NCBI RefSeq assembly: GCF_013408335.1
Contig: NZ_JACBZR010000001.1
Span: 496,001 to 560,000, forward strand
Direction: 5' to 3'
Source of the DNA: Nocardioides panzhihuensis
Lineage (GTDB): Bacteria; Actinomycetota; Actinomycetes; Propionibacteriales; Nocardioidaceae
DNA length: 64,000 bases
Part shown: positions 1 to 64,000 of the stretch, piece by piece
Layout: each line of letters opens with the position of its first letter
Numbering within the stretch: the first letter of the stretch is position 1
Translations under genes and position numbers: made by a program
The notes under the pieces: generated by a model
The model's database searches: none
Told to the model about the DNA's origin: nothing
Seen by the model: the letters and a program-made list of their open reading frames with translations, nothing else

Positions 1-394
1 CCTTGTCGGCGAGCAGGTCGATCACCCGCTGCCAGTCGTCGAGGTAGTCCTCGTCGACCTCGCCGGGGGCGTCCGGAGTCACGCCCGCCCACAGGGTGCC
101 GATCCGGGCACCGTTGAACCCGTGCTCGGCCAGCCATTCCGCGTCGGCCGCGGTGAAGCCCTCGGCCGAGTCGGGCGGGACGTACGGATCATGCTTCCAG
201 ACCAGGTTCTGCCCGTGCACGAGCACGATCCGGCCGTGCTGATCGACCAACCAGCGACCCTCGCGGGACAGCTGTGGCGTCTCCTTCGCCGGGCCGGCAC
301 CCGCCGGTCCGACCGGAGCCAGGAGCGTGGCCCCGAACGCGAGCACAGCCGCCGCGGCGGCAAGGATTCCGAGGCTTCCCGAGCGACGAGGCAT
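1..394 (-). CDS. Secreted endoglycosylceramidase-like glycoside hydrolase (GH5), N-terminal part only
   Basis: The reverse strand reads a protein starting with ATG at 394 and running off the left edge of the window, so only about 131 residues are visible. Residues 1-33 look like a signal peptide (RR near the start, then an Ala/Leu-rich core ending in PAGA). The mature start contains HGQNLVWK (about 60-67), GFNGARIG (92-99) and LW just after. This matches the first strands of the GH5 barrel in endoglycoceramidases, where HGxNxVxK and GFNxVRLGxxW are typical; the enzymes release the oligosaccharide from glycosphingolipids. The catalytic glutamates lie outside the window. It is divergent from the PRTase fusion at 533. 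Another secreted GH5 hydrolase is possible. Confidence 0.7.
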   Translation of the reverse strand, partial: MPRRSGSLGILAAAAAVLAFGATLLAPVGPAGAGPAKETPQLSREGRWLVDQHGRIVLVHGQNLVWKHDPYVPPDSAEGFTAADAEWLAEHGFNGARIGTLWAGVTPDAPGEVDEDYLDDWQRVIDLLADK

Positions 395-532
395 GTGCGG
401 AACCTAGTCCTCCCATCCCGACGCCGACAAGAACGTGTTCCTATTCTGGACGTCGAGGCCGCCTGGACCCGAGGGGCAGTGGACAGGGATGGCCTACCTG
501 CGGTTGAGTCAGAACCGGAACTTTGGGGGAGA

Positions 533-2905
533 ATGTCACCTGTGAGAGACGAAGTGAGCGGCTGGTCGGGCACCTGGGTGGCCGAACGCCTGGGTGTGCG
601 TCTACGGACGACTGACGCGCCGAGCGGGATGATGCTCACGGATCTGGTCGGTCTGGCGGTGCGGCGCAACCCGCGTCGCGCACAGCTCCTCGTCTCCTCC
701 GTCCTCGGCAAGCATCTCCCGACCGACCCACGGGTGGTGACCGACGCCGCGCTGCGCTTGGGGGCCAAGGCCCGCGCGGCGGTCACGGGCGATGCGGTGG
801 TCCTCGGCTATGCCGAGACGGCGACCGCGCTCGGACACCTCGTCGCCGACGCGCTCGGTGCGCCCTACCTGCACTCCACCCGCCGGGTCGTCGACGGCCT
901 CGAGTCCGCGGCCGACTTCTACGAGGAGCACTCGCACGCGACCGCCCACCGGCTGCTTCCCACAGACCCCGCCTTCCTCGCCCGCGGGGAGACTCTCGTG
1001 CTGGTCGACGACGAGGTAATCACCGGCAAGACGATCGTCAACACGATCCGGGCGCTGCACAAGAAGTTCCCGCACAAGCACTACGTCGTGGCCGCTCTCG
1101 TCGACCTGCGCTCGGAGGCCGACCGGGGCCGGATGGAGCGCTCGGTCAAGCGGCTGCGCGCGACTCTGGACGTCGTCTCCCTCGCGAGCGGTGAGATCGA
1201 GCTGCCCGAGGACCTCGCCGACAACGGCAACCGGCTCATCGACACCGTCGAGAACCTCCGCCAGCTGGCCGGTGTCGAGCCGATCCGCGGTCAGCGCGGC
1301 GAGGTGGTTCAGGTCGTCGCCACCTGGCCGCGAGCCGTCCCGGAGGGCGGCCGCCACGGCTTCGTGCCCGGCGCTGCGGGCTCCTACGAGTCGGCCGTCA
1401 CGGTGACCGCCGCCGCGATCGCCGGTCGGATCCCGGACGGTCCGGTGCACATCCTCGGCACCGAGGAGCTGATGTACGCACCTCTGCGGATCGCCTCCGC
1501 GCTGGCTGACCGGCGCGCGGCCGAGGGCCGGCGCCACGAGATCACCTACTCGACGACGACGCGCTCGCCGGTGCTCGCCGTCGAAGACCCGGGCTACGCG
1601 ATCCGCACCGCGATCACCTTTCCGTCTCACGACGCGCCCGCTGACGGCGACGGCCCGCGCTTCGCCTACAACCTGCGTGAGGGCGCGTACGAGGCGATCG
1701 TCCTGGTCGTCGACGAGCCGGCCGACACCACTGCGCTCCACGAGGAGGGCGGCCTGGTCGACCAGCTCGCCCGGCTCGCGCCGCGGGTCGTGGTCGTGAC
1801 CGTCCCGGCGTTCACCCCGGAGCCACGACACGACCAGCCGGCCCGCCAGCTGCCCGCGCCGCTCCACGGCCCTGCGTTCGGCTCCTACGAGCGCGACGAC
1901 GTCGCCTGGCTGGTCAAGGATCTTCCGGCGGAGACATCCGCCGAGACTCCGGAGGACGAAGAGGCACAGGCACACCGGGAGCTCTTCGACGAAGCCCTGA
2001 CGGCGTCGGCCCAGCGGGTGGCGTACGCGATCGGCCTGGTCACCGAGCAGGTGCTGGCCCGACGTGGGCAGGACGCGGTGCTGGTCTCCCTGATGCGTGC
2101 CGGCACCCCGATCGGGGTGCTGATGCGGCGCTGGGCGCAGCGCGTGCACGGGCTCGACCTGCCCCACTACGCGGTCTCGATGATCCGCGGGCGTGGCATC
2201 GACCAGACCGCGCTCGCCTATCTGGCTGCGCACCACGACCCCGCTCGGGTGATGTTCGTGGGCGGGTGGACCGGCACGGGTGCGATCGCCCGGGAGCTGG
2301 CGGGCTCGGTCGAGAAGTCCAACGCGACGCTCGACGCCCATCTGGCCTCGCCGTTCTCCCCGGAGCTCGCTGTGCTCGCCGACCCGGGCCGGAGCGTGGC
2401 GGTCTACGGCACTCGGGAGGACTACCTGATCCCATCGGCGTGCCTCGGCTCGACCGTCACTGGCCTCGTCTCGCGTGCCGTCATCGACGACGATCGGGTC
2501 GGTCCCAACGACTTCCACGGCGCTGCGTTCCGTGCCGACCTGGCTCCGGCCGATGTGTCGAAGAGGTTCGTCGACACGGTCGCGGCCCGGTTCCCGATCG
2601 TGCGCACCAAGGTGATGCTCGACCTCGGGGCCCACCTCGGCGGTGACCACAAGCCCACCTGGGTGGGCTGGGACGCGGTCGAGGACGCCGCCGAGAAGTT
2701 CGGCGACGGTGATGTCAGCCTGGTGGAGGCCGGCGTCGACGACACCGTCCGGTTGCTGCTGCACGGCGAGCCGGCGACGATCCTGGTCGACCCGGCGCGC
2801 GACGCCGACCTGGGTGCCGTCAAGAAGCTCGCCGAGGCGCGTGAGGTGCCGCTGGAGCGGGTCACCGACTTGCCCTATGCCTGCATCGGCCTCCGACGTC
2901 CCTGA
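533..2905 (+). CDS. Four-domain fusion: phosphoribosyltransferase / TRSP / StiP-like (PRTase_1) / PELOTA
   Basis: I chose the ATG at 533 because the upstream reading frame is low-quality; this gives 790 residues. Residues about 20-230 are a phosphoribosyltransferase with the PRPP loop LVDDEVITGKT near 155-166. About 260-400 matches the TRSP domain. About 450-690 matches the StiP 'cysteine protease'/PRTase_1 family, with SLMRAGTPIGVL, SMIRGRGID and FVGGWTGTGAI. About 700-790 resembles the PELOTA RNA-binding-like domain. These domains are known from tellurium-resistance (Ter) associated operons, where comparative genomics predicted synthesis of a nucleoside-like metabolite; there they are often split over several genes. 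The stop overlaps the start of the ribokinase by one base (TGATG), so the two are translationally coupled. No TerD, TerC or ATP-grasp gene is visible here. Substrate and product are unknown. Confidence 0.8.
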   Translation: MSPVRDEVSGWSGTWVAERLGVRLRTTDAPSGMMLTDLVGLAVRRNPRRAQLLVSSVLGKHLPTDPRVVTDAALRLGAKARAAVTGDAVVLGYAETATALGHLVADALGAPYLHSTRRVVDGLESAADFYEEHSHATAHRLLPTDPAFLARGETLVLVDDEVITGKTIVNTIRALHKKFPHKHYVVAALVDLRSEADRGRMERSVKRLRATLDVVSLASGEIELPEDLADNGNRLIDTVENLRQLAGVEPIRGQRGEVVQVVATWPRAVPEGGRHGFVPGAAGSYESAVTVTAAAIAGRIPDGPVHILGTEELMYAPLRIASALADRRAAEGRRHEITYSTTTRSPVLAVEDPGYAIRTAITFPSHDAPADGDGPRFAYNLREGAYEAIVLVVDEPADTTALHEEGGLVDQLARLAPRVVVVTVPAFTPEPRHDQPARQLPAPLHGPAFGSYERDDVAWLVKDLPAETSAETPEDEEAQAHRELFDEALTASAQRVAYAIGLVTEQVLARRGQDAVLVSLMRAGTPIGVLMRRWAQRVHGLDLPHYAVSMIRGRGIDQTALAYLAAHHDPARVMFVGGWTGTGAIARELAGSVEKSNATLDAHLASPFSPELAVLADPGRSVAVYGTREDYLIPSACLGSTVTGLVSRAVIDDDRVGPNDFHGAAFRADLAPADVSKRFVDTVAARFPIVRTKVMLDLGAHLGGDHKPTWVGWDAVEDAAEKFGDGDVSLVEAGVDDTVRLLLHGEPATILVDPARDADLGAVKKLAEAREVPLERVTDLPYACIGLRRP

Positions 2906-3753
2906 TGCCGGTGCGCCCGCCACAGGACCTGGTCGTCGTCGGGAGCATCAACGTCGACCTGACCGCGGACGTCGAGCGACTGCCGGGAGCCGGGGAGACC
3001 GTCGGCGGCGGCCGGCTGCGCCGTGACGTCGGCGGGAAGGGCGCCAACCAGGCGGTCGCGGCGAGCCGGCTGGGCGCGCGGGTGCGGATGGTCGGCGCCG
3101 TCGGCTCCGACGCCGACGGTGCCTGGGCGGTCGAGACGGCCCGGTCCGCCGGGGTCGATGTGGAAGGCGTACGCACCGTCGACGCCCCGACCGGCACGGC
3201 GCTGATCGCCGTCGACGCGGCGGGGGAGAACCAGATCGTGGTGTGTAGCGGAGCCAACGCGCTGGTCGAGCCGGAAGGTTTCGTGGTGGCGGCGGGCGAT
3301 GCCGTGCTCATGCAGCTCGAGCTCCCCCTGGACGTCGTCCGGGCCGTGGCCGCGCGGGCGCCCGGGTTCGTCGTGGTCAACGCGGCGCCCGCGCGGCCGC
3401 TGCCGGCGGATCTCGTCGAGCGGGCGGACCTGTTCATCGTCAACGAGACCGAGTACGCCGCGATGCCCGAGCTGGGCGAGGCCAAGCGGGTCGCGGTGAC
3501 CTACGGAGCCTCGGGTGCGGCCATGATCGCCGAAGGTGCCGAGGCCGCCCGGGTGCCGGCCGTGTCCACGGAGGCGATCAGCACCGTCGGTGCCGGCGAC
3601 GCGTTCTCCGCCGCGCTCACCCTCGCGATCCTGGCCGGCATGCCGGACGACGAGGCGCTGCGTACGGCATGCGCGGTCGGCGCGGCGGTCGTCGCACATC
3701 CCGGTGCCCAGCCGCCGTTGGATCGGTTGGAGATGTACCGGGGCACTCGCTAG
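2905..3753 (+). CDS. rbsK: Ribokinase, PfkB family
   Basis: A 282-residue PfkB-family sugar kinase. The N-terminus has GSINVDL (13-19) and the PfkB signature with GGKGANQA near 43-50. The C-terminal signature GAGDAF with the catalytic Asp is at about 230-235. This is slightly short for ribokinase (about 300) but complete. It phosphorylates ribose or a related furanose or nucleoside at the 5' hydroxyl with ATP. It begins on the last base of the PRTase-fusion stop, so it probably supplies or removes a phosphorylated sugar for that enzyme rather than serving ribose uptake; no rbs transporter is present. It ends head to tail with the MarR-GNAT gene, the two TAG stops sharing the palindrome CTAG. 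Adenosine kinase or another PfkB specificity is possible. Confidence 0.85.
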   Translation: MPVRPPQDLVVVGSINVDLTADVERLPGAGETVGGGRLRRDVGGKGANQAVAASRLGARVRMVGAVGSDADGAWAVETARSAGVDVEGVRTVDAPTGTALIAVDAAGENQIVVCSGANALVEPEGFVVAAGDAVLMQLELPLDVVRAVAARAPGFVVVNAAPARPLPADLVERADLFIVNETEYAAMPELGEAKRVAVTYGASGAAMIAEGAEAARVPAVSTEAISTVGAGDAFSAALTLAILAGMPDDEALRTACAVGAAVVAHPGAQPPLDRLEMYRGTR

Positions 3754-4655
3754 CCGAGCTGCTTGCGGAAGAAGTGGGTGGCGTGGGGGTTGTCGTTGTA
3801 GCGATCGATGCGCTCGTAGCCGGCCCGCTCGTACATCCCGATCGCTTCGCTGAGGACGTCGCGGGTGTCGAGGCGTACGACTCGGTGGCCGAGCCTGAGC
3901 GCCTCGGCCTCGAGGTGGCGCAGCAGGCGTGAGCCGAGGCCGGCGCCGCGCCAGGCCGGATCGACCCACATCCGCTTGATCTCGCCGGTGCCGTCGAACT
4001 CCCGCACTCCGCCCGAGGCGACCGGTGCACCGTCGCTGGCGGCGATGAAGAACGCGCCGTGCGGAGCCCGTAGGGACGGGTCGTCGCCGAAGCCCTCGTC
4101 GCCGACGGTGAACCCGAAGCGGTCGCCGATCTCGGCGAAGTAGTGGCCCATGGCCATCTGGGCGATCGGGTCGCGGGGATCGACCTGCTCGATGGTGATC
4201 GTGGCGGCGCGCACCAACAGGTCGGCTGTCGCCAGAGCATCGTTGAGGCGGTCGCGCTGCCGCTGCGTCAGCGGATCGAGCAGCAGATGGGCACGCTCCT
4301 CGGAGCGGCGCTCGAGGTCGTCCCACTGCTTGAGGCCGTCCTCGGTGAGCGCTACGAGCCTGCGCCGGCCGTCGGCCGGGTCGCGGTCCATCGCGACGTA
4401 CCCCTTGCTCTCCAGCGTTCGCAGCATCCGGCTGACGTAGCCGGAGTCGAGGCCGCCGAGCCTGGTCCGGAGGTCCTGAACGGTCATGGCCGAAGCGGAG
4501 CCCGAGGCGGTTGGCGGAGCGCCGAGACCGATCTCGTAGAGGATGCGGGCGGTGCCATAGGGGAGACCGCTGCCGAGGAACGAGTCCTCGAGGGCTCCCA
4601 CCCGACGGACGTAGCTCATGTTGAACTTGCGCATCACCGAGGTGTCCACTGTCAT
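3750..4655 (-). CDS. MarR-type regulator fused to GNAT N-acetyltransferase
   Basis: I chose the ATG at 4655 because the reading frame upstream runs into the tRNA gene; this gives 301 residues. The N-terminal half is a MarR winged helix: TVQDLRTRLGGLDSGYVSRM is the HTH, followed by a wing with DPADGRRRLVALTEDG. The C-terminal half (about 150-301) is a GNAT acetyltransferase with the acetyl-CoA loop WRGAGLGSRLLRHLE and a final MYERAGYERIDRYN segment. Such two-domain proteins are a known class. A palindrome CTGACTTTAGTCAG lies 5 bases upstream of the start codon, consistent with autorepression. Acetyl acceptor and inducing ligand are unknown. Confidence 0.9.
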   Translation of the reverse strand: MTVDTSVMRKFNMSYVRRVGALEDSFLGSGLPYGTARILYEIGLGAPPTASGSASAMTVQDLRTRLGGLDSGYVSRMLRTLESKGYVAMDRDPADGRRRLVALTEDGLKQWDDLERRSEERAHLLLDPLTQRQRDRLNDALATADLLVRAATITIEQVDPRDPIAQMAMGHYFAEIGDRFGFTVGDEGFGDDPSLRAPHGAFFIAASDGAPVASGGVREFDGTGEIKRMWVDPAWRGAGLGSRLLRHLEAEALRLGHRVVRLDTRDVLSEAIGMYERAGYERIDRYNDNPHATHFFRKQLG

Positions 4656-4659
4656 ATAC

Positions 4660-4673
4660 CTGACTTTAGTCAG
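4660..4673. promoter_or_regulatory. Candidate MarR operator (autoregulation)
   Basis: The perfect inverted repeat CTGAC-TTTA-GTCAG lies immediately upstream of the start codon of the MarR-GNAT gene. Size and arm composition fit MarR-family operators, so repression by its own product is the simplest reading. This is inference from position and symmetry. Confidence 0.6.
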
Positions 4674-4714
4674 ATACTTCCGAGAATCCAAGAATGGATC
4701 ACCTACACAAATGG

Positions 4715-4746
4715 CGAACGGCCCATCCTCTCGGACGGGCCGTTCG
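4715..4746 (-). terminator. Intrinsic terminator between tRNA-His and the MarR-GNAT gene
   Basis: A 10-bp perfect stem CGAACGGCCC / GGGCCGTTCG with a 12-base loop sits directly behind the 3' end of tRNA-His. On the plus strand it is followed by TTTT. It probably ends the tRNA transcript. The downstream U-tract on the minus strand is poor. Confidence 0.7.
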
Positions 4747-4752
4747 TTTTGG

Positions 4753-4825
4753 GGTGAGTAACGGGACTTGAACCCGCGACATCCGCCACCACAAGGCGGC
4801 GCTCTACCAGCTGAGCTATACCCAC
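4753..4825 (-). tRNA. tRNA-His (anticodon GTG)
   Basis: The reverse strand folds into a full cloverleaf: acceptor GTGGGTA/TACTCAC, D-stem GCTC/GAGC, anticodon stem CCGCC/GGCGG with loop TTGTGGT (anticodon GTG), and T-arm GCGGG-TTCAAGT-CCCGT. The discriminator base is C, a G sits at -1 (position 4826), and CCA is encoded at 4750-4752. The extra G and C73 are identity elements of tRNA-His. Confidence 0.97.
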
Positions 4826-4872
4826 CATCGACCCGGACAGCGCATGTCCGAGCCAGCAAGAATCATAGAGGA

Positions 4873-5529
4873 TCAGGCAGGATCTGTGGAATCGGGGGTC
4901 GCCTTGGGATCGACGATCCCGGTGATCGAGGCGCCGTGCCGGGCGGCGATCGCCTTGGCAGTTTCCGAGTCGGGCCCGGGCATCGGCACGAAGACTGCCT
5001 CGCGGTAGTAGCGAAGCTCCTCGATCGACTCCTGGATGTCGGCCAGGGCGCGGTGGTTGCCGCGCTTGGGGGGAGCGGAGAAGTAGGCTCGCGGGAACCA
5101 CCGTCGCGACAGCTCCTTGATCGAGGAGACATCGACGTTGCGGTAGTGCAGGAACCCCTCCAGCTCGGGCATGTCCCGGGCCAGGAAGTTGCGGTCGGTT
5201 GCCACCGTGTTGCCGCCCAAGGGCGGACGGGAGTCCTTGCCGCAATGTTCCCAGATGTACGCCAGGACCTGCTCCTCGGCCTCGCGCATCGGGACGCCGT
5301 TCTCCAGCTCGACCAGCAGGCCGGACTTGGTGTGCATGTCGCGTACGAAGTCGTCCATCTGCTCCAGCGCCTCGGCCGGGGGCTTGATGATGATGTCGAC
5401 CCCGTCGCCGAGCACGTTGAGATCGAAGTCGGTGACGAGGGCCGCCACCTCGATGAGTGCGTCGTTCTCGAGGGACAGCCCGGTCATCTCGCAGTCGATC
5501 CAGACCAGACGTTCGTTCAGTGAAGCCAC
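4873..5529 (-). CDS. orn: Oligoribonuclease (DEDDh 3'-5' exoribonuclease)
   Basis: A 218-residue protein of normal Orn length. It begins with GTG and reads LVWIDCEMTGL at 9-18, the Exo I motif with D12 and E14. D112 (NTVATDRNFL) is Exo II, and H159/D163 in GNHRALADIQESI form the DEDDh Exo III motif. The enzyme degrades 2-5 nt RNA oligomers and pGpG from cyclic-di-GMP turnover to mononucleotides in the cytoplasm. Its position next to tRNA-His is the usual actinobacterial arrangement. It is transcribed towards the tRNA. Confidence 0.96.
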   Translation of the reverse strand: MASLNERLVWIDCEMTGLSLENDALIEVAALVTDFDLNVLGDGVDIIIKPPAEALEQMDDFVRDMHTKSGLLVELENGVPMREAEEQVLAYIWEHCGKDSRPPLGGNTVATDRNFLARDMPELEGFLHYRNVDVSSIKELSRRWFPRAYFSAPPKRGNHRALADIQESIEELRYYREAVFVPMPGPDSETAKAIAARHGASITGIVDPKATPDSTDPA

Positions 5530-5645
5530 CGGAGCACCATAACGCCGCTGGTCAACGGCTTATAGAGAGGGTAGGAGACGATGTGATAACGGTTCCCATG
5601 GCGTGGTTTCAGCCTGCGTTCAGGAGACGGACATATGTTGGCTCC

Positions 5646-6404
5646 ATGAGCACGGATTCCGCCAGCAGCCCCTCACGCAAAGATAAGCGTGAGGCACGCG
5701 CTGCCAAGGCCGCCGCGGAGCTGGAGGCTCTGCGCAAGAAGCAGGCCCGCAAGTCGATCCTCACCGTCGCGGGGGTCGTCGCCGCGATAGCGGTGATCAT
5801 CGGTGGCCTGGTCTGGTTCAGCCTGAACCGGTCCGAGGACGGCAAGGTCACCGCAGTGGAAGCCGGCAGCAGCGAGCACGGCCTGGTCATCGGTCCCGAC
5901 GACGCGCCCCACAAGGTCGTCATCTACGAGGACTTCCTGTGCCCCTACTGCGGTGAGTTCGAGGCTGCGACCCGCGAGGATCTCGCCGAGCTTGCCGCCG
6001 ACGGCAAGGTCCAGGTCGACTACCGCCCGTTCGTGCTCCTCGACCAGATCGGCCCCTACTCCGAGCTCGCCACCTCCGCCTTCGCGGTCGTCCAGCAGGA
6101 GGCCGGCGACGAGGTCGCCAAGGAGTTCCACGACCTGCTCTTCGAGAACCAGCCCAGCGAGTCCGGCCCGTTCCCCGAGGCTGCTGATCTCGTCGATCTG
6201 GCCGTCGAGGCCGGTGCTGAGGAGTCGGCCGTCAAGGACGGTATCGAGGACCTCGCGGGCAAGGACTGGGCCGAGGCTGCCACCAAGGCTGCTGCTGAAG
6301 GCGGGGTCCAGGGGACTCCGACCGTTCTGCTCGATGGCAAGCAGTTCCAGGAGGGCAACACCGTTCAGGAGTACGCTGACGCGCTGATCGAGAAGGTCTC
6401 CTGA
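5646..6404 (+). CDS. Membrane-anchored DsbA-like thioredoxin-fold disulfide oxidoreductase
   Basis: The ATG at 5646 gives 252 residues. Residues 10-36 are a basic, Lys/Arg/Ala-rich cytoplasmic leader and about 38-60 form one transmembrane anchor (a Val/Ile/Gly-rich stretch ending in WFSL). The rest is an extracytoplasmic DsbA fold: CPYC at 99-102 and the cis-proline loop QGTPTVLL near the C-terminus. It should oxidise or isomerise disulfides in exported proteins. An in-frame ATG at 5598 would add 16 residues but has no better context. The gene is monocistronic and is followed by dispersed repeats. Confidence 0.88.
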   Translation: MSTDSASSPSRKDKREARAAKAAAELEALRKKQARKSILTVAGVVAAIAVIIGGLVWFSLNRSEDGKVTAVEAGSSEHGLVIGPDDAPHKVVIYEDFLCPYCGEFEAATREDLAELAADGKVQVDYRPFVLLDQIGPYSELATSAFAVVQQEAGDEVAKEFHDLLFENQPSESGPFPEAADLVDLAVEAGAEESAVKDGIEDLAGKDWAEAATKAAAEGGVQGTPTVLLDGKQFQEGNTVQEYADALIEKVS

Positions 6405-6412
6405 GCCTCCGG

Positions 6413-6520
6413 CGGTCGAGCTTGTCGAGGGCCTGTTTGCCGCTGGTCGAGCCCGTCGAGAACCCAGCCCCGCTGGTCGAGCCGCCGGAACCGCTAGGCG
6501 GAGGCGTGTCGAGACCAACA
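6413..6520. repeat. Cluster of GGTCGAG/GTCGAG dispersed repeat units
   Basis: Directly after the DsbA-like gene there are several copies of a GGTCGAG...GTCGAG motif (GGTCGAGCTTGTCGAGG, CTGGTCGAGCCCGTCGAGA, CTGGTCGAGCC...GTGTCGAGACC). Each pair can form a small hairpin. Units like this are scattered between genes in Nocardioides genomes to my knowledge. Copy number elsewhere cannot be judged from this window. Confidence 0.6.
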
Positions 6521-6595
6521 CGGTTCGCGTCGGGGAAACCTCGCTAGGCGACTGTTTCTTCGTTTCAGGGTTCGCCGCCGACCCTTCCTCGAGTG

Positions 6596-6686
6596 TTTCT
6601 CGATCATGCGCCGCGTCAAGGACGCCCTTCGGGCGCCGGCTTCGCCGGCCGCTTCGCGGTCCTTGACTCGGCACCTGATCGAGAAA
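6596..6686. repeat. 91-base nested inverted repeat upstream of the HNH endonuclease gene
   Basis: Two nested arm pairs share the exact centre 6641: TTTCTCGATCA (6596-6606) with TGATCGAGAAA (6676-6686), and GTCAAGGAC (6615-6623) with GTCCTTGAC (6659-6667). Between them lie two smaller hairpins, GCCCTTCGGGC and GCCGGCTTCGCCGGC. The segments between the arm pairs are partly complementary. The whole could extrude as a branched cruciform or fold as RNA. Confidence 0.8.
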
Positions 6687-6806
6687 GATTTCGCCATTAT
6701 CGGGGCGGCGGCGAGGGTGTGGCGCGGGGTTCAGGTTGCTTGTTCGTTGACTGTGTAAATCGGGTCTGACCAGCAAAAACAGGTAGCCACGAACGGATCT
6801 TTCACA

Positions 6807-6812
6807 TATAAT
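6807..6812 (+). promoter_or_regulatory. -10 element (TATAAT) giving a leaderless start for the HNH gene
   Basis: A perfect TATAAT, rare in this GC-rich DNA, ends 7 bases before the ATG at 6820. A transcript starting at that A would be leaderless, which is common in actinobacteria. No clear -35 is seen at 17 +/- 2 bases. Confidence 0.55.
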
Positions 6813-6819
6813 GAGGCGT

Positions 6820-8118
6820 ATGAACGAGACCGTCGACCAGCTCCTTGCCGGGCCGCCTGCGGGTGCGTCCGAGGGTGAGCTGGTCGACTGGATCAGTCGT
6901 CTCGAAGAAGTGAAGTGCATCGCCGAAGCCGTTCAGGCAGAAGCAGCGGTACGCCTCGAGGAAGCCACCCGGGCACGGCAGGCCGAGGCCGGGGTCCCTT
7001 TCCGCAAGCTTGGCGAAGGCGTCGCCTCCCAAGTCGCCTTGGCGCGGCGGGTCTCACCCGCCAAGGGTGCCAAGCTACTGGGACTGGCGAAGATCCTCGT
7101 TGCGGAGATGCCGCACACCTTCGCTCTGATGAAGGCCGGGCTGTTCTCGCAGTGGCAGGCCACCATCCTCGCCCGCGAGACCGCCTGCCTCTCGATGGAG
7201 AATCGGCGGGTCGTCGACTACCGGCTCTGCGCCCTCGACCCAGACGGCGAACTGCCTGCAGCCGTGACGATGGGACTGCGGCAACTGGAGAACGCCGCCA
7301 AGAAACTTGCCATCACCCTCGACCAAGAATCCGTCGTCGCTCGAGCCGCGAACGCAGAGAAGGACCGTCGAGTCAGCGTCCGGCCGGCTCCGGACACGAT
7401 GACCTGGCTCGGCGCGCTGCTGCCGGTCAAGGACGGCGTCGCCGTCTACGCGGCACTGGACCAGGCAGTCAAGGCCGCGCAGGCGGCCGGTGATGAGCGG
7501 ACGACGGGTCAGGTCATGGCCGACACCCTGGTCGACCGCGTCACCGGCCGCACCACCGACGGCAGCGCCAAGCCTCGGGTCGAGGTCAAAATCGTGATGA
7601 CCGCCGACGCCCTCACCAACGACAGCGACCAGCCGGCCATGGTCGAGGGCTACGGTCCCGTCCCCGCGACCTGGGCGCGTGAAGCGCTCGCCGACGCCGA
7701 GGTCTTCGTCCGCAGGTTGTTCACCGACCCGGCCGGGAACCTGGTCGCGATGGAGTCCCGCTCCCGCAAAGCACCCGACGGCCTGACCGAGTTCATCACC
7801 ACCCGCGACGGCGGGATCTGCCGCACCAACGGCTGCGACGCCCCGATCCGCAACGTCGACCACGCCCAGCGTCACGCAGACGGCGGCAAGACCAGCGCCG
7901 AAAATCTTCAGGGCTTGTGCGAGCGCTGCAATCAGGCGAAAGAAGCCCTCGGCTGGCAAGCCAGACCAGGGCCTGACGGCAGCATCATCACCGTCACACC
8001 CACCGGGCACATCTACACCAGCCCGCCACCCGACACCTGGCGACCAGACCCACCACCCTTGTCCCGGGCAGAGTTCATGCTGCGCGGCGTACTCCTCGAC
8101 TATCCGCGCGCGGCCTAA
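6820..8118 (+). CDS. HNH endonuclease with DUF222 (13E12 repeat family)
   Basis: A 432-residue protein. The long N-terminal part is the DUF222/13E12 region (LEEVKCIAEAVQAEAAVRLE, then a helical region with VALARRVSPAKGAKLL). The C-terminal part, from about residue 330, is an HNH nuclease with a Cys/His set: CRTNGCDAP, VDHAQRHADGGKTS, LCERCNQAK. The family is highly multicopy in Nocardioides and mycobacteria; its role is unproven and mobile-element-like activity is suspected. I preferred ATG 6820 over ATG 6811, which overlaps the TATAAT box; the latter adds only MRR. It follows an unusual nested palindrome at 6596-6686. Confidence 0.88.
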   Translation: MNETVDQLLAGPPAGASEGELVDWISRLEEVKCIAEAVQAEAAVRLEEATRARQAEAGVPFRKLGEGVASQVALARRVSPAKGAKLLGLAKILVAEMPHTFALMKAGLFSQWQATILARETACLSMENRRVVDYRLCALDPDGELPAAVTMGLRQLENAAKKLAITLDQESVVARAANAEKDRRVSVRPAPDTMTWLGALLPVKDGVAVYAALDQAVKAAQAAGDERTTGQVMADTLVDRVTGRTTDGSAKPRVEVKIVMTADALTNDSDQPAMVEGYGPVPATWAREALADAEVFVRRLFTDPAGNLVAMESRSRKAPDGLTEFITTRDGGICRTNGCDAPIRNVDHAQRHADGGKTSAENLQGLCERCNQAKEALGWQARPGPDGSIITVTPTGHIYTSPPPDTWRPDPPPLSRAEFMLRGVLLDYPRAA

Positions 8119-8171
8119 GCATGTTGCATGGCGCCCCGCTCTGGCTCCTGATCAGGGATAGCGTGGGCGGC

Positions 8172-8588
8172 ATGACCGAGATCCAGATCGTCGAGCAGTT
8201 CCTTGCCGCCCTCGAGACCGGGAACGTCGACGCGGCATTGATGTTGTGCGCTGACGACGTCACCTATCAGAACGTGCCGCTTCCGCCGGCGCGTGGCCTC
8301 TCGGAGGTTGGGCGCCAGCTTCGGATCATGGGGAAGTACACGACCGACTTCGAGGTCAGGATGATCAACATCGCGGCCAACGGTCCGGTGGTGCTCACCG
8401 AGCGCATCGACGTGCTCAGTCGCGGATCGGTCTCCGCGGAGTTCTGGGTGTGCGGCACCTTCGAGGTGCGCGACGGGCAGATCGTGCTCTGGCGCGACTA
8501 CTTCGACTGGACGACCTTCATCGCTGCGGGCGTCAAGGGCGTCGGCAGGGCGGCGTTCGGGGCGATCCGGAAGGCCGTCGGCCGCTGA
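8172..8588 (+). CDS. SnoaL-like / limonene-1,2-epoxide hydrolase family protein
   Basis: 138 residues from ATG 8172; the longer frame from 8121 runs into the previous gene's end and has no family support. The NTF2-like fold is recognisable: VEQFLAALETGNVDAALMLCADDVTYQNVP at the start, FEVRMINIAANGPVVLTERIDVL in the middle, and VCGTFEVRDGQIVLWRDYFDW at the end. NVPLPPARG and the WRDYFDW pattern point to the limonene-epoxide-hydrolase branch, which opens epoxides with water. Many members have no proven substrate. It stands alone between the HNH gene and a secreted hydrolase. Confidence 0.78.
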   Translation: MTEIQIVEQFLAALETGNVDAALMLCADDVTYQNVPLPPARGLSEVGRQLRIMGKYTTDFEVRMINIAANGPVVLTERIDVLSRGSVSAEFWVCGTFEVRDGQIVLWRDYFDWTTFIAAGVKGVGRAAFGAIRKAVGR

Positions 8589-8664
8589 CCTTGTGCGCAA
8601 CGCACGAGACACATCGTGCGCTGTTCTTGTGACGCCAGTCACAACGAGCCCTACTCTCGGGGAC

Positions 8665-9993
8665 ATGCCCCGTGCGTCAGCCGCTCTCCTCGCCCTGCTC
8701 CTGACCGCCTCCGCTCTGGTCGCCTCGACCGGGCCGGCGCTCGCCGACCGGAAACCACCCGGTGACCAGCCGCTGCCCGGCTACACGATCAGCAACCCGC
8801 CGGTGGCGCCGATCGCGGTCGGCGGGCAGCCGACGACGGTGCGCCAAGGGGTGCACGCGCACGCGGCGTACGTCTTGGAGGTGCCGAAGAACTGGAACGG
8901 CGAGCTGGTGATGTGGGCCCACGGCTACCGCGGGCTCGGCTACACCTTGACGCCCGAGACCCCCGGGTTCGGGCTGCGGCGTACGTTCCTCGAGCAGGGC
9001 TACGCCTGGGCGGCGTCGAGCTACTCGACCAACGGCTACGACGCGGGGTCGGGGGTGCGCTCGACGCAGGACCTGGCGGCGTACGCCTCTTCCGACCTTC
9101 TGTCGCGCCGGGCGAGCCGCACCTATGTGACCGGGGTGTCGATGGGTGGGCACGTGGTCGGGCGCTCGCTGGAGCAGTACCCGGGCTTCTACGACGGCGC
9201 CCTACCGATGTGCGGGCAGCTGGGTGACGTGGAGCTGTTCGACTTCTTCGTCGACTACAACCTGGGAGCGCAGGCGCTGGCCGGGCACGACGCCTACCCC
9301 TACACCAAGGACTACCAGAGCGTCGACGTCCCGATCATCAAGGAGCGGCTCGGGCTCGGCGGCACGCTGACGGCGGAGGGCGAGCAGCTGCGCGCGATGA
9401 CGATCGAGCGCACCGGCGGCCCGCGGCCGGGCGCGGAGGCGGCCTTCCGGCAGTGGAAGGACTACCTCTTCAGCCTGCCGTCGGTCGACGACGGCGGCAC
9501 GCTGGGCTTCAACATCGGCCGGGTCGCGACCAACCGGAACACCGTCTACACGCCGAGCTCGCCGGTCGACCTCAACACCGAGATCGAGCGGATCGACCCC
9601 ATCGACCGCGCCGGACGCAAGAGCCACCGGCTCAACGCCCCGGCCGTCATCTCCGGCCGTCCGACCGCGCCGGTGGTGAGCCTGCACAACCTCGGCGACA
9701 TGTTCGTGCCGTTCTCTCTCGAGCAGATCTACGCGCGTGAGGTGGCCCGCCACCACCGCAGCGGTCTGGTCGTGCAGCGGGCGATCCGCTCTGCCGGGCA
9801 CTGCGAGTTCAGCCCGGCGGAGGCTGCCGCCGCCTGGGGCGACCTGGTCGACTGGGTCGAGAACGGCGACCGCCCGGCCGGCGACGACGTCCTCGACCGG
9901 GCCGCCGTCGCCGCACCCGACTACGGGTGTGCGTTCACCGACTCCGCCGCGTACGGGACGGGCTCGCGGGGCCTCTACGCGCGCTGCCCCTGA
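8665..9993 (+). CDS. Secreted alpha/beta hydrolase
   Basis: 442 residues from ATG 8665. The N-terminus is a clear signal peptide (MPRASAALLALLLTASALVA, cleavage probably after ALA near 29). The nucleophile elbow is GVSMGG (about 157-162, Ser near 159), and HGYRGLG near residue 91 may be the oxyanion region. AGHCEF close to the C-terminus holds a candidate catalytic His. It is related to large extracellular serine hydrolases of unknown substrate; peptidase, tannase-like and polyester hydrolase activities are all possible. An upstream in-frame start at 8593 would precede the signal peptide and is unlikely. Confidence 0.82.
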   Translation: MPRASAALLALLLTASALVASTGPALADRKPPGDQPLPGYTISNPPVAPIAVGGQPTTVRQGVHAHAAYVLEVPKNWNGELVMWAHGYRGLGYTLTPETPGFGLRRTFLEQGYAWAASSYSTNGYDAGSGVRSTQDLAAYASSDLLSRRASRTYVTGVSMGGHVVGRSLEQYPGFYDGALPMCGQLGDVELFDFFVDYNLGAQALAGHDAYPYTKDYQSVDVPIIKERLGLGGTLTAEGEQLRAMTIERTGGPRPGAEAAFRQWKDYLFSLPSVDDGGTLGFNIGRVATNRNTVYTPSSPVDLNTEIERIDPIDRAGRKSHRLNAPAVISGRPTAPVVSLHNLGDMFVPFSLEQIYAREVARHHRSGLVVQRAIRSAGHCEFSPAEAAAAWGDLVDWVENGDRPAGDDVLDRAAVAAPDYGCAFTDSAAYGTGSRGLYARCP

Positions 9994-9999
9994 CGGAGA

Positions 10000-10581
10000 T
10001 CAGTGGATGACGTCGTAGACGAGCTTGGTGATGCCGTTCGCGTAGGTCTCCGACTGGAGCAGCTTCAGCATCTGCTTGTCCTTGTCGGTCTCGCTCCACA
10101 TCCGCTTGCCGGCGCCGAGGACGACCGGGAAGACGAGCAGGTGGTAGCGGTCGATCAGGCCGGCGTCGGAGAGATTGCGGGCGAGCTCGGCGCTGCCCGC
10201 GATCAGGATCGGGCCGCCTTCGCCCTGCTTGAGCTGCTCGACCTCGTCCAGCGACCTCAGGATGACCTGCGGGCCCCAGTCGTCGACCAGGCCGTCGTCG
10301 CCGAGCGATGTCGAGACGACGTACTTCGGGATCTTCTTGATGACCGTGAAGTCCTCGATGTCGGGCCAGATCGGCCCGAAGGCCTCGTAGCTGCGCCGGC
10401 CGAACATCATCGCGCCGGCCTCCTCCATCTCGGTGCCCTTGATCTCGTAGGCCTCGGGCAGGAACTCGAGGTCCTGGAAGGTCCAGCCGCCGCTGCGGTG
10501 CTGTTCGGAGCCGGAGCCGCCGCCGGGGGAGTCGATGACGCCGTCGAGGGACACGAACGCGGAGTAGATGAGTGTGCGCAT
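10000..10581 (-). CDS. Dihydrofolate reductase-family (RibD C-terminal domain) protein
   Basis: 193 residues from ATG 10581. The N-terminal MRTLIYSAFVSLDGVIDSPG is typical of the YyaP/YwjB-like RibD_C family. FGRRSYEAFGPIWPD and VFPVVLGAGKRMW are further family hallmarks. These stand-alone RibD_C proteins bind NADPH; most have no proven reaction. The gene converges with the secreted hydrolase at 9993, with only 6 bases between, and is divergent from the nitronate monooxygenase at 10645. Confidence 0.88.
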   Translation of the reverse strand: MRTLIYSAFVSLDGVIDSPGGGSGSEQHRSGGWTFQDLEFLPEAYEIKGTEMEEAGAMMFGRRSYEAFGPIWPDIEDFTVIKKIPKYVVSTSLGDDGLVDDWGPQVILRSLDEVEQLKQGEGGPILIAGSAELARNLSDAGLIDRYHLLVFPVVLGAGKRMWSETDKDKQMLKLLQSETYANGITKLVYDVIH

Positions 10582-10644
10582 GCTCTGATCCTCCCGTGCC
10601 GGGTCCGCAGCACGCCAGCGGTTTCGGGGACTACCGTGAACGCC

Positions 10645-11718
10645 ATGACGGCTCGACGACGTGCTCAGGAGTTCTGCGAGGCGTACGGCCTCTCGATGCC
10701 CATCCTTCAGGCGCCGATGGCGGGCGCCTGCCCGCCCGGGGCGGCCGCTGCAGTCGCCGACGCGGGTGGCATGGGCGCTGCGGGCGTGGTGCTCGACGTG
10801 CCGGAGCGGATCTCGCGGTGGGCAGCAGAGTTCCGGTCGATGTCGGCGGGGCCGTTCCAGCTGAACATCTGGATCCCCGACCCTGTGGTCGACGATCCGG
10901 CCGGGATCTCGGCCGCGGAGGAGTTCCTGGGCGGGTTCGGTACGCCCTCGCCCGAGCAGCCTCCCGCGCCCTCTTTCGAGGAGCAGTGCGAGGCGATGCT
11001 CGCCGCCCGTCCGCGCGTCGTCTCCTCGATCATGGGGCTCTTCTCGCCGGACTACGTCGAGCGCCTGCGCGCGGCCGGGATCGCCTGGTTCGCGTGCGCC
11101 ACCACCCTGGCCGAGGCGAGTGCCGCCGAGGCGGCCGGTGCCGACGCCATCGTGGCCCAGGGGCTCGAGGCCGGCGGGCACCGAGGGGTCTTCGAGGCGG
11201 AGACGGCCGAGTGTACGGCGGTCGGACTGTTCGCGCTGCTGCCGCACATCGTCGACGGGGTGGACGTGCCCGTCGTCGCCACCGGCGGGATCGCCGACGG
11301 GCGTGCCGTCGCCGCGGCGCTTACGCTCGGCGCGAGCGCCGTGCAGGTCGGGACTGCGCTGCTGCGCTCGCCGGAGACCGGGATCGCTGACGCTTGGGCG
11401 GCCTCGCTGGACGGGCTCGAGCCGGAGGACACGGTCGCCACCCGGGCCTACTCCGGCCGCCTCGGTCGCGCCGCCCCGACTCCCTACGTACGCTCCTGGG
11501 AGGCCCCGGACGCACCGTCGCCCGCGCTCTATCCGCACCAGCGTGCCCTGCTCGCCAGATGGCGGAAGGGGACGCTCGACCCCGGCGCCGAGGTGCCTCT
11601 GGACCGCGTCAACCACTGGGCCGGCCAGGCCGCCGCGCGTGCCGTCGCGGAGCCGGCGGCGGACGTCGTGACCCGGATGTGGAGCGAGGCCCGTACGCAT
11701 CTCCCGGACGTCGTCTAG
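10645..11718 (+). CDS. Nitronate monooxygenase (2-nitropropane dioxygenase family)
   Basis: 357 residues from ATG 10645. A TIM-barrel FMN enzyme: PILQAPMAGA at 19-28, AQGLEAGGHRG (about 171-181, with the catalytic-type His), PVVATGGIADGRAV, and GASAVQVGTALL, the phosphate-binding end of the barrel. It oxidises alkyl nitronates, including propionate-3-nitronate, to carbonyl compounds. It is shorter than fungal forms but normal for actinobacteria. It is followed 23 bases later by a DinB protein in the same direction. Confidence 0.9.
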   Translation: MTARRRAQEFCEAYGLSMPILQAPMAGACPPGAAAAVADAGGMGAAGVVLDVPERISRWAAEFRSMSAGPFQLNIWIPDPVVDDPAGISAAEEFLGGFGTPSPEQPPAPSFEEQCEAMLAARPRVVSSIMGLFSPDYVERLRAAGIAWFACATTLAEASAAEAAGADAIVAQGLEAGGHRGVFEAETAECTAVGLFALLPHIVDGVDVPVVATGGIADGRAVAAALTLGASAVQVGTALLRSPETGIADAWAASLDGLEPEDTVATRAYSGRLGRAAPTPYVRSWEAPDAPSPALYPHQRALLARWRKGTLDPGAEVPLDRVNHWAGQAAARAVAEPAADVVTRMWSEARTHLPDVV

Positions 11719-11741
11719 GGCGGCGGTGTAGAACGGAGAGC

Positions 11742-12260
11742 ATGAGCGCACCCTGGTTCCAGCGACTGCTCGCGGACGGCTTCGGCCGGACCGCGGAGGC
11801 CCTGCCCGCGATCGTCGACGGGCTCCCAGTCGACGACCTGCTGTGGCGTCCGTACGCCGGGGCGAACTCGATCGCCTGGACCCTGTGGCACACCGCCCGG
11901 ATGGAGGACGCCCAGATCGCGCCGATCGCCGGCACCGACGAGGTGTGGCAGCGCGAGGGCTGGGTGGAGCGGTTCGGGCTGCCCTATGCGCCCGGCGCGA
12001 TGGGATACGGACAGAGCGCCGAGGAGGTCGCGGCCTTCCGGCTGGAGGACCCGACGCTGCTGACCGGCTACTACCAGGCCGTCCACACGGCCACGATCGA
12101 GCTGGTCGACAGCCTGAGCGAGGACGACCTCGCCCGCGTCGTCGACGAGAGCTGGGATCCGCCGGTGACCGTGGCGGTGAGGCTGGTCAGCATCGTCGAC
12201 GACGCCGCCCAGCACATCGGCCAGGCGGCGTACGTCAAGGGTTTGCTGGGTCTGCGCTGA
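11742..12260 (+). CDS. DinB-like (DUF664) metal-dependent protein
   Basis: 172 residues from ATG 11742. It is a four-helix DinB-fold protein: NSIAWTLWHTARMEDAQIAP contains the first His of the metal site and DDAAQHIGQAAYVKGLLGL the last. The spacing fits the mycothiol-dependent/DUF664 branch, in which three His residues bind a divalent metal. The long in-frame extension upstream is antisense-like shadow of the preceding gene. Its role may be thiol-dependent detoxification; no substrate can be assigned. Confidence 0.85.
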   Translation: MSAPWFQRLLADGFGRTAEALPAIVDGLPVDDLLWRPYAGANSIAWTLWHTARMEDAQIAPIAGTDEVWQREGWVERFGLPYAPGAMGYGQSAEEVAAFRLEDPTLLTGYYQAVHTATIELVDSLSEDDLARVVDESWDPPVTVAVRLVSIVDDAAQHIGQAAYVKGLLGLR

Positions 12261-12273
12261 GTCAGAACCAGGG

Positions 12274-12927
12274 TCAGAGCACGGCGGCGATGGCCTCGTC
12301 GACCGCGCCTTCGCCGGAGACCAGCTCCCACTGCTTGCCGACGGTGGCCTCGTCGTCGATCACGGCCGCGATGACGGCGGCCACGTCGGCACGCGGGATG
12401 GTGCCGCGGTCGAGCTTCTCGGCCAGCTTCACCCTCCCGGTCGCCGGCTCGTCGGTGAGGCCGCCGGGCCGCAGGATCGTCCAGTCGAGGTCGCTGTCGC
12501 GCAGGGCGACGTCGGCGTCGCGCTTGGCCTCGACGTAGGCCTTCCACACCTCTCCGGCATCGGCCGGCACCGGTTCGTCGACGCTGATCGCCGAGACCTG
12601 CACGAAGCGCCGGATGCCGGCCGCCTTCGCGCCCGCGATCGACTTGGTCGAGCCTTCCAGGTCGACGGTGCGCTTGCGCTCGATGTTGCCGTCGGGGCCG
12701 CCGCCAGCGGCGAAGACCACGGCGTCGCAGCCGGCGAACGCGGCAGCGAACCCATCGGCGTCCTGGTTCTCGATGTCGAGCAGGCCGACCTCGGCCCCGA
12801 GCGCCTCGAGCTCGGCTCGGTAGTCCTCGGTGCGTACGAGCGCGACCGGGGTGTGGTCCGCGGAGACGAGGATCGGATGAAGGTGAAGGGCGACCTTGCC
12901 GTGGCCGCCGACGATGGCGATACGCAT
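12274..12927 (-). CDS. NAD(P)H-binding atypical SDR (YwnB/HscA-like)
   Basis: 217 residues from ATG 12927. It starts with the nucleotide-binding loop RIAIVGGHGKVALHL. FVQVSAISVDEP is the typical core strand and DWTILRPGGLTDEP the conserved strand of flavin-reductase-like atypical SDRs. It likely binds NADPH and may act as a reductase or a stress-response redox sensor. It converges with the DinB gene, leaving 13 bases. A perfect palindrome TGACAATTGTCA lies 27 bases upstream of its start. Confidence 0.85.
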   Translation of the reverse strand: MRIAIVGGHGKVALHLHPILVSADHTPVALVRTEDYRAELEALGAEVGLLDIENQDADGFAAAFAGCDAVVFAAGGGPDGNIERKRTVDLEGSTKSIAGAKAAGIRRFVQVSAISVDEPVPADAGEVWKAYVEAKRDADVALRDSDLDWTILRPGGLTDEPATGRVKLAEKLDRGTIPRADVAAVIAAVIDDEATVGKQWELVSGEGAVDEAIAAVL

Positions 12928-12953
12928 GCTCCCAGACTAGGCACATCCACAAC

Positions 12954-12965
12954 TGACAATTGTCA
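12954..12965. promoter_or_regulatory. Candidate operator palindrome upstream of the SDR gene
   Basis: TGACAATTGTCA is a perfect 12-bp palindrome in the intergenic region between the SDR (minus) and the membrane protein at 13062 (plus). It resembles MarR/HxlR-type operators. The cognate regulator is not obvious in the neighbourhood. Confidence 0.4.
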
Positions 12966-13061
12966 CCGTCGGGTCCGGACAATCAGATCTGACGCGGGAG
13001 GGCCTCGCGGCGAGAGTCTGGAGACATCACCCATGGTGGGTGGTGGAGACGGAGAACTGAC

Positions 13062-13469
13062 ATGACGACCATGACGAACGAGACGGCCCAGCGAAGCCAG
13101 GTCAGCTGGGGGCGGATCGTGACGGTGGCAGCGGTCGCGGCCTCGGCGGCGACAGCCGTCTGGCTGCTGTTCACCCAGGTCGGTGGGGTGGACCTGGAGG
13201 CGAAGTCGGGGACCGGCACGCAGCAGATCGGGATCGGGCCGGTGATCGTCAGCAGCCTGGTGGTCGCGATGCTCGGCGGGGCGCTGTTGTGGTGGTGGCA
13301 GCGCCGCTCCGAGCGGGCGACCAGGCGGTGGACGATGCTCGCGGTGGGGATCGCGGTGATCTCCCTGATCACGCCGACCGGCGCGCTCACGGTGGCTGCC
13401 GGGCTGGGGCTCGTGAGCCTGCACGTCGTCGTGGCCGTTGTGGTCATCGTCGGACTGCGACGCGGGTAG
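13062..13469 (+). CDS. Small four-helix membrane protein (DUF6069-like)
   Basis: 135 residues from ATG 13062. It has four hydrophobic helices (about 18-38, 60-82, 90-108 and 114-132) with a conserved-looking loop between helices 1 and 2. Length and topology match the DUF6069 family of actinobacterial membrane proteins, whose function is unknown. It is followed by the histidine kinase/response regulator pair and may belong to the same transcript, although a hairpin lies in between (13524-13548). Confidence 0.65.
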   Translation: MTTMTNETAQRSQVSWGRIVTVAAVAASAATAVWLLFTQVGGVDLEAKSGTGTQQIGIGPVIVSSLVVAMLGGALLWWWQRRSERATRRWTMLAVGIAVISLITPTGALTVAAGLGLVSLHVVVAVVVIVGLRRG

Positions 13470-13523
13470 GCTCGCGAGCGTGTCCGGCCTGAGGTGCAAC
13501 CTCCAGACGACCGGAGCGAGGTC

Positions 13524-13548
13524 GACCGGCGAGCTTGCTCGTCCGGTC
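13524..13548. terminator. Strong hairpin between the membrane protein and the histidine kinase
   Basis: GACCGG-CGAGC-TT-GCTCG-T-CCGGTC folds into an 11-bp stem with a two-base loop and one bulged T. No U-tract follows. Its presence argues that the kinase gene starts downstream of it. Confidence 0.45.
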
Positions 13549-13563
13549 GCACCGAGCGAGGGA

Positions 13564-14676
13564 GTGACCGCGCGAAGCGCGGCGCGCTACGGCGTCGTGC
13601 TGGTGTGGTTCCCGGTGCTGCTGCTCTTCCCGTTGCTCAACCTCTCCGGGGACACGTTGGCGGCTGTCGGTCAGGTGGCCCTCGTGGTGGGCATCGCCGC
13701 GGTGGCGGTCGCCACCGTCCTGGCCACCGTTCTGGCGACCGGCCTCACCGGTCCGGCGCCCCGGCCGACGCGATCGATGGTCGTCCACATGGTCGCTCTC
13801 GTCGCTCTGATCGTGTTGGCCGCGATGCAGGGTGAGGGCTGGCAGACCGTCTGGGGCGTGCTGGCCATCGTCACTCCGGCGGTCCTGCGCGGCTGGCGCC
13901 TTGCCCTGGCCATCGGCCTCGCCACCGTCGGGGTCGCGGTGTCGATCGCGCTCATCGAGGGCATCGGTGACACCTACCTGCTCACCGTCGGCGGCACCCT
14001 CCTCAGCGGGATGACGACCACCGCGTTCCTACGTCTTCTCGAGGCCGTCGAGCAGCTCCGCCGCACCCGGGAGGAGCTGGCCCGGGCCGCCGTGGCAGAG
14101 GAGCGTGCCCGGATGTCACGAGATCTCCATGACCTGCTCGGCCACACGCTGAGCGTGATGGTCGTCAAGGCCGAGGCCGTACGCCGCCTGGCGGCTCGAG
14201 ACCCGGAGGCCGCCGCCGTGCACGCCGCCGACATCGAGGACGTCGGGCGTGCCGCCCTGGCAGACGTGCGGGCCGCCGTCGACCAGATGAAGACGCTCTC
14301 CTTGACCGAGGAGCTCGACGGCGCGCGTCGTGCGCTCGACGCCGCCGGGATCCGCACATCGGTGATCCCCGCCCCGCCCGACATGCCCGACATCACCGGT
14401 CAGGCGCTCGCCTGGGTCGTGCGTGAGGGCGCCACGAACGTACTCCGTCACTCCGGGGCGTCCAGCTGCCGCTTCGAGCTCACCGAGGATGCTGGCGGGT
14501 TCCGTCTCGCGGTGGTCGACGACGGGGTCGGTGGCCTGACGGGCACGGCCGGCCCGGGGGAGAGGTCCGGCGGGCTCGAGGGTCTGAGACAGCGGCTGCG
14601 CTTGGTCGACGGTCGCCTCGACGTACGTCCTGGGGAGGACGGTTTCCGCCTCGAGGCACGGGTGCCGGCATCGTGA
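13564..14676 (+). CDS. Sensor histidine kinase, DesK/NarX type (HisKA_3)
   Basis: 370 residues from GTG 13564; an alternative GTG at 13480 would add 28 residues encoded across a hairpin. Four or more membrane helices occupy about residues 8-155. The dimerisation domain carries the phosphorylated His in MSRDLHDLLGH (His 189 from this start). The ATPase domain shows VREGATNVLRHS (N-box) and VVDDGVGG (G1). The stop overlaps the GTG of the response regulator, so they form a coupled pair. The signal is unknown; DesK-like kinases often respond to the membrane or to cell-wall antibiotics. Confidence 0.88.
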   Translation: MTARSAARYGVVLVWFPVLLLFPLLNLSGDTLAAVGQVALVVGIAAVAVATVLATVLATGLTGPAPRPTRSMVVHMVALVALIVLAAMQGEGWQTVWGVLAIVTPAVLRGWRLALAIGLATVGVAVSIALIEGIGDTYLLTVGGTLLSGMTTTAFLRLLEAVEQLRRTREELARAAVAEERARMSRDLHDLLGHTLSVMVVKAEAVRRLAARDPEAAAVHAADIEDVGRAALADVRAAVDQMKTLSLTEELDGARRALDAAGIRTSVIPAPPDMPDITGQALAWVVREGATNVLRHSGASSCRFELTEDAGGFRLAVVDDGVGGLTGTAGPGERSGGLEGLRQRLRLVDGRLDVRPGEDGFRLEARVPAS

Positions 14677-15281
14677 TCCGCATCCTGCTCGCCGAGGACC
14701 AGGCAATGATGCGCGGCGCGCTCGCCGTCCTGCTCGGGCTCGAGGACGACATCGAGGTGGTCGCCCAGGTCGGCACCGGCACCGAGATCGTGCCGACGGC
14801 GCTCGAGGTACGCCCCGACGTGGCCCTGCTCGACATCGAGCTGCCCGGCATCAGTGGGCTCGAGGCCGCGCGTGAGGTGGCCGAGCGGATCCCGGAGTGC
14901 CGGGTGATGATCCTGACGACGTTCTCCCGGCCCGGCTACGTGCGCGAGGCGATGGCTGCGGGCGCGGTCGGCTTCCTGGTCAAGGACGGGCCGGTCGAGG
15001 AGCTGGCCGACGCGATCCGCCGGGTGCTGCGTGGCGAGACGGTCCTCGACCCGGACCTGGCCGCCGCGACGCTCCGCGCCGTCGCGAACCCGCTGACCTC
15101 CCGCGAGCGCGACGTGCTCGAAGCCTCCGAGGACGGGTCGAGCATCGCCGACATCGCCGGCCTGCTCTTCCTCTCCCCGAGCACGGTGCGCAACTATCTC
15201 TCCGCCGCCATCGGCAAGACCGGCACCCGCAACAAGACCGAGGCGGCTCTCGCCGCCCGGCGCAACGGCTGGCTGGCCTGA
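14673..15281 (+). CDS. LuxR/NarL-type response regulator
   Basis: 202 residues starting with GTG that overlaps the kinase stop (GTGA). Receiver domain: acidic pair E8/D9, phospho-acceptor D54 in ALLDIELPG, and Lys in FLVKDG. The C-terminal LuxR helix-turn-helix begins NPLTSRERDVLEA and includes FLSPSTVRNYLSAAIGKTG. It should be phosphorylated by the upstream DesK-type kinase. No ABC transporter target lies directly downstream, unlike many such pairs. Confidence 0.93.
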   Translation: MIRILLAEDQAMMRGALAVLLGLEDDIEVVAQVGTGTEIVPTALEVRPDVALLDIELPGISGLEAAREVAERIPECRVMILTTFSRPGYVREAMAAGAVGFLVKDGPVEELADAIRRVLRGETVLDPDLAAATLRAVANPLTSRERDVLEASEDGSSIADIAGLLFLSPSTVRNYLSAAIGKTGTRNKTEAALAARRNGWLA

Positions 15282-15291
15282 CGGTGTGCGA

Positions 15292-15744
15292 TCAGGCCGG
15301 AGCCGGTGACAGCGACCCGAGCGCGTGCACGAGCGGCGCGAGCTCTGGGATCTCGGCGGCCTCGTCGAGTGCCGTGCGCAGCACCTCGTCGTGCAGCGGT
15401 CGGGCCTTCTTCAGGAGCGCCCGCCCGGCTGGCGTGAGCTCGGTGTAGATCCCGCGCCGGTCGTCGGCGCACAGGATCCGGGTGAGGAGATCGCGGTTCT
15501 CCAGGCGGGTGACCAGGCGGGTCGTGGCCGACGAGGAGAGGGCCGCCGCACGGGCCAGCTGCTGCATGCGCATGTGCCAGCCGTCCTGGCGGCTGAGCGC
15601 GTCGAGGACGGTGAACTCGACGACCGACAGTCCGTGCTCGCGCTGCAGCGCCTTCTCGAGCGCGGCCTCGATCAGCCCGTGCACCGCCGCCAGCGTTCGC
15701 CAGCCCTGTGCACGGATCTCGACGGCGTCGTCAGCGATTCCCAT
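15292..15744 (-). CDS. MarR-family transcriptional regulator
   Basis: 150 residues from ATG 15744; the frame upstream crosses the promoter palindrome, so a longer form is unlikely. The winged helix is at about 50-110: MRMQQLARAAALSSSATTRLVTRLENRDLL is the HTH region, and ADDRRGIYTELTPAG the wing. It is divergent from an efflux-type MFS gene at 15886, the standard arrangement for a ligand-responsive repressor of a drug pump. A very large inverted repeat lies in the shared promoter. Confidence 0.93.
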   Translation of the reverse strand: MGIADDAVEIRAQGWRTLAAVHGLIEAALEKALQREHGLSVVEFTVLDALSRQDGWHMRMQQLARAAALSSSATTRLVTRLENRDLLTRILCADDRRGIYTELTPAGRALLKKARPLHDEVLRTALDEAAEIPELAPLVHALGSLSPAPA

Positions 15745-15795
15745 GGGTCCTCCTTCGTGGACGACTCCAGCATACCCGAATTGCGCGGATAGTGC

Positions 15796-15850
15796 GCGTG
15801 TGCAACTATCGATAGGAAGCGTGTGCAACTAATGCACACGCTTCCTATCG
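15796..15850. promoter_or_regulatory. MarR operator region: 18-bp inverted repeat plus direct repeat
   Basis: The divergent promoter contains an 18-bp perfect inverted repeat, CGATAGGAAGCGTGTGCA at 15810-15827 and its complement at 15833-15850, with a 5-base spacer. GCGTGTGCAACTA also occurs twice in direct orientation (15796-15808 and 15819-15831). Probably two adjacent sites for the MarR protein, controlling both it and the MFS gene. Confidence 0.75.
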
Positions 15851-15885
15851 ACAGACGCAACCCGCCATACGTTCAGGAGTCATCC

Positions 15886-17067
15886 ATGCCCGTCGCACTG
15901 CTAGCCCTCGCGATCGGAGGGTTCGGCATCGGCCTCACCGAGTTCGTCATCATGGGCCTGCTGCCCGAGGTCTCCACCGACTTCGGGGTCAGCGAGACCA
16001 CCGCCGGCTACCTCATCTCCGGCTATGCCCTCAGCGTCGCCGTCGGTGCCGTCGGCCTGACCCTCCTGCTCACCCGGGTGCCCCGCAAGCTCGCGCTGCT
16101 CGGTCTGATGGTGCTGTTCATCCTCGGTAACCTGATCTCCGCGCTCTCGCCCGACTACGCCACGATGATGGCCGGCCGGATCGTCGCGGCGCTGTGCCAC
16201 GGCGCCTTCTTCGGCATCGGCTCCGTCGTCGCCGCCCAGCTGGTCGCCCCGGCCCGCAAGGCCAGCGCGATCGCCTTCATGTTCGGCGGTCTCACTCTCG
16301 CCAACGTCCTCGGCGTGCCGCTGGGCACCCTGCTCGGCCAGGCCGCCGGGTGGCGCTCGACCTTCTGGGCGATCACCGTCATCGGCATCGTCGCCTTCAT
16401 CGGCATCGCTCTCCTGGTCCCGGCCAACACCGGACGCAGCGAGGCGGGCACCCCGGCCGTACGCACCGAGCTGGCCGCGTTCGCCAACCCACAGGTCTGG
16501 TTCTCGATCGCCCTGACCGTGCTCGGCTTCGGCGGCATGTTCGGTGGGTTCACGTACATCGCCTTCACCCTCACCGAGGTCAGCGGCTTCTCGTCGGGCG
16601 CGGTCCCGTGGCTGCTCGTCCTCTTCGGTGTCGGCCTCTTCTTCGGCAACATCGTGGGCGCCCGGGCCGCCGACCGAAACGTGGTCAAGACCCTCGGTGT
16701 GCTCCTGAGCGCGCTGACCGTCATCCTCGCCGCCTTCGCCCTCGTCGCCACCAGCCAGGTGCTGACCGTCGTCGCCCTGGTCCTGATGGGCGCGGTCGGC
16801 TTCGGCACCGTGCCGGCCCTGCAGATGCGGGTGATGGGGTACGCCGACCGAGCCCCCACCCTCGCCTCCGGCGCGAACATCGGCGCCTTCAACCTCGGCA
16901 ACGCACTGGGCGCCTGGATCGGCGGCGTGACCCTTGCGGCCGGGTTCGGCTACACCTCGCCGCTGTGGGCGGGCGCCGGGGTCACCGCGCTCGGTCTGCT
17001 CGTGCTGCTGGTCGCCGTCCGTGCGCCCGGGGGCGAGCGGCGTACGTCCGTTCCTGTTCCTGCCTGA
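15886..17067 (+). CDS. MFS efflux transporter, DHA1 (AraJ/Cml-like)
   Basis: 393 residues from ATG 15886, preceded by AGGAG with 6-base spacing. Twelve hydrophobic segments are expected; the first holds GGFGIGLTEFVIMGLLPE, the DHA1 pattern of sugar/drug efflux pumps such as AraJ and CmlR-type exporters. Between TM2 and TM3 the motif A equivalent is LLTRVPRKLALL. It should export a drug or metabolite by proton antiport, repressed by the divergent MarR protein. Confidence 0.9.
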   Translation: MPVALLALAIGGFGIGLTEFVIMGLLPEVSTDFGVSETTAGYLISGYALSVAVGAVGLTLLLTRVPRKLALLGLMVLFILGNLISALSPDYATMMAGRIVAALCHGAFFGIGSVVAAQLVAPARKASAIAFMFGGLTLANVLGVPLGTLLGQAAGWRSTFWAITVIGIVAFIGIALLVPANTGRSEAGTPAVRTELAAFANPQVWFSIALTVLGFGGMFGGFTYIAFTLTEVSGFSSGAVPWLLVLFGVGLFFGNIVGARAADRNVVKTLGVLLSALTVILAAFALVATSQVLTVVALVLMGAVGFGTVPALQMRVMGYADRAPTLASGANIGAFNLGNALGAWIGGVTLAAGFGYTSPLWAGAGVTALGLLVLLVAVRAPGGERRTSVPVPA

Positions 17068-17219
17068 ACCGCACCCCTGTCTCAGCGAGAAGGAAGTACC
17101 GGCCCGGACCCGGCGACGTTCGACGCCGCCTGACTTCCGGCCGTGGGCGTCGTCGATGTTATCGATCGGTGATCTGCCCAGCAGCGAAGTCCGGAGCGGT
17201 TCGAGGCATGCTATGCCTC

Positions 17220-17606
17220 ATGCGACTTACCGAGCACGAGCTCACCGTGGCCCTGACGGGGGTGGCGAAGACGGTGCTGGCGTCCAGCAGGCGCGGACGC
17301 AAGCGCGGGGCGGACATCGACCAGACCTGGGACGAGATGGACCGCTTCAAGCGCTTCAAGCTGCTGGACGGGATCGGCACCCAGATCTTCCCGGTGCTCA
17401 CCGATCTACCTGACGTCGAGGTGCCGGTCGGCGGTCGCCCGACCTTCACCGAGCAGGAGATCCGGGAATCGGTCGAGCGCAAGCTCGGTGAAGACATCGG
17501 CCGGCTCCGCCGCGCCGTCGTGGTCAAGACCCGGGTCACGCTGGTCCAGACCGCCCTCTCCCACCTGCCGCCGCGGGCCGAGGGCGACCTGCGGCAGGAC
17601 GGGTGA
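17220..17606 (+). CDS. Hypothetical protein, helical
   Basis: 128 residues from ATG 17220 (ATG 17208 is also in frame but its SD-like GAGG is too close). No family is recognised. The protein is rich in charged residues: RRGRKRGADIDQTWDEMDRF in the first half and FTEQEIRESVERKLGEDIGR in the second suggest an alpha-helical soluble protein. It converges with the MBL hydrolase gene at 17637. Coding quality looks real. Confidence 0.6.
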   Translation: MRLTEHELTVALTGVAKTVLASSRRGRKRGADIDQTWDEMDRFKRFKLLDGIGTQIFPVLTDLPDVEVPVGGRPTFTEQEIRESVERKLGEDIGRLRRAVVVKTRVTLVQTALSHLPPRAEGDLRQDG

Positions 17607-17636
17607 CCGGCCGGGGCGACGGATCGGCGGCACCAC

Positions 17637-18383
17637 TCACGCGAACGGCTCCCAGGTGAATCCAGGGCTTGCCACACTGAGGGTTGGCAGGGTCTCTCGG
17701 CGGCGGTCATGAATGAGGTGGTCGTAGGAAAGGCCCGGCCACAGATGGGTCAGCAGGATGTGGCGCGCGCCGGCAGCGGTTCCCTGCTCGATGGCGCTCG
17801 CGACGTCGGTCAGCAGTCCGGCGTCCTCGTCGGTGATCGGGTCCGGGTACGTCGCCTCGGCGATGTGCAGGTCGGCAGCCGCGGCGAGCTCGGCGACGGC
17901 TGCGTCGGGGCCGCCGTCGCCGGTGTAGGAGACCGTCGTTGCGCCATCGCTGAGCCGCATGCCCAGATTCGTCACGTGATGCGGGAGCTCGGCGAAGGTC
18001 ACATCGACGGCACCGATCCGCATCGACGAGCCGTCGACGACGTCCATCAGCTCCGCGGCACGCTGCACAGCCCCAACGGCATCACTCGCCAGTAGGTTGT
18101 CGAGGGCCCCAGCGGGCGCGTAGACCGGAAGTGGATCGGCGGCAGGCGCGGAGAGCGCCCGCGCCCGGAGCAGGGGCAACAGGTCGGCGCAGTGATCGGG
18201 ATGGCTGTGCGAGACCAGGACGGTATCGATGTCGGTCGGTGCGACGAGGCGGGTCAGGGCCTGGAAGGTTGCCCATCCAGGGTCGACGAGGATCTTCTGG
18301 CCTGCCGCCTCCACGAGATATCCGCTGCAGCCTGCCTCCTGCGTCGGCCAGGCGCCCTGCCCGCCGATGACCGTGACCCTCAT
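17637..18383 (-). CDS. Metallo-beta-lactamase-fold hydrolase (RNase Z/YhfI-like)
   Basis: 248 residues from ATG 18383. It has the zinc-binding signature HSHPDH (about 59-64), DPGWATF before it, HHVTNLGMRL and SYTGDGGPD in the second half, and HLWPG near the C-terminus with a further His ligand. The pattern is that of small MBL hydrolases related to RNase Z/YhfI. Its start overlaps the stop of the upstream membrane protein gene by four bases (ATGA), making the last gene of a three-gene minus-strand operon. Substrate unknown. Confidence 0.87.
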   Translation of the reverse strand: MRVTVIGGQGAWPTQEAGCSGYLVEAAGQKILVDPGWATFQALTRLVAPTDIDTVLVSHSHPDHCADLLPLLRARALSAPAADPLPVYAPAGALDNLLASDAVGAVQRAAELMDVVDGSSMRIGAVDVTFAELPHHVTNLGMRLSDGATTVSYTGDGGPDAAVAELAAAADLHIAEATYPDPITDEDAGLLTDVASAIEQGTAAGARHILLTHLWPGLSYDHLIHDRRRETLPTLSVASPGFTWEPFA

Positions 18384-18979
18384 CCCTGACCACCTGCCGG
18401 AAGCAGTCCTGCTGCAGCCAGGATCGTGGGAACGACGATGAGGACACCACCCAACACGACCGGCGCCCCGAAAGCGCCCAGCAACATCTCGCGCTTACCG
18501 AGCTCGGCCCGGCGAGCATAGGAGAATGCCAGCACGCCGAACCCGGCGGCGGCAACGATGAACAGAAGCACGTACGCAACGGACGCACCTGTGATCTTGT
18601 CCGCGTCGCCTGACAGTCCAGCCAGCATCAGTGCCGCCTGCAGGAGACTGCCGAGCACGTAGACGGTGGTCGTTGCGAACCCGGCCCAGAGCAAGGTTCC
18701 CACCGTCCTCGGCGCCAGGAGCCTTGGCCGGCGCGCGATGGCCAACAGCGCCACCGTGGCCCCCACCACCTTGATGGCGGTCACGATCCAGTTGACGACC
18801 GAGAGTCCTGATGCGTGGTCGGCATACTCCCCGGTGCCGAAGTAGTCGGTGACCTCGAACCAGATGCTGATCGCAGCGAACCCGGCGCACCACACAGCCA
18901 TGATCAGACCGACGACGGTCACGCCCCTCGTGGGCGGACCGAAGACCGGAGGTCTGTCGAGCGAAGTAGTAGATGACAT
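18380..18979 (-). CDS. Hypothetical multi-pass membrane protein
   Basis: 199 residues from ATG 18979. A short N-terminal cytoplasmic segment is followed by about five hydrophobic helices (roughly 19-42, 63-84, 95-125, 133-155 and 167-190). No known family is recognised. It sits 4 bases after the secreted protein gene and overlaps the MBL gene start by four bases, so the three are co-transcribed. Confidence 0.7.
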   Translation of the reverse strand: MSSTTSLDRPPVFGPPTRGVTVVGLIMAVWCAGFAAISIWFEVTDYFGTGEYADHASGLSVVNWIVTAIKVVGATVALLAIARRPRLLAPRTVGTLLWAGFATTTVYVLGSLLQAALMLAGLSGDADKITGASVAYVLLFIVAAAGFGVLAFSYARRAELGKREMLLGAFGAPVVLGGVLIVVPTILAAAGLLPAGGQG

Positions 18980-18983
18980 GAGC

Positions 18984-19532
18984 TCAGGGCCCCTCGACGC
19001 GGAAGTTGCCCGCAGTGGTCGGGAAGAACGGTGCGGTGCTGGTGCACGGCCGGGTGTCCAGGAACCCCATGACGTACCAGCTCCAGCCGAGGTGGTCGCG
19101 GCGTCCGTGGTCGGCAACCGTGATGCCGATCTGGTGTCCCATCTCTTCGCCCGGAAGGCCGGGTGCGCCTCCTCTGGTGATCTTGCCTGAGATCACGGCG
19201 ACATCGTCGCCGGTCATGAGGCAGTCCACAGTGGCAGTGAAGTCGGCCAGGACAGTCCCGTCCGGGCGGACGTGAGTGACATCGATCGACCCCTGCGCGG
19301 CCCATGGGGTGTCGACGTCCGCGGTGGCATGTACGCGGAAGCTGACGGTGTCGCCCTTGTAGCTGGGGAGCTGAAGGGTGCCGCCACCTGTCCCGTCCAC
19401 GGTGATCTGATCGGCGGCGGTCGGGGAGTCGGCCGGGACGGCGACCGCTCCGGCGCCGGCTGCGAGCACAAGGGCTGCGCCGACGCTGGTGCAGACCAGC
19501 AACGGTGCCGGCATCCTCAGTCTCTTCTGCAT
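18984..19532 (-). CDS. Secreted protein of unknown function
   Basis: 182 residues from ATG 19532, with the SD-like AAGGAAG 5 bases upstream. MQKRLRMPAPLLVCTSVGAA and the following Leu/Ala/Gly stretch form a signal peptide, probably cleaved near residue 35. The mature part seems beta-rich, with two cysteines (VDCLMTG and TRPCTST) that could form a disulfide. No family recognised. It is the first gene of the operon with the membrane protein and the MBL hydrolase, and is divergent from the histidine kinase at 19676. Confidence 0.7.
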   Translation of the reverse strand: MQKRLRMPAPLLVCTSVGAALVLAAGAGAVAVPADSPTAADQITVDGTGGGTLQLPSYKGDTVSFRVHATADVDTPWAAQGSIDVTHVRPDGTVLADFTATVDCLMTGDDVAVISGKITRGGAPGLPGEEMGHQIGITVADHGRRDHLGWSWYVMGFLDTRPCTSTAPFFPTTAGNFRVEGP

Positions 19533-19675
19533 GAGACTTCCTTTCGGGTGACGTGGTGGACGAGCCACGAGTCTTTCGTTCGCGTCGGGAGCCGTCGTCA
19601 ACCTGTGGGATGAAGGCCGTCCGCCTCAAGTCGCGCCTGGTGCCCGGAGCCGGGTGCCGCCCCTACGATGGGCCG

Positions 19676-20977
19676 GTGAGCTTGCGACGCGCCCGGTCAT
19701 CGTCTGATGCCAGCGGCCGTGAGCAACTCTGGTTGGTGGACCTCCTGCTCGCGGCAGCTCTGGCGCTGCTGTTGCTGCCCGTGTCGGCCTCGACGGTGTG
19801 GGACAGCACCTGGCCTCTCGCGGGCCGGGTCGCGGTTGTCGCCGCGGTCGGCCTCGGCCATGCGACGGTCGCGGTGCGACGGATGCGCCCGCGCGTCGCG
19901 TACATCCTGGTTTGCGCAGTGATGTCGGTGCTGGTCGCGCTGCCTGAGATGACCAGCCGCACCGATGGGCTTGCATTCCACCCGATCCTGCTGCCGAGCA
20001 CACTGCTGTTTCCGGTGCTGCTGTATACGGTCGCCGCCTGGTGCTCTCCACGAGAGTCACTGTTGGCGCTGGGCGTCGCCTGTGTCGGTGCCGGGGCCGT
20101 GACCTGGCGGCTGTGGGGCACCGACTACCTGACGGTCGCCCAGTTCGGCCTTGCCAGCAGCGAGGACCCGGTTCGGAGCTGGCAGCTGTTCCTGATCCTC
20201 GGAGCGGTCGCAACCATCGCGGTTCCGTGGGGTCTGGGCAGGTATCGGCGACTGCGAACACAGTATGTGCTGGCGTTGGAGGAGCGAGCCCGGCGCGAGG
20301 AAGAGCACCGAGCCGAGAGCGTCGCGGCGGCGGCAGCGCAGGAGCGCGTCAGGATCGCCCGCGAGATGCACGACGTGGTGGCCCACTCGCTGTCGGTGAT
20401 GGTCACCCAGGCAGAGGGTGGCCGGATGATGGCCGCTCGGGACCCGTCGGCCGGCGCACGGGTGCTGGAGACGGTGGCCCGAACCGGGCAGGAGGCGATG
20501 CAGGACATGCGCAGTCTGCTCGACGCGCTTCACGACCCGCGCGCTGCGCGGGATGATCCCGCACCGCAGCCGAGCCTTCGTGTGCTCCCGGAGCTGATCG
20601 AGAGGGTCCGAGCCTCCGGACTCCCCGTGGCCTATGACGAGCAGGGCACCGCGAGCCCGCTGGGATCGGCAGGCGAGCTGGCCGCCTATCGGGTTGTGCA
20701 GGAAGCGCTCACCAACGTGCTCAAGCATTCCGGTACTGATGCGGACGCCACAGTGGCGCTGCGCTGGATGCCGGACCAACTGACGATCTCGGTGAGCAAC
20801 CGCGCTGGGCACACGGTGGCAACCGCCCCTCATCGCGGCCGAGGACTGGTCGGGATGGCGGAACGGCTCGCCCTGCTCGACGGAACGCTGCATGTCGGCC
20901 CCGTCGGCGAGGACGGGTTCGACCTGGCCGCCACGATTCCGACGCTCGCTTCGACAGCCGTGGAGGAGCCTCAGTGA
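19676..20977 (+). CDS. Sensor histidine kinase, DesK/NarX type (HisKA_3)
   Basis: 433 residues from GTG 19676. Membrane helices fill about residues 18-190, followed by a charged coiled segment (LEERARREEEHRAESVAAAA) and the HisKA_3 domain, with His 232 in REMHDVVAHSLSVMV. The ATPase domain carries VQEALTNVLKHS and GRGLVGMAERLALL. This is the classic architecture of actinobacterial kinases upstream of LuxR regulators. The response regulator start overlaps its stop (GTGA). The signal may relate to the divergent secreted/membrane protein operon, but this is inference. Confidence 0.9.
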   Translation: MSLRRARSSSDASGREQLWLVDLLLAAALALLLLPVSASTVWDSTWPLAGRVAVVAAVGLGHATVAVRRMRPRVAYILVCAVMSVLVALPEMTSRTDGLAFHPILLPSTLLFPVLLYTVAAWCSPRESLLALGVACVGAGAVTWRLWGTDYLTVAQFGLASSEDPVRSWQLFLILGAVATIAVPWGLGRYRRLRTQYVLALEERARREEEHRAESVAAAAAQERVRIAREMHDVVAHSLSVMVTQAEGGRMMAARDPSAGARVLETVARTGQEAMQDMRSLLDALHDPRAARDDPAPQPSLRVLPELIERVRASGLPVAYDEQGTASPLGSAGELAAYRVVQEALTNVLKHSGTDADATVALRWMPDQLTISVSNRAGHTVATAPHRGRGLVGMAERLALLDGTLHVGPVGEDGFDLAATIPTLASTAVEEPQ

Positions 20978-21642
20978 CCGTACGTGTGGTGTTGGCCGAG
21001 GACCAGGATCTGGTCCGCGCAGGACTCGTCATGATCGTCGAGTCCCAGGACGACTTCGAGGTGGTTGGCGAGGCGGCTGATGGGGCGCAGGCGGTCGACG
21101 TGGTGGCGCGGACCAGACCCGATGTGGTCCTCATGGACGTACGGATGCCGGTGATGGACGGGATCGCCGCCACAGCGCAGATCGTGGAGCGTACGCCGGT
21201 GTCGCGAGTCATCGTCCTCACGACCTTCGACCGCGACGAACACGCCTTTGCGGCCCTACGGGCAGGAGCCAGTGGCTTCCTGCTGAAGAGTGCCCGTGCC
21301 GAAGTCCTGGTGGAGGCCATCCGCACAGTGCATCGCGGTGATGCCGTCATCGCCCCGACCACTACTCGGCGGCTGCTGGACCAGGTCGCGCCCACCCTGC
21401 CCGGCCCCGTGCGGGAGCCTCCGGAGCTTGCCCGCCTGACCAGCCGGGAGCGCGAGGTGCTCATCGAGGTCGCCACCGGTGCGTCGAACGCCGAGATCGC
21501 CCAGCGGCTGTTCTTGTCCGAGGCCACGATCAAGACCCACGTCGGTCGTATGCTGAGCAAGCTGGGTGCGCGCGACCGCGTCCAGGTCGTCGTCCTCGCC
21601 TACGAATGTGGGCTGGTCCGCCCCGACCGCAGACCCCGATGA
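20974..21642 (+). CDS. LuxR/NarL-type response regulator
   Basis: 222 residues from a GTG overlapping the kinase stop. Receiver residues: E9/D10, phospho-acceptor D55 in VVLMDVRMP, and Lys in FLLKSA. The LuxR-type HTH is in LTSREREVLIEVATGASNAE and LSEATIKTHVGRMLSKLG. It pairs with the kinase at 19676 and converges with the calcineurin-like phosphoesterase gene. Possible targets are the divergent operon at 17637-19532. Confidence 0.94.
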   Translation: MTVRVVLAEDQDLVRAGLVMIVESQDDFEVVGEAADGAQAVDVVARTRPDVVLMDVRMPVMDGIAATAQIVERTPVSRVIVLTTFDRDEHAFAALRAGASGFLLKSARAEVLVEAIRTVHRGDAVIAPTTTRRLLDQVAPTLPGPVREPPELARLTSREREVLIEVATGASNAEIAQRLFLSEATIKTHVGRMLSKLGARDRVQVVVLAYECGLVRPDRRPR

Positions 21643-21701
21643 CTGATGCTGCTGCGGTCCCACTCGGTCGGGGTCGCTGCTCGCTGCACATGCTGACCGG
21701 G

Positions 21702-23537
21702 TCACCGCACGGTGAAGCGCAGCTCCTCGGTGTGACGACGGCCGTGCACGTCGGTCGCGGTGACGGTGGCGACGTGCTCGCCGGCCGCGAGATCGGCGGA
21801 CAGCGGGAGGCGCCACAGGTGCATCAGGTGGTCCACCAGGCCGCCACCGTGAGGCAGCGTCTCCTGGTTGGCGGTCGGGTCCGACCACTCAGCGCCGCTG
21901 CGGATCGGCTCGCCCTTCATCGGCTGGGTGCGCTCGGCCTCGACGGCCGGCCGGCCGTCGAGAGAGACCTTGACGCTCGATCCGGTCGAGCCCATCCAGA
22001 AGTTGGTGGTCAGCCAGGTGGAGCCGAGCTCGTCGCGGCCCACGACCGCCGGGTCGGCGAAGGCCGGGGCCTTCCCGACGTTGCGCTTGTTGGCCTCGAA
22101 CCAGGTGCGGTAGCGCGGGGTGTTGAGGCCGAGAGCCATCTGGTCGCTGCCGTCGGTGCCGCGGACGGCGTACCGCTCGGTCACCTGGCGGCCGCGGATG
22201 TCGAGGGTGAGGACCCCCGGCGGGGTGCCGTCGCGCATGATGGCGGTCGGGTAGCCGTCCTCGAGCACTCGGCCGGCGTACCAGTGGCCCGACATCGCGC
22301 CCACGGTGAGATGGGTGAACGGCAGACCTTCGGCGGGGTCGAGCACGTCGGCCCAGCCGGCGACGAAGTCGCCCTTGCGGAGGTTCTCCGACATGTGGGT
22401 GTGGCCGGCGACAGCGACGACCTCGCGCCCCTCGAGGATCTCGTAGATCTCGTCGAGCTGCTTGGTGCGGTGCGACGGGCTGTACCAGTACTCCAGCAGC
22501 GGGCTGTGCGACCCGACGACGATCACCTTGTTCTTCGGCACCGCGGCGATGTCGCGTCGCAGCCACTCCAGCTGGGTGGCATCGAGGCTGTAGCCGTAGG
22601 AGCGGGACGGGGGCGGGTTGATCGGGTAGTCGATCGAGCTGAGCGCGACGACATGGGCGTTGCCGACGTCGTAGGAGAAGTACGTCGGGCCGAGCTTCGC
22701 GCGGAAGGTGTCGAAGCTGTGCGCGCGGTTCGGCGTATCGAAGTCGAGGTCATGGTTGCCCGGCAGGAAGCGAGCGGGGCCGTTGAGCAGCGACGTCAGG
22801 TCGCGCGAACGTGGAAAGAGGGAGAGGTCGTCACCCACGATGTCACCGACGAGGAGGGCCCCGCAGCCGGCGTAGTCCTCGCGCTCGGCGAGGTCGTCGA
22901 AAGCGCCGTTCTGGGCGTATCCGACCTCCTTGACGTTGTACGTCTGGGGGTCGGCGCCGATCACGCAGCCCTGCGCGGCCGACTGCGTCAACGCGCTCTT
23001 CACGACCGGGAAGTTGACCTGGTCGGGCAGCTGACCGGTCGGGGCGATGCCGCCGTACTTGAGGGTGGGCGAGCCTTCGGGCAGGTGGGTGTAGTCGAAC
23101 TGGGCGACGTTGTCCTCGTCGACCGGCACCTGGTAGCCGCGCGGCTGGGTGACGAAGGCGGTCATGTTGTCGTACGCAGGCAGCTCGTAGCGGCCGGACC
23201 GGTCGGTCGTGGTCACGTCGCGGCCGTTGGAGACGGTGACTCCGGCGACGCCACGCTCGGTCGGGTCCTGCACCGAGTCGCGGTCGACGTCGACGAAGAC
23301 GCTGCCGTCGAGGGTGCCCTGATCCTCGTCCGGGCCGGGGACGACCTGGACGCCGCCGCGATAGGCGGTCCGGTCCCAGACGGTGTCGGCGGTCGCGGCC
23401 GTCGTTGCGGCCGATGTCGTGGCGTATGCCGGGGTGCTGGCGCCGATGGCAGCCAACCCGCTGGCCGAGAGCGGAAGCGCGAGCGAGAGCGCTACGAGCC
23501 GGCGGGCCGGTCCGCTGTATGGGGGTGAAGACGTCAC
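21702..23537 (-). CDS. Secreted calcineurin-like phosphoesterase with N- and C-terminal accessory domains
   Basis: 611 residues from GTG 23537, with an AGGAG 6 bases upstream; a longer frame to 23582 is unlikely. A signal peptide covers about residues 1-40. A prealbumin-like/MetallophosN domain (GSVFVDVDRDSVQDPTERGV) is followed by the metallophosphoesterase core with GNHDLDF (about 258-264) and GHTHMS (about 376), and then by the MetallophosC region. Domain order is that of the PF16371-PF00149-PF16370 family. It should hydrolyse phosphodiesters or phosphomonoesters outside the cell using two metals. The substrate cannot be predicted. Confidence 0.88.
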   Translation of the reverse strand: MTSSPPYSGPARRLVALSLALPLSASGLAAIGASTPAYATTSAATTAATADTVWDRTAYRGGVQVVPGPDEDQGTLDGSVFVDVDRDSVQDPTERGVAGVTVSNGRDVTTTDRSGRYELPAYDNMTAFVTQPRGYQVPVDEDNVAQFDYTHLPEGSPTLKYGGIAPTGQLPDQVNFPVVKSALTQSAAQGCVIGADPQTYNVKEVGYAQNGAFDDLAEREDYAGCGALLVGDIVGDDLSLFPRSRDLTSLLNGPARFLPGNHDLDFDTPNRAHSFDTFRAKLGPTYFSYDVGNAHVVALSSIDYPINPPPSRSYGYSLDATQLEWLRRDIAAVPKNKVIVVGSHSPLLEYWYSPSHRTKQLDEIYEILEGREVVAVAGHTHMSENLRKGDFVAGWADVLDPAEGLPFTHLTVGAMSGHWYAGRVLEDGYPTAIMRDGTPPGVLTLDIRGRQVTERYAVRGTDGSDQMALGLNTPRYRTWFEANKRNVGKAPAFADPAVVGRDELGSTWLTTNFWMGSTGSSVKVSLDGRPAVEAERTQPMKGEPIRSGAEWSDPTANQETLPHGGGLVDHLMHLWRLPLSADLAAGEHVATVTATDVHGRRHTEELRFTVR

Positions 23538-23722
23538 AGGAAGCTCCTGGTGGTGGCTTGGCCGGCCCCGGTGACCGACCAAGCCCTGACTCTCGGGTGT
23601 CCGGATGAACCCGGTCCGTCATGTCGCGAACGCGGTCGCGACCGGTAGGCGTATTCCCCCGTCACCGCCCCGGACGGCGTCAGGTCCAGGGGTGCCCGTC
23701 GGTGGCGATCCGTGCGTCCGGG

Positions 23723-24334
23723 TCAGTCGCGCAGTAACGCAGCCACCGCTTGACCGACCTTGGCGGGATTCGCCTGCTCCCCGGTGATGATGTCGGTGTA
23801 GAGGAACGTCTCCACCACTCGCACCAGAAGGTACGCCAGGTCTGGAGCCTCCATGGGGAGCTTGGCTGGATCCAGATGCTGGTCCAGCAGTTCCTGCATC
23901 GCGGCCGTCATCCGACCCTGGAGCGAGCCGGCGCGAGTGGTCAGCACTCGCAGCGCACGTTCGGGCTCACGGCGCAGAAATACGCCGAAGTACTCCGTCG
24001 AGAGCAGGGTCTCACTGAAGCTCTCCAATGCGCTGGCCAGCTTCGCGCCGCCCTTGCCCGGCGCTGCGTGTACGGCGTCGCGCAATGTCGGTTCGGCCAA
24101 TGACCACAGCACCTCGGTCAGGAGTTCGTCTCGGCCGCCGACCCAGCGAAACAACGTCGCCCGGCTGACCCCCACCTCGGTGGCGAGGTCCTGCATCTCG
24201 ATGCGTCGTCCCGCCTGGAACCAACGCCGGGCGACCTTGAACGCGGTCAATGGTTCTGGCCGGCCCTTGGGCCCCGCCAACTGACGCGCCAGTGGTGTCT
24301 GGCTGATAGGCCCTCCTTGAGACGTCGTCCGCAA
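23723..24334 (-). CDS. TetR-family regulator (QsdR-like)
   Basis: 203 residues from the ATG at 24334. The helix-turn-helix is IEMQDLATEVGVSRATLFRWV (roughly 45-65), followed by a helical ligand domain ending in VVETFLYTDIITGE, which resembles the QsdR subgroup. QsdR controls an N-acyl-homoserine lactonase locus in Rhodococcus; here the neighbour on the other side is a secreted lipase at 24561, divergently transcribed, which is the likely target. Confidence 0.82.
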   Translation of the reverse strand: MRTTSQGGPISQTPLARQLAGPKGRPEPLTAFKVARRWFQAGRRIEMQDLATEVGVSRATLFRWVGGRDELLTEVLWSLAEPTLRDAVHAAPGKGGAKLASALESFSETLLSTEYFGVFLRREPERALRVLTTRAGSLQGRMTAAMQELLDQHLDPAKLPMEAPDLAYLLVRVVETFLYTDIITGEQANPAKVGQAVAALLRD

Positions 24335-24560
24335 CGGTGGTTGGTCCGTTGCGTCGATGCATCAGAGTAGCAGGACGACTCGAACCAGAGCTCTTTCAGA
24401 TATGTCGAACAGGCACAACCGACATCACGAGACATATTGCGGATGTGTTGCATCCATGAGGTGAATGATGTAAACAGACCACGAGTGCGAGTACGGCCGT
24501 ATTCGTATCGCCGTCGGCGACATGGCGTGATGCCTTCGCCCTCAATGCAGGAGGAGTCTG

Positions 24561-25622
24561 GTGAGTAGGAACAGACAGATGTCGCCGCTCGCGTCCATCG
24601 CTGCGGTCCTGGCCATGATGCTGAGTGCGCTCGTGTGGTCGAGCGGTTCGGCTGCGGCGACCGACAAGGACGCGTCGACCGACGATCGAGAGTTCGCCCC
24701 GGTCGACCGGCCCGGCCCAGCACTCTCGGTGCCGAAGGCGACGCTCGCCAAGAGCCTGGTGTGCTCCGAGAATGTGGAGCGGTCCAGCCACGACGTCGTG
24801 CTCTTCGTGCACGGGACCACGATGACGCCGGGCGAGAACTTCGAATGGAACTGGCTTCGGGCGATGACACAGCGTGATCGGCCTTATTGCACGGTGGCGA
24901 TGCCCAACCGGGCGATGTCCGACGCACAGATCTCGGCCGAGTACATCGTGAACGCGGTGCGATACCTCCATCGAACGAGCGGTGACCAGGTCGACATCCT
25001 GGGACACAGCCAAGGCGGCCTGGTGCCTCGATTCGCCCTCCGGTTCTGGCCGGACATCCGTGCCATGGTCGACGACTACGTCGGATTCGGCGCGACCAAC
25101 CATGGCTCCTACATGGTCAATACGCTGTGCCCGCCGGTGGTCGGCTGCTCGCCGTCCCTGTGGCAGCAGACTGCGGACTCCCACTTCACCAGGGCGACGA
25201 ACTCGCGGCAGGAGACGTTCGCAGGCATCTCCTACACCAACATCTACACGCACACCGACGAGTTCGTACGTCCCTCGCTCGACTCGTCGGGCACCAGCTC
25301 GTTGCACACCGGAGACGGTCGGATCACCAACGTCGCGATCCAGGACGTGTGCCCGCTCGACGTCGCCTCCGAGCACATCGCAGTTGGAACGTACGACCCG
25401 GTTGCCTATGCGCTCGCCATGGACGCGCTGGATCATGACGGTCCGGCAGATCCCGACAGGATCGTACGTTCGGTGTGCGCCGAGCTCTTGATGCCTGGGG
25501 TGGAAACGCTGCAGTTCGCCACCGAGTACGTGAACTCGATGACGGCTGTCACGAAGGAGCTCGTGCTGCACAACCGCACTCCGCGGGAGCCCGACCTCAA
25601 GACGTACGTGTTCGCCGGATGA
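24561..25622 (+). CDS. Extracellular lipase (alpha/beta hydrolase, class 2-like)
   Basis: 353 residues from GTG 24561, which has a strong AGGAGGAG upstream. The signal peptide covers about 1-33. The nucleophile elbow is LGHSQGG (Ser near 150), HGTTMTPGENFEW is the oxyanion region, and SEHIAVGTYDP holds a candidate catalytic His. There are several Cys pairs (LVCSE, PYCTV, NTLCPPVVGCSP, QDVCPL, SVCAE) consistent with disulfides outside the cell. It resembles CalB-like and actinobacterial secreted lipases. A strong hairpin terminator follows. Confidence 0.87.
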   Translation: MSRNRQMSPLASIAAVLAMMLSALVWSSGSAAATDKDASTDDREFAPVDRPGPALSVPKATLAKSLVCSENVERSSHDVVLFVHGTTMTPGENFEWNWLRAMTQRDRPYCTVAMPNRAMSDAQISAEYIVNAVRYLHRTSGDQVDILGHSQGGLVPRFALRFWPDIRAMVDDYVGFGATNHGSYMVNTLCPPVVGCSPSLWQQTADSHFTRATNSRQETFAGISYTNIYTHTDEFVRPSLDSSGTSSLHTGDGRITNVAIQDVCPLDVASEHIAVGTYDPVAYALAMDALDHDGPADPDRIVRSVCAELLMPGVETLQFATEYVNSMTAVTKELVLHNRTPREPDLKTYVFAG

Positions 25623-25626
25623 TCAT

Positions 25627-25666
25627 GAACGACAACCTCCTGGACGAGTCCAGGAGGTTGTCGTTC
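25627..25666. terminator. Bidirectional terminator hairpin
   Basis: A 19-bp perfect inverted repeat, GAACGACAACCTCCTGGAC and its complement, with only GA between them, separates the lipase from the convergent DoxX gene. The U-tract is weak on both strands. Confidence 0.75.
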
Positions 25667-25672
25667 TGCTGC

Positions 25673-26101
25673 TCAGGCAGTGTGCCTGTCACGGTCGAAG
25701 GCGAGAGCGGCAAGTGCCAACGCGCCGACCAGCAGGCCGAAGTCGCGCAGGGCGACGTCGTAGAACTGGCCCATCGACACGAGGTTGATGATGATCCCGG
25801 CCAGCCAGGCGGCGACCAGCAGGGCGCCGTAGCGGGGGATGACCGCCACGACGATGCCGGCGACGATCTCGATGACGCCGACCGCCAGCATCGCCTGGTG
25901 TGCGCTGCCGGGAACGATGTCGTTGATCCAGGGTGCGAGGTAGCGGTCCCATTCGGTCAGCACATCGGCGAACTTGTCGAGTCCGAAGGCGATCGGGGCG
26001 ATGACGAAGACTGTGCGCAGCAGGAAGAAGGCTCGGTCGGCGCCGGAGGCGCCCGGCAGCGACTTGGTGGTCGTCGACGTCGTGGAGGTGTGGCTCGTCA
26101 T
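25673..26101 (-). CDS. DoxX-like small membrane protein
   Basis: 142 residues from ATG 26101. A Ser/Thr-rich N-terminal 20 residues precede four membrane helices. AFFLLRTVFVIAPIAFGLDKF, GVIEIVAGIVVAVIPRYGA and LVSMGQFYDVALRDFGLL match the DoxX/DoxD-like pattern. Some DoxX proteins take part in redox or quinone-linked functions; for others nothing is known. The gene converges with the lipase. Confidence 0.8.
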   Translation of the reverse strand: MTSHTSTTSTTTKSLPGASGADRAFFLLRTVFVIAPIAFGLDKFADVLTEWDRYLAPWINDIVPGSAHQAMLAVGVIEIVAGIVVAVIPRYGALLVAAWLAGIIINLVSMGQFYDVALRDFGLLVGALALAALAFDRDRHTA

Positions 26102-26215
26102 GAGGCATCCCTTTCGGATGTGATGGAGAAGCGCGCCGTACGGGACGCTCCTCAGGTGTGATCTCACTGCGTCTGTGTCACCAACGCTGCCGCGTCTTAC
26201 CGCCGAGCTCTGTCG

Positions 26216-26497
26216 ATGTCCCGGGGTAAGAACCTCGCGGGTGGACCACACCAAGCAGTCATGAAGGTGTACCGGCGATATCGCAACGCCCTGCGGGCGC
26301 GTCAGGCTCTCGACGAGGCCGTGGCGTGGCGACGGCGAAGCCTGCTTCGCGCCGGGTTTCCCCCTGACCTCGCCTCGGACCTGGCGACGGACGTACGCCT
26401 CGATCTGCATGCGGTGCTGCAGCTGGTCGATCGCGGGTGCCCGCCGGAGCTGGCGATCAGGATCTTGGAGCCACTTCCGAGCGAGATGGGATCATGA
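26216..26497 (+). CDS. Small conserved hypothetical protein ahead of a sigma factor
   Basis: 93 residues from ATG 26216; ATG 26261 is an alternative. It has a basic first half and a second half AGFPPDLASDLATDVRLDLH...LVDRGCPPELAIRILEPL that looks conserved and helical. I recall similar small proteins in related actinobacteria but no function. Its stop overlaps the ATG of the sigma factor (ATGA), so it is the first gene of a three-gene coupled cassette. Confidence 0.6.
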   Translation: MSRGKNLAGGPHQAVMKVYRRYRNALRARQALDEAVAWRRRSLLRAGFPPDLASDLATDVRLDLHAVLQLVDRGCPPELAIRILEPLPSEMGS

Positions 26498-27144
26498 GCC
26501 TCATGCACCGAGCCACCTCCGAGATCGGCGCCGCGCCGGATGAGGCCTGGGCGAACGAGCTGAACGATCCGGGTCCGCCGGGACATGCCGCCCAGCGCAG
26601 CCTCCATGATCTGCTGCTCCGCGCGACTCGTCACCAGGTGTGGCGGCTACGTCATCAGCTGCCCGGCGCCGGACCCGCGGACCTGGAGGATCTGGCCCAG
26701 CAGGCCGCTGACGATGCGCTGGTCGCGGTTCTCGGCAAGCTCGACACCTTCGAGGGGAGGAGCCGGTTCAGCACCTGGGTCTACAAGTTCGGGCTCCTGC
26801 ACGCCGGTGTCGCGGTCCGTCGGCAGTCCTGGCGGCATCGTGAGGTCGCGCTCCCCGACACCTTCGACGTCAGTGACGGTGGCGTCACCCCGGAGGCCTT
26901 CGCGCAGGGCAGTGAGCTCTCGCGGGCCGTCCATGCGGCGATCTCCACGGACCTGACACCTCATCAGCGCCGCGTCACCTTGGCGTTGCTCGTCGAGCAG
27001 GTCCCGATCGACGTGCTCGCCGAGCGTCTCAACACCAACCGCAACGCCCTGTACAAGACCCTTCACGACGCACGCCAGCGACTTCGAGCGTGCCTGATGG
27101 CCAGCGGCCACCTCGACGACCCGTCCCTCCGGAGCACGCCATGA
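26494..27144 (+). CDS. ECF-type RNA polymerase sigma factor
   Basis: 216 residues from ATG 26494. Region 2 is recognisable in DLEDLAQQAADDALVAVLGKLDTFEGRSRFSTWVYKF (FxGRSxFxTWxYKF is a hallmark). Region 4 is TPHQRRVTLALLVEQVPIDVLAERLNTNRNALYKTLHDARQRLR. It directs RNA polymerase to a stress-type regulon. It is coupled by 4-base overlaps to the gene before and to a small Cys-motif protein after, likely its anti-sigma factor. Confidence 0.88.
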   Translation: MSLMHRATSEIGAAPDEAWANELNDPGPPGHAAQRSLHDLLLRATRHQVWRLRHQLPGAGPADLEDLAQQAADDALVAVLGKLDTFEGRSRFSTWVYKFGLLHAGVAVRRQSWRHREVALPDTFDVSDGGVTPEAFAQGSELSRAVHAAISTDLTPHQRRVTLALLVEQVPIDVLAERLNTNRNALYKTLHDARQRLRACLMASGHLDDPSLRSTP

Positions 27145-27368
27145 CCGACCAAAACCGTTGCTCACCTGTCGAAGCGGCCCTCGACGACCTGCTGCTCGAC
27201 ACCGACCCGTACCTGTCCTGCGACGACTGCTTCGACCAGCTCGACACCTACGTCGAGCAGCTGCTGGCGAACCCGGGCCACGTGGACATCCCGATGCAGG
27301 TGCATCTGAAGGCTTGTGGAGCCTGTGCCGAGGAGGCCGAGGCGTTGATGGACCTGCTCTCGTCGTGA
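27141..27368 (+). CDS. Small Cys/His-motif protein, candidate zinc-binding anti-sigma factor
   Basis: 75 residues from ATG 27141, overlapping the sigma factor stop by four bases. It holds SCDDCFDQLDTYVEQLL followed by HLKACGACAEEAEAL, i.e. CxxC ... H-x3-C-x2-C. The H-x3-C-x2-C part is the zinc-binding anti-sigma (ZAS) motif. There is no membrane segment, so it would be a soluble, possibly redox-sensing, anti-sigma factor for the adjacent sigma factor. This is inference from motif and coupling. Confidence 0.75.
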   Translation: MTDQNRCSPVEAALDDLLLDTDPYLSCDDCFDQLDTYVEQLLANPGHVDIPMQVHLKACGACAEEAEALMDLLSS

Positions 27369-27462
27369 CCGGACGGGGTCAGGTCCACGGGTTGTTCCAG
27401 CGACCGTCGGCGTGGGCCGGGTCCAGCACCGGCTCGTCGTCGACGATCTCCGCCCGGCCAAT

Positions 27463-29028
27463 CTAGTTGTCGGCCGCCCCTGCCACGGCTGAGCGCGGGG
27501 CGGCGTCGGCTGAGCAGTGGTAGTCGCGCGACGGTCGCTCGCCCGTGGTCAGATAGGTCGTCACGACGTGGTTCGCGCAGCGGTTCCTGCCGCCCGGGTA
27601 GACGCCGTGGCCGCTCTGGTCGGCGGTCACCATGGTGGCCCGCTTGCCCAGCGCCGCCCGCATCTCCCGAGCCCCGGCGAGCGGTGTCGCCGGGTCGCGG
27701 AGGTTCTGCACCATCAGTACGTTGGCCGGACCCTGATCGGTGATCCGGACCGGCGGTTCGGTGGGAGCCGGCCAGTACGCGCACGGCGTGATGTTGGCTC
27801 CGGCGGCACCGAACAGGGGGTACCGGATCCGGTCAGCGGCTACGTTGCGCTGGTAGGTCGCAACCGACGACGGCCAGCGCGCGTCGTTGCAGATCATGTA
27901 GTAGCGACCGGAGATGAGGTTGTCCGCGTCGGTCACGGTCTCGCCTCCGGGCAGCGGTGGTGGCGGCTGGTTCGCGTCGACCGCCTGCCAGATGTCGGCC
28001 AGCAGCGGCAGCTGGGTGGGGGCGTACAGCAGAGCGAAGTTGACCAGCCGGAACGTGACATGGTCGAAGGGGCCGTCCGGAGACGGGATCGGCTTCTTCT
28101 CCAGCCGTTCGGCGAGCTCGAAGTACTTCGCTCGCACCTGCGCCGGTGTCGTGCCCAGTCCGTACTCGCGGTGGTTCGCCGCGGCGAACTTCGCGAAGGC
28201 CGGGAAGGTGTCCTCGACGCCCTGCGACCACAGCCGGTCGCTCGCGTAGTCCCAACCGCCCGGGCCCATGTTGCTGTCGAGCACGATCCGGTCGCTGCGC
28301 TCGGGGAACAGGGTGGTGTAGACGGCGCCCAGGTGGGTTCCCCAGGAGGCGCCGGCGTACGACAGCCTCGACTCACCCAGCGCGGCCCGGATCCGGTCCA
28401 TGTCACGTGCGGTGTTGGCCGGGCTGACGTGCGGCAGCATCCAGGATGTCTTGGACGTCTCGCACTGCTGGGCGATCTGCTTGCTCTGGGCGGCTCGCTC
28501 GGTCACGTCGGCGGCGTCGCGGGCGTACGGCGGGATGTTGCCGGTGAGCTGCTGTTCCGGGGTGAGGTCGCACGTCACCGGCGTGCTGCGGCCGATCCCG
28601 CGCGGGTCGAAGCCGATCACGTCGTAGCTGTCCTGGACGCTCTGCGGGAGACCGGTCGCGACGAGCATCGCCGGGTAGCCCTCGCCCGCGGAGGGGCCGC
28701 CGGGGTTGGTGACCAGGATGCCGCGCCGCTTGTCGGGCTTCGTGCTCGCCAGCCGTGAGACCGCGATATCGATCGTCGGGCCGTCGGGGGCGCTGTAGTC
28801 CAGCGGGACCTTCAGGGTCCCGCACTGCATCTCTGCCGGGATCGGCACCGGAGAGATCTCGGCGGGGCACTTGGCCCAGGTGATGCGGTCCGGTGGCTGT
28901 GTCGGCTCCTGTGCCTGTGCCCCGGCTGGACCTGCCAGCGAGGCCGCTGGGGCCAGCGAGGCCGCTGGGGCCAGTGTGGCCGCCAGCGAGACGACGGCGA
29001 CGGTGAGCGGTACCGAGATGCGTTTCAT
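27463..29028 (-). CDS. Secreted alpha/beta hydrolase, tripeptidyl aminopeptidase (TAP) family
   Basis: 521 residues from ATG 29028. A signal peptide containing the tandem LAPAAS repeats occupies about 1-38. The nucleophile is in SYAGASWGTHLGA, GFDPRGIGRSTPV is the family signature after strand 4, NPGGPSAGEG is the oxyanion loop, and DQSGHGVYPGG supplies the catalytic His. The C-terminal TAP-like domain has cysteines (NRCANH, YHCSAD). Actinobacterial members are secreted tripeptidyl aminopeptidases or esterases. Confidence 0.9.
   Translation of the reverse strand: MKRISVPLTVAVVSLAATLAPAASLAPAASLAGPAGAQAQEPTQPPDRITWAKCPAEISPVPIPAEMQCGTLKVPLDYSAPDGPTIDIAVSRLASTKPDKRRGILVTNPGGPSAGEGYPAMLVATGLPQSVQDSYDVIGFDPRGIGRSTPVTCDLTPEQQLTGNIPPYARDAADVTERAAQSKQIAQQCETSKTSWMLPHVSPANTARDMDRIRAALGESRLSYAGASWGTHLGAVYTTLFPERSDRIVLDSNMGPGGWDYASDRLWSQGVEDTFPAFAKFAAANHREYGLGTTPAQVRAKYFELAERLEKKPIPSPDGPFDHVTFRLVNFALLYAPTQLPLLADIWQAVDANQPPPPLPGGETVTDADNLISGRYYMICNDARWPSSVATYQRNVAADRIRYPLFGAAGANITPCAYWPAPTEPPVRITDQGPANVLMVQNLRDPATPLAGAREMRAALGKRATMVTADQSGHGVYPGGRNRCANHVVTTYLTTGERPSRDYHCSADAAPRSAVAGAADN
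28934..28969. repeat. 18-bp tandem duplication inside the TAP signal peptide
   Basis: Two exact in-frame copies of GCCAGCGAGGCCGCTGGG and a third degenerate copy encode the repeated LAPAAS segment of the signal peptide. Slippage here changes the length of the hydrophobic core. Confidence 0.8.
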
Positions 29029-29245
29029 TTCCTTCTCCCGAGGATGGGCGCTGAGACAGTGTCAGTCTTCGCCGATCGGAGGGCAGGAGGCATCCGGCCG
29101 AAGACCATTCCCGGGGTGGCTGAAAGAACTATTGACGGGTGGGAAAAGTAGTAGTGGCGCAGATCACTGCCCCTGCTGAAGGCGGTGACAGGGTGAGTCG
29201 GCGACGACGGTTGGCGGTAGGGCCGCGATCGGAGAGGATGGCTCC

Positions 29246-30037
29246 GTGATCGACGAGCGCCCCATCAAGACCTGGCTGACAGACATGGACGGCGTCCTGG
29301 TGCGCGAGGAGGAGCCGATCCCGGGTGCGGCCGAGTTCCTGGCGAAGCTCACCGAGAAGTCGCTGCCGTTCCTGGTGCTGACCAACAACTCGATCTACAC
29401 TCCGCGCGACCTCCGGGTCCGGCTGCTTCGCTCCGGTCTCGACGTTCCCGAGAAGTCGATCTGGACCTCCGCGATGGCGACCGCGCAGTTCCTCTCCGAC
29501 CAGCGCCCGGACGGTTCGGCGTACGTCGTCGGTGAGGCCGGGCTGACGACCGCGCTGCACGAGGTCGGCTACGTGATGACGGAGACCGACCCCGACTACG
29601 TCGTGCTGGGGGAGACCCGCACCTTCTCCTTCGAGGCGATCACCCGGGCGATCCGGCTGATCGAGCGTGGCGCGCGGTTCATCGCGACCAACCCCGACCC
29701 GAGCGGGCCGAGCCCCCAGGGCACGCTGCCCGCCACCGGCTCCGTGGCGGCGCTGATCAGCGCCGCGACCAACCGGGCGCCCTACTTCGTCGGCAAGCCG
29801 AACCCGCTGATGATGCGCAGCGCTCTCAACCAGCTCGAGGCCCACTCCGAGACGACGGTGATGATCGGCGACCGGATGGACACCGACATCATCAGCGGCC
29901 TCGAGGCCGGCTTGCGCACCATCCTGGTCGAGACCGGGTCGACCAGGCCCGAGCAGATCGAGACCTTCCCGTTCCGGCCGACGTGCGTGGTCGGCTCCAT
30001 CGCCGACGTACTGCCGATGCTCGACGGCGGGGAATAG
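29246..30037 (+). CDS. HAD-superfamily hydrolase, subfamily IIA (NagD-like)
   Basis: 263 residues from GTG 29246. The HAD motif I is [10 protein letters not shown] (nucleophile D13, acid D15), motif II is [15 protein letters not shown] carries the motif III Lys and GDRMDTDI motif [23 protein letters not shown] is typical of the IIA cap (NagD, pyridoxal phosphatase, nitrophenylphosphatase). It dephosphorylates small phosphometabolites. A short gap separates it from an AraC-type regulator. Confidence 0.92.
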
Positions 30038-30066
30038 CCCGGCGGCACCCGGGCGCTGGGGCTGAT

Positions 30067-30957
30067 GTGAACCAGGACCGCCCGTCGTGGGAGATGACCT
30101 TCGCCTACTCAGAGCAGCTGGCCGCCGGCTCCGCCGGTGAGGCCGTACGCTCCGCCAGCTGGCTGCTCGTCGACGACGGCACGGTCGTGCTGACCGCCGC
30201 CGGCCAGTCGCACCTGCTCAGGGCGGGGGATGCGGCCCTGGTCGGGGCGCAGGTCACGCACCGGCTGTCGACCCGCGACGGGGGCGCGCTCACGCGGGCG
30301 GACCTTCGCGCGGTCGACGTGGGCTACCCGCTGGCCAACCCGCTGGTCGTGCGCGACTTCGTCGGCCGTCACGGCGGCGTGGCCGAGCTGGTCCGGCGGT
30401 GCCCGCTGGCGGGCCCGTGCCGTCCGACGGCGCTGTTCGCGTCCGGCTACGCGTCGCTGCTCGGTGCGGCGATGACGGCCTCATGGCTCGACGACACCGG
30501 GCGCGGGACCGAGGGTCCCGCGCCAGTTCTCGACCCGACGGTGGCGCAGGTGCTCTCCGCGGTGATCGCGGACCCGGGACGGGCATGGTCGGTCGAGGCG
30601 ATGGCGGAGTCGGCGCACCTGTCCAGGTCGGCGTTGGGGGAGCGCTTCCGGCGCAGCCTGGGTCAGAGCCCGAGCGAGGCGCTGCGCGACGTACGGATGC
30701 GCGCGGCCCGCCACCTGCTGGCCGGCGGTGACCGTCCGGTCGGGCAGGTGGCGTACGCCGTCGGCTACGGGTCGGCCGCGGCGTTCAGCCGGGCCTTCAC
30801 CGCCACCCACGGGATCGGCCCGCAGGCGTGGCGTGAGGACCCGTCAGCCGCGCGGGACCCGGAGCGAGCCGAAGCCCGCAGCGGCGACGGCCGCGGCGGC
30901 CGCGCCGATGAGGAGCACCAGCTCGACGCCGTACTGGTCGAGGACCGCGCCTCCTAG
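30067..30957 (+). CDS. AraC-family regulator (cupin_6 type) with an antisense-derived C-terminal tail
   Basis: 296 residues from GTG 30067 (ATG 30094 is another choice). A cupin-like sensor domain (VVLTAAGQSHLLRAGDAALV) precedes two HTH motifs of the AraC domain: SVEAMAESAHLSRSALGERF and PVGQVAYAVGYGSAAAFSRAF. The family domain ends at GIGPQAWRED near nt 30840. The remaining 38 residues are encoded over the antisense of the convergent MFS gene and are Arg/Asp/Glu-rich. It probably regulates the adjacent MFS pump. Confidence 0.85.
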   Translation: MNQDRPSWEMTFAYSEQLAAGSAGEAVRSASWLLVDDGTVVLTAAGQSHLLRAGDAALVGAQVTHRLSTRDGGALTRADLRAVDVGYPLANPLVVRDFVGRHGGVAELVRRCPLAGPCRPTALFASGYASLLGAAMTASWLDDTGRGTEGPAPVLDPTVAQVLSAVIADPGRAWSVEAMAESAHLSRSALGERFRRSLGQSPSEALRDVRMRAARHLLAGGDRPVGQVAYAVGYGSAAAFSRAFTATHGIGPQAWREDPSAARDPERAEARSGDGRGGRADEEHQLDAVLVEDRAS

Positions 30958-32025
30958 GGCTGCCCCGAGGGTGATCGCCAACTGGAAGGCGGTGACCTGG
31001 AGGGCCAGCGCCGACTCGGTGCGCTCGCGCTCGACGCGGGTGACCCACAGCTGGGTGGCCACCGGCACCATGTTCATCCCGAAGCCCCACACGATCATCG
31101 CCAGCGCCATGGCCGGAGTGCTCTCGGCGAGCAGGGTCAGGACCAGTCCGCCAGCGAGGAGGATCGGCGCGACGGTGACGACGAGGCGCAACCGGTCGGA
31201 GAACCTGCCGGCCGCGAGGTTGCCGAAGAGCCCGCCGAGGCCCCACAGCGCCAGCATCCACATGCCGTTGCCGGGCGTGGTGTCCGAGATCGCGATCCGG
31301 ATGAACGGGTACGCCACGAAGTTCCCGAGGACCACGACCACCACGAGAGCCACGCCGGCGACGAGCCGCGGGTTGCGGAGGGCTTGACGCATCATGCTCA
31401 GCCCGGCCCCCGGGTGGGCCGGCACCGGAGGCAGAGCTCGGGCCAGCGCCGCGGCGGCGACCAGGCTCAGCACGGCCGCCGCCGCGAACCCCCAGCGCCA
31501 GCCGGGTCCGTCGGCGAGCAGCGACCCGAGCGGCAGGCCGACGATGGTGGCCACCGTGACTCCCAGCGCGATCGACGTCGAGATCACGTGGTCACGGCCG
31601 GGCGAGGCGTACGTCCCGACGGCGAAGGCGAAGGACCAGTACCCGGCGATCGCCGCGCCGAGCACCAGGTGGCCGAGGAGCAGGACGATGAAGCCGGGCG
31701 CCACCGCGACCGCCAGGTTGGCGACCGCCGCGGCGACCAGCAGGCCGACCAGCAGCGTACGTCGGTCCATCCTCGGCAGGACCATGGCGATGCTCGGTGC
31801 GGTCAACGCCCCGGCGATCGCTGTCGCCGCCACCGCGAGCCCCGCGGTCCCTTCGCTGATGCCGAGGTCCCGCGCCATCGTGGGCAGGACCCCCGCAGGC
31901 AGGAACTCGCTCGAGACCAGGATCGCGATGCCGGCCGCGAGCGCCACCACCGGCGTCGCTCGACCCTGACCGGTGGACGGGGAGGTGATCGGGGGAGGGG
32001 TCGTATCTGACGAAGTCGTTGTCAC
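30844..32025 (-). CDS. MFS transporter, DHA1-like efflux protein
   Basis: 393 residues from GTG 32025; the longer frame upstream crosses the promoter. A Thr/Pro-rich start is followed by 12 hydrophobic segments. ILVSSEFLPAGVLPTMARDLGIS is the DHA1 TM1 pattern of AraJ/YdhP-like pumps, and MVLPRMDRRTLLVGLL is motif A. Its 3' end overlaps the AraC-type gene by 114 bases. Likely exports an amphiphilic compound under control of that AraC protein. Confidence 0.87.
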   Translation of the reverse strand: MTTTSSDTTPPPITSPSTGQGRATPVVALAAGIAILVSSEFLPAGVLPTMARDLGISEGTAGLAVAATAIAGALTAPSIAMVLPRMDRRTLLVGLLVAAAVANLAVAVAPGFIVLLLGHLVLGAAIAGYWSFAFAVGTYASPGRDHVISTSIALGVTVATIVGLPLGSLLADGPGWRWGFAAAAVLSLVAAAALARALPPVPAHPGAGLSMMRQALRNPRLVAGVALVVVVVLGNFVAYPFIRIAISDTTPGNGMWMLALWGLGGLFGNLAAGRFSDRLRLVVTVAPILLAGGLVLTLLAESTPAMALAMIVWGFGMNMVPVATQLWVTRVERERTESALALQVTAFQLAITLGAALGGAVLDQYGVELVLLIGAAAAAVAAAGFGSLRVPRG

Positions 32026-32158
32026 ACTTCGATCGTCGCGGCGTTCCGAGCATCCGCGTTGATCGGCTGTCGCCCGTGCTTGACCGGATGACCGCCGTCT
32101 GGCCGATCCGCCGAACCTGTTTCCGGATAGGGCTCGACAGCGGTAGTAGCGTGAGCGC

Positions 32159-32614
32159 ATGACCGTTCCCCCCGTGGTCAGACAAGAACAGCTCATCGCT
32201 GAGATCGCCCTCCACCTCGCCGACGAGGTCGAGGGGGACTGGTCCACGTTGGTCTTCAACCACCGCAACCTGTCCATGTTCTTCACCGGACGCATCGACG
32301 TGCATCGACCAGACGGCAGCTTCACCCACGCCCGGCCGCCTGACAGCGTTCTCTCGCTGACGGACGAGCTCAGGCGGGTGATGTACGAACCGGGCAAGGG
32401 CGCCTGGTTCTCCGCCCGATGGACCATCGCGAGCGGCGAGGCGGACGAGGAGAACCGATCTCAGATCGTGTTCAACTACGACGACGAGCCGGTCTGGCGC
32501 TGGCCCGCCCACCCGGGCCTGTACGCGATCGACCTCGAGACGTTCCCTCGTGACGACGAGCGTGTGCCGGGTTGGCTCCGTCAGAAGGTCAACGGGGCCC
32601 GCCGGACGCTGTAG
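32159..32614 (+). CDS. Hypothetical protein, possibly YezG/DUF600-like
   Basis: 151 residues from ATG 32159. EIALHLADEVEGDWSTLVF at the start and IVFNYDDEPVWRW...DLETFPRDDERVPGWL at the end give it a distinctive look. The pattern of a short N-terminal helix, a central sheet and a PxWL end is reminiscent of the YezG immunity-like family (DUF600), but the match is weak. It is divergent from the MFS pump and precedes the carboxylase gene. No toxin partner is visible. Confidence 0.55.
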   Translation: MTVPPVVRQEQLIAEIALHLADEVEGDWSTLVFNHRNLSMFFTGRIDVHRPDGSFTHARPPDSVLSLTDELRRVMYEPGKGAWFSARWTIASGEADEENRSQIVFNYDDEPVWRWPAHPGLYAIDLETFPRDDERVPGWLRQKVNGARRTL

Positions 32615-32721
32615 GGACGCCCTTTTCGGCCATGTCGCTGGCCATGGCGACAAGGAATCCGTGCGAAGCCTGTCGGAATCGGTCGGTCACAGGAGCGGTG
32701 CCAGATGAAAGGGTCTGCACC

Positions 32722-35700
32722 GTGCCACAGGTCTCACGAATAGCCATCGTCAACCGCGGTGAAGCCGCGATGCGTCTGATCCATGCCGTACGCGACCTCA
32801 ACGCGCGGGACACGTCCGTTGGGACGATCCGAACCATCGCGCTGCACACCGACGTCGACGCCGGGGCGGCGTTCGTACGCGAGGCAGACGAGGCCCACCT
32901 CCTCGGTGCCGCCGCGGACCGCCCGTACCTCGACCTCGCGGTCCTCGAGCAGGCGCTGATCGCCTCCGAGGCCGACGCCGCCTGGGTCGGCTGGGGCTTC
33001 GTCGCCGAGGACCCAGCGTTCGCCGAGCTGTGCGACCGGCTGGGCGTCACCTTCATCGGCCCCAGTGCCGAGGCGATGCGGAAGCTGGGCGACAAGATCG
33101 GCTCGAAGCTGATCGCCGAAGAGGTGGGTGTCCCGGTGGCTCCCTGGAGCCGCGGCGGTGTGGACGACCTCGAGTCGGCGCTGGCCAGCGCCGACGAGAT
33201 CGGCTACCCGCTCATGCTCAAGGCCACCGCCGGCGGCGGCGGGCGTGGCATCCGGAAGGTCACCTCCGGCGACGAGCTCGCCGAGGCCTACCAGCGCACC
33301 CGCGACGAGGCCGAGCGCGCCTTCGGCAGCGGCGTGGTGTTCCTCGAGAAGCTGGTCACCGACGCCCGTCACGTCGAGGTCCAGGTGATCGCCGACGGCC
33401 AGGGCACCGCCTGGGCCATCGGCGTACGCGACTGCTCCGTGCAGCGGCGTAACCAGAAGGTCATCGAGGAGTCCGCCTCCCCGCTGCTGACAGACGAGCA
33501 GGCGGCCGACCTCAAGAAGTCGGCCGAGCGCCTCGCCAACGCTGTCGGCTACGCCGGTGCAGGCACCGTCGAGTTCCTCTACCACCCGGGCGAGAAGACG
33601 TTCGCCTTCCTCGAGGTCAACACCCGCCTCCAGGTCGAGCACCCCATCACCGAGATCGTGACCGGCACAGACCTGGTCGCGCTGCAGATCCAGGTGGCCT
33701 CCGGCATCCCGCTCACCGGTGACCGCCCGAGCGAGCGGGGCCACGCGGTCGAGGCACGCCTCAACGCAGAGGACCCGGACCGCGACTTCGCGCCCGCTCC
33801 TGGCCGGATCCGCCGCCTCGAGTTCCCCGCCGGCCCCGGGATCCGGGTCGACACCGGCGTCGCCGAGGGCGACACCATCCCGGCCGACTTCGACTCGATG
33901 ATCGCCAAGGTGATCGCCTGGGGCGCCGACCGCGAGCAGGCGCTGGCGCGACTGCGCCGGGCCATGGGCGAGACCACGGTGATCATCGACGGCGGCGCCA
34001 CCAACAAGAGCTTCATCCTCGACCTGCTCGGCCAGCCCGAGGTCACCACCGGCAGCCCGGCCTGGGCCGACACCGGATGGATCGACCGCGTCCGGGGCGA
34101 GGGGCGGCTGCAGGCCGCCCGGCACGCCGGCGTCGCGCTGGTCGCCGCCGCGATCGAGGGGTACGACGAGGCCGAGCGGGCCGAGATCGCCCGGATGCTG
34201 CAGACCGCCCAGGGTGGACGGCCGCAGATCCAGCACGACCCGGCCCGCACCATCGAGCTCAAGCTGCGCGGGGCGACGTATCCGCTGACCGTCCGGCAGT
34301 CCGGACCCGCCCGTTACCAGGTCACGATCACCGCCGGCGGCGAGCGCCGCACCCTCACCGCCACCCTCGATCGCATCGACGAGGTGCACGGCCGGCTCAC
34401 CGTCGACGGCCACCGCTACCGGCTGGTGACCGCCACCCACGGCCCAGTCCACCTGGTCGAGGTCGACGACGTGATGCACCGGGTCAGCCGCGACGAGGGC
34501 GGCATGGTCCGCGCCCCCGCGCCGGCGCTCGTCGTCTCCACTCCGCTCGCCGTCGGCGACGAGGTGGCCGCAGGTCATCCGGTGCTGGTGCTCGAGTCGA
34601 TGAAGATGGAGACCGCGCTGACCGCGCCGTTCGCCGGCCGGATCAAGGAGCTCCTGGTCCGGGTCGGGAGCCAGGTCGAGACCGCGGCGCCGCTGCTGCG
34701 CCTCGAGCCGACCGCCGAGGCCGGGGGCGAGCAGGCGAGCACCGCCCGCCTGGCCGACCTCGACCTGCCCGCGCCCACCACGGAGCGCGGCCGCAGCAAC
34801 GGCGAGCTGGCCGACCTGAGCAGCCTGCTGCTCGGCTACGACGTCGAGGAGGATCAGCGTCCGGCGCTGCTCGCCGCCCATCTGGCCTCTCGCTCCTCCG
34901 GCACACCCGCGGACACCCTCCGCACGGAGATGGACCTGCTGTCGCTGTTCACCGACTTCGCCGAGCTCAGCCGCAACCGCCCGGCCAGTGGCGAGCCGTC
35001 CACCGAGCTGCGTGTGCACAGCTCGCGGGAGTACTTCCACACCTACCTGCGCAGCCTCGATCCCGACCGGGGCGCACTCCCGGACCACTTCCGCGACAAG
35101 CTGCAGCGGGTCCTGGCGCACTACGGGGTCACCGACCTCGAACGTACGCCGGAGCTCGAGCGTGCGGTGTTCCGCATCTTCCTCGCCCAGCAGCACCCCT
35201 CCGACGTCGACATCGCGATCGGGGTGCTGCAGCGCTGGCTCGGCGACCCGCCGCCGGCGACGGAGGACGCCGCTGCGGTCCGCGCGCTGCTCGAGCGGAT
35301 CGTGCGTGCCACCCAGCTCCGCTTCGCCGTCGTCGGCGACCTGGCCCGCTCCGTCCGGTTCGGCTGGTTCGACCAGCCGCTGGTCGATGACGAGCGTCGC
35401 ACGGTGCTGGACGGAGTGCCGGCCGAGGTAGCCGCCCTCACTGACCCGGACGCCCCCGACCGGGCCGCCCGGATCGAGGCGCTGGCGGCTGTTCCCGAGC
35501 CGCTGGTCGGCTTCCTCCGGGACCGGCTGGTCGAGGGAGGACTTCCCGAGCGCGAGCCGCTGCTGGAGGTGCTGATCCGGCGTCACTATCGCGACTACCA
35601 CCTGCACGACCTGACCGTCACCGGCGATCAGAGTGGGCGCCCGGTCGCGCACGCCGAGTACGCCACGGACGAGAAGGGCGCGACCCGGGTGGTGTCCACC

Positions 35701-38241
35701 ATCGGCGACGTGACGGAGCTCGCCCACCCCGACGGCCAGCTCGGCGCCGCCATCACCTCGGCGCTGGCCTCCGACCACGATGACGTCGTCGAGATCTACC
35801 TGCGCTGGACCGACGCGCCCGCCGACGCCGATCTCGCCTCGGCCGAGCTCGCCAAGATTCTCGCCGGGCAGGAGTTCGCCCGCCGCGCCCGCCGCGTCTC
35901 GATCGCGGTCTGCCATGCCGCGCCACAGCCGATCGACTACTTCACCTACCGCCACCACGCAGACGGCGCGCCTCACACCCCGACCGACGAGCTGGTCGAG
36001 GACACCCTGGTCCGGGGCATGCACCCGATGGTCGGTCGCAGGCTCAACCTGTGGCGTCTCAGCGAGTTCAACGTCACCAGGCTCGCCGCGCCCGACGACG
36101 TACTGCTCTACGAGTGCGTCGCCCGGGCCAACCCGGCCGACCGCCGGCTCGTCGCGGCCGCCCAGGCCCGCCAGCTCGCGGTGGTCCGCGACGACGAGGG
36201 CCGCGTGATCGCGCTGCCGCACGTGGAGCGTGCCGTGGAGAACTGCCTCGAGGCGATCCGCCGCGTACGCACCGCCCGGGGCCGTGAGGGCACCAAGCTC
36301 GACGTCAACCACGTGTGGGTGACGGTGTGGCCGGTGGTCGAGGCGGATCTCGACCAGATCACCGCGCTCCAGAGCAAGATCACCCCGCTCAGCGAGGGCA
36401 CCGGGATCGAGGAGGTGCTCGCCGAGGGCCGGGTGGCTTCGCCGGACGGCGGTGCCCCGACCCCGCTGGCGATCCGCTTCCACGCCAAGCCTGGTGCCGG
36501 TGTCGTGGCCGACGTCATCGAGCCGCCCACCGAGCCGCTCGCCCCGCTGGACGAGTACGCCGCCAAGGTGCTGCGCGCCCGACGCCGCGGCCTCGTCTAC
36601 CCCTATGAGCTCCAGCGCGCCCTGGCAGGGGACGGCACCGTCGTCGAGCACGACCTCGACGCCGACGGCGTGCTCGCACCCGTCGATCGGGCTCCCGGGC
36701 TCAACAGCGCCGGCATCATCGTCGCCGTCGTGACCACGCCGAGCTCTCTCTACCCCGACGGCATCACCCGAGTCGTGCTCTGCGGTGACCCGCTGAAGTC
36801 GCTCGGCGCGCTCTCGGAGCCTGAGTGCGCCCGGGTGATCGCGGCCATCGACCTCGCCGAGAGGATGGGCGTCCCGCTCGAGTGGTTCGCGGTGTCGGCC
36901 GGTGCCCGGATCTCGATGGAGAGCGGCACGGAGAACATGGACTGGGTGGCCGCCGCCCTGCGCCGGATCGTCCAGTTCACCCAGGCCGGCGGCGAGATCA
37001 ACATCGTCGTCGCCGGGATCAACGTCGGCGCGCAGCCGTACTGGAATGCCGAAGCGACGATGCTGATGCACACCAAGGGGATCCTCGTGATGACCCCGGA
37101 CAGCGCGATGGTGCTCACCGGCAAGCAGTCGCTCGACTTCTCCGGTGGCGTGTCCGCCGAGGACAACCATGGCATCGGCGGTTACGACCGGGTGATGGGC
37201 CCGAACGGGCAGGCGCAGTACTGGGTGCCCGATCTGGCCGGTGCGTTCCGGGTGCTCATGGCGCACTACGAGCACTCCTACGTGGTTCCTGGCGAGACCG
37301 CGCCGCGCCGCGCGTCTACGTCCGACCCGATCGACCGCGACGTTTCGTCGTACCCGCATGCGGGTGACTTCGCGTGCGTCGGTGAGATCTTCTCGGCCGA
37401 GCACAACCCAGACCGCAAGCGTCCCTTCGACATCCGCACCGTGATGCGGGCGCTGGCCGACGCCGACCACGAGATGCTCGAGCGGTGGGCCGGCATGGCC
37501 GACGCCGACACCGCGGTGGTCGTCGACACCCGGATCGGCGGCTATCCGGTCAGCCTGGTTGGCATCGAGTCCAAGCCGGTGCCGCGCGCCGGCTTCCCTC
37601 CCACCGACGGTCCCGACACCTACACCGCGGGGACCCTGTTCCCGCGGTCGTCGAAGAAGGTCGCGCGGGCGATCAATGCGGCCTCGGGCAACCGGCCGCT
37701 GGTCGTGCTCGCCAACCTGTCCGGCTTCGACGGCTCCCCGGAGTCGATGCGCAACCTGCAGCTCGAGTACGGTGCCGAGATCGGCCGCGCAGTCGTCAAC
37801 TTCGAGGGCCCGATCGTCTTCTGCGTCATCTCCCGCTACCACGGTGGCGCGTTCGTGGTCTTCTCCAAGCACCTGAACCCGTCGATGACGGTGCTCGCCA
37901 TCGAGGGTTCGTACGCCTCGGTGCTCGGCGGCGCCCCCGCCGCGGCCGTCGTGTTCGCCGCGGAGGTCTCCAAGCGGGCGGCAGCGGACCCGCGCGTCGC
38001 CGCGCTCGAGGAGCGCATCGACCACGCCGAGGACGGTGAACGCGGCGCGCTCGTCGTCGAGCTCGCCGAGCTCCGCGCCCAGCTGCGCTCGGACAAGATC
38101 GCCGAGGTCGCCGCCGAGTTCGACGACGTCCACGACATCCACCGCGCCGTCGCGGTTGGCTCTGTGGATGAGGTGATCGCGGCCAGCGATCTGCGGCCCA
38201 AGGTGATCGACGTCATCGAGAGGGCGTTGGGCACGGTGTGA
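32722..38241 (+). CDS. Single-chain biotin-dependent acyl-CoA carboxylase (BC-BCCP-CT in one polypeptide)
   Basis: 1839 residues from GTG 32722, which has AAAGGG 8 bases upstream. Residues 1-450 are biotin carboxylase: IVNRGEAAMRLI, the glycine loop KATAGGGGRGIRKV (about 167-180) and EVNTRLQVEHPITE (about 299). Biotin is attached at K628 (ESMKMET). A long central region of about 700-1250 links to the carboxyltransferase, whose N part begins near 1253 and whose C part has SAEDNHGIGGYDRVMGP (about 1474), GGYPVSLVGIESKPVPR and YHGGAFVVFSK. The order and size resemble eukaryotic acetyl-CoA carboxylase rather than bacterial AccABCD. It carboxylates an acyl-CoA with ATP and bicarbonate; whether acetyl-, propionyl- or longer-chain cannot be decided. 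It is monocistronic. Confidence 0.9.
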   Translation: MPQVSRIAIVNRGEAAMRLIHAVRDLNARDTSVGTIRTIALHTDVDAGAAFVREADEAHLLGAAADRPYLDLAVLEQALIASEADAAWVGWGFVAEDPAFAELCDRLGVTFIGPSAEAMRKLGDKIGSKLIAEEVGVPVAPWSRGGVDDLESALASADEIGYPLMLKATAGGGGRGIRKVTSGDELAEAYQRTRDEAERAFGSGVVFLEKLVTDARHVEVQVIADGQGTAWAIGVRDCSVQRRNQKVIEESASPLLTDEQAADLKKSAERLANAVGYAGAGTVEFLYHPGEKTFAFLEVNTRLQVEHPITEIVTGTDLVALQIQVASGIPLTGDRPSERGHAVEARLNAEDPDRDFAPAPGRIRRLEFPAGPGIRVDTGVAEGDTIPADFDSMIAKVIAWGADREQALARLRRAMGETTVIIDGGATNKSFILDLLGQPEVTTGSPAWADTGWIDRVRGEGRLQAARHAGVALVAAAIEGYDEAERAEIARMLQTAQGGRPQIQHDPARTIELKLRGATYPLTVRQSGPARYQVTITAGGERRTLTATLDRIDEVHGRLTVDGHRYRLVTATHGPVHLVEVDDVMHRVSRDEGGMVRAPAPALVVSTPLAVGDEVAAGHPVLVLESMKMETALTAPFAGRIKELLVRVGSQVETAAPLLRLEPTAEAGGEQASTARLADLDLPAPTTERGRSNGELADLSSLLLGYDVEEDQRPALLAAHLASRSSGTPADTLRTEMDLLSLFTDFAELSRNRPASGEPSTELRVHSSREYFHTYLRSLDPDRGALPDHFRDKLQRVLAHYGVTDLERTPELERAVFRIFLAQQHPSDVDIAIGVLQRWLGDPPPATEDAAAVRALLERIVRATQLRFAVVGDLARSVRFGWFDQPLVDDERRTVLDGVPAEVAALTDPDAPDRAARIEALAAVPEPLVGFLRDRLVEGGLPEREPLLEVLIRRHYRDYHLHDLTVTGDQSGRPVAHAEYATDEKGATRVVSTIGDVTELAHPDGQLGAAITSALASDHDDVVEIYLRWTDAPADADLASAELAKILAGQEFARRARRVSIAVCHAAPQPIDYFTYRHHADGAPHTPTDELVEDTLVRGMHPMVGRRLNLWRLSEFNVTRLAAPDDVLLYECVARANPADRRLVAAAQARQLAVVRDDEGRVIALPHVERAVENCLEAIRRVRTARGREGTKLDVNHVWVTVWPVVEADLDQITALQSKITPLSEGTGIEEVLAEGRVASPDGGAPTPLAIRFHAKPGAGVVADVIEPPTEPLAPLDEYAAKVLRARRRGLVYPYELQRALAGDGTVVEHDLDADGVLAPVDRAPGLNSAGIIVAVVTTPSSLYPDGITRVVLCGDPLKSLGALSEPECARVIAAIDLAERMGVPLEWFAVSAGARISMESGTENMDWVAAALRRIVQFTQAGGEINIVVAGINVGAQPYWNAEATMLMHTKGILVMTPDSAMVLTGKQSLDFSGGVSAEDNHGIGGYDRVMGPNGQAQYWVPDLAGAFRVLMAHYEHSYVVPGETAPRRASTSDPIDRDVSSYPHAGDFACVGEIFSAEHNPDRKRPFDIRTVMRALADADHEMLERWAGMADADTAVVVDTRIGGYPVSLVGIESKPVPRAGFPPTDGPDTYTAGTLFPRSSKKVARAINAASGNRPLVVLANLSGFDGSPESMRNLQLEYGAEIGRAVVNFEGPIVFCVISRYHGGAFVVFSKHLNPSMTVLAIEGSYASVLGGAPAAAVVFAAEVSKRAAADPRVAALEERIDHAEDGERGALVVELAELRAQLRSDKIAEVAAEFDDVHDIHRAVAVGSVDEVIAASDLRPKVIDVIERALGTV

Positions 38242-38256
38242 TCGAGACCGAGGGCC

Positions 38257-38280
38257 AGGGGTTCGAGTCCCGTCACCTCC
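38257..38280 (+). other. tRNA 3'-end-like fragment (possible attachment-site remnant)
   Basis: AGGGG-TTCGAGT-CCCGT reads as a T-arm with one mismatch (G:G at the second stem pair), followed by CACCTCC, which would be an acceptor 3' strand. The 5' part of a tRNA is missing because the carboxylase gene ends 16 bases earlier. Such 3' fragments are left by integration of elements into tRNA genes. Orientation would place an element to the left, which does not fit the core genes there, so the interpretation is open. Confidence 0.4.
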
Positions 38281-38301
38281 TTCGAAAACCTGATCAGGGC
38301 C

Positions 38302-38334
38302 ATGTTCTTGACCTCCGCAGAAGGTCAGGAACAT
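38302..38334 (+). terminator. Hairpin terminator after the carboxylase gene
   Basis: ATGTTCTTGACCT (38302-38314) pairs with AGGTCAGGAACAT (38322-38334), with one G-U pair and a 7-base loop. No U-tract follows. It separates the carboxylase from the convergent substrate-binding protein gene. Confidence 0.55.
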
Positions 38335-38457
38335 GCCCGATCCCATCTATGCCGCACCCTTGGTTCCGGTCTCGGAACCGCTGGCAGTCGACTGGGGCGG
38401 ACTCGCTGGTCACCCGCTGGGATTCACACGCGAGACGCCGGTATTCACCGGCAGGGT

Positions 38458-39273
38458 TCAGGAGCCCTTGTCGCGGAACACATCGGAGAGCGGGTCGGCC
38501 TCGAAGTAGGCGGCCTTGATCCTCAGCCACTCGCCGTTGAGGACCATGTCCTTCAGAACCTCGTCGATCTGTTCTCTACGCTGGTCACCGGAGCGGATCA
38601 CGAATCCGATCGGGGCGTCCTTGACCGGGTAGACGATCGGCTCTTGCAGGGCTATGGGGGCGCCGTTGATGATCGACTGAGCGTAAGGAGCTCCATAGAA
38701 CAACGCGTCCGCCTCCCCTCGCTCGATCAGCTCGATGGCAGTGTCCACGTTGGGGGTCCTGACGATCTCGACGTCGTGGTACTTCTCTTCGAGGTAGGAC
38801 CCTTGGATGGCGCCGTCCACGACCGCGATCTTCTTCCCGTTGACGTCACGGCGTGTCCGAACGGCCGATCCCTCGGGCGTGAGGAAGGCGACGTACGTCG
38901 AGAAGTACGGCGCGCTGAAGTCGAACTCCCGCTCGAGCTCTGACGTCTTCGTGACCTGGGCCCCGATCATGTCGATCTCTCCCGCCCGCAGGGCAGGGAA
39001 GAGCTTGTCGAACTCCATCGGCACGAACTCAGGCTCGATGCCCATGCCTTCGGCAACGCTGCGCGCCATCTCGTAGTCGAAGCCCTTGGTCGCGCCGTCG
39101 CTCTGGTAGTAGACGGGCTCGATGTTGTCGACACCGATCCGAAGTGTGCTGATGTCGGCCGCGGCGCTCGCCTTGTCGGTGGCAGTTGGTGCGGGGTGCG
39201 AGACGTGTCCGCTGAAGACGATTGCGCCTAGGAGGGTCACTGCGCTGGCGATGACCAACTTGATCCGGTTCAT
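38458..39273 (-). CDS. Amino-acid-type ABC transporter substrate-binding protein (SBP_bac_3), orphan
   Basis: 271 residues from ATG 39273. The N-terminal 40 residues form a signal peptide; no lipobox cysteine is visible. The type-3 SBP fold is evident: LRIGVDNIEPVYYQSDGATKGFDYEMARSVAEGMG, PMEFDKLFPALRAGEIDMIGAQVTKTSERE-type region, VNGKKIAVVDGAIQGSYLEE, and FVIRSGDQRREQIDEVLKDM at the end. It binds an amino acid or similar small polar ligand outside the membrane. No permease or ATPase gene lies nearby, so it works with components elsewhere or as a receptor. Confidence 0.87.
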   Translation of the reverse strand: MNRIKLVIASAVTLLGAIVFSGHVSHPAPTATDKASAAADISTLRIGVDNIEPVYYQSDGATKGFDYEMARSVAEGMGIEPEFVPMEFDKLFPALRAGEIDMIGAQVTKTSELEREFDFSAPYFSTYVAFLTPEGSAVRTRRDVNGKKIAVVDGAIQGSYLEEKYHDVEIVRTPNVDTAIELIERGEADALFYGAPYAQSIINGAPIALQEPIVYPVKDAPIGFVIRSGDQRREQIDEVLKDMVLNGEWLRIKAAYFEADPLSDVFRDKGS

Positions 39274-39693
39274 GTGGGGTCCTGTTGCTGGGGACGGTGG
39301 CGATGACTGGCATGCGGGCCCGAGCGGAGGCATGAGTCAGACAACACGCCCCGTTCGTCATGTGGAGCGTGGCTCGACTAACAAGGCGCAAAAGAGAGGT
39401 GAACGCCGGGGGCCGCAGCGGCTGGCTCAAGGAAGATGGTCCGGGTCACGTGCTCGCAAGGCTGGGGGAGTGGCCATCGGTCTGGTGCGGCAAGTCGGCT
39501 TAACTCGACGCGCGCCAGTCCACCAGTTCGTACATACCCGCGCCCGCCGTCACGAGTGGCAGGACCGGACGAAGCAGCGGGGGACTGGCCATGAAGAAGG
39601 CGGACAGCGGCAGCAATGTCCTCGGCTGGGATCATGCGATCACGCGCGTGTTCGGGCGCCCAGTTGGTGCCTGGTCAATCGACTTGCTTCTGC
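39274..39693. other. Stretch without a recognisable gene
   Basis: About 420 bases between the orphan substrate-binding protein and the decayed excisionase-like gene. Six-frame reading gives only low-quality frames. The 3' part may be the destroyed 5' end of the excisionase-like gene. No RNA gene or strong hairpin was seen. Confidence 0.5.
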
Positions 39694-39938
39694 AACCTCC
39701 CGCACCTTTTCGGCCGGAGGCGACCCACCGTGGTGAAGCTCATCCAGTCGGGCGAGATCCCGGCGCACGTCCCCGGAGTGAACCGTCGCAAGCTGCGCTC
39801 GCCGACGTCCTGGCGTACCGCCATCTGCTCTACAAGCAGCGTAGCGAGTTCATCGCTGAGTCGTCGGCCGCCTACGAGATCGATGAGGACCTGGTCGACA
39901 TCGACGACCCCGTCGACGAGGCGCGGAAGAACCGCTAA
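39694..39938 (+). pseudogene. Frameshifted excisionase-family/antitoxin DNA-binding protein
   Basis: RPTVVKLIQSGEIPAHVPG followed by VNRRKLR is the HTH_17/excisionase helix-turn-helix wing read in one frame. From about 39798 the family continues in another frame as LADVLAYRHLLYKQRSEFIA, then ESSAAYEIDEDLVDID. The change fits loss of one base (CGCCTC to CGCTC). Upstream the homology fades within about 25 bases, so the 5' end is also damaged. Such genes usually pair with PIN-domain toxins, and a PIN fragment follows. Confidence 0.75.
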
Positions 39939-39940
39939 AC

Positions 39941-39978
39941 CCGGTCGAGTGTCGCAGGCGTCTGCGGCACTCGACCGG
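39941..39978. repeat. 17-bp hairpin between the two toxin-antitoxin remnants
   Basis: CCGGTCGAGTGTCGCAG (39941-39957) and CTGCGGCACTCGACCGG (39962-39978) pair with one G-T wobble across a 4-base loop. The GGTCGAG core resembles the dispersed repeats at 6413-6520, so it may be an inserted repeat unit or a terminator. Confidence 0.65.
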
Positions 39979-40136
39979 TGTTCCGCGCTGTTCTCGATAC
40001 GTGTGTGCTCGTCCCCAGCGTGCAGCGCGACTTCCTGCTGCAGTTGGCAACAGAGGGCGTTGCAAGTCAGGCTCGCGTGTCCGTCCTGGTGGCTCGTAGG
40101 GCGCGTAGGGCTGTATCGGTGACATGGTCGAGGTAG
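39978..40136 (+). pseudogene. Truncated PIN-domain toxin (VapC-like), N-terminal fragment
   Basis: From GTG 39978 the frame reads VFRAVLDTCVLVPSVQRDFL then LQLATEGV, a textbook PIN N-terminus with the first metal-binding Asp in LDTCVL. After about 28 residues (nt 40061) the similarity stops and the frame runs 24 residues over the antisense of the TetR gene to a stop at 40136. The toxin core acidic residues are gone, so it cannot be active. The break marks the left junction of the catabolic island. Confidence 0.75.
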
Positions 40137-40687
40137 TGCGGCTCTGCTGGTGCCTGCCGTACGACCGTGCGCCAATAGATGAGGGCCGCCACCAGGTCCT
40201 GAGCCATCTCCAAGTCGGTGTCCGCTGGGAGGTCGCCTCGGTCGATCGCTCGCGTCAGGAGTGACCGCAGGTGGGCGCGCCGCGGCTTTGCTATCGACAC
40301 GGCGATGGCTTCCGCGAGCGCGGGCGTCCGGTGAGCCTCGGCGATGAGGTCCGGGATGATCTTCGCGTAGGGCTCCGCGGCGAGCCAGGCTGCCATCGAC
40401 TCCGCAGCGGCGCGCATGTCCCGGCGCAGGTCACCGGTCTCGACGACGTCGGCCATGGGCACGCTGATGTCAGCGAGGACGGCGAGCACCATCTCCTGCT
40501 TGCCGGACCACCGTCGGTAGAGGGCGCTCTTGCTCGTCCCTGCCCGCTTGGCGACCGCCTCCATCGCCAGCCGGCCGTAGCCACGCTCCACGAGCTCTGC
40601 AAGGACGGCCGCGACGATGGAGGCCGTGACCTCCGGTTGAAGGACGGCGGCTCCTGATGGCGGATGTGTAGGCACGCGAGCCAGCAT
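40067..40687 (-). CDS. TetR-family repressor of the catabolic operon
   Basis: 206 residues from ATG 40687. HTH at about 42-61 (MEAVAKRAGTSKSALYRRW), followed by a helical ligand-binding domain ending in YLDHVTDTALRAL. It is divergent from the 16-gene operon that starts at 40766. Two copies of a GGGACGGTAC element sit 9 bases upstream of its start and 11 bases upstream of the operon's first gene, and a third lies before 42800. It most likely represses itself and the operon and is released by a pathway intermediate. Confidence 0.9.
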   Translation of the reverse strand: MLARVPTHPPSGAAVLQPEVTASIVAAVLAELVERGYGRLAMEAVAKRAGTSKSALYRRWSGKQEMVLAVLADISVPMADVVETGDLRRDMRAAAESMAAWLAAEPYAKIIPDLIAEAHRTPALAEAIAVSIAKPRRAHLRSLLTRAIDRGDLPADTDLEMAQDLVAALIYWRTVVRQAPAEPHYLDHVTDTALRALRATRTDTRA

Positions 40688-40695
40688 AGCCTATG

Positions 40696-40755
40696 GACGG
40701 GACGGTACCGGCCGCTCTATGGTGCATGGACGCGACGTAACCGTACCGTCCCGTC
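40696..40755. promoter_or_regulatory. Paired TetR operators in the divergent promoter
   Basis: GACGGGACGGTAC (40696-40708) and its complement GTACCGTCCCGTC (40743-40755) are 13-bp inverted copies, 47 bases centre to centre. The left one extends to the short palindrome CGGTACCG. The spacing, one site per promoter, is consistent with simultaneous repression of tetR and the operon. Confidence 0.7.
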
Positions 40756-40765
40756 AGGAGGATTG

Positions 40766-41362
40766 ATGACGTCCCTTGCCCCGAATTCCCGCCAGCCAAC
40801 GGCCGACGGATCACCCGAAGCCCGGTTGGCGCAACTCGACCAGCTGCATCCGCCCCGCCCGCTCTCCCCGTCCGACCGAGAGCAGTTCTTGTCCGAGTCG
40901 CATGTCGGCGTGCTAGCGGTCGGCGCGGACCCGGGCCGACCTCCGGCCAGCGTGCCGCTCTGGTACTCCTATGACCCGGGCGGTGACGTCGTGGTCAACA
41001 CCTCCGTCTCGAGCCGAAAGGCCCGACTCATCCGCGCCGCCGGCGCCGCCACGCTCACGGTGCAGCGCGCGACCCCGCCCTACTGGTACGTCGTCGTCGA
41101 ATGCCGGGTCGCCAACGTCGTCCACCCATCACCCGTGCCGGTCCGCCGAGCCATCGCTCGCCGTTATCTCAGTCCCGAGGGGGCGGATATTGCGGTCGAC
41201 CGCTACGACCCCGACGACCAGGTGCTCTTCGTCCTCCGGCCACAGCGCTGGCATACGGCGGACTTCTCGGGCCCATCCCTACCTGCGACAGACCGTTCGC
41301 CTGAGCCGGTCAGCCCCGCGCAGCCCAACAAAGAAGAAACCGGAGACTCCCATGACAGATGA
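40766..41362 (+). CDS. Pyridoxamine 5'-phosphate oxidase-like FMN-binding split-barrel protein
   Basis: 198 residues from ATG 40766 with AGGAGG 4 bases upstream. The split-barrel core is LSESHVGVLAVGADPGRPPASVPLWYSYDPGGDVVV, followed by SSRKARLIRAAGAATLTVQRATPPYWYVVVECRV. These are the N-terminal strands and the TPPYxYV motif of F420/FMN-dependent PPOX-family reductases. It may reduce or oxidise a pathway intermediate with FMN or F420. First gene of the operon; its end overlaps the permease start by 11 bases. Confidence 0.8.
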   Translation: MTSLAPNSRQPTADGSPEARLAQLDQLHPPRPLSPSDREQFLSESHVGVLAVGADPGRPPASVPLWYSYDPGGDVVVNTSVSSRKARLIRAAGAATLTVQRATPPYWYVVVECRVANVVHPSPVPVRRAIARRYLSPEGADIAVDRYDPDDQVLFVLRPQRWHTADFSGPSLPATDRSPEPVSPAQPNKEETGDSHDR

Positions 41363-42776
41363 AGCCATCTCCGACCCGTGCGAGGTCGCCGATGACCGCC
41401 CCCGCCTGCGGGGAGGCACGGTCTCCACGACGGGAATGATCTTTCTGGTGGTGGCGGCCACGGCGCCGCTCACTGCCCTGAGCTCCAACATCTCCATCAG
41501 TATCGGTCTCGGCGCAGGCACCGAGACGGTGGGCTACCTCGCGGTCGTGGGTGCTCTCCTGGCCCTCTTTGCGGTCGGCTTCCTGGTGCTGTCCCGCTAT
41601 GTCGTCGAGCCGAGCGCCTTCGCTGCCTTCGTGACGTTCGGGCTGGGCCGCAGACTTGGCTCCTCGGCAGCGTTCGTCGCTGCTCTCGCCTACGGCCTCG
41701 CATCCACTGCGATGGTGGCGGCGACAGGTTACTTCGCCAAGCTGACGCTCGACTCCTATGTCGGCTCCGCCCCGCCCTGGTACGTCCTCTCGGCTGTCGC
41801 ACTGTGTGTTGTCGCGATCCTGGGCGTCCGTGGCCTCGACATCGCCCAGTGGGTGATGGTGCTGCTGTGCTCGGCCCAGTTCGTCATCGTCATCGCGCTC
41901 TTCGTGGCCGTGCTGGTCCAGCGTCCGGCATCCGCGTGGTTGCCCGACGACCTGCTTCCGACCGAGCCGTTCTCCGGCACCGCCGCCCTGACACTGGTCT
42001 TCTGCCTGGTCTGCTTCGGTGGCTATGAGGCGACCGCCGTCTACGGCGAGGAGGCGAAGGCGCCACGCCGGAGCATTCGCAGGGCGACCTTCGGGGCATT
42101 GGGGCTGCTGTTCGCCATCTTCGCCCTGGGGACCTGGACGCTCAAGGCCGCGCACCAGGACGTGGTCGCACTCGCAACCGCTGACGCCGGCGCACTGGTT
42201 CCTGTGACTGCAGAGACCTACCTCGGCCACTGGGCCGGGCCGGTCCTCAGCGTGATGGTGGCCTTCAGCTTTCTCGGGGCGGCCATTGCCCTGCACAACA
42301 TGGGCAGCCGCTATCTCTTCGCGATGGGACGTTCCGGCCGCCTGCCCGACGTCCTCGCGCGAGTGCATCCCCGCCATGGCACTCCCATGGTCGGCACCGC
42401 GATCCTGGTTGCCCTGACTGCCCTCATCCTGGCCGGATTCGCGACATTGGGCGCGGACCCGCTCACCAACCTGTTCCCGGCGGTCTCCGGGATCACGTCC
42501 CTCTCGCTGGTGACGCTCATGCTCGGTTGCTGCGTCAGCGTGATCGTCGCGCGAGTGCGCGGCCACGTGACCGAGGGGCCGTGGCAGGCCATCGTCGCGC
42601 CCGCCGTCGCCGGTGCCGGCCTGGTCGTCGTCATCGCGGCGATCGCCCGCAACTACGCGACCGTCACGGGCAGTGAGAACCCGGTGGTGGCCTGGATGCC
42701 CCTGGTCCCCGTTCTGATCGCCATCTACGGCTGGTTCCACCCGGGACGCGCCGCGCAAGAAGGGTTGAACACGTGA
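41352..42776 (+). CDS. APC-superfamily amino acid/amine permease
   Basis: 474 residues from ATG 41352. Twelve membrane helices are expected from about 30 onward. TM1 carries VVAATAPLTALSSNISISIGLG, the unwound-helix pattern of APC carriers, and FGGYEATAVYGEEAKAPRRSIRRA is the TM6-loop signature. It probably imports the amine or amino acid substrate of the operon with protons. The end overlaps a possible GTG start of the hydrolase gene. Confidence 0.9.
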   Translation: MTDEAISDPCEVADDRPRLRGGTVSTTGMIFLVVAATAPLTALSSNISISIGLGAGTETVGYLAVVGALLALFAVGFLVLSRYVVEPSAFAAFVTFGLGRRLGSSAAFVAALAYGLASTAMVAATGYFAKLTLDSYVGSAPPWYVLSAVALCVVAILGVRGLDIAQWVMVLLCSAQFVIVIALFVAVLVQRPASAWLPDDLLPTEPFSGTAALTLVFCLVCFGGYEATAVYGEEAKAPRRSIRRATFGALGLLFAIFALGTWTLKAAHQDVVALATADAGALVPVTAETYLGHWAGPVLSVMVAFSFLGAAIALHNMGSRYLFAMGRSGRLPDVLARVHPRHGTPMVGTAILVALTALILAGFATLGADPLTNLFPAVSGITSLSLVTLMLGCCVSVIVARVRGHVTEGPWQAIVAPAVAGAGLVVVIAAIARNYATVTGSENPVVAWMPLVPVLIAIYGWFHPGRAAQEGLNT

Positions 42777-42781
42777 CGACG

Positions 42782-42796
42782 ATACGGTACCGTTCC
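42782..42796. promoter_or_regulatory. Third TetR operator, between permease and hydrolase genes
   Basis: ATACGGTACCGTTCC contains the perfect palindrome ACGGTACCGT (42784-42793). On the other strand it reads GGAACGGTACCGTAT, matching the GGGACGGTACSG elements at 40696 and 40743. This suggests a second, internal promoter under the same repressor. Confidence 0.6.
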
Positions 42797-42799
42797 GAC

Positions 42800-44083
42800 G
42801 TGACCACTTCGACACCCCTGCTCTTCGCAGACCATCCCCAGTACTGGTTCGAGACCCTGCGCATGCTGGGCCACTCGTCCTATGGCGGCTCGGAGGTCGG
42901 TGAGGTCCTGGCGACGTCCGCCGAGATCACTGCGGGCGACCACGACAGCTGGTACGGCGCCTGGCTGCGAACGGCCGATCGCGTCGCCGAGGGTGCTCGC
43001 CGCGACGCCGTTCATGGCCGACAGGTGAGCTCGCGCGAGGGCTACCTGCGGGCCGCGAACTACTACCGCAACGCCGACTTCTTCCTGCACGCCAACCCGC
43101 ACGATCCGCGCGTATTGCATGCCTATCGCCACGGCGTGCAGTGCTTCGAGGCGGCGATCGCCATCACGCGGCCCTTCGAGGATCCCGAGCGGTCGAGCAT
43201 CACGCCGGTCCAGATCCCCTACGAGGGCAAGACGCTGCGCGGCTACCTCTACCGGGGACCGGCAGGCTCTGACGAGCGGCGCCCGACGATCGTCATGCAC
43301 AACGGCTTCGACGGCAGCGCGGAGGAGATGCACTACTTCGGCGCGGAGGCGGCAGCCGAGCGAGGCTTCAACGTGCTCACCTTCGACGGTCCGGGACAGC
43401 CGGCCGCCGTGCACGACCACGGCCTGGTCTTTCGTCCTGACTGGGAGAACGTCGTGGGGCCGGTCCTCGACTTCCTACTCGACGAACACGGCGACATCGT
43501 CGACGCCGAGCGCATCGCGCTCCTCGGAGTGAGTCTGGGCGGGGTGCTGGCCCCGCGCGCCGCTGCCTTCGAGCCACGCATCGCCGCCGTCGTGTGCAAC
43601 GACGGTGTGTACGACGCCCTCGGAGCGGTCGAGGCGCTCCTCGGTCTGACCCGTGCGGAGATGGAGGAGCGCTGGCATGATCCCGCGTTCAACGCCGAGG
43701 TCGAGGCAGCAGCCGCGGAGCAACCCACCCTGCGCTGGGCCCTCGACCACGGGCTGTGGGTCATGGGCGCCGCGGATCCGGCCGAGTTCGTGCGGACGTA
43801 CGCCCAGTACAACCTGCTCGACGGTGTGGCCGAACGGATCACGTGCCCGGTCCTGGTCTGCGAGGCGGACAACGACCTGTTCTTTGCGGGCGACGACATG
43901 GCTCTGCCGCAGCCCCGCCAGCTGATGGCTCGCCTGTCTGCTCCCGCCACCCTGATGACCTTCACCCACGACGAAGGGGCCGATGCGCACTGCCACGTCG
44001 GTGCCCAGCGGCTGGCCTCCGGACGCATGTTCGACTGGCTCACCGACACCTTCGCGGGCCTCACGAAGGACTCGGTCCGATGA
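42800..44083 (+). CDS. Alpha/beta hydrolase related to 2,6-dihydroxypseudooxynicotine hydrolase (C-C hydrolase-like)
   Basis: 427 residues from GTG 42800; GTG 42773 overlaps the permease stop but would place the operator inside the coding region. An N-terminal helical cap (SWYGAWLRTADRVAEGARRDA, then YLRAANYYRNADFFLH) precedes the core with HNGFDGSAEEMHYF, LLGVSLGG (Ser near 245), CEADNDLFF (Asp) and DEGADAHCHVGA (His). The cap sequence is typical of the family of the nicotine-pathway enzyme that cleaves a carbon-carbon bond in a beta-diketone; FrsA/DUF1100 and esterase roles are alternatives. Its stop overlaps the SnoaL gene start. Confidence 0.82.
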   Translation: MTTSTPLLFADHPQYWFETLRMLGHSSYGGSEVGEVLATSAEITAGDHDSWYGAWLRTADRVAEGARRDAVHGRQVSSREGYLRAANYYRNADFFLHANPHDPRVLHAYRHGVQCFEAAIAITRPFEDPERSSITPVQIPYEGKTLRGYLYRGPAGSDERRPTIVMHNGFDGSAEEMHYFGAEAAAERGFNVLTFDGPGQPAAVHDHGLVFRPDWENVVGPVLDFLLDEHGDIVDAERIALLGVSLGGVLAPRAAAFEPRIAAVVCNDGVYDALGAVEALLGLTRAEMEERWHDPAFNAEVEAAAAEQPTLRWALDHGLWVMGAADPAEFVRTYAQYNLLDGVAERITCPVLVCEADNDLFFAGDDMALPQPRQLMARLSAPATLMTFTHDEGADAHCHVGAQRLASGRMFDWLTDTFAGLTKDSVR

Positions 44084-44520
44084 CGTCGCCACAGTCGGCC
44101 ATCAGCCCTGCGCACGCTGTCCTGCTGCGGTCGATCGAGTTGCTCGCCGCGATGGACCTCGACGGCTACGTCGACCTCTTCGCCGAGGACGCCGTGATCG
44201 AGTTCCCCTACGCGCCGGCCGGCCGGCCCCAGCGACTGGACGATCCGGAGGCCGTGCGGGACTACGTGATGGCGATCGGAGCCGCGGTCAGGATCGAGTC
44301 GTTCCCGAGTCTCGTCGTGCACCATCTCACCGACCCGCACTCGATCGTCGCCGAGGTCACTCTGCACGGCACGGCGGTCGAGACCGGCGCACCCTACGAC
44401 GTCCAGTACGTCTGGATCGTCGAGGAGCGCGACGAGCGGATCGTTCTCTTCCGCGACTACTGGAACCCGACCCAGACCACGGCAGCGACCGGACCGTCCG
44501 AGGAAGACACCGCACGATGA
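44080..44520 (+). CDS. SnoaL-like NTF2-fold protein
   Basis: 146 residues from ATG 44080, coupled by ATGA overlap to the hydrolase. The NTF2-like core is LLRSIELLAAMDLDGYVDLFAEDAVIEFPYAPAGRP, with a PYDVQYVWIVEERDERIVLFRDYWNP end. Members catalyse dehydration, isomerisation or ring cyclisation in catabolism and polyketide pathways. Here it may isomerise or dehydrate an intermediate. Its stop overlaps the NmrA gene start. Confidence 0.85.
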   Translation: MTSPQSAISPAHAVLLRSIELLAAMDLDGYVDLFAEDAVIEFPYAPAGRPQRLDDPEAVRDYVMAIGAAVRIESFPSLVVHHLTDPHSIVAEVTLHGTAVETGAPYDVQYVWIVEERDERIVLFRDYWNPTQTTAATGPSEEDTAR

Positions 44521-45401
44521 GCGCGATCGAGACCGTGCTCGTCACGGGCGGCACGGGGCAGACCGGGCGCACTGTCACGGATCTCCTGCACGGACGCGGC
44601 GTCGACGTGGTCGTCGCGAGCAGGCAGGCTCCGCAGGACCCGCTTCCCTCCGGGGTCCGGCACACCCGGTTCGACTGGGCCGACGACGCCACCCACGACG
44701 AGGCGCTGCGCGGCGGCATCGACAGCATCTACCTGCTGCCGCCACCGCTGGACCCCGATCCGGTCGATGTCGTCGACCGTTTCCTCGGCAGGGCTCGGGC
44801 CGCCGGAGTGAGACGGGCAGTGCTGCTCAACTCCTCGGCCTTCCCGCTGTGTGCATCCGGCCTGCACGCCGTACGGCTGACCGTCCAGCAGATGCCGGAA
44901 TGGTCGGTGCTGCTTGCGTCCGGCTTCATGCAGAACTTCCTCGGCGAGCACCCCACCGCGATCGCCGTCCGCACGCATCATGAGATCGTCGCCGCCGCCG
45001 GCGATGGCCGGATGGGATGGATCGACGCGGAGGACGTCGCCGCGGCCGCGGCCGAGCTGTTGACCCGCGCTGACCACAGCAGCCGTGAGCACGTCCTCAC
45101 CGGGCCGGAGGCGCTGTCCTACGACAGGGTGGCGGTCACCATCGCTGCTGCCTGGGAGCTCCCCGTCCGCTATCGATCGATCAGTCCCACCGAGCGTGGC
45201 GCACAGCTCCTCGATGCCGGACTCCCGGCGACATTCGTCGACGCCCTCGTCGGTGCCGACGTGCTGACCGCAAATGGCGCCGAAGACCGCGTGACCGCTG
45301 AGATCCCGCAGCTCCTGGGCAGGACCGCCACGTCCTTCGCCCAGTTCGTACGCCGCCACTCACCCAGCCCCGAGCCGACAGATCGGAGGAACGAGCCGTG
45401 A
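44517..45401 (+). CDS. NmrA-like NAD(P)-binding atypical SDR
   Basis: 294 residues from ATG 44517. It begins with VLVTGGTGQTGRTVTDLL, the dinucleotide-binding loop, followed by SIYLLPPPLDPDPVDVVDRFL and the NmrA-type LLASGFMQNFLGEH, then GRMGWIDAEDVAAAAAELL. Family members are NADPH reductases or redox sensors. Both ends overlap neighbours, so it is firmly within the operon. Confidence 0.87.
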   Translation: MSAIETVLVTGGTGQTGRTVTDLLHGRGVDVVVASRQAPQDPLPSGVRHTRFDWADDATHDEALRGGIDSIYLLPPPLDPDPVDVVDRFLGRARAAGVRRAVLLNSSAFPLCASGLHAVRLTVQQMPEWSVLLASGFMQNFLGEHPTAIAVRTHHEIVAAAGDGRMGWIDAEDVAAAAAELLTRADHSSREHVLTGPEALSYDRVAVTIAAAWELPVRYRSISPTERGAQLLDAGLPATFVDALVGADVLTANGAEDRVTAEIPQLLGRTATSFAQFVRRHSPSPEPTDRRNEP

Positions 45402-47200
45402 AAGACTCCAACGAGCTGCTCTCCCGAGCAGACCTCGACTTCCTGCTCCATGACTGGCTCCGGGTCGGGGACCTCACCGACCGACCGCGCTTCGCGGAGC
45501 ACTCCAGGTCGACCTTCGACGCGATCCTGGACGTCTGCGCCGACCTCGCCCGGGACCGCTTCGCACCCCACAACCGGCGCAGCGACACCGAGGAGCCGAA
45601 GCTCGTCGACGGTCGCGTTCGCCTGAACCCGGACGTCCGGCCCGCGCTCGACGCACTGGCGGAGACCGGACTGCTCAGCGCGACCGCGGATCACCAGCTG
45701 GGCGGTCTCCAGCTGCCTCGGGTCGTGCACCTGGCGAGCGCCGCGTGGTTCGCGGCCGCCAACGTGAGCACGTATGGCTACGCGATGCTCACCGTCGCCA
45801 ACTCGCACCTCATCTGTGCACACGGGTCTGCGGACCAGATCAACAGGTTCGTGCTGCCGATGTTCGAGGGCCGCTTCCACGGCACGATGTGCCTCTCCGA
45901 GCCCCAGGCAGGCTCCTCGCTCGCCGACACGATGACCCGCGCACGCCTGGCCGACGACGGGACCTATCGGCTCACGGGGACCAAGATGTGGATCTCCGGT
46001 GGGGATCACGAGCTGGGCGAGAACATCGTGCACCTCGTGCTCGCACGCACCGGAGCCGAGACCTCCGGCGTCCGGGGACTGTCGCTGTTCATCGTTCCCA
46101 AGTTTCTGGTGGAGGACGACGGCAGTATCGGCGAGCGCAACGACGTGACGCTGGTCGGGCTGAACCACAAGCTGGGATTCCGGGGCACGGTCAACACCGT
46201 CCTGAGCTTCGGCGACGGGACCCATCAGCCCGGCGGTGCCGCCGGCGCCATCGGCTACCTGGTCGGCGCGCCCGGCGAAGGACTCGCCCAGATGTTCCAC
46301 ATGATGAACGCCGTCCGTCTCGAGGTCGGTGCCTGCGCCGCAGCTCTCGGGTATACCGCCTACCTCAAGTCATTGGCCTATGCGCGGACGCGGCCACAGG
46401 GCCGCACGCCGGGCGCGAAGGACGCGAACCTCCCTCAGGTGCCGCTCGTGGAGCATGCCGACATCCGCCGGATGCTGCTGGCCCAGAAGTCCTACGCCGA
46501 GGGGGCGCTCGCGCTGACGCTGTACTGCGCTCGCCTGCTGGACGAGCAGGAGACGGCGCCGGAGCAGCCCGAAAGCGCTCGCGCGGGGCTGTTGCTCGAC
46601 GTACTCACCCCCATCGCGAAGAGCTGGCCATCGCAGTGGTGCCTGCACGGCACGTCGCTGGCCATCCAGGTCCACGGCGGATACGGCTACACCCGCGACT
46701 ACGACGTAGAGCAGCACTACCGGGACAGCCGCCTCAACCCGATCCACGAGGGCACGCATGGCATCCATGCCCTCGACCTTCTGGGCCGGAAGACGTCCAT
46801 GCAGGACGGCGCGGGCATCGAGGCGCTGGACGAGGAGATGCGGCGTACCATCGCGGCCACTTCATCCCTGGGGCCCGAGGTCTCGGCCCACGCAGCCGAC
46901 CTGGATCGCGCCAGGGCGCGCCTCGTGGAAGTGACGAGGCTGCTCCATGCGCACCCCGATCCGGTCACCAGGCTTGCCAATGCCTCGCTCTATCTGGAGG
47001 CCGCCGGGCACATCGTCCTGGCCTGGATCTGGCTCGAGCAGCTCATCGCGCTCGGCGACCGGGACGATGCCTTCGCCCGCGGAAAGCGCTCGACAGCCCA
47101 CTACTTCCGCTCCTACGAGCTCCCTCGGGTGGCACCTCAGCTCGACCTGCTCGCCTCCCTCGACCGCACGACGGTCGACCTCGACCCGGCGTGGCTCTGA
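45398..47200 (+). CDS. Acyl-CoA dehydrogenase (large, FadE5/DmdC-like)
   Basis: 600 residues from GTG 45398, overlapping the NmrA stop. The FAD and acyl-CoA core is seen in MCLSEPQAGSSLADTMTRA and YRLTGTKMWISGGDHEL. AYARTRPQGRTPGAKDANLPQVPLVEHADIRRMLLAQKSYAEG and the C-terminal HGGYGYTRDYDVEQHYRDSR...YEGTHGI-like NPIHEGTHGIHALDLLG match the about 600-residue class with an extra C-terminal domain, which includes mycobacterial FadE5 and DmdC. It introduces an alpha-beta double bond in an acyl-CoA. Confidence 0.9.
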   Translation: MKDSNELLSRADLDFLLHDWLRVGDLTDRPRFAEHSRSTFDAILDVCADLARDRFAPHNRRSDTEEPKLVDGRVRLNPDVRPALDALAETGLLSATADHQLGGLQLPRVVHLASAAWFAAANVSTYGYAMLTVANSHLICAHGSADQINRFVLPMFEGRFHGTMCLSEPQAGSSLADTMTRARLADDGTYRLTGTKMWISGGDHELGENIVHLVLARTGAETSGVRGLSLFIVPKFLVEDDGSIGERNDVTLVGLNHKLGFRGTVNTVLSFGDGTHQPGGAAGAIGYLVGAPGEGLAQMFHMMNAVRLEVGACAAALGYTAYLKSLAYARTRPQGRTPGAKDANLPQVPLVEHADIRRMLLAQKSYAEGALALTLYCARLLDEQETAPEQPESARAGLLLDVLTPIAKSWPSQWCLHGTSLAIQVHGGYGYTRDYDVEQHYRDSRLNPIHEGTHGIHALDLLGRKTSMQDGAGIEALDEEMRRTIAATSSLGPEVSAHAADLDRARARLVEVTRLLHAHPDPVTRLANASLYLEAAGHIVLAWIWLEQLIALGDRDDAFARGKRSTAHYFRSYELPRVAPQLDLLASLDRTTVDLDPAWL

Positions 47201-47261
47201 CCATGCCCGGTCCAGGTCGACCGCGTTCCACCGCACCCTCACCATCGTCAGGAGAAGGCCC

Positions 47262-48800
47262 ATGCCCACGCTCGGCCAGCTGGTAGCACGACAAGCCCAC
47301 CGGGCTCCGACAAGAGACGCACTCGTCCACGACGGCCGGCGCATCACTTGGGCAGAGCTCGACAGCGACGTCAACCGTGCCACCGCCGTGCTGCAACGCG
47401 GCGGCATGGTCCAAGGGGAACGACTCGGGGTGATGAGCACGAACTGCGACGACCTCGTCGTGGCCCTGTACGCCGCGGCCAAGCTCGGCCTGCTCGTCGT
47501 CCCCATCAACCCACGGATGGCCGCGCCGGAGGTCACCTGGCTGCTGGAGGACAGCGGCGCGACGGGGTTCGTGTTCCATCCCCGCCTCGCGGCGACCGCG
47601 GACAAGGCGCGAGCGGCCGCCTCCACGCCGCCGCGGTTCCACCTCCCGCTCGGCCCGACCCCGGACCGCCCCCAGGACCTCAGGAGCCTGATGGCGGAGG
47701 CCCCGGATCACGAGCCGGGGACAGCGGTCTCGGAGTCGGACGACGCCGAGATCCTCTACACCTCAGGCACCACGGGTCGGCCCAAGGGGGTCCTTCTCGA
47801 CCACCATCGCGCGATCTGGGCAGGACTCAACGTGACCACGACCGTCGGGATGGCGGACGGCGAGCGGATCCTGCAGGTCGCCCCGCTCTATCACTCCGCA
47901 GGCCTCAACCTCTTCCTGCACGGGGGCACGGCGGTCGGAGCCACGCACGTGCTCCTGGAGGCCTTCGATCCGGATGTCGTGCTGGACGTCATGGAGTCCG
48001 AGCGGATCACCACCTTCTTCGGCGTCCCCACGATGTACCAGATGCTCCTGGACCGCCCGGACTTCGCCGGCCGGGACCTCTCTGCCTGGCGGCTGGGCAT
48101 GTTCGGGGCGGCCCCCATGCCGCCGGTCACGATCGAGCGATTGCGGAAGGCTGCCCCCCAGGTGCAGCTCTTCAACCTCTGCGGGCCGACGGAGGCCGGC
48201 CCCGGCGGCGTCGGGCTCGGCCCCGAGCACATCGCCGACCGCCCGAGTGCCAACGGATGGCCCATCCTCAACACCGAGGCGAGGGTTGTGGACAGCGAGG
48301 GCAACGACGTCGCGCCCGGCAGTACAGGAGAGGTGGTGCTCCGGGGTGAGTCTGTGATGAAGGGCTACTGGAACAACCCCGAGGCGACGGCGGAAGCGCT
48401 GCGCAACGGCTGGTTGCACACCGGGGACGTGGCACGCATCGACGACGACGGCTGCATCACACTCGTCGACCGCATGAAGGACATGATCATCACCGGCGGC
48501 ATGAACGTGTACTCGGTCGAGGTCGAGAACGCCGTGGCCGCCCACCCCAGCGTCGCGGACTGTGCGATCGTCGGGGTGCCCCACCCCGTGTACGGCGAGA
48601 GCGTGGTGGCCGTCGTGACGCCCCGCGAGGGGTGCTCGATCACGATCGAGGACCTGCGGTCGCACGTCTCGACGCTCATCGCCGACTACAAGGCCCCGCA
48701 CCGGCTCGTGCTCGGCGAGGTTCCGCGCAACGCCTCCGGCAAGATCCTCAAGCACGTCCTCCGCGAGCGGATCGGTGGCGAGCAGGGAGCCTTGTCGTGA
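47262..48800 (+). CDS. AMP-forming acyl-CoA synthetase
   Basis: 512 residues from ATG 47262, preceded by AGGAGAAGG. The P-loop YTSGTTGRPKG is at about 166-176, LFNLCGPTEAGPGG is the A4/A5 region, GWLHTGDVARIDDDG carries the adenylate Asp, and PRNASGKILKHVL the catalytic Lys near the C-terminus. It activates a carboxylate to its CoA thioester, feeding the acyl-CoA dehydrogenase. Spacing of 61 bases from the previous gene is one of the few gaps in the operon. Confidence 0.93.
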   Translation: MPTLGQLVARQAHRAPTRDALVHDGRRITWAELDSDVNRATAVLQRGGMVQGERLGVMSTNCDDLVVALYAAAKLGLLVVPINPRMAAPEVTWLLEDSGATGFVFHPRLAATADKARAAASTPPRFHLPLGPTPDRPQDLRSLMAEAPDHEPGTAVSESDDAEILYTSGTTGRPKGVLLDHHRAIWAGLNVTTTVGMADGERILQVAPLYHSAGLNLFLHGGTAVGATHVLLEAFDPDVVLDVMESERITTFFGVPTMYQMLLDRPDFAGRDLSAWRLGMFGAAPMPPVTIERLRKAAPQVQLFNLCGPTEAGPGGVGLGPEHIADRPSANGWPILNTEARVVDSEGNDVAPGSTGEVVLRGESVMKGYWNNPEATAEALRNGWLHTGDVARIDDDGCITLVDRMKDMIITGGMNVYSVEVENAVAAHPSVADCAIVGVPHPVYGESVVAVVTPREGCSITIEDLRSHVSTLIADYKAPHRLVLGEVPRNASGKILKHVLRERIGGEQGALS

Positions 48801-49756
48801 CCGGGAAGAAGACGAAGGAAACGATGCTGGCGGTCACTCAGGAGGTCCTCGGCGGCCCCGGGGTCCTGCACCAGGCCGAGGTCCCCCGGCCGCGAGCCAC
48901 GCCCAACCAGGTGCTGGTGCGGGTGCTCGCCGCCGGCCTCAACCCGACCGACCTCAAGCACCGGTCGCGCCGGGTCTTCCTCGGCCCCCCACCCTTCGTG
49001 CTGGGGTGGGACGTGTCGGGTGTCGTCGAGGAGATCGGCTTCGGCGTCGCCGACTTCCGTCCCGGCGACGAGGTGTTCGGTATGTTGCCTTATCCCTCGG
49101 GGCACGGAGCCCATGCGGAGCTCGTGCTCGCCCCGGCTCGCGCACTCGTGCACAAGCCCACCGAGATCGAGCACGTGCAGGCAGGAGCCCTGCCACTTGC
49201 GTCGCTCACCTCGTGGCAGGCACTGGTCGAGCGGGCGGGGATCCAGCCCGGGCAGCGGGTGCTCATCCACGGCGCCGCGGGTGGTGTCGGCCACCTCGCC
49301 GTGCAGATCGCCCGGGACCGGGGCGCAGTGGTCATCGGCACCGCGAGCGCGTCGAAGCACGACTACCTCCGCGAGATCGGCGCCCACGAGCTCATCGACT
49401 ACCGCACGATTGCGTTCGACGCCGAGCTGTCGGACGTGGACGTCGTGCTCGACACGGTCGGCGGCGAGGTCGCGACACGCTCACTCACGGTGCTCCGCCC
49501 GGGAGGCACGCTCGTGACGATCATGCCCGCCGGACGCGACGTGATCGTGGACGAGGCCCGCGAACGGGGCATCCGGATGGTCGGCATGCTCGCCGACGCG
49601 GATCGGGCCGGCATGCAGGCGGTGTCGGACATGGTCCGGCGCGGTGTGCTGCGACCCAGGATCGACCAGGTCTTCGCGATGAGCGCCGCAGACCAGGCTC
49701 ACACCCTGGCCGAGTCAGGACGCGCCTTCGGCAAGGTCGTGCTCATCCCGGACTGA
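48797..49756 (+). CDS. NADP-dependent quinone oxidoreductase-like protein (MDR superfamily)
   Basis: 319 residues from GTG 48797, overlapping the ligase stop; ATG 48824 is an alternative. N-terminal GroES-like domain (VLVRVLAAGLNPTDLKHRSR, GWDVSGVVEEIG) and nucleotide-binding loop VLIHGAAGGVGHLAVQIA (near 159). No catalytic zinc Cys is visible, so it belongs to the quinone/enoyl reductase branch. It may reduce an alpha,beta-unsaturated ketone or enoyl intermediate with NADPH. Confidence 0.88.
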   Translation: MTGKKTKETMLAVTQEVLGGPGVLHQAEVPRPRATPNQVLVRVLAAGLNPTDLKHRSRRVFLGPPPFVLGWDVSGVVEEIGFGVADFRPGDEVFGMLPYPSGHGAHAELVLAPARALVHKPTEIEHVQAGALPLASLTSWQALVERAGIQPGQRVLIHGAAGGVGHLAVQIARDRGAVVIGTASASKHDYLREIGAHELIDYRTIAFDAELSDVDVVLDTVGGEVATRSLTVLRPGGTLVTIMPAGRDVIVDEARERGIRMVGMLADADRAGMQAVSDMVRRGVLRPRIDQVFAMSAADQAHTLAESGRAFGKVVLIPD

Positions 49757-49819
49757 CCTGCTGCTCGCCCGCTCGCGTCACCCACGACCCAGCGCACCAA
49801 CCGAGAGGAACCACGAACC

Positions 49820-50581
49820 ATGAGTCCCATCCACCCCGCCACCCTCACCGGCAAGGTCGCGGTCGTCACCGGAGCCAGCTCAGGCATCGGCGCCGAGATC
49901 GCCCACGAGATGCACCGGGCCGGCGCCGAGGTCCTGCTGGTGGGCCGCAACCAGGAGCGGCTGGCCGCCACCGCATCGAGCGTGGCAACCGACCCCGACC
50001 GGATCGATTCCCTGGGCGTGGACCTCACCGAGGAGGCCGCACCTGATGCCGTCGTACGACGTGCGCTGGACCGGTTCGGCCGTCTCGACATCCTGGTCAA
50101 CGCCGCCGGCGTGTTCACGCCCACACCGTTCCTCGAGACCACCGACCAGATCCTGGACGACCAGTGGGCCACCAACGTGCGGGCGCCGTTCCGGCTCGCG
50201 CGCGCTGCCACCGGCCACCTGGGGGAGGGTTCGTCGATCATCTTCGTCTCGTCGATCTGTGGCCACGCCGGATTCCCCAACTCGACGGCCTACTGCGCCA
50301 CCAAGGGCGCCGTCGAGCTGTTGGTGAAGTCGCTCACCGCCGAGCTGTCTCCGCGCGGGATCCGGGTCAACGCCGTCGCGCCCGGCAACATCCGGACCAG
50401 CATCAACGAGCATCTGCTGGCCGACCCCGACTACGAGAAGCAGATGCTCGCGGCCACCCCCGCCGGACGCATCGGAGAGGTCGGCGACATCGCACCCGCA
50501 GTCGTCTTCCTCGCCTCCCCGGCGGCGTCCTACATCCACGGGTCGTCCCTGCTGATCGACGGCGGATGGATCGCCAGTTGA
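49820..50581 (+). CDS. Short-chain dehydrogenase/reductase
   Basis: 253 residues from ATG 49820. Classical SDR: TGASSGIG (17-24), NAAG, catalytic Ser in IFVSSICG, YCATK (about 158-162) and PGNIRTS. The C-terminus SSLLIDGGWIAS matches the FabG-like branch. It likely oxidises a hydroxyacyl or alcohol intermediate with NAD(P). The next gene starts 16 bases before its stop (ATG 50566) or at an overlapping TTG. Confidence 0.9.
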   Translation: MSPIHPATLTGKVAVVTGASSGIGAEIAHEMHRAGAEVLLVGRNQERLAATASSVATDPDRIDSLGVDLTEEAAPDAVVRRALDRFGRLDILVNAAGVFTPTPFLETTDQILDDQWATNVRAPFRLARAATGHLGEGSSIIFVSSICGHAGFPNSTAYCATKGAVELLVKSLTAELSPRGIRVNAVAPGNIRTSINEHLLADPDYEKQMLAATPAGRIGEVGDIAPAVVFLASPAASYIHGSSLLIDGGWIAS

Positions 50582-51606
50582 CCAAGCAGCTGCCGGGAAC
50601 GTCCGAGCAGGAGCTTCGCAAGTTCCTCCTCGAGCACTACGCGATCGACGCTGCGCTGACGCGGCTGGGCTCCGAGCACGACGAGACCTACCGGGTCTCG
50701 CTCGCCGGGGCCGACGACCTGATCGTCAAGGTCTGTGCTCTCGACGAGCCGCGAGAGTTCGTCGAGCTCCAGGTCGCGGTGGTCGATCACCTGGCGCGTT
50801 CCTCGACGGTCCCGGTGCCCGTACCGGTGCCGACACCAGGCGGAGCAACCATCACCCGGTGGCAACACCCGGGCGGCCTGCCGGTGCGCCTGGTCCACGT
50901 CATGACCTGCCTGCCGGGCATCGCCGTCGCGGAGCAGGTGCTCAGCACGGAGCAGGCCGAGCGGCTGGGCACCGTGCACGGTGAGCTCACTGCGGCGCTC
51001 GCCGCCTTCCGGCAGCCGGCCGCGGACCGCAGGATCATGTGGGACCTGTCCTTGGTGGGCGAGCTCGTCGACACCGTCGCGGCCCCGCGGTCGCAGGCCC
51101 GGGTGGCCGACCAGGTGGTCAGCCACTTCACGAGATTCGTACGGCCCGTGGCGGAGAAAGGGGATCGGCAGATCGTGCACGGCGACTACAGCGTGCACAA
51201 CGTGCTGACAGACGCGGCGGCTCCAGGGTTCGTCACCGGTGTCATCGACTTCGGTGACGTGCACGCCGGGCCGGTGCTCTACGACCTCGCGATCGCGGTC
51301 TCCAACCTCCTCGACCATCGGCTCGCGGAGCCGTGGTCGCTGGCGTCCGCGCACGTACGAGGCTTCCTCAACGTGCGCGACATACCGCCGGTCCAGCTCC
51401 GAGTGCTCGCCGCGGCAGCCGCGGCCCGCTGCGTGCAACGAGCCCTGATCTCGCAGTGGCGAGCGAGCACCGATCCCACCCGGGCTGACTACGTCCACGA
51501 GCACTCGCGGCACGACTGGGTCCGCGCCGAGACCGCCATCCAGACCCTCGACACCGCGACCGACCAGTTCCTCGCCGCCGCACCGTCCGACGCCCCCACG
51601 AGCTAA
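50566..51606 (+). CDS. Aminoglycoside phosphotransferase-fold kinase (hydroxylysine/ethanolamine kinase-like)
   Basis: 346 residues from ATG 50566; a TTG at 50578 overlapping the SDR stop is possible. The APH fold is clear: VSLAGADDLIVKVCALDEP (ATP lysine), HGDYSVHN (catalytic loop, about 205-212) and DFGDVH (Mg-binding, about 228). In animals and many bacteria, this type of kinase pairs with an AGXT2L-type phospho-lyase, as in hydroxylysine kinase with phosphohydroxylysine lyase. The next gene is exactly such a lyase. It probably phosphorylates the hydroxyl of an amino alcohol. Confidence 0.82.
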   Translation: MDRQLTKQLPGTSEQELRKFLLEHYAIDAALTRLGSEHDETYRVSLAGADDLIVKVCALDEPREFVELQVAVVDHLARSSTVPVPVPVPTPGGATITRWQHPGGLPVRLVHVMTCLPGIAVAEQVLSTEQAERLGTVHGELTAALAAFRQPAADRRIMWDLSLVGELVDTVAAPRSQARVADQVVSHFTRFVRPVAEKGDRQIVHGDYSVHNVLTDAAAPGFVTGVIDFGDVHAGPVLYDLAIAVSNLLDHRLAEPWSLASAHVRGFLNVRDIPPVQLRVLAAAAAARCVQRALISQWRASTDPTRADYVHEHSRHDWVRAETAIQTLDTATDQFLAAAPSDAPTS

Positions 51607-51617
51607 GGATCACCACC

Positions 51618-52988
51618 TTGTCATCACCGCCTCGCGCAGCCGTCAGCTCCGTCGGCATGGTCAACGGCTTCGATGCCACCGACCTGGATGCCCAACCGCG
51701 GGACATCGCGTCGATGATCGAGCGACGCAACCGCCTCCTGGGACCCGGGTACCAGCTCTTCTACACCGATCCGATCGAGCTGACCCACGCCGAGGGTGTC
51801 CATCTCTACGCGAGCGACGGGACCGAGTACCTCGATGCCTACAACAACGTGGCACAGATCGGCCACTGCCACCCGCGCGTCGTCGAGGCGGTCTCTCGCC
51901 AGCTGGCGAACCTGAACACCAACACCCGCTACCTCCAGGAGCCGCTGCTCGACCTGGCGGAGCAGCTGCTCGCTCACTTCCCGCCGGCTCTCGACCGGGT
52001 GACATTGACCTGCACCGGGTCGGAGGCGAACGACCTCGCGACACGGATCGCCCACCACCACACGGGTTCCAGCGGGATCATCGTCACCGCGAACGCCTAC
52101 CACGGCGTCACCAGCAGCGTGGCGGCGTACTCTCCCTCCCTCGGCGCCGGCGAGCGCCCGGGACCGAATGTCCGCACCATCGCGGCACCCAACCCGGCAC
52201 GGTTCGCGGACGAGGCCGAGCTGATCGCCGCGGTGCGCAGCGACGTGCGCCGGGCCGCCGACGACCTCGTCCGCACCGGCCACGGTGTGAGCGCCTGTCT
52301 GATCGACACAGTCCTCTCTTCCGACGGTGTCTTCACCCACCCGACGGGCGTCCTGCGAGCACTTGCGGAGGAGGTCCGCTCCTACGGCGCCGTGATGATC
52401 GCCGACGAGGTCCAGGCCGGCTTCGGCCGCACGGGCGACGACTGGTGGGGCTTTGCTCGCCATGGGTTCGTCCCGGACATCGTCACGATGGGCAAGCCGA
52501 TGGGCAACGGCTACCCGGTCGCCGCGGTGGTCCTCCGTGCCGAGGTGGGTCAGGGCTTCGAGTCGGCAGTCCGCTACTTCAACACCTTCGGCGGCAGCAC
52601 CGCCGCTGCCGCCGCCGCCCGAGCGGTGATCGGGGTCATCGAGGAGGAGGACCTGATCGAGCGCTCCCGGCTCATGGGCGCCTCTCTCGGCGACGCTCTC
52701 CGCGATCTCGCCCGCGACACCGACCTCATCGGAGCGGTCCGTGGCGTCGGGATGTTCTACGGGGTCGAGCTGTCGTCGGAGGGCGGTCCCGTCGGAGGGG
52801 CGCGCATGGCGCGCAAGGTCGTCGACCGGATGCGCCGCGCCGGGGTGCTGATCTCGGCGTCCGGCCCCCACGGCAACGTGCTGAAGATCCGACCTCCCCT
52901 CACGTTCGAACAGACCCACGTCGACCGCCTCGTCGAGGCCCTCGCCGCGGGCCTCAAAGCGGCCGAACCCTCAACACGAGAGGTCTGA
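51618..52988 (+). CDS. Class-III PLP enzyme, AGXT2L-type amino-alcohol-phosphate phospho-lyase
   Basis: 456 residues from TTG 51618 with AAGGAT 7 bases upstream; ATG 51657 is an alternative. YLDAYNNVAQIGHCHPRVVEAV and NTNTRYLQEPLL match the ethanolamine-phosphate/5-phosphohydroxylysine phospho-lyase branch (NVAxxGHCHP, NTNxRYLxxx) rather than ordinary transaminases. IADEVQAGFGRTGDDW has the PLP-pyridine Asp (about 263), and K293 in TMGKPMGNG is the Schiff-base Lys. The reaction would release phosphate and ammonia, leaving an aldehyde. It follows the cognate kinase directly. Confidence 0.85.
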   Translation: MSSPPRAAVSSVGMVNGFDATDLDAQPRDIASMIERRNRLLGPGYQLFYTDPIELTHAEGVHLYASDGTEYLDAYNNVAQIGHCHPRVVEAVSRQLANLNTNTRYLQEPLLDLAEQLLAHFPPALDRVTLTCTGSEANDLATRIAHHHTGSSGIIVTANAYHGVTSSVAAYSPSLGAGERPGPNVRTIAAPNPARFADEAELIAAVRSDVRRAADDLVRTGHGVSACLIDTVLSSDGVFTHPTGVLRALAEEVRSYGAVMIADEVQAGFGRTGDDWWGFARHGFVPDIVTMGKPMGNGYPVAAVVLRAEVGQGFESAVRYFNTFGGSTAAAAAARAVIGVIEEEDLIERSRLMGASLGDALRDLARDTDLIGAVRGVGMFYGVELSSEGGPVGGARMARKVVDRMRRAGVLISASGPHGNVLKIRPPLTFEQTHVDRLVEALAAGLKAAEPSTREV

Positions 52989-52991
52989 GCG

Positions 52992-53753
52992 ATGGCGACT
53001 CCACAGATCGATGTCAATGCCGATGCCGGCGAGAGCTTCGGACGTTGGCCGCTGGGCGACGAGGTCGGCTTGTTCGCGTTCGTCTCGAGCGCCAACATCG
53101 CCTGCGGCCACCATGCCGGCGACCCATCCACGATGCGTGCGGCGGTGCAGGCCGCGCGTGGTGCCGGTGTCGCGGTCGGTGCGCACCCCGGCTACGACGA
53201 CAAGGCCGGCTTCGGCCGCCGCGCCATCGCGATGTCGCTCGCGGAGACCGTCGACTCGGTCGTCTACCAGGTCGGGGCCCTGGCGGCGATCTGTGCGAGC
53301 GAGGGCGTCCCGCTCCGGCACGTCAAACCGCACGGGGCGCTGATGGGAGCGATGTGCCGCGACCCCGAGCTTGCGCTGGCGATCGCGACAGGTCTCCGCA
53401 GCGCCGGGTTCGACCTGCCCATGATGATGGCACCGACCCCAGCCCTCGACGCCGTCGGTGCGGCGGGCCTCCCAGTCATCCCCGAGAACGCCGTCGACCT
53501 CGACTTCGATGACGACGGGATCAACATCATCGAGCCGCGTCCCGCGGCCAAGGACCCCGAACTGGTCGCCGAGACGGCCGTGATGGTGGCATCCGGCCGA
53601 GCATCGACCGTGTCGGGACGCAGCATCGCAATGCCGGTGCGCTCGGTGTGCGTCCACGGCGACAGGCCCAACGCCGTAGCCATCGCCGCAGCGGTCACCC
53701 GCGCGCTGGCCGCTGCCGGCTTCGAGGTCCGCTCGGTCGAGCCATGGACATGA
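52992..53753 (+). CDS. pxpA: LamB/YcsF family protein, 5-oxoprolinase subunit A-like
   Basis: 253 residues from ATG 52992. It opens with QIDVNADAGESFGRWPLGDE, the family signature, then SSANIACGHHAGDPSTM and AVGAHPGYDDKAGFGRR, and VRHVKPHGALMGAM-like RHVKPHGALMG. In E. coli PxpA, PxpB and PxpC together open 5-oxoproline with ATP; LamB was named for lactam utilisation. Its stop overlaps the PxpB-like gene start, and PxpC-like follows, so the three form a complex. The true substrate may be another lactam. Confidence 0.92.
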   Translation: MATPQIDVNADAGESFGRWPLGDEVGLFAFVSSANIACGHHAGDPSTMRAAVQAARGAGVAVGAHPGYDDKAGFGRRAIAMSLAETVDSVVYQVGALAAICASEGVPLRHVKPHGALMGAMCRDPELALAIATGLRSAGFDLPMMMAPTPALDAVGAAGLPVIPENAVDLDFDDDGINIIEPRPAAKDPELVAETAVMVASGRASTVSGRSIAMPVRSVCVHGDRPNAVAIAAAVTRALAAAGFEVRSVEPWT

Positions 53754-54664
53754 CGCACGCACGAGGAGGTTCGCCGGCCTACACGACGTTTCCCGATGGA
53801 AGTCGTGCCAGCTTCGGGGGCGACGAGTACATCTTCGTCGAGCTCGACGAGGCGATGAGCATCGCCGCCGCCCTCCGGGCCCAGTCGATCACGGTGCGCA
53901 TCACCGACCTGGAGCTGCCGGGCGTTCTCGACATCGCGCCAGCCAACAGCAGCTACCTGATCCGCGTCGACCCGGAGGCCATCGATCCCCGCCGGGCGCT
54001 GACCACGATCGCGGACGTCCACGCGGCTGGGCAGACCGCGGCGGCGACGATCTCCACCGAGATCCTCGACGTACCCGTCCTCTACGACGACCCTTGGTCG
54101 ACCGAGGTCTGCATGCGCTTCCGCGACGGACACCAGTCCGCGACCGAGACCGACCTCCAGTTCACCGCGCGGATCAATGGCTTCGTCTCCGTCGACGAGC
54201 TGGTCGAGGCGCACTCGAGCGCGCCGTTCATCGTGACGTTTCCCTGCTTCAAGCCCGGCAACGCGGAGTCGTACCAACTCGTGCCCCGCGAGCGACAGAT
54301 CCAGGCGCCCAAGTACCTCACGCCGCGCACTGAGACACCGGCCCGCGCCGTTGCCCATGGCGGTGCCTTCACGGTCATCTATCCCTCGAGCGGGGTCGGC
54401 GGCTACCAGCTGCTCGGGCGTAGCGCGATCCCGGTGGTCGACCTCAGCCAGACCACGCGCGAGTTCCGCAGGTCGCCCGTACTGACGCCCATCTCGACCC
54501 TGCTGCAGTTCCGCCCGGTCGACCGGGCGGAGTACGACGAGGTGCGTCGTCTCGTGGACGCCGACCAGTACGCCGTCCGCCGCGCGCCCGTCGAGTTCTC
54601 CCTCTCCGACTTCGATGAGGACCCGGTGGGATACGCGCGCTCGCTCAAGGAGCTGCTGTCGTGA
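53750..54664 (+). CDS. pxpB: 5-oxoprolinase subunit B-like (AHS1/KipI family), divergent
   Basis: 304 residues from ATG 53750 (ATGGACATG, so 53744 is also in frame). The AHS1 pattern is present but altered: LDVPVLYDDPWSTEV, FVSVDELVEAHSSAPFIVTFPCFKPGNAESYQL, and KYLTPRTETPARAVAHGGAFTVIYPSSGVGGYQLLGRSAIPV. It is longer than the usual about 220-residue PxpB, with an extra C-terminal piece ending in FDEDPVGYARSLKELL. It should act with PxpA and PxpC in ATP-dependent lactam opening. The divergence hints at a changed substrate. Confidence 0.85.
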   Translation: MTHARGGSPAYTTFPDGSRASFGGDEYIFVELDEAMSIAAALRAQSITVRITDLELPGVLDIAPANSSYLIRVDPEAIDPRRALTTIADVHAAGQTAAATISTEILDVPVLYDDPWSTEVCMRFRDGHQSATETDLQFTARINGFVSVDELVEAHSSAPFIVTFPCFKPGNAESYQLVPRERQIQAPKYLTPRTETPARAVAHGGAFTVIYPSSGVGGYQLLGRSAIPVVDLSQTTREFRRSPVLTPISTLLQFRPVDRAEYDEVRRLVDADQYAVRRAPVEFSLSDFDEDPVGYARSLKELLS

Positions 54665-55647
54665 TCTCGGTTCTGGCCCCGGGGCCGCACACGACGATTC
54701 AGGACAGCGGTCGACCCGGCTACTACGCCATGGGACTTCCACCGTCGGGCGCGCTGGACCAGTACGCGCACGCGTGCGCCAACGTCCTGGTCGGCAACGC
54801 CGAATCGGCCGCGACCCTCGAGGCGACCGCGGCCGGACCCACCCTCGGGTTCGATCAGGACGTCCTCGTCGCGGTGACCGGCGCCGACGTCGACGTCACC
54901 ATCGATGGTCGGCCGGTGGAGACTTGGGCGGCCCACCTGATCCGGGCGAGTCAGCAGCTGACGGTCGGTCTGGCCAGGGCTGGCGCCAGGGCCTACCTCG
55001 CCGTGCGCGGCGGCATCGACTGCCCTCTGTTCCTCGGCAGCCGCTCGACCTACACCGCGGCCGCCGTCGGTGGCCTCTCGGGCAGGCCCCTCGTCGCCGG
55101 AGACACGCTGCGGGTCGGCCACGAGATCGCCGCCCCGGCGCGACCCGGCGCACGCATCGACTCCCGGCTCCGTGGTCGTACCGGGGGCGAGGTGACGGTC
55201 CGGGTCGTCCCAGGGCTGTGCAACTACCGGTTCGCAGCCGAGTCGATGGAGCGGTTCTTCGGCGGCACCTACACGATGACGGCACGCGCCGACCGGATCG
55301 GTTGCCGCCTCGACGGCCCGAGCCTGACCTACGTGGAGCGCGACCAGCCGTTTGGCGCAGGCGACGACCCGAGCAACGTCGTCGACCTGGGCTACCCCGT
55401 CGGGTCGATACAGGTCCCCAGCGGGGTGGAGCCGATCTGCCTGCTCCGGGACGCTGTCACCGGCGGTGGCTACGCGACCCTCGGCACGGTGATCAGCGCC
55501 GACCTCGACCTGCTCGCGCAAGCGCGAGCTCCTGACACCGTGCGATTCGAGCCGGTGTCGATCGACGATGCCCTGGCCGCCAGAGCTGCGTCCCGGTCCC
55601 GACTGCGCGAGGTGCGCACCAACCTCAACCTCCTCAGTCTGTTCTGA
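54661..55647 (+). CDS. pxpC: 5-oxoprolinase subunit C-like (AHS2/KipA family)
   Basis: 328 residues from GTG 54661, overlapping the PxpB stop. The family start is VLAPGPHTTIQDSGRPGYYAMGLPPSGALDQYAHACANVLVGN. Later YLAVRGGIDCPLFLGSRSTY, and GYPVGSIQVPSGVEPICLLRDAVTGGGYATLGTVISADLDLLAQ, which is the diagnostic QVPxxGxPIxLLxDxxTxGGYPxxG region. With PxpA and PxpB it forms the lactamase complex. After it comes a 75-base gap and an SDR. Confidence 0.9.
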   Translation: MISVLAPGPHTTIQDSGRPGYYAMGLPPSGALDQYAHACANVLVGNAESAATLEATAAGPTLGFDQDVLVAVTGADVDVTIDGRPVETWAAHLIRASQQLTVGLARAGARAYLAVRGGIDCPLFLGSRSTYTAAAVGGLSGRPLVAGDTLRVGHEIAAPARPGARIDSRLRGRTGGEVTVRVVPGLCNYRFAAESMERFFGGTYTMTARADRIGCRLDGPSLTYVERDQPFGAGDDPSNVVDLGYPVGSIQVPSGVEPICLLRDAVTGGGYATLGTVISADLDLLAQARAPDTVRFEPVSIDDALAARAASRSRLREVRTNLNLLSLF

Positions 55648-55722
55648 TCCGAGTCCGGCACTTCGTCCTCCTTCGCAGTCTGGGCTGCGAAGGACCCATG
55701 AACAACCACGGAAGTGAGAAAC

Positions 55723-56472
55723 ATGCAGATCGACAACGTCGCCGCCATCGTCACCGGCGCGGCATCCGGGCTCGGTAACGCGACGGCCGCGGCGCTCGCG
55801 GCCAAGGGGGCCCGCGTCTTCGGGCTCGACCTCGACATCGCCACCGCTCCCGAGATCGACGGCGTCGCCTACATCAAGGCTGACGTCACCAGCGAGTCCC
55901 AAGTACGTGCTGCAGTCGCGCATGCCGCCGAGCAGCGGCCGCTGCGAGTGGTCATCAACTGCGCCGGCATCGGCACACCTGCCCGCATCCTGGGCAAGGC
56001 AGGCGTCCACGACCTGGCCCTCTACGCCAAGATCGTCCAAGTCAACCTGATCGGGACCTTCACCGTGCTCGCGATCGCCGCCGAGGCGATGGCGAGCACC
56101 AAACCGCTCGACCACGCCCAACGCGGTGTCATCGTCAACACTGCATCGGTCGCGGCCTTCGAAGGGCAGATCGGACAGGCGGCCTACTCGTCCGCTAAAG
56201 GCGGGGTGGTCGGCCTCACCCTCCCTGCCGCCCGCGATCTCGCCCAGCACGGCATACGCGTGAACACCATTGCCCCAGGAATCGTGGAGACTCCCATGCT
56301 CGCCTCCCTCAGCGAGAAGGTCCGAGAGAGCCTAGCCGCGGATGTGCCATTCCCCAAGCGCCTCGGACGACCGTCCGACTATGCCGACCTCGTCGCGTTC
56401 ATCATCGATCACGACTACCTCAACGGCGAGATCATCCGCATGGACGGAGCCTTGCGCCTAGCCCCTCGTTGA
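55723..56472 (+). CDS. Short-chain 3-hydroxyacyl-CoA dehydrogenase (HSD10-like SDR)
   Basis: 249 residues from ATG 55723. [20 protein letters not shown] is the NAD loop, INCAGIG follows, and a long insertion [23 protein letters not shown] is typical of type-II 3-hydroxyacyl-CoA dehydrogenase/17-beta-HSD10. Active-site Ser is in [24 protein letters not shown] with Tyr and Lys. It oxidises 3-hydroxyacyl-CoA to 3-oxoacyl-CoA for the thiolase that follows 33 bases downstream. Confidence 0.9.
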
Positions 56473-56505
56473 TCCCCGGCTCCCACCAGAAAAGAAGGCA
56501 CCAGC

Positions 56506-57684
56506 ATGCACTCAGCCGTCATCGTCGACATCGTCCGGACCGCCTCCGGAAAGGGAAAACCAGGCGGTGCCCTGTCCGGGCTCCACCCCGTCGGCCTACT
56601 CGCGACCCTGCTCACCTCGCTCGCCGACCGCAACGACCTCGATCCGGCCGTGGTCGACGACGTCATCGCCGGCTGCGTCACTCAGGCAGGCGACCAGGCT
56701 CTCAACATCGCCCGCAACGCCGTCCTGGCCGCAGGCTTCCCGATCGAGGTGCCCGGCACCAGCATCGACCGGCAGTGCGGTTCCTCGCAGCAGGCCGCAC
56801 ATTTCGCCGCCCAAGGCGTGATCGCGGGCGCGTACGACGTCGTGATCGCAAGCGGCGTCGAGTCGATGAGTCGCGCGCCGATGTTCTCCTCAGCTCGAGG
56901 CGGCCACCCGACGGCACCCCTCGGCGACCGATTCCCGTCCCTGCCCACACAAGGCATCGGCGCGGAACGGATCGCCGCCCAGTGGAAGCTAGACCGCGAG
57001 GCTCTCGACGCATTCTCCGCCGAGTCGCACCGCCGCGCCGCGACGGCGGCCACCGGCGGAGACTTCAGCCACGAGATCGTCCCCATCACGCTCCCCGACG
57101 GGAGCGTCCACACCGAGGACGAGACCATACGGGCCACGACGTCCACCCAGGGGCTGGCCGGCCTACAGCCATCGTTCTACGACGACGAATTGGCCAGTCG
57201 GTACCCAGAGGTCGGATGGCGCATCACTCCCGGAAACTCCTCCCCGCTGACCGACGGCGCAAGCGCAGCGCTGATCATGAGCGAACAGAAGGCCAGCCAG
57301 CTCGGGTTGACCCCGCGCGCCCGGTTCCACAGCTTCGCTGTCGTGGGATCAGATCCGGAGATCATGCTGACCGGCCCGCTCCCGGCGACGCACAAGATCC
57401 TCAGAAAGGCCGGACTCACCATCGACGACATCGACGCCTACGAAGTCAACGAGGCGTTCGCACCGGTGCCGCTCGCCTGGGCGGCAGAGTTCGGTGCCGA
57501 CCCCACCAAGCTCAACCCCCGCGGGGGCGCAATCGCGCTCGGCCACCCCCTCGGCGGCTCCGGGACCCGGCTGATGGCGACCATGGTCAACTACCTCGAG
57601 GCCACCGGCGGGCGGTACGGCCTTCAGACCATGTGCGAAGGCGGCGGCATGGCCAACGCCACCATCATCGAACGCCTCGGCTGA
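56506..57684 (+). CDS. Acetyl-CoA acetyltransferase/3-ketoacyl-CoA thiolase
   Basis: 392 residues from ATG 56506. Nucleophile C91 is in DRQCGSSQQA, ALGHPLGGSG (about 345-352) has the catalytic His, and C377 lies in QTMCEGGGMANATI. EVNEAFAPVPLAW is the third family box. It cleaves the 3-oxoacyl-CoA to acetyl-CoA and a shortened acyl-CoA. This is the last gene of the operon; the sequence behind it is rearranged. Confidence 0.94.
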   Translation: MHSAVIVDIVRTASGKGKPGGALSGLHPVGLLATLLTSLADRNDLDPAVVDDVIAGCVTQAGDQALNIARNAVLAAGFPIEVPGTSIDRQCGSSQQAAHFAAQGVIAGAYDVVIASGVESMSRAPMFSSARGGHPTAPLGDRFPSLPTQGIGAERIAAQWKLDREALDAFSAESHRRAATAATGGDFSHEIVPITLPDGSVHTEDETIRATTSTQGLAGLQPSFYDDELASRYPEVGWRITPGNSSPLTDGASAALIMSEQKASQLGLTPRARFHSFAVVGSDPEIMLTGPLPATHKILRKAGLTIDDIDAYEVNEAFAPVPLAWAAEFGADPTKLNPRGGAIALGHPLGGSGTRLMATMVNYLEATGGRYGLQTMCEGGGMANATIIERLG

Positions 57685-57959
57685 GGCCGCACCAGACGGC
57701 GAGCTGGGCGCGGGTCAGATGGCGATGCCGGTCGGGCCTGACTGACCAACGTGTGTGGACGTCACAGCTAGCCGTCGCCTGCTGGTGACCGGATCATCAC
57801 CCGGTAGCGCTGGGCAAGCAGCGTCGGCTTCTTGCGGGGTGGCATCCGCATCCCTCCTAGGGTGGGGGTGGGTCCGGTGCGGGCCTGTCCAGATCTGCTT
57901 CGCGTATCGCCCTCGTACTGCGAGCCTGGTCTTGATACACGTGCCACTCGTGAGGAGTG

Positions 57960-58226
57960 ATGGAAGTGACCAACCGTCTGGCCGGTGCGACGAGCCCGTA
58001 TCTCCTCCAACATGCAGATAATCCGGTGGACTGGTGGGAGTGGGGGCCTGACGCGTTTGAGGAGGCACCGCGGCGGGATGTTCCTGTCCTGCTGTCGGTC
58101 GGGTACGCCGCCTGTCACTGGTGCCATGTGATTCTGTGTACGCTCAGGGTTTGGCCGAATTCAGCGAACTCGCAGATCAGGAGCATTACTTCGCTCCATC
58201 TCGGTTCAGCTTCGATCGCCGAGTGA
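57960..58226 (+). pseudogene. Truncated YyaL/DUF255 thioredoxin-domain protein, N-terminal 57 residues
   Basis: From ATG 57960 the frame reads [20 protein letters not shown], then [14 protein letters not shown] and [20 protein letters not shown], the highly conserved start of YyaL (spermatogenesis-associated protein 20 family), including its CxxC-like CHWC. At about 58128 the similarity ends and an unrelated tail of about 30 residues follows to a stop at 58226. The normal protein has about 650 residues. GAGGAG-like SD precedes it, so the 5' end is native; the break is next to IS481 remnants. Confidence 0.85.
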
Positions 58227-58282
58227 CGCTGACTCCGCGGCTTCGTGTATCACTTCGTGTATCACGAGGACACTGCTGGTCA

Positions 58283-58870
58283 GGCTGAGGCGGTGCGGTG
58301 GGGCTTGATGGAATTGTGCCTCGCGTCAACGGCGGCGATTGTCTCGCGTACGTCGTTGGACCTGCGGTAGCAGAAGTGGTTGTCGGTGATGACCCGCTCG
58401 ATCTGGGTCATGCCGTGGGTCGCGAAGTAATCGGCGGCCGATCGATGAACCCGACACAGGTCGAGCCCTCTCGTCCAGGAGGGCCTCGGAGTAGGCCAGC
58501 CGGGAGCGGTCATCGACCGTAGAGTGCTCGTAGCCGCCGCCGATCCGGGCGCTTTCTGTTTGCCGGCCTTGCCCTTTGCCGGGCCGTGGGCCTTCCAGTT
58601 GCCACCGTCGGGACCTTGCTGACCCTTCTTGATGTCGACGTGGACCAGTGCACCGGGCCGGTCACGTTCATAGAGCACCTCGGTGGTCTTCACGGCCCAG
58701 ATGACCTCGCCGGTCATCGGATTGCGTTGGCGCAGCTAGGCAACGCGATGACGGCGTAGGACCCGCCCCGCGGCCCAGTGCTGGGGTGTCGAGGTCGGGA
58801 CCCGAGCCAGTCCTTGGCGGCGGCGCTCGGCCGCTGCTGGAGACCTTGACAGCGAGACGGGGCGCAAGGA
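58283..58870 (-). pseudogene. Decayed IS481-family transposase
   Basis: Minus-strand frames carry YERDRPGALVHVDIKK, GNWKAHGPAKGKAGKQKAPG, (other frame) GGYEHSTVDDRSRLAYSEALLDE, and ADYFATHGMTQIERVITDNHFCYRRSNDV...IKPHRT. This is the IS481 DDE domain with the first Asp in HVD and the second in VITDNH. At least three frame changes and a stop (between VLRRHRVA and LRQRNP) break it, and the C-terminus after IKPHRT, including the last Glu, is lost. No terminal inverted repeats found. Confidence 0.85.
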
Positions 58871-58877
58871 GGATGAA

Positions 58878-58897
58878 CCAAACGTACGATTGTTTGG
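58878..58897. promoter_or_regulatory. Candidate operator upstream of the second acyl-CoA ligase
   Basis: CCAAAC-GTACGATT-GTTTGG is a 6+8+6 inverted repeat 134 bases upstream of the ligase start. It shares AAAC/GTTT arms with the repeat at 61015-61026 before the MHS transporter. TetR-type operators of fatty-acid genes often look like this. Confidence 0.4.
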
Positions 58898-59031
58898 CGT
58901 ATGGCGGGTTGAAGTTTGCGTGAGTGGCTTGAAGTGCAGGATTGCGATCTTGCAGGGCGACAAGCGCGATTTCATCGTCGCTGACCAAGGGCAGTCCTCG
59001 GCGGGTTTGGCCTCGCTCGGACGGCTTACTC

Positions 59032-60597
59032 ATGCAGAAGGGATGGGCTGTGAATTTCGCTGAAGTACTCGATGTGGCCGCCGACCGCGCGCCGGCGGCT
59101 GAGGCGATCCGACTCGGTGGGCAGATCCTGGGGTACGGCGAACTGAGGCATCGTGCCCGAGTGGTGGCCGGGCTGATCCAGTCGGTTCGGATCCAAAGTG
59201 GTGAGAAGGTGGCGGTTCTCATGCACAACGCCTTCGAGTACGCGGAGATCGCGTTCGGTGTTATCGGTGGCGGGAGCGTGCTGCTACCTGTGAATCCCCG
59301 CCTTGCGGCGGCCGAGATCAGCTACATCCTCGACAATGCCGACGTCCGTGCCATCTTCATCGGCCCCGAGTTCGTTGACACAATGCTCGGCATTCGCCGC
59401 GAGCTGGAGAAGATCGACCATGTCTTCGTCGCCGCCGAGGAGCTGCCGCTGGCTGCGGCAGAATCAGGCTGGCAACTCTACGAGTCTGCGATCGCTGCCG
59501 CTGGGGCAGTGGACGACTGGGCCGACACCGACGGCCAGGACGACTGCATGCTCGTGTACACGTCAGGAACGACAGGCAGCCCCAAGGGTGCCGTCCGTTC
59601 CCATGCCAGCGCAATCTGGGGTGCGTCAAACTTCTCGACAGTCTGGGGGCAGATCGATCCGGAGCGAGACCGGTTCCTCTACTGCATCCCCATGGCCAGC
59701 ATCGGGTTCCTCAACGTGTTCGCGTCAAGTGTGTTCAACGGGCTTGCGGTCGAGCTGATGTACAAGTTCTCGCCCGAGAAGGCACTGGAGGTCATTGAGA
59801 CGAACCGAGTCACTCACGCCTATCTCGTTCCGGCCATGTGGCGGATGATCATGCGTTCGCCAGAGCTGGGTTCCCGCGACTTGGCCAGCCTTAGGGTGGG
59901 GATATGGGGTGGTGAGCCCTTAGATGACGCGTTGCGTGAGGCAATCTTGTCTAGGTTCGGTCCCGTGCTGCTTGGTGTGTTTGGCACGACGGAGGGTGCG
60001 TTGCTGTCTTCACGGTTAGGGGACGACCAGCGTCTGCCGAAGACGTCGGGGCGTGCTGCTGGGTACAACCGGTTTCGGATCGTCGATGAAGCCGGCAACG
60101 AAGTACCGCGAGGAACAGTAGGTGAGCTCATCAACAAAGGTCCGACCACGCTCAGCCGCTATTACAAGAATCCCGAAGCTACCGCGGATGTGCTGAGGAA
60201 TGGCTGGTACTACACCGGTGATCTCGCTTGGATGAACGAGGACGGGTTCGTCTTTGTCGTCGACCGCAAGCGAGAGATGCTGATCGCTGGCGGGCAGAAC
60301 GTTTACCCCGCGGAGCTCGAGCGGGTCCTCTGCTCCCACAGAGCCGTTGCGGCGGCAGCTGTGGTAGGCGTGCCCGATCCTGACTGGGGAGAGGCGGCCA
60401 TGGCCTTCGTGGTGCCCCTCGATGGCGCGCCGCCGGTCGATGAATTGACTGCGCATATGCGCGCCCATCTCGCTGGTTACAAGGTGCCGCGGCACTGGCG
60501 CTTCGTTGATGAGTTGCCTACGAACTCGATGGGCAAGGTCCGCAAACAAGCCCTCCGCGAGATGGCCGCCGGGGCCGAAGGGGTGGGGGCCGTCTGA
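59032..60597 (+). CDS. AMP-forming acyl-CoA synthetase (second copy)
   Basis: 521 residues from ATG 59032; GTG 59050 has a better SD (AAGGGA) and is an alternative. The P-loop is VYTSGTTGSPKG (about 175-186), VFGTTEGALL the adenine region, GWYYTGDLAWMNEDG holds the adenylate Asp, and PTNSMGKVRKQAL the catalytic Lys. It is only distantly similar to the ligase at 47262 in the parts compared by eye. It activates an unknown carboxylic acid. Codon use appears slightly less GC-rich than in the island operon. Confidence 0.92.
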   Translation: MQKGWAVNFAEVLDVAADRAPAAEAIRLGGQILGYGELRHRARVVAGLIQSVRIQSGEKVAVLMHNAFEYAEIAFGVIGGGSVLLPVNPRLAAAEISYILDNADVRAIFIGPEFVDTMLGIRRELEKIDHVFVAAEELPLAAAESGWQLYESAIAAAGAVDDWADTDGQDDCMLVYTSGTTGSPKGAVRSHASAIWGASNFSTVWGQIDPERDRFLYCIPMASIGFLNVFASSVFNGLAVELMYKFSPEKALEVIETNRVTHAYLVPAMWRMIMRSPELGSRDLASLRVGIWGGEPLDDALREAILSRFGPVLLGVFGTTEGALLSSRLGDDQRLPKTSGRAAGYNRFRIVDEAGNEVPRGTVGELINKGPTTLSRYYKNPEATADVLRNGWYYTGDLAWMNEDGFVFVVDRKREMLIAGGQNVYPAELERVLCSHRAVAAAAVVGVPDPDWGEAAMAFVVPLDGAPPVDELTAHMRAHLAGYKVPRHWRFVDELPTNSMGKVRKQALREMAAGAEGVGAV

Positions 60598-61124
60598 TCA
60601 GCCGTTGAAGACGGCGAGCTCAAGTCACGTGCTGCCGCAGGCCTCGCAGGGGGTCGCTCCCGCCCGTACGTCGACAGCTCGGCGTCGCGGGGGCGGACCC
60701 GACGGAATGCTCTGTTGAACGTGACCTGTGGGTGGGACTGATCGGCAGGATTGTGGTTCCGCGGAACGGCACTACGACCAGGTTTTCCTCAGCGTCACGT
60801 TGCTACCCGACGAACCATCCTGCTCCTGCGCTCGAGCGCCGCTCACGGCCGGCGACTCCTCTGATTCGCCATCGTTCTTCTGAGTCAAATCTGCGCTCAC
60901 CTCTGAGGCTGAGGGTTGCGACTGATGTCGGTGCGATGGCCTCGATTCCATGGCGAACAATCGTTTGTGGCGACCTTGACAACCTAGGTAAGGTCGTGGA
61001 CCGTGATTAAAAACAAACAGTTGTTTTGACCGCTGAGTGAGCGAGCACTGCCGCAGGCCACGGTCATACCTCAGCTCCACGCGAGTCATGGCGCGTGGGC
61101 AGTAAACGTCCGTTGGGAGTCGGG
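60598..61124. other. Intergenic region with a possible operator, no gene seen
   Basis: About 530 bases between the acyl-CoA ligase and the MHS transporter. Short frames have no recognisable family. It contains the AT-rich inverted repeat at 61015-61026 and probably the transporter promoter. Confidence 0.5.
61015..61026. promoter_or_regulatory. Candidate operator upstream of the MHS transporter
   Basis: AAACA-GT-TGTTT is a perfect inverted repeat in an AT-rich patch 99 bases before the transporter start. It resembles the CCAAAC/GTTTGG element at 58878, so both genes may share one regulator not present in the window. Confidence 0.4.
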
Positions 61125-62444
61125 ATGTCTGTCAAGCACATTTCAGCCGCCACGCGGCGCCGCGCGCTCGTCGCGGGCACCGTGGGCAACTTCGTCGAAT
61201 GGTTCGACTTCGTCGTCTACGGGGCCCTCGCAGTCGTCCTTGGTCCGCTCTTCTTTCCATCGGGGAGCCCGACGGCCGCGACGCTGTCGGTCTTCGCGAC
61301 GTTCGCGGTCGCCTTCCTGTTCCGGCCGCTCGGAGGCTACGTCTTCGGTGTCATCGGTGACCGCCTCGGCCGACGTGTCGCACTCTCGGGGACGGTGCTG
61401 CTCATGAGCGGTTCCACAATGGCGATAGGTATCCTCCCTACGGCTGACGCCCTCGGCGTCTGGGCCGCCGTGCTACTCGTCGCGATCAGGTGCCTCCAAG
61501 GAGTCGCCGTCGGTGGCGAGTGGTCTGGCTCCACGGTCTACCTTGTGGAGTTCGGGGGCGGACGAAACCGATCGCTCCTTGCCAGTCTGACTCCGGCGGG
61601 CGCCTGGGTGGGCGCCATGGCGGGTGTCGGGATTGTCGCGGCTCTCAGCGCCACGCTGGGGCCTGACGCGGTCCAGTCGTGGGGCTGGCGTGTCCCGTTC
61701 CTGCTGGCCGGTCCCTTGGGACTCGTGGGGTTCTACATGCGGCGGCGGTTGCGGGACACGCCGGCCTTCGAGGCGTTGAAGTTGGCCGACAACATCGAAC
61801 GCCAGCCCGTCCGCCGCGCGTTTCGCACCCATAAGACGGCGATGCTGTTCATCTTCGTCGGTGCCGCTATGGGTGCCGCCGCCGGCTACATGCTGATCGC
61901 CTATATGGTCAGCTACTTGACTGGCACGGTGGGAGTGCCGCTGGGGACGGCGCTCCTGACCAACATGATTGCGCTCGGTGTGTCGACGATCGGCACCATT
62001 GGCTCGGGATACTTGGCAGACCGCATTGGTCGCAAGCCGGTCTTCCTCAGCGCTCTGATTCTGCTGATGGTGCTTGCGGTGCCGCTATTCCTGCTTATCG
62101 GGACCGGGGGCTTGGCTGGAATCTTGGTCGGCCAGTGCGTTCTGGGAATCCTCACCGGGGCGATGTTGGCCCCGTTCGCCGTCCTCTGTGTCGAACTCTT
62201 CCCGGCTGAGGTGCGGTACGCGGCCTCTGGCGTTAGCTACAGCCTCGGCGCAGGACTTCTCGGAGGGATATCGCCGCTGGTGGCCGCTACGCTCGTAGCC
62301 ACGACCGGTTCGCCTCTCGCGCCCGCGGTCTACCTGAGCTTGATGCTGTTCATTACGTTGTTGGCCGCACTCGCTTTTCTCCGCGAGACTCTGGTTTCAA
62401 CACCCGACGGTGCGCTGGAGGCCGCCGAGGCACCTTCGGCCTGA
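61125..62444 (+). CDS. MHS-family (metabolite:H+ symporter) MFS transporter
   Basis: 439 residues from ATG 61125; GTG 61095 is in frame but has no better SD. TM1 carries AGTVGNFVEWFDFVVYGALA, the MHS hallmark (GNxxEWxDFxxYG), followed by FRPLGGYVFGVIGDRLGRR (motif A) and GVAVGGEWSGS. MHS carriers import organic acids or osmolytes such as citrate, ketoglutarate, shikimate, proline or betaine. Together with the ligase at 59032 it likely imports an organic acid that is then activated to its CoA thioester. Confidence 0.93.
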   Translation: MSVKHISAATRRRALVAGTVGNFVEWFDFVVYGALAVVLGPLFFPSGSPTAATLSVFATFAVAFLFRPLGGYVFGVIGDRLGRRVALSGTVLLMSGSTMAIGILPTADALGVWAAVLLVAIRCLQGVAVGGEWSGSTVYLVEFGGGRNRSLLASLTPAGAWVGAMAGVGIVAALSATLGPDAVQSWGWRVPFLLAGPLGLVGFYMRRRLRDTPAFEALKLADNIERQPVRRAFRTHKTAMLFIFVGAAMGAAAGYMLIAYMVSYLTGTVGVPLGTALLTNMIALGVSTIGTIGSGYLADRIGRKPVFLSALILLMVLAVPLFLLIGTGGLAGILVGQCVLGILTGAMLAPFAVLCVELFPAEVRYAASGVSYSLGAGLLGGISPLVAATLVATTGSPLAPAVYLSLMLFITLLAALAFLRETLVSTPDGALEAAEAPSA

Positions 62445-63030
62445 TCGGGGCGTACGCAAATAAACGTGGCTGGCGTCGTTGCAGCGGTCAGGGAGCAACA
62501 GGACCGCCAGATGACTGTCGACACAGGGCTACTCGAAGGCTGCTCGCGAGGGCCATGACGGTGGCGGTCGCCCGGTCTGGTGCCACTGGCTTTGCCGAAA
62601 CGGGCGACCGCACTGGCCGGAGCGACTCGGCAATCGTCGGAGATGCTGTCGGGTTGTGATCCGGGCTGGCGCGGATCGGGACCCGCGCGGTGCGAGGACT
62701 ATCGCCACCGTTTGGCAAGACGCAGGGGCTTCCGGATCCGTGCCGGACCCGCTTGGGCATCGGTGTCGACATGCCGTCGCCGCGTGCGCCGGTCAGCTGG
62801 TTGGTGCCGATTGCTGGGCGCCAGACGCTTGCGCGGAGGTTCGTGTCGCCGAGGCACTCGGAATGAACTCACGGCCCGGCGCTCGTCTGCCCAGATCTCC
62901 TTGCCGCCGCGTGGGAGGCAGTCGAAAAATCCACACGAGGACGACGGATCAGGGGCAGCGTAAATGAGCGAGGGACGCTCCTGTTGCGGAACCCAAGAGA
63001 CGATGAGAGTTCAAGCCCCCGGCAGCGGGA
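62445..63030. other. Stretch without a recognisable gene
   Basis: About 590 bases after the MHS transporter. Several frames are open for 60-130 codons but are dominated by Arg/Ala/Ser/Pro and carry no motif I recognise. One plus-strand frame is interrupted by stops and could be a decayed gene. No RNA gene or strong hairpin was seen. Confidence 0.5.
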
Positions 63031-63279
63031 CTATTGAGCGTCGGACGCGGGGTTGGTGGCGTACAGATCAGCGGTGACCTCGCCCCGGCGTCGGCGCACG
63101 CCGGTGGCGCACTTGTGGCAGGCGCCCTTCAGCTGTGCGTGGAAGGGGCGGTCCCAGAAGACTGGCCAGTTGATGGCCCGTTGACCGCATTTGGTGAATG
63201 CGCTGCCGGGCTCCTTCGCGTGCAGCACGCCGTAGGGACGTTCGGCACCGATTGCGCCGACCTTGTGAGTCGAAGTCAC
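63031..63279 (-). CDS. Small Cys-containing protein
   Basis: 82 residues from GTG 63279. [14 protein letters not shown] and [26 protein letters not shown] suggest a small metal-binding fold (C...C-x2-C plus His). Similar short proteins of unknown function occur in actinobacteria, in my recollection. It lies on the minus strand directly after the mutase remnant, with 96 bases between. Confidence 0.5.
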
Positions 63280-63375
63280 ATATCATCGTGAGTTGGACAT
63301 CCCCAATCCTTTCGTTGGCTAGCCGAGGCTTCAGCCACAGGAGGTGCCTCAGGTCGTTGCGGGCATCCGCCGGGG

Positions 63376-64000
63376 TCAGACGTTGCGGCGGTACGGGCCG
63401 CCGACCTCGAAGAAGGTCTCGGTGATCTGCTGGAGGGTGCGTACGCGGGCGGCGTCCATGAGGACGGCGAACACGTTCTCTCCAGAAGTGGCGACATCCT
63501 TGAGTCGTGCGAGCGCCTGGTCGACCTCCGCGGCATGTGCGCCGCGGTAGGCGTGGACCCGTTTGAGACCTGGGACTGCTTCTCGGTCGCGGTGGCGCGG
63601 GCGAGCTCCAATTCCTGGGGCGGCGCGTCGGATGCGGGCTTGAGGAATGTGTTGACGCCGATGATGGGCAGGGTGCCGTCGAACTTGCGGTGCTCGTAGC
63701 CCATGGATTCGTCTTGGACGCGGCCGCGCTGGTAGCCGGTTTCCGTGGCGCCTGGACGCCGCCGCGTTCGCGGATCCGGTCGAACTCGGCCAGCATGGCG
63801 TCCTCGACGAGGTCGATGAGCTGGTCGATGATGAACGAGCCCTGTAGGGCGTTCTCGCTCATCGTCAGGCCCCAATCGCGGTTGATGATCAGCTGGATCG
63901 CCAGCGCCCGACGTACCGAGTCCTCGGTGGGGGTGGTGATGGCCTCGTCGTAGGCGTTGGTGTGCAGGCTGCTTGCGTTGTCGTCGATCGCGCATGTCCT
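63376..64000 (-). pseudogene. icmF: IcmF-type acyl-CoA mutase, C-terminal part with two frameshifts
   Basis: The minus strand reads in three successive frames: [20 protein letters not shown]...[18 protein letters not shown], then [34 protein letters not shown] and [15 protein letters not shown], then [39 protein letters not shown] and [11 protein letters not shown]. This is the C-terminal substrate-binding domain of fused isobutyryl-CoA mutase (IcmF), a B12 enzyme with a G-protein chaperone domain. Each frame change fits loss of one base: near 63751 (CAGGGC to CAGGC) and near 63567 (GTCCTC to GTCTC). The gene runs off the right edge. Either a pseudogene or assembly errors. Confidence 0.82.

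Follow-up and report, generated by a model that had tools for sequence, protein, structure and literature searches.

The DNA analysed here, referred to as the window, is a stretch of 64,000 nucleotides from Nocardioides panzhihuensis (contig NZ_JACBZR010000001.1), in which a single TetR gene on the minus strand diverges from 16 plus-strand genes, g01 to g16, spanning 40766-57684. An earlier note on this DNA had described this arrangement, and the genes were found in place, with their families confirmed by scans. Its gene list left g01 (40766-41362) and the SDR g09 (49820-50581) unnamed, and its description of the junctions as overlaps of 1-16 bases needed adjustment: most do overlap (9 of 15), but by 4 bases in eight cases and by 11 in one, and at the remaining six the genes stand 3-66 bases apart. 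The features are as follows.

40067-40687, minus: TetR-family regulator (Pfam TetR_N and TetR_C_11; 88-89% identity at three Nocardia loci, where it is divergent too)
40690-40755, no strand: predicted operator/promoter (conserved 43-base block and 13-base inverted repeat)
40766-41362, plus: g01, PPOX-class (Rv1155-like) flavin/F420 oxidoreductase (TIGR03618 61.8 bits, below the cut-off of 79; Pfam Pyridox_ox_2)
41352-42776, plus: g02, APC-superfamily permease (Pfam AA_permease_2)
42773-44083, plus: g03, alpha/beta hydrolase with helical lid, predicted C-C hydrolase (full-length fold match)
44080-44520, plus: g04, SnoaL-like protein (Pfam SnoaL_2, 49 bits)
44517-45401, plus: g05, NmrA/EasG-like NAD(P)H reductase (TIGR03649 161 bits, below the cut-off of 256)
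45398-47200, plus: g06, long acyl-CoA dehydrogenase (Pfam acyl-CoA dehydrogenase domains and PF12806; PDB matches are long acyl-CoA dehydrogenases)
47262-48800, plus: g07, AMP-forming acyl-CoA ligase (Pfam AMP-binding; NF006182 479 bits, below the cut-off of 663)
48797-49756, plus: g08, zinc-type MDR oxidoreductase, PIG3-like (TIGR02824 189 bits, below the cut-off of 297)
49820-50581, plus: g09, SDR, predicted ketone reductase (Pfam; 72% identical in a N. brasiliensis module)
50578-51606, plus: g10, APH-family kinase, predicted amino-alcohol kinase (Pfam APH; kinase part of PRK06148, 150 bits)
51618-52988, plus: g11, class III PLP enzyme, predicted ammonia- and phosphate-eliminating phospholyase (PDB 5g4i and 6tor)
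52992-53753, plus: g12, PxpA (LamB/YcsF) homologue (PRK05406.1-3 256.8 bits, cut-off 226)
53750-54664, plus: g13, PxpB-like carboxyltransferase subunit, urea-carboxylase type (TIGR02712 94.7 bits)
54661-55647, plus: g14, PxpC-like carboxyltransferase subunit (TIGR00724 278 bits, cut-off 230)
55714-56472, plus: g15, type-II (HSD10-like) 3-hydroxyacyl-CoA dehydrogenase (PDB 1uay, 274 bits)
56506-57684, plus: g16, acetyl-CoA C-acyltransferase (thiolase; PRK06504 470 bits, TIGR01930 over its cut-off; about 90% identical in Nocardia)

The search for the same gene order elsewhere, which the earlier note had proposed, recovered the TetR gene and all 16 genes, identically ordered, in Nocardia: Nocardia speluncae and N. 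fusca have copies at 63-90% identity, and N. carnea has the set on partial contigs (among 12 Nocardia genomes sampled, longer stretches were covered for four; of the other eight, one stood above 80% and seven at about 40%). Alignment of the interval between the TetR gene and g01 showed a 43-base block (40690-40732) that is identical in the window and at three Nocardia loci. This, together with the shared gene order, shows that the genes are no chance string and marks them, at the level of sequence, as a single catabolic operon, conserved and flanked by TetR. An inverted-repeat search found a perfect repeat of 13 bases (40696-40708 and 40743-40755) between the regulator and the 16-gene run; the pair is unique within the window, and the exact operator 16-mer occurs once in the genome. 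With up to two mismatches, the operator motif was found at nine places in the genome, two of them being this operator, compared with 15 for a backward control. The repeat is predicted to be a palindromic operator, as would fit a TetR-regulated divergent operon. A broad distribution of the operon, as traced through g06, was considered and rejected: relatives of g06 at E 1e-80 or better occur in 70 of 215 genomes of the genus (the window's included), and none of the 19 other loci examined (out of 69 genomes, in short stretches of about 2 kb on each side) had another operon gene beside it.

The three genes g12-g14 are homologues of PxpA, PxpB and PxpC, as the earlier note had proposed, and resemble pxpTABC of C. 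glutamicum, as outlined in PMC13274462, in that the same families occur as three adjoining genes ordered A-B-C. They differ from the ATP-dependent 5-oxoprolinase PxpABC (LamB/YcsF-KipI-KipA) in that the B and C subunits fall under the 5-oxoprolinase cut-offs. The 304-residue, urea-carboxylase-like g13 scores 50.9 bits against TIGR00370 (cut-off 145.55), less than against TIGR02712, and g14 scores 204.4 bits against the equivalog NF045499 (cut-off 500), reaching the cut-off solely of the broader TIGR00724. For g12, the model reached is a subfamily model, and all three listed PxpA equivalog models remain under their cut-offs. Because two subunits miss these thresholds and the host carries a second, more canonical PxpABC set elsewhere, the operon set is probably not an ordinary 5-oxoprolinase, and ordinary 5-oxoproline salvage was rejected on the same grounds; g12-g14 are predicted instead to form a PxpABC-like lactamase.

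The pairing of a kinase with a phospho-lyase in the earlier note was borne out. Against the PDB, g11 scores 342 bits to the phospholyase 5g4i, 301 bits to the ethanolamine-phosphate phospho-lyase 6tor and 194 bits to the next class, placing it by sequence nearer to phospholyases than to transaminases, with release of ammonia and phosphate as the predicted reaction. Its best model, PRK06148/PRK06149, gives 436 bits against a cut-off of 1128 that was set for a 1015-residue fused protein. The kinase gene g10 ends 11 bases ahead of g11, and an APH-family kinase likewise partners the enzyme in Nocardia and at other loci. An APH-family kinase adjoining a phospholyase-type class III PLP enzyme is also the arrangement of the hydroxylysine/ethanolamine kinase and ammoniophospholyase system (AGXT2L1/2, A1RDF1). 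The operon pair differs in accompanying a lactamase; a succinic-semialdehyde-type dehydrogenase joins the pair in Nocardia and at locus L261. These links suggest that its substrate is a carboxylated amino alcohol.

This linkage extends beyond the operon. In a tree of PxpB and PxpC, the clade that includes the window's set has 11 rows, four of which represent this operon. Of these 11, 10 have a phospholyase-like gene within 12 kb, compared with none of the 12 rows outside (Fisher p of about 1e-5, with related rows treated as independent). The operon set lies in this separate clade, which travels with phospholyases. A neighbour was labelled as a lyase when it gave a class III match of at least 36% identity (281 bits); locus L195, with a class III neighbour at 27% (130 bits), was scored as having none. 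In three samples of genomes, stretches were examined from 7 of 8, 1 of 3 and 8 of 10. Of the plasmid matches, four out of 15 listed among 527 records and four out of 25 listed among 1887 were opened, one without annotation; neighbours may be hidden where loci end early. PxpABC and the kinase/phospholyase pair recur together in other genomes without the remaining operon genes, accompanied in N. brasiliensis by a g09-like SDR. One related module adjoins a PKS-NRPS. No substrate hint was gained from a partial cluster in Acrocarpospora (L043), which combines the ligase, dehydrogenase, SnoaL and NmrA genes with a gamma-glutamyltranspeptidase and a peptide transporter.

Between g14 and g15, the Nocardia copies carry an extra aldehyde dehydrogenase gene, P0121. 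Its product has all three succinic-semialdehyde-binding residues (R213, R334 and S498), none of which is present in any of the seven other aldehyde dehydrogenases compared, as well as K214, E306 and C340. Relative to ALDH5, the second cysteine, C342, is replaced by alanine, and the TIGR01780 score of 531 bits misses the cut-off of 646, so we name it semialdehyde-dehydrogenase-like. In this genome, a succinic-semialdehyde-type dehydrogenase is encoded elsewhere, outside the operon.

At the front of the operon, the predicted model of g03 can be matched along its whole length to polyketide and pseudooxynicotine hydrolases that cleave C-C bonds, in agreement with the C-C hydrolase proposed in the earlier note. 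It shares the helical-lid alpha/beta hydrolase fold with DHPON hydrolase, AntI, Ayg1 and AbyA5, but is just 16-22% identical to them and is fused to or overlaps an APC permease: g02 and g03 form one open frame in Nocardia, with no stop between them at loci L026, L084 and L028. S254, D368 and H406 are invariant in all 46 aligned sequences and are candidates for the catalytic Ser-Asp-His. A nicotine-type pathway was rejected, the match to DHPON hydrolase being one of fold with weak sequence similarity (47 bits) and pyridine-ring genes being absent among the scanned operon genes. The PDB matches of g05 include YtfG and the SimC7 ketoreductase.

The sequence itself establishes the gene content, its conserved order, the permease-hydrolase fusion, the repeat at the operator, the residues of the binding site and the recurrence of the module. 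We propose, tentatively, that the operon may degrade a beta-dicarbonyl-bearing lactam to acetyl-CoA and succinate, the substrate likely being a 3-acyl tetramic acid or a closely related compound. The g02 permease would import the compound, and g03 would split the acyl chain off the ring by retro-Claisen hydrolysis. The ligase g07 would activate the freed acid for shortening by g06, g15 and g16, with an enoyl-CoA hydratase, absent among the 16 operon genes, supplied from elsewhere. The SDR g09 would reduce the ring ketone to give a 4-hydroxy-2-pyrrolidone, which the divergent PxpABC would open in an ATP-dependent step, yielding an amino alcohol of the 4-amino-3-hydroxybutyrate type. Phosphorylation of the hydroxyl by g10 and elimination of ammonia and phosphate by g11 would yield succinic semialdehyde, to be oxidized to succinate by the succinic-semialdehyde-type dehydrogenase, operon-borne in Nocardia and encoded elsewhere in this genome. 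The earlier note had envisaged a cyclic or an amino-alcohol substrate degraded to acetyl-CoA. Both compounds are kept, recast as consecutive steps, as the recurrence of PxpABC with the kinase/phospholyase suggests, and succinate is likely an end product besides acetyl-CoA, given the signature of the Nocardia dehydrogenase.

In the catabolism of lactams such as caprolactam and N-methylpyrrolidone, ATP-dependent opening and nitrogen loss lead to a semialdehyde and then a dicarboxylic acid. The proposed route follows the same logic, except that nitrogen is predicted to leave through a kinase and phospholyase, with neither transamination nor oxidation involved, and that the lactamase is of PxpABC type, in contrast to the hydantoinase-like caprolactamase described in PMC8453981. 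In line with the earlier note, which knew of no described pathway combining all these enzymes, no match was found in the open-access literature searched, including for GABOB, 4-hydroxypyrrolidone and tetramate catabolism.

Several other readings were weighed. It is somewhat unlikely that g03 is an esterase or amidase that releases a fatty acid from a hydroxylactam or amino alcohol carrying an acyl group, which would leave the lactam-to-succinate half unchanged; the PDB titles of its full-length fold matches AntI and Ayg1/Wdyg1 refer to polyketide shortening, DHPON hydrolase cleaves a C-C bond, and an esterase alone leaves unexplained the SDR that travels with the N. brasiliensis module. A substrate one carbon longer appears improbable. 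Here 5-hydroxy-2-piperidone would pass through 5-amino-4-hydroxyvalerate and glutarate semialdehyde to glutarate, and g07, g06, g15 and g16 would continue to acetyl-CoA in one linear pathway. The beta-oxidation genes would then act on the same carbon skeleton, and semialdehyde dehydrogenases of P0121's family also accept glutarate semialdehyde, but g06 is of the long 600-residue type, unlike glutaryl-CoA dehydrogenase (NF045552 just 54 bits, cut-off 470), and the known substrate of the lactamase family, 5-oxoproline, is a five-membered lactam.

Quite improbable, too, is a split in which PxpABC recycles 5-oxoproline from a gamma-glutamylated amine while the kinase and phospholyase independently degrade a small amino alcohol such as ethanolamine or 1-amino-2-propanol. 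PxpABC homologues do carry the 5-oxoprolinase annotation, and in the account of PMC8154272 the principal class III lyase of this type on record is ethanolamine-phosphate phospho-lyase. Against this stand the more canonical host set, the scores of g13 and g14 below the 5-oxoprolinase thresholds, the absence of a gamma-glutamyl ligase or cyclotransferase among the 16 scanned genes and the joint recurrence of PxpABC and phospholyase in other clusters. That the operon makes a small lactam-containing metabolite is very improbable: SnoaL, NmrA, ketoreductase-like and acyl-CoA ligase genes are also known from biosynthetic clusters and a PKS-NRPS stands beside one related module, but the operon has no assembly-line enzyme, and its amino-acid-type permease, ATP-dependent-lactamase-like set, ammonia-releasing-lyase homologue and thiolase, with the Nocardia semialdehyde dehydrogenase, speak against it.

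If the proposed lactam route holds, a branch of the proteins annotated as 5-oxoprolinase would be lactamases dedicated to hydroxylated lactams, supplying a phosphate-elimination route that leads to succinic semialdehyde, annotations in several genera would be corrected, and amine removal after lactam opening would need neither transaminase nor oxidase. A few purified enzymes would then suffice to test what becomes of tetramate-type natural products in soil. Acyl tetramic acids are a class of antibiotics and toxins. It is unlikely, yet conceivable, that this operon represents the first genetic system known to mineralize them fully, by a permease-coupled retro-Claisen hydrolase with a dedicated PxpABC branch and kinase/phospholyase carrying the ring to succinate, and that the lactam-kinase-phospholyase module is a widespread, unrecognized route for hydroxylated gamma-lactams in Actinomycetota. 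Should the exact substrate prove wrong, the linkage of lactamase, kinase and phospholyase would still stand as a concrete metabolic prediction that can be checked. Beyond the operon itself, some match to g03 was present in 35 of 58 related genomes, a count that includes the window's own, the best-scoring other being 36% identical; the fold of g03 is also common to FrsA.

The operon is, with near certainty, real and conserved. Open-reading-frame lists and family scans bear out the earlier note's description of a TetR gene and sixteen further genes, here called g01 to g16:

40766-57684, plus strand, with the TetR gene on the minus strand: g01 PPOX-class oxidoreductase, g02 permease, g03 alpha/beta hydrolase, g04 SnoaL, g05 NmrA, g06 acyl-CoA dehydrogenase, g07 ligase, g08 MDR oxidoreductase, g09 SDR, g10 APH kinase, g11 class III PLP phospholyase-like protein, g12-g14 PxpA, PxpB and PxpC homologues, g15 HSD10-like 3-hydroxyacyl-CoA dehydrogenase, g16 thiolase

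Two of these, g01 and g09, were missing from that description. Of the 15 junctions, nine are overlaps, all but one spanning 4 bases. The window comes from the main contig (bases 496001-560000) of a high-GC, 6.3 Mb genome in three contigs.

The search for the same gene order elsewhere, which the earlier note had proposed, was successful. In a genome-collection scan, relatives of the acyl-CoA dehydrogenase at 86-88% identity were found in Nocardia speluncae, in N. fusca and in two strains of N. carnea, with the next best at 67%. When all window proteins were compared with these loci, the run from TetR through PxpC was collinear at 63-89% identity, and the HSD10-like dehydrogenase and thiolase genes come next at 88-90%, with an extra aldehyde dehydrogenase gene, P0121, lying between PxpC and the HSD10-like gene. 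Both N. speluncae and N. fusca have the full operon, and in N. carnea contig ends break it up (L027 with L136; L028).

Across 150 Nocardia genomes, PxpB relatives exceed 80% identity in four, reach 61% in one and stand at about 40% in seven. In the window's own genus, the acyl-CoA dehydrogenase has a relative in 70 of 215 genomes, the best besides the window's own at 62%, and no other operon gene was found at the 19 other loci fetched, read for about 2 kb on each side. PxpB matches at 77-89%, which are protein matches without gene context, include Nocardioides sp. BYT-33-1 (89%), Nocardioides sp. NPDC087217 (86%) and several more; judged by these matches, the operon on the Nocardioides side is not confined to one genome. 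More distant PxpB relatives, at 50-66%, come from Actinomadura, Amycolatopsis and Rhodococcus. Its patchy presence and high identity suggest horizontal spread. In Acrocarpospora (L043, 8404-13938), ligase (34%), acyl-CoA dehydrogenase (61%), SnoaL (42%) and NmrA (42%) genes sit together downstream of gamma-glutamyltranspeptidase and peptide transporter genes, which may mean that the operon's first half is separable as a module too.

The view that no described pathway uses all of these enzymes stood up in the open-access literature searched, with subscription journals mostly outside it: no paper covered the gene combination or such a pathway. The individual parts fall into known families; what appears new is their combination and the PxpABC branch.

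The core of the second half recurs in other genomes. The g11 protein scores 342 and 301 bits against two solved phospholyases versus 194 for the next class, and g13, at 304 residues, is a PxpB of the urea-carboxylase-like form, below the 5-oxoprolinase cut-off; a second PxpABC set in the host is 29-37% identical to that of the operon. Related sets were gathered by class-wide, Nocardia-wide and family-wide searches, together with plasmid hits. N. brasiliensis carries a compact block of SDR (72%), kinase (38%), phospholyase (59%) and PxpA-B-C (60-65%), with an MFS gene next in line. At L260 and L261, PxpABC precedes the phospholyase (48-49%), in clusters that also contain sugar-type ABC transporter genes and a class III gene fused to a kinase, and L261 also holds a biotin carboxylase and a succinic-semialdehyde-type dehydrogenase with TRK, RNGGQAC and IISD signatures. 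L262 and L263 have a kinase, phospholyase (53-54%), further genes (in L262 including a solute-binding protein and an ABC ATPase), PxpABC and biotin carboxylase/carrier genes, and L212 has a run of consecutive histidinol-dehydrogenase-like, kinase, class III (36%), PxpABC and biotin carboxylase genes.

In a PxpB+PxpC tree of 23 rows, the window's clade comprises 11 (support 85/90). A class III gene lies within 12 kb in 10 of these 11 rows, four of the 10 being this same operon (window and Nocardia), versus none of the 12 rows outside, where a 27% class III neighbour at L195 was counted as none. The class III label requires two changes on the tree, and none of 500 shuffles was as low. Evidence on the other side comes from 17 loci fetched, out of 29 places with the best phospholyase relatives: a kinase relative is present in eight, a semialdehyde dehydrogenase relative above 50% identity in two and PxpABC in none. 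This family of phospholyases clearly has further partners as well. Lactamase, kinase and phospholyase quite probably form one functional module.

Two class III genes per cluster, both near PxpABC, are seen in L260 (1504-4197, 11563-13002) and L261 (15534-18158, 6625-7965), one fused to an APH kinase (about 900 residues) and the other separate. Kinase-phospholyase pairs are also plasmid-borne in Arthrobacter, Pseudomonas and Shinella (L197 7804-10326, L200 5887-10323, L201 7038-10317); as annotated, haloacid dehalogenases surround the Arthrobacter pair, an SDR lies near the Pseudomonas pair, and a 'glucose 1-dehydrogenase' and a diol dehydratase sit beside the Shinella pair.

Among models and structures, P0121 is matched best by those for succinate-semialdehyde dehydrogenase (TIGR01780 at 531 bits, short of its cut-off of 646; 3jz4, 434 bits). 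In the human enzyme, Arg213, Arg334 and Ser498 hold the substrate's carboxylate, and Arg334, Lys214 and Cys342 are limited to the ALDH5 family (PMC11681614). P0121 keeps both arginines, the serine and the lysine, with alanine at the Cys342 site, a pattern shared by its two closest host paralogues (64% and 50%), the first of which has an in-frame TGA inside the matched stretch. None of the three binding residues occurs in the seven other aldehyde dehydrogenases compared, two of them gapped at the serine (six from the host, where 8 of 24 matches were fetched, and one Nocardia neighbour).

Known phospholyases act on a phosphorylated amino alcohol, from which a 1,2-elimination expels phosphate and ammonia (PMC8154272, with general background). 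The linked dehydrogenases suggest that the aldehyde from this step would be succinic semialdehyde, in which case the amino alcohol would be 4-amino-3-hydroxybutyrate; we regard this four-carbon product as an even call. The corresponding five-membered lactam would be 4-hydroxy-2-pyrrolidone, a close analogue of 5-oxoproline, which the SDR could form from a tetramic acid ring (pyrrolidine-2,4-dione). That ring, along with a fatty acid, might in turn come from a 3-acyl tetramic acid split by the C-C hydrolase, a cleavage we propose tentatively. The fatty acid would go to the ligase, acyl-CoA dehydrogenase, HSD10-like dehydrogenase and thiolase; enoyl-CoA hydratase is absent from the sixteen genes. 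The scheme accommodates 12 of the 16 genes without strain, leaving g01, g04, g05 and g08 outside, and as a whole it is a shade more doubtful than the cleavage step.

Wherever both genes are whole in Nocardia (three loci), permease and hydrolase form a single open frame, suggesting that the hydrolase's substrate is what the permease imports. Adjoining the N. brasiliensis module is a PKS-NRPS frame (L222, 64-8505) whose domains are adenylation, condensation, adenylation, KS, KR, carrier (three stretches, one of them placed in this order) and TE; no AT domain was detected in it. An S. mutans NRPS/PKS, the last protein of which has KS, carrier and thioesterase, closes a pyrrolidine-2,4-dione by lactam formation (PMC10161427). 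By analogy, such closure plus a ketoreductase would give 4-hydroxypyrrolidone, and we treat this neighbour, seen in one genome, as a supporting coincidence for the scheme.

In the TetR-g01 interval, three Nocardia loci share with the window an identical 43-base block (40690-40732), with differing flanks. The interval also has a 13-base inverted repeat without mismatches (40696-40708 and 40743-40755), a predicted local operator. With up to one mismatch the 13-mer occurs only at these two places in the window, a count reached in 1 of 100 shuffles, and the exact 16-mer only at this site genome-wide, looser matches being no more frequent than in the control. A perfect CGGTACGGTACCGTACCG palindrome also lies inside coding sequence at the permease-hydrolase fusion point (L026, 7319-7336), again perfect in L028 and with one mismatch in L084; it may be a second operator or a chance occurrence.

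Close to PxpBC, 16 of the 23 Pxp loci carry a biotin carboxylase gene, the host's more canonical PxpABC (L194, 7900-11744) among them; a biotin carrier gene is nearby in 13. The carboxylase neighbours point to possible biotin dependence of many annotated 5-oxoprolinases. Neither gene was found within 12 kb of the window, Nocardia and N. brasiliensis sets in the stretches read; the host genome has nine biotin-carboxylase-like places.

One-chain acyl-CoA carboxylases are uncommon in bacteria, and one is encoded among the further features of the window:

122-2905, plus strand: 927-residue frame with PRTase_2, TRSP, StiP and PELOTA domains, which belong to the tellurite-like stress-resistance set
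32572-38241, plus strand: single 1889-residue frame with biotin carboxylase, biotin carrier, ACC-central and carboxyltransferase domains, the one-chain acyl-CoA carboxylase
58942-62444, plus strand, directly downstream of the operon: further AMP-binding ligase and MFS metabolite/proton symporter, of lower GC (0.63-0.66 versus 0.67-0.71)
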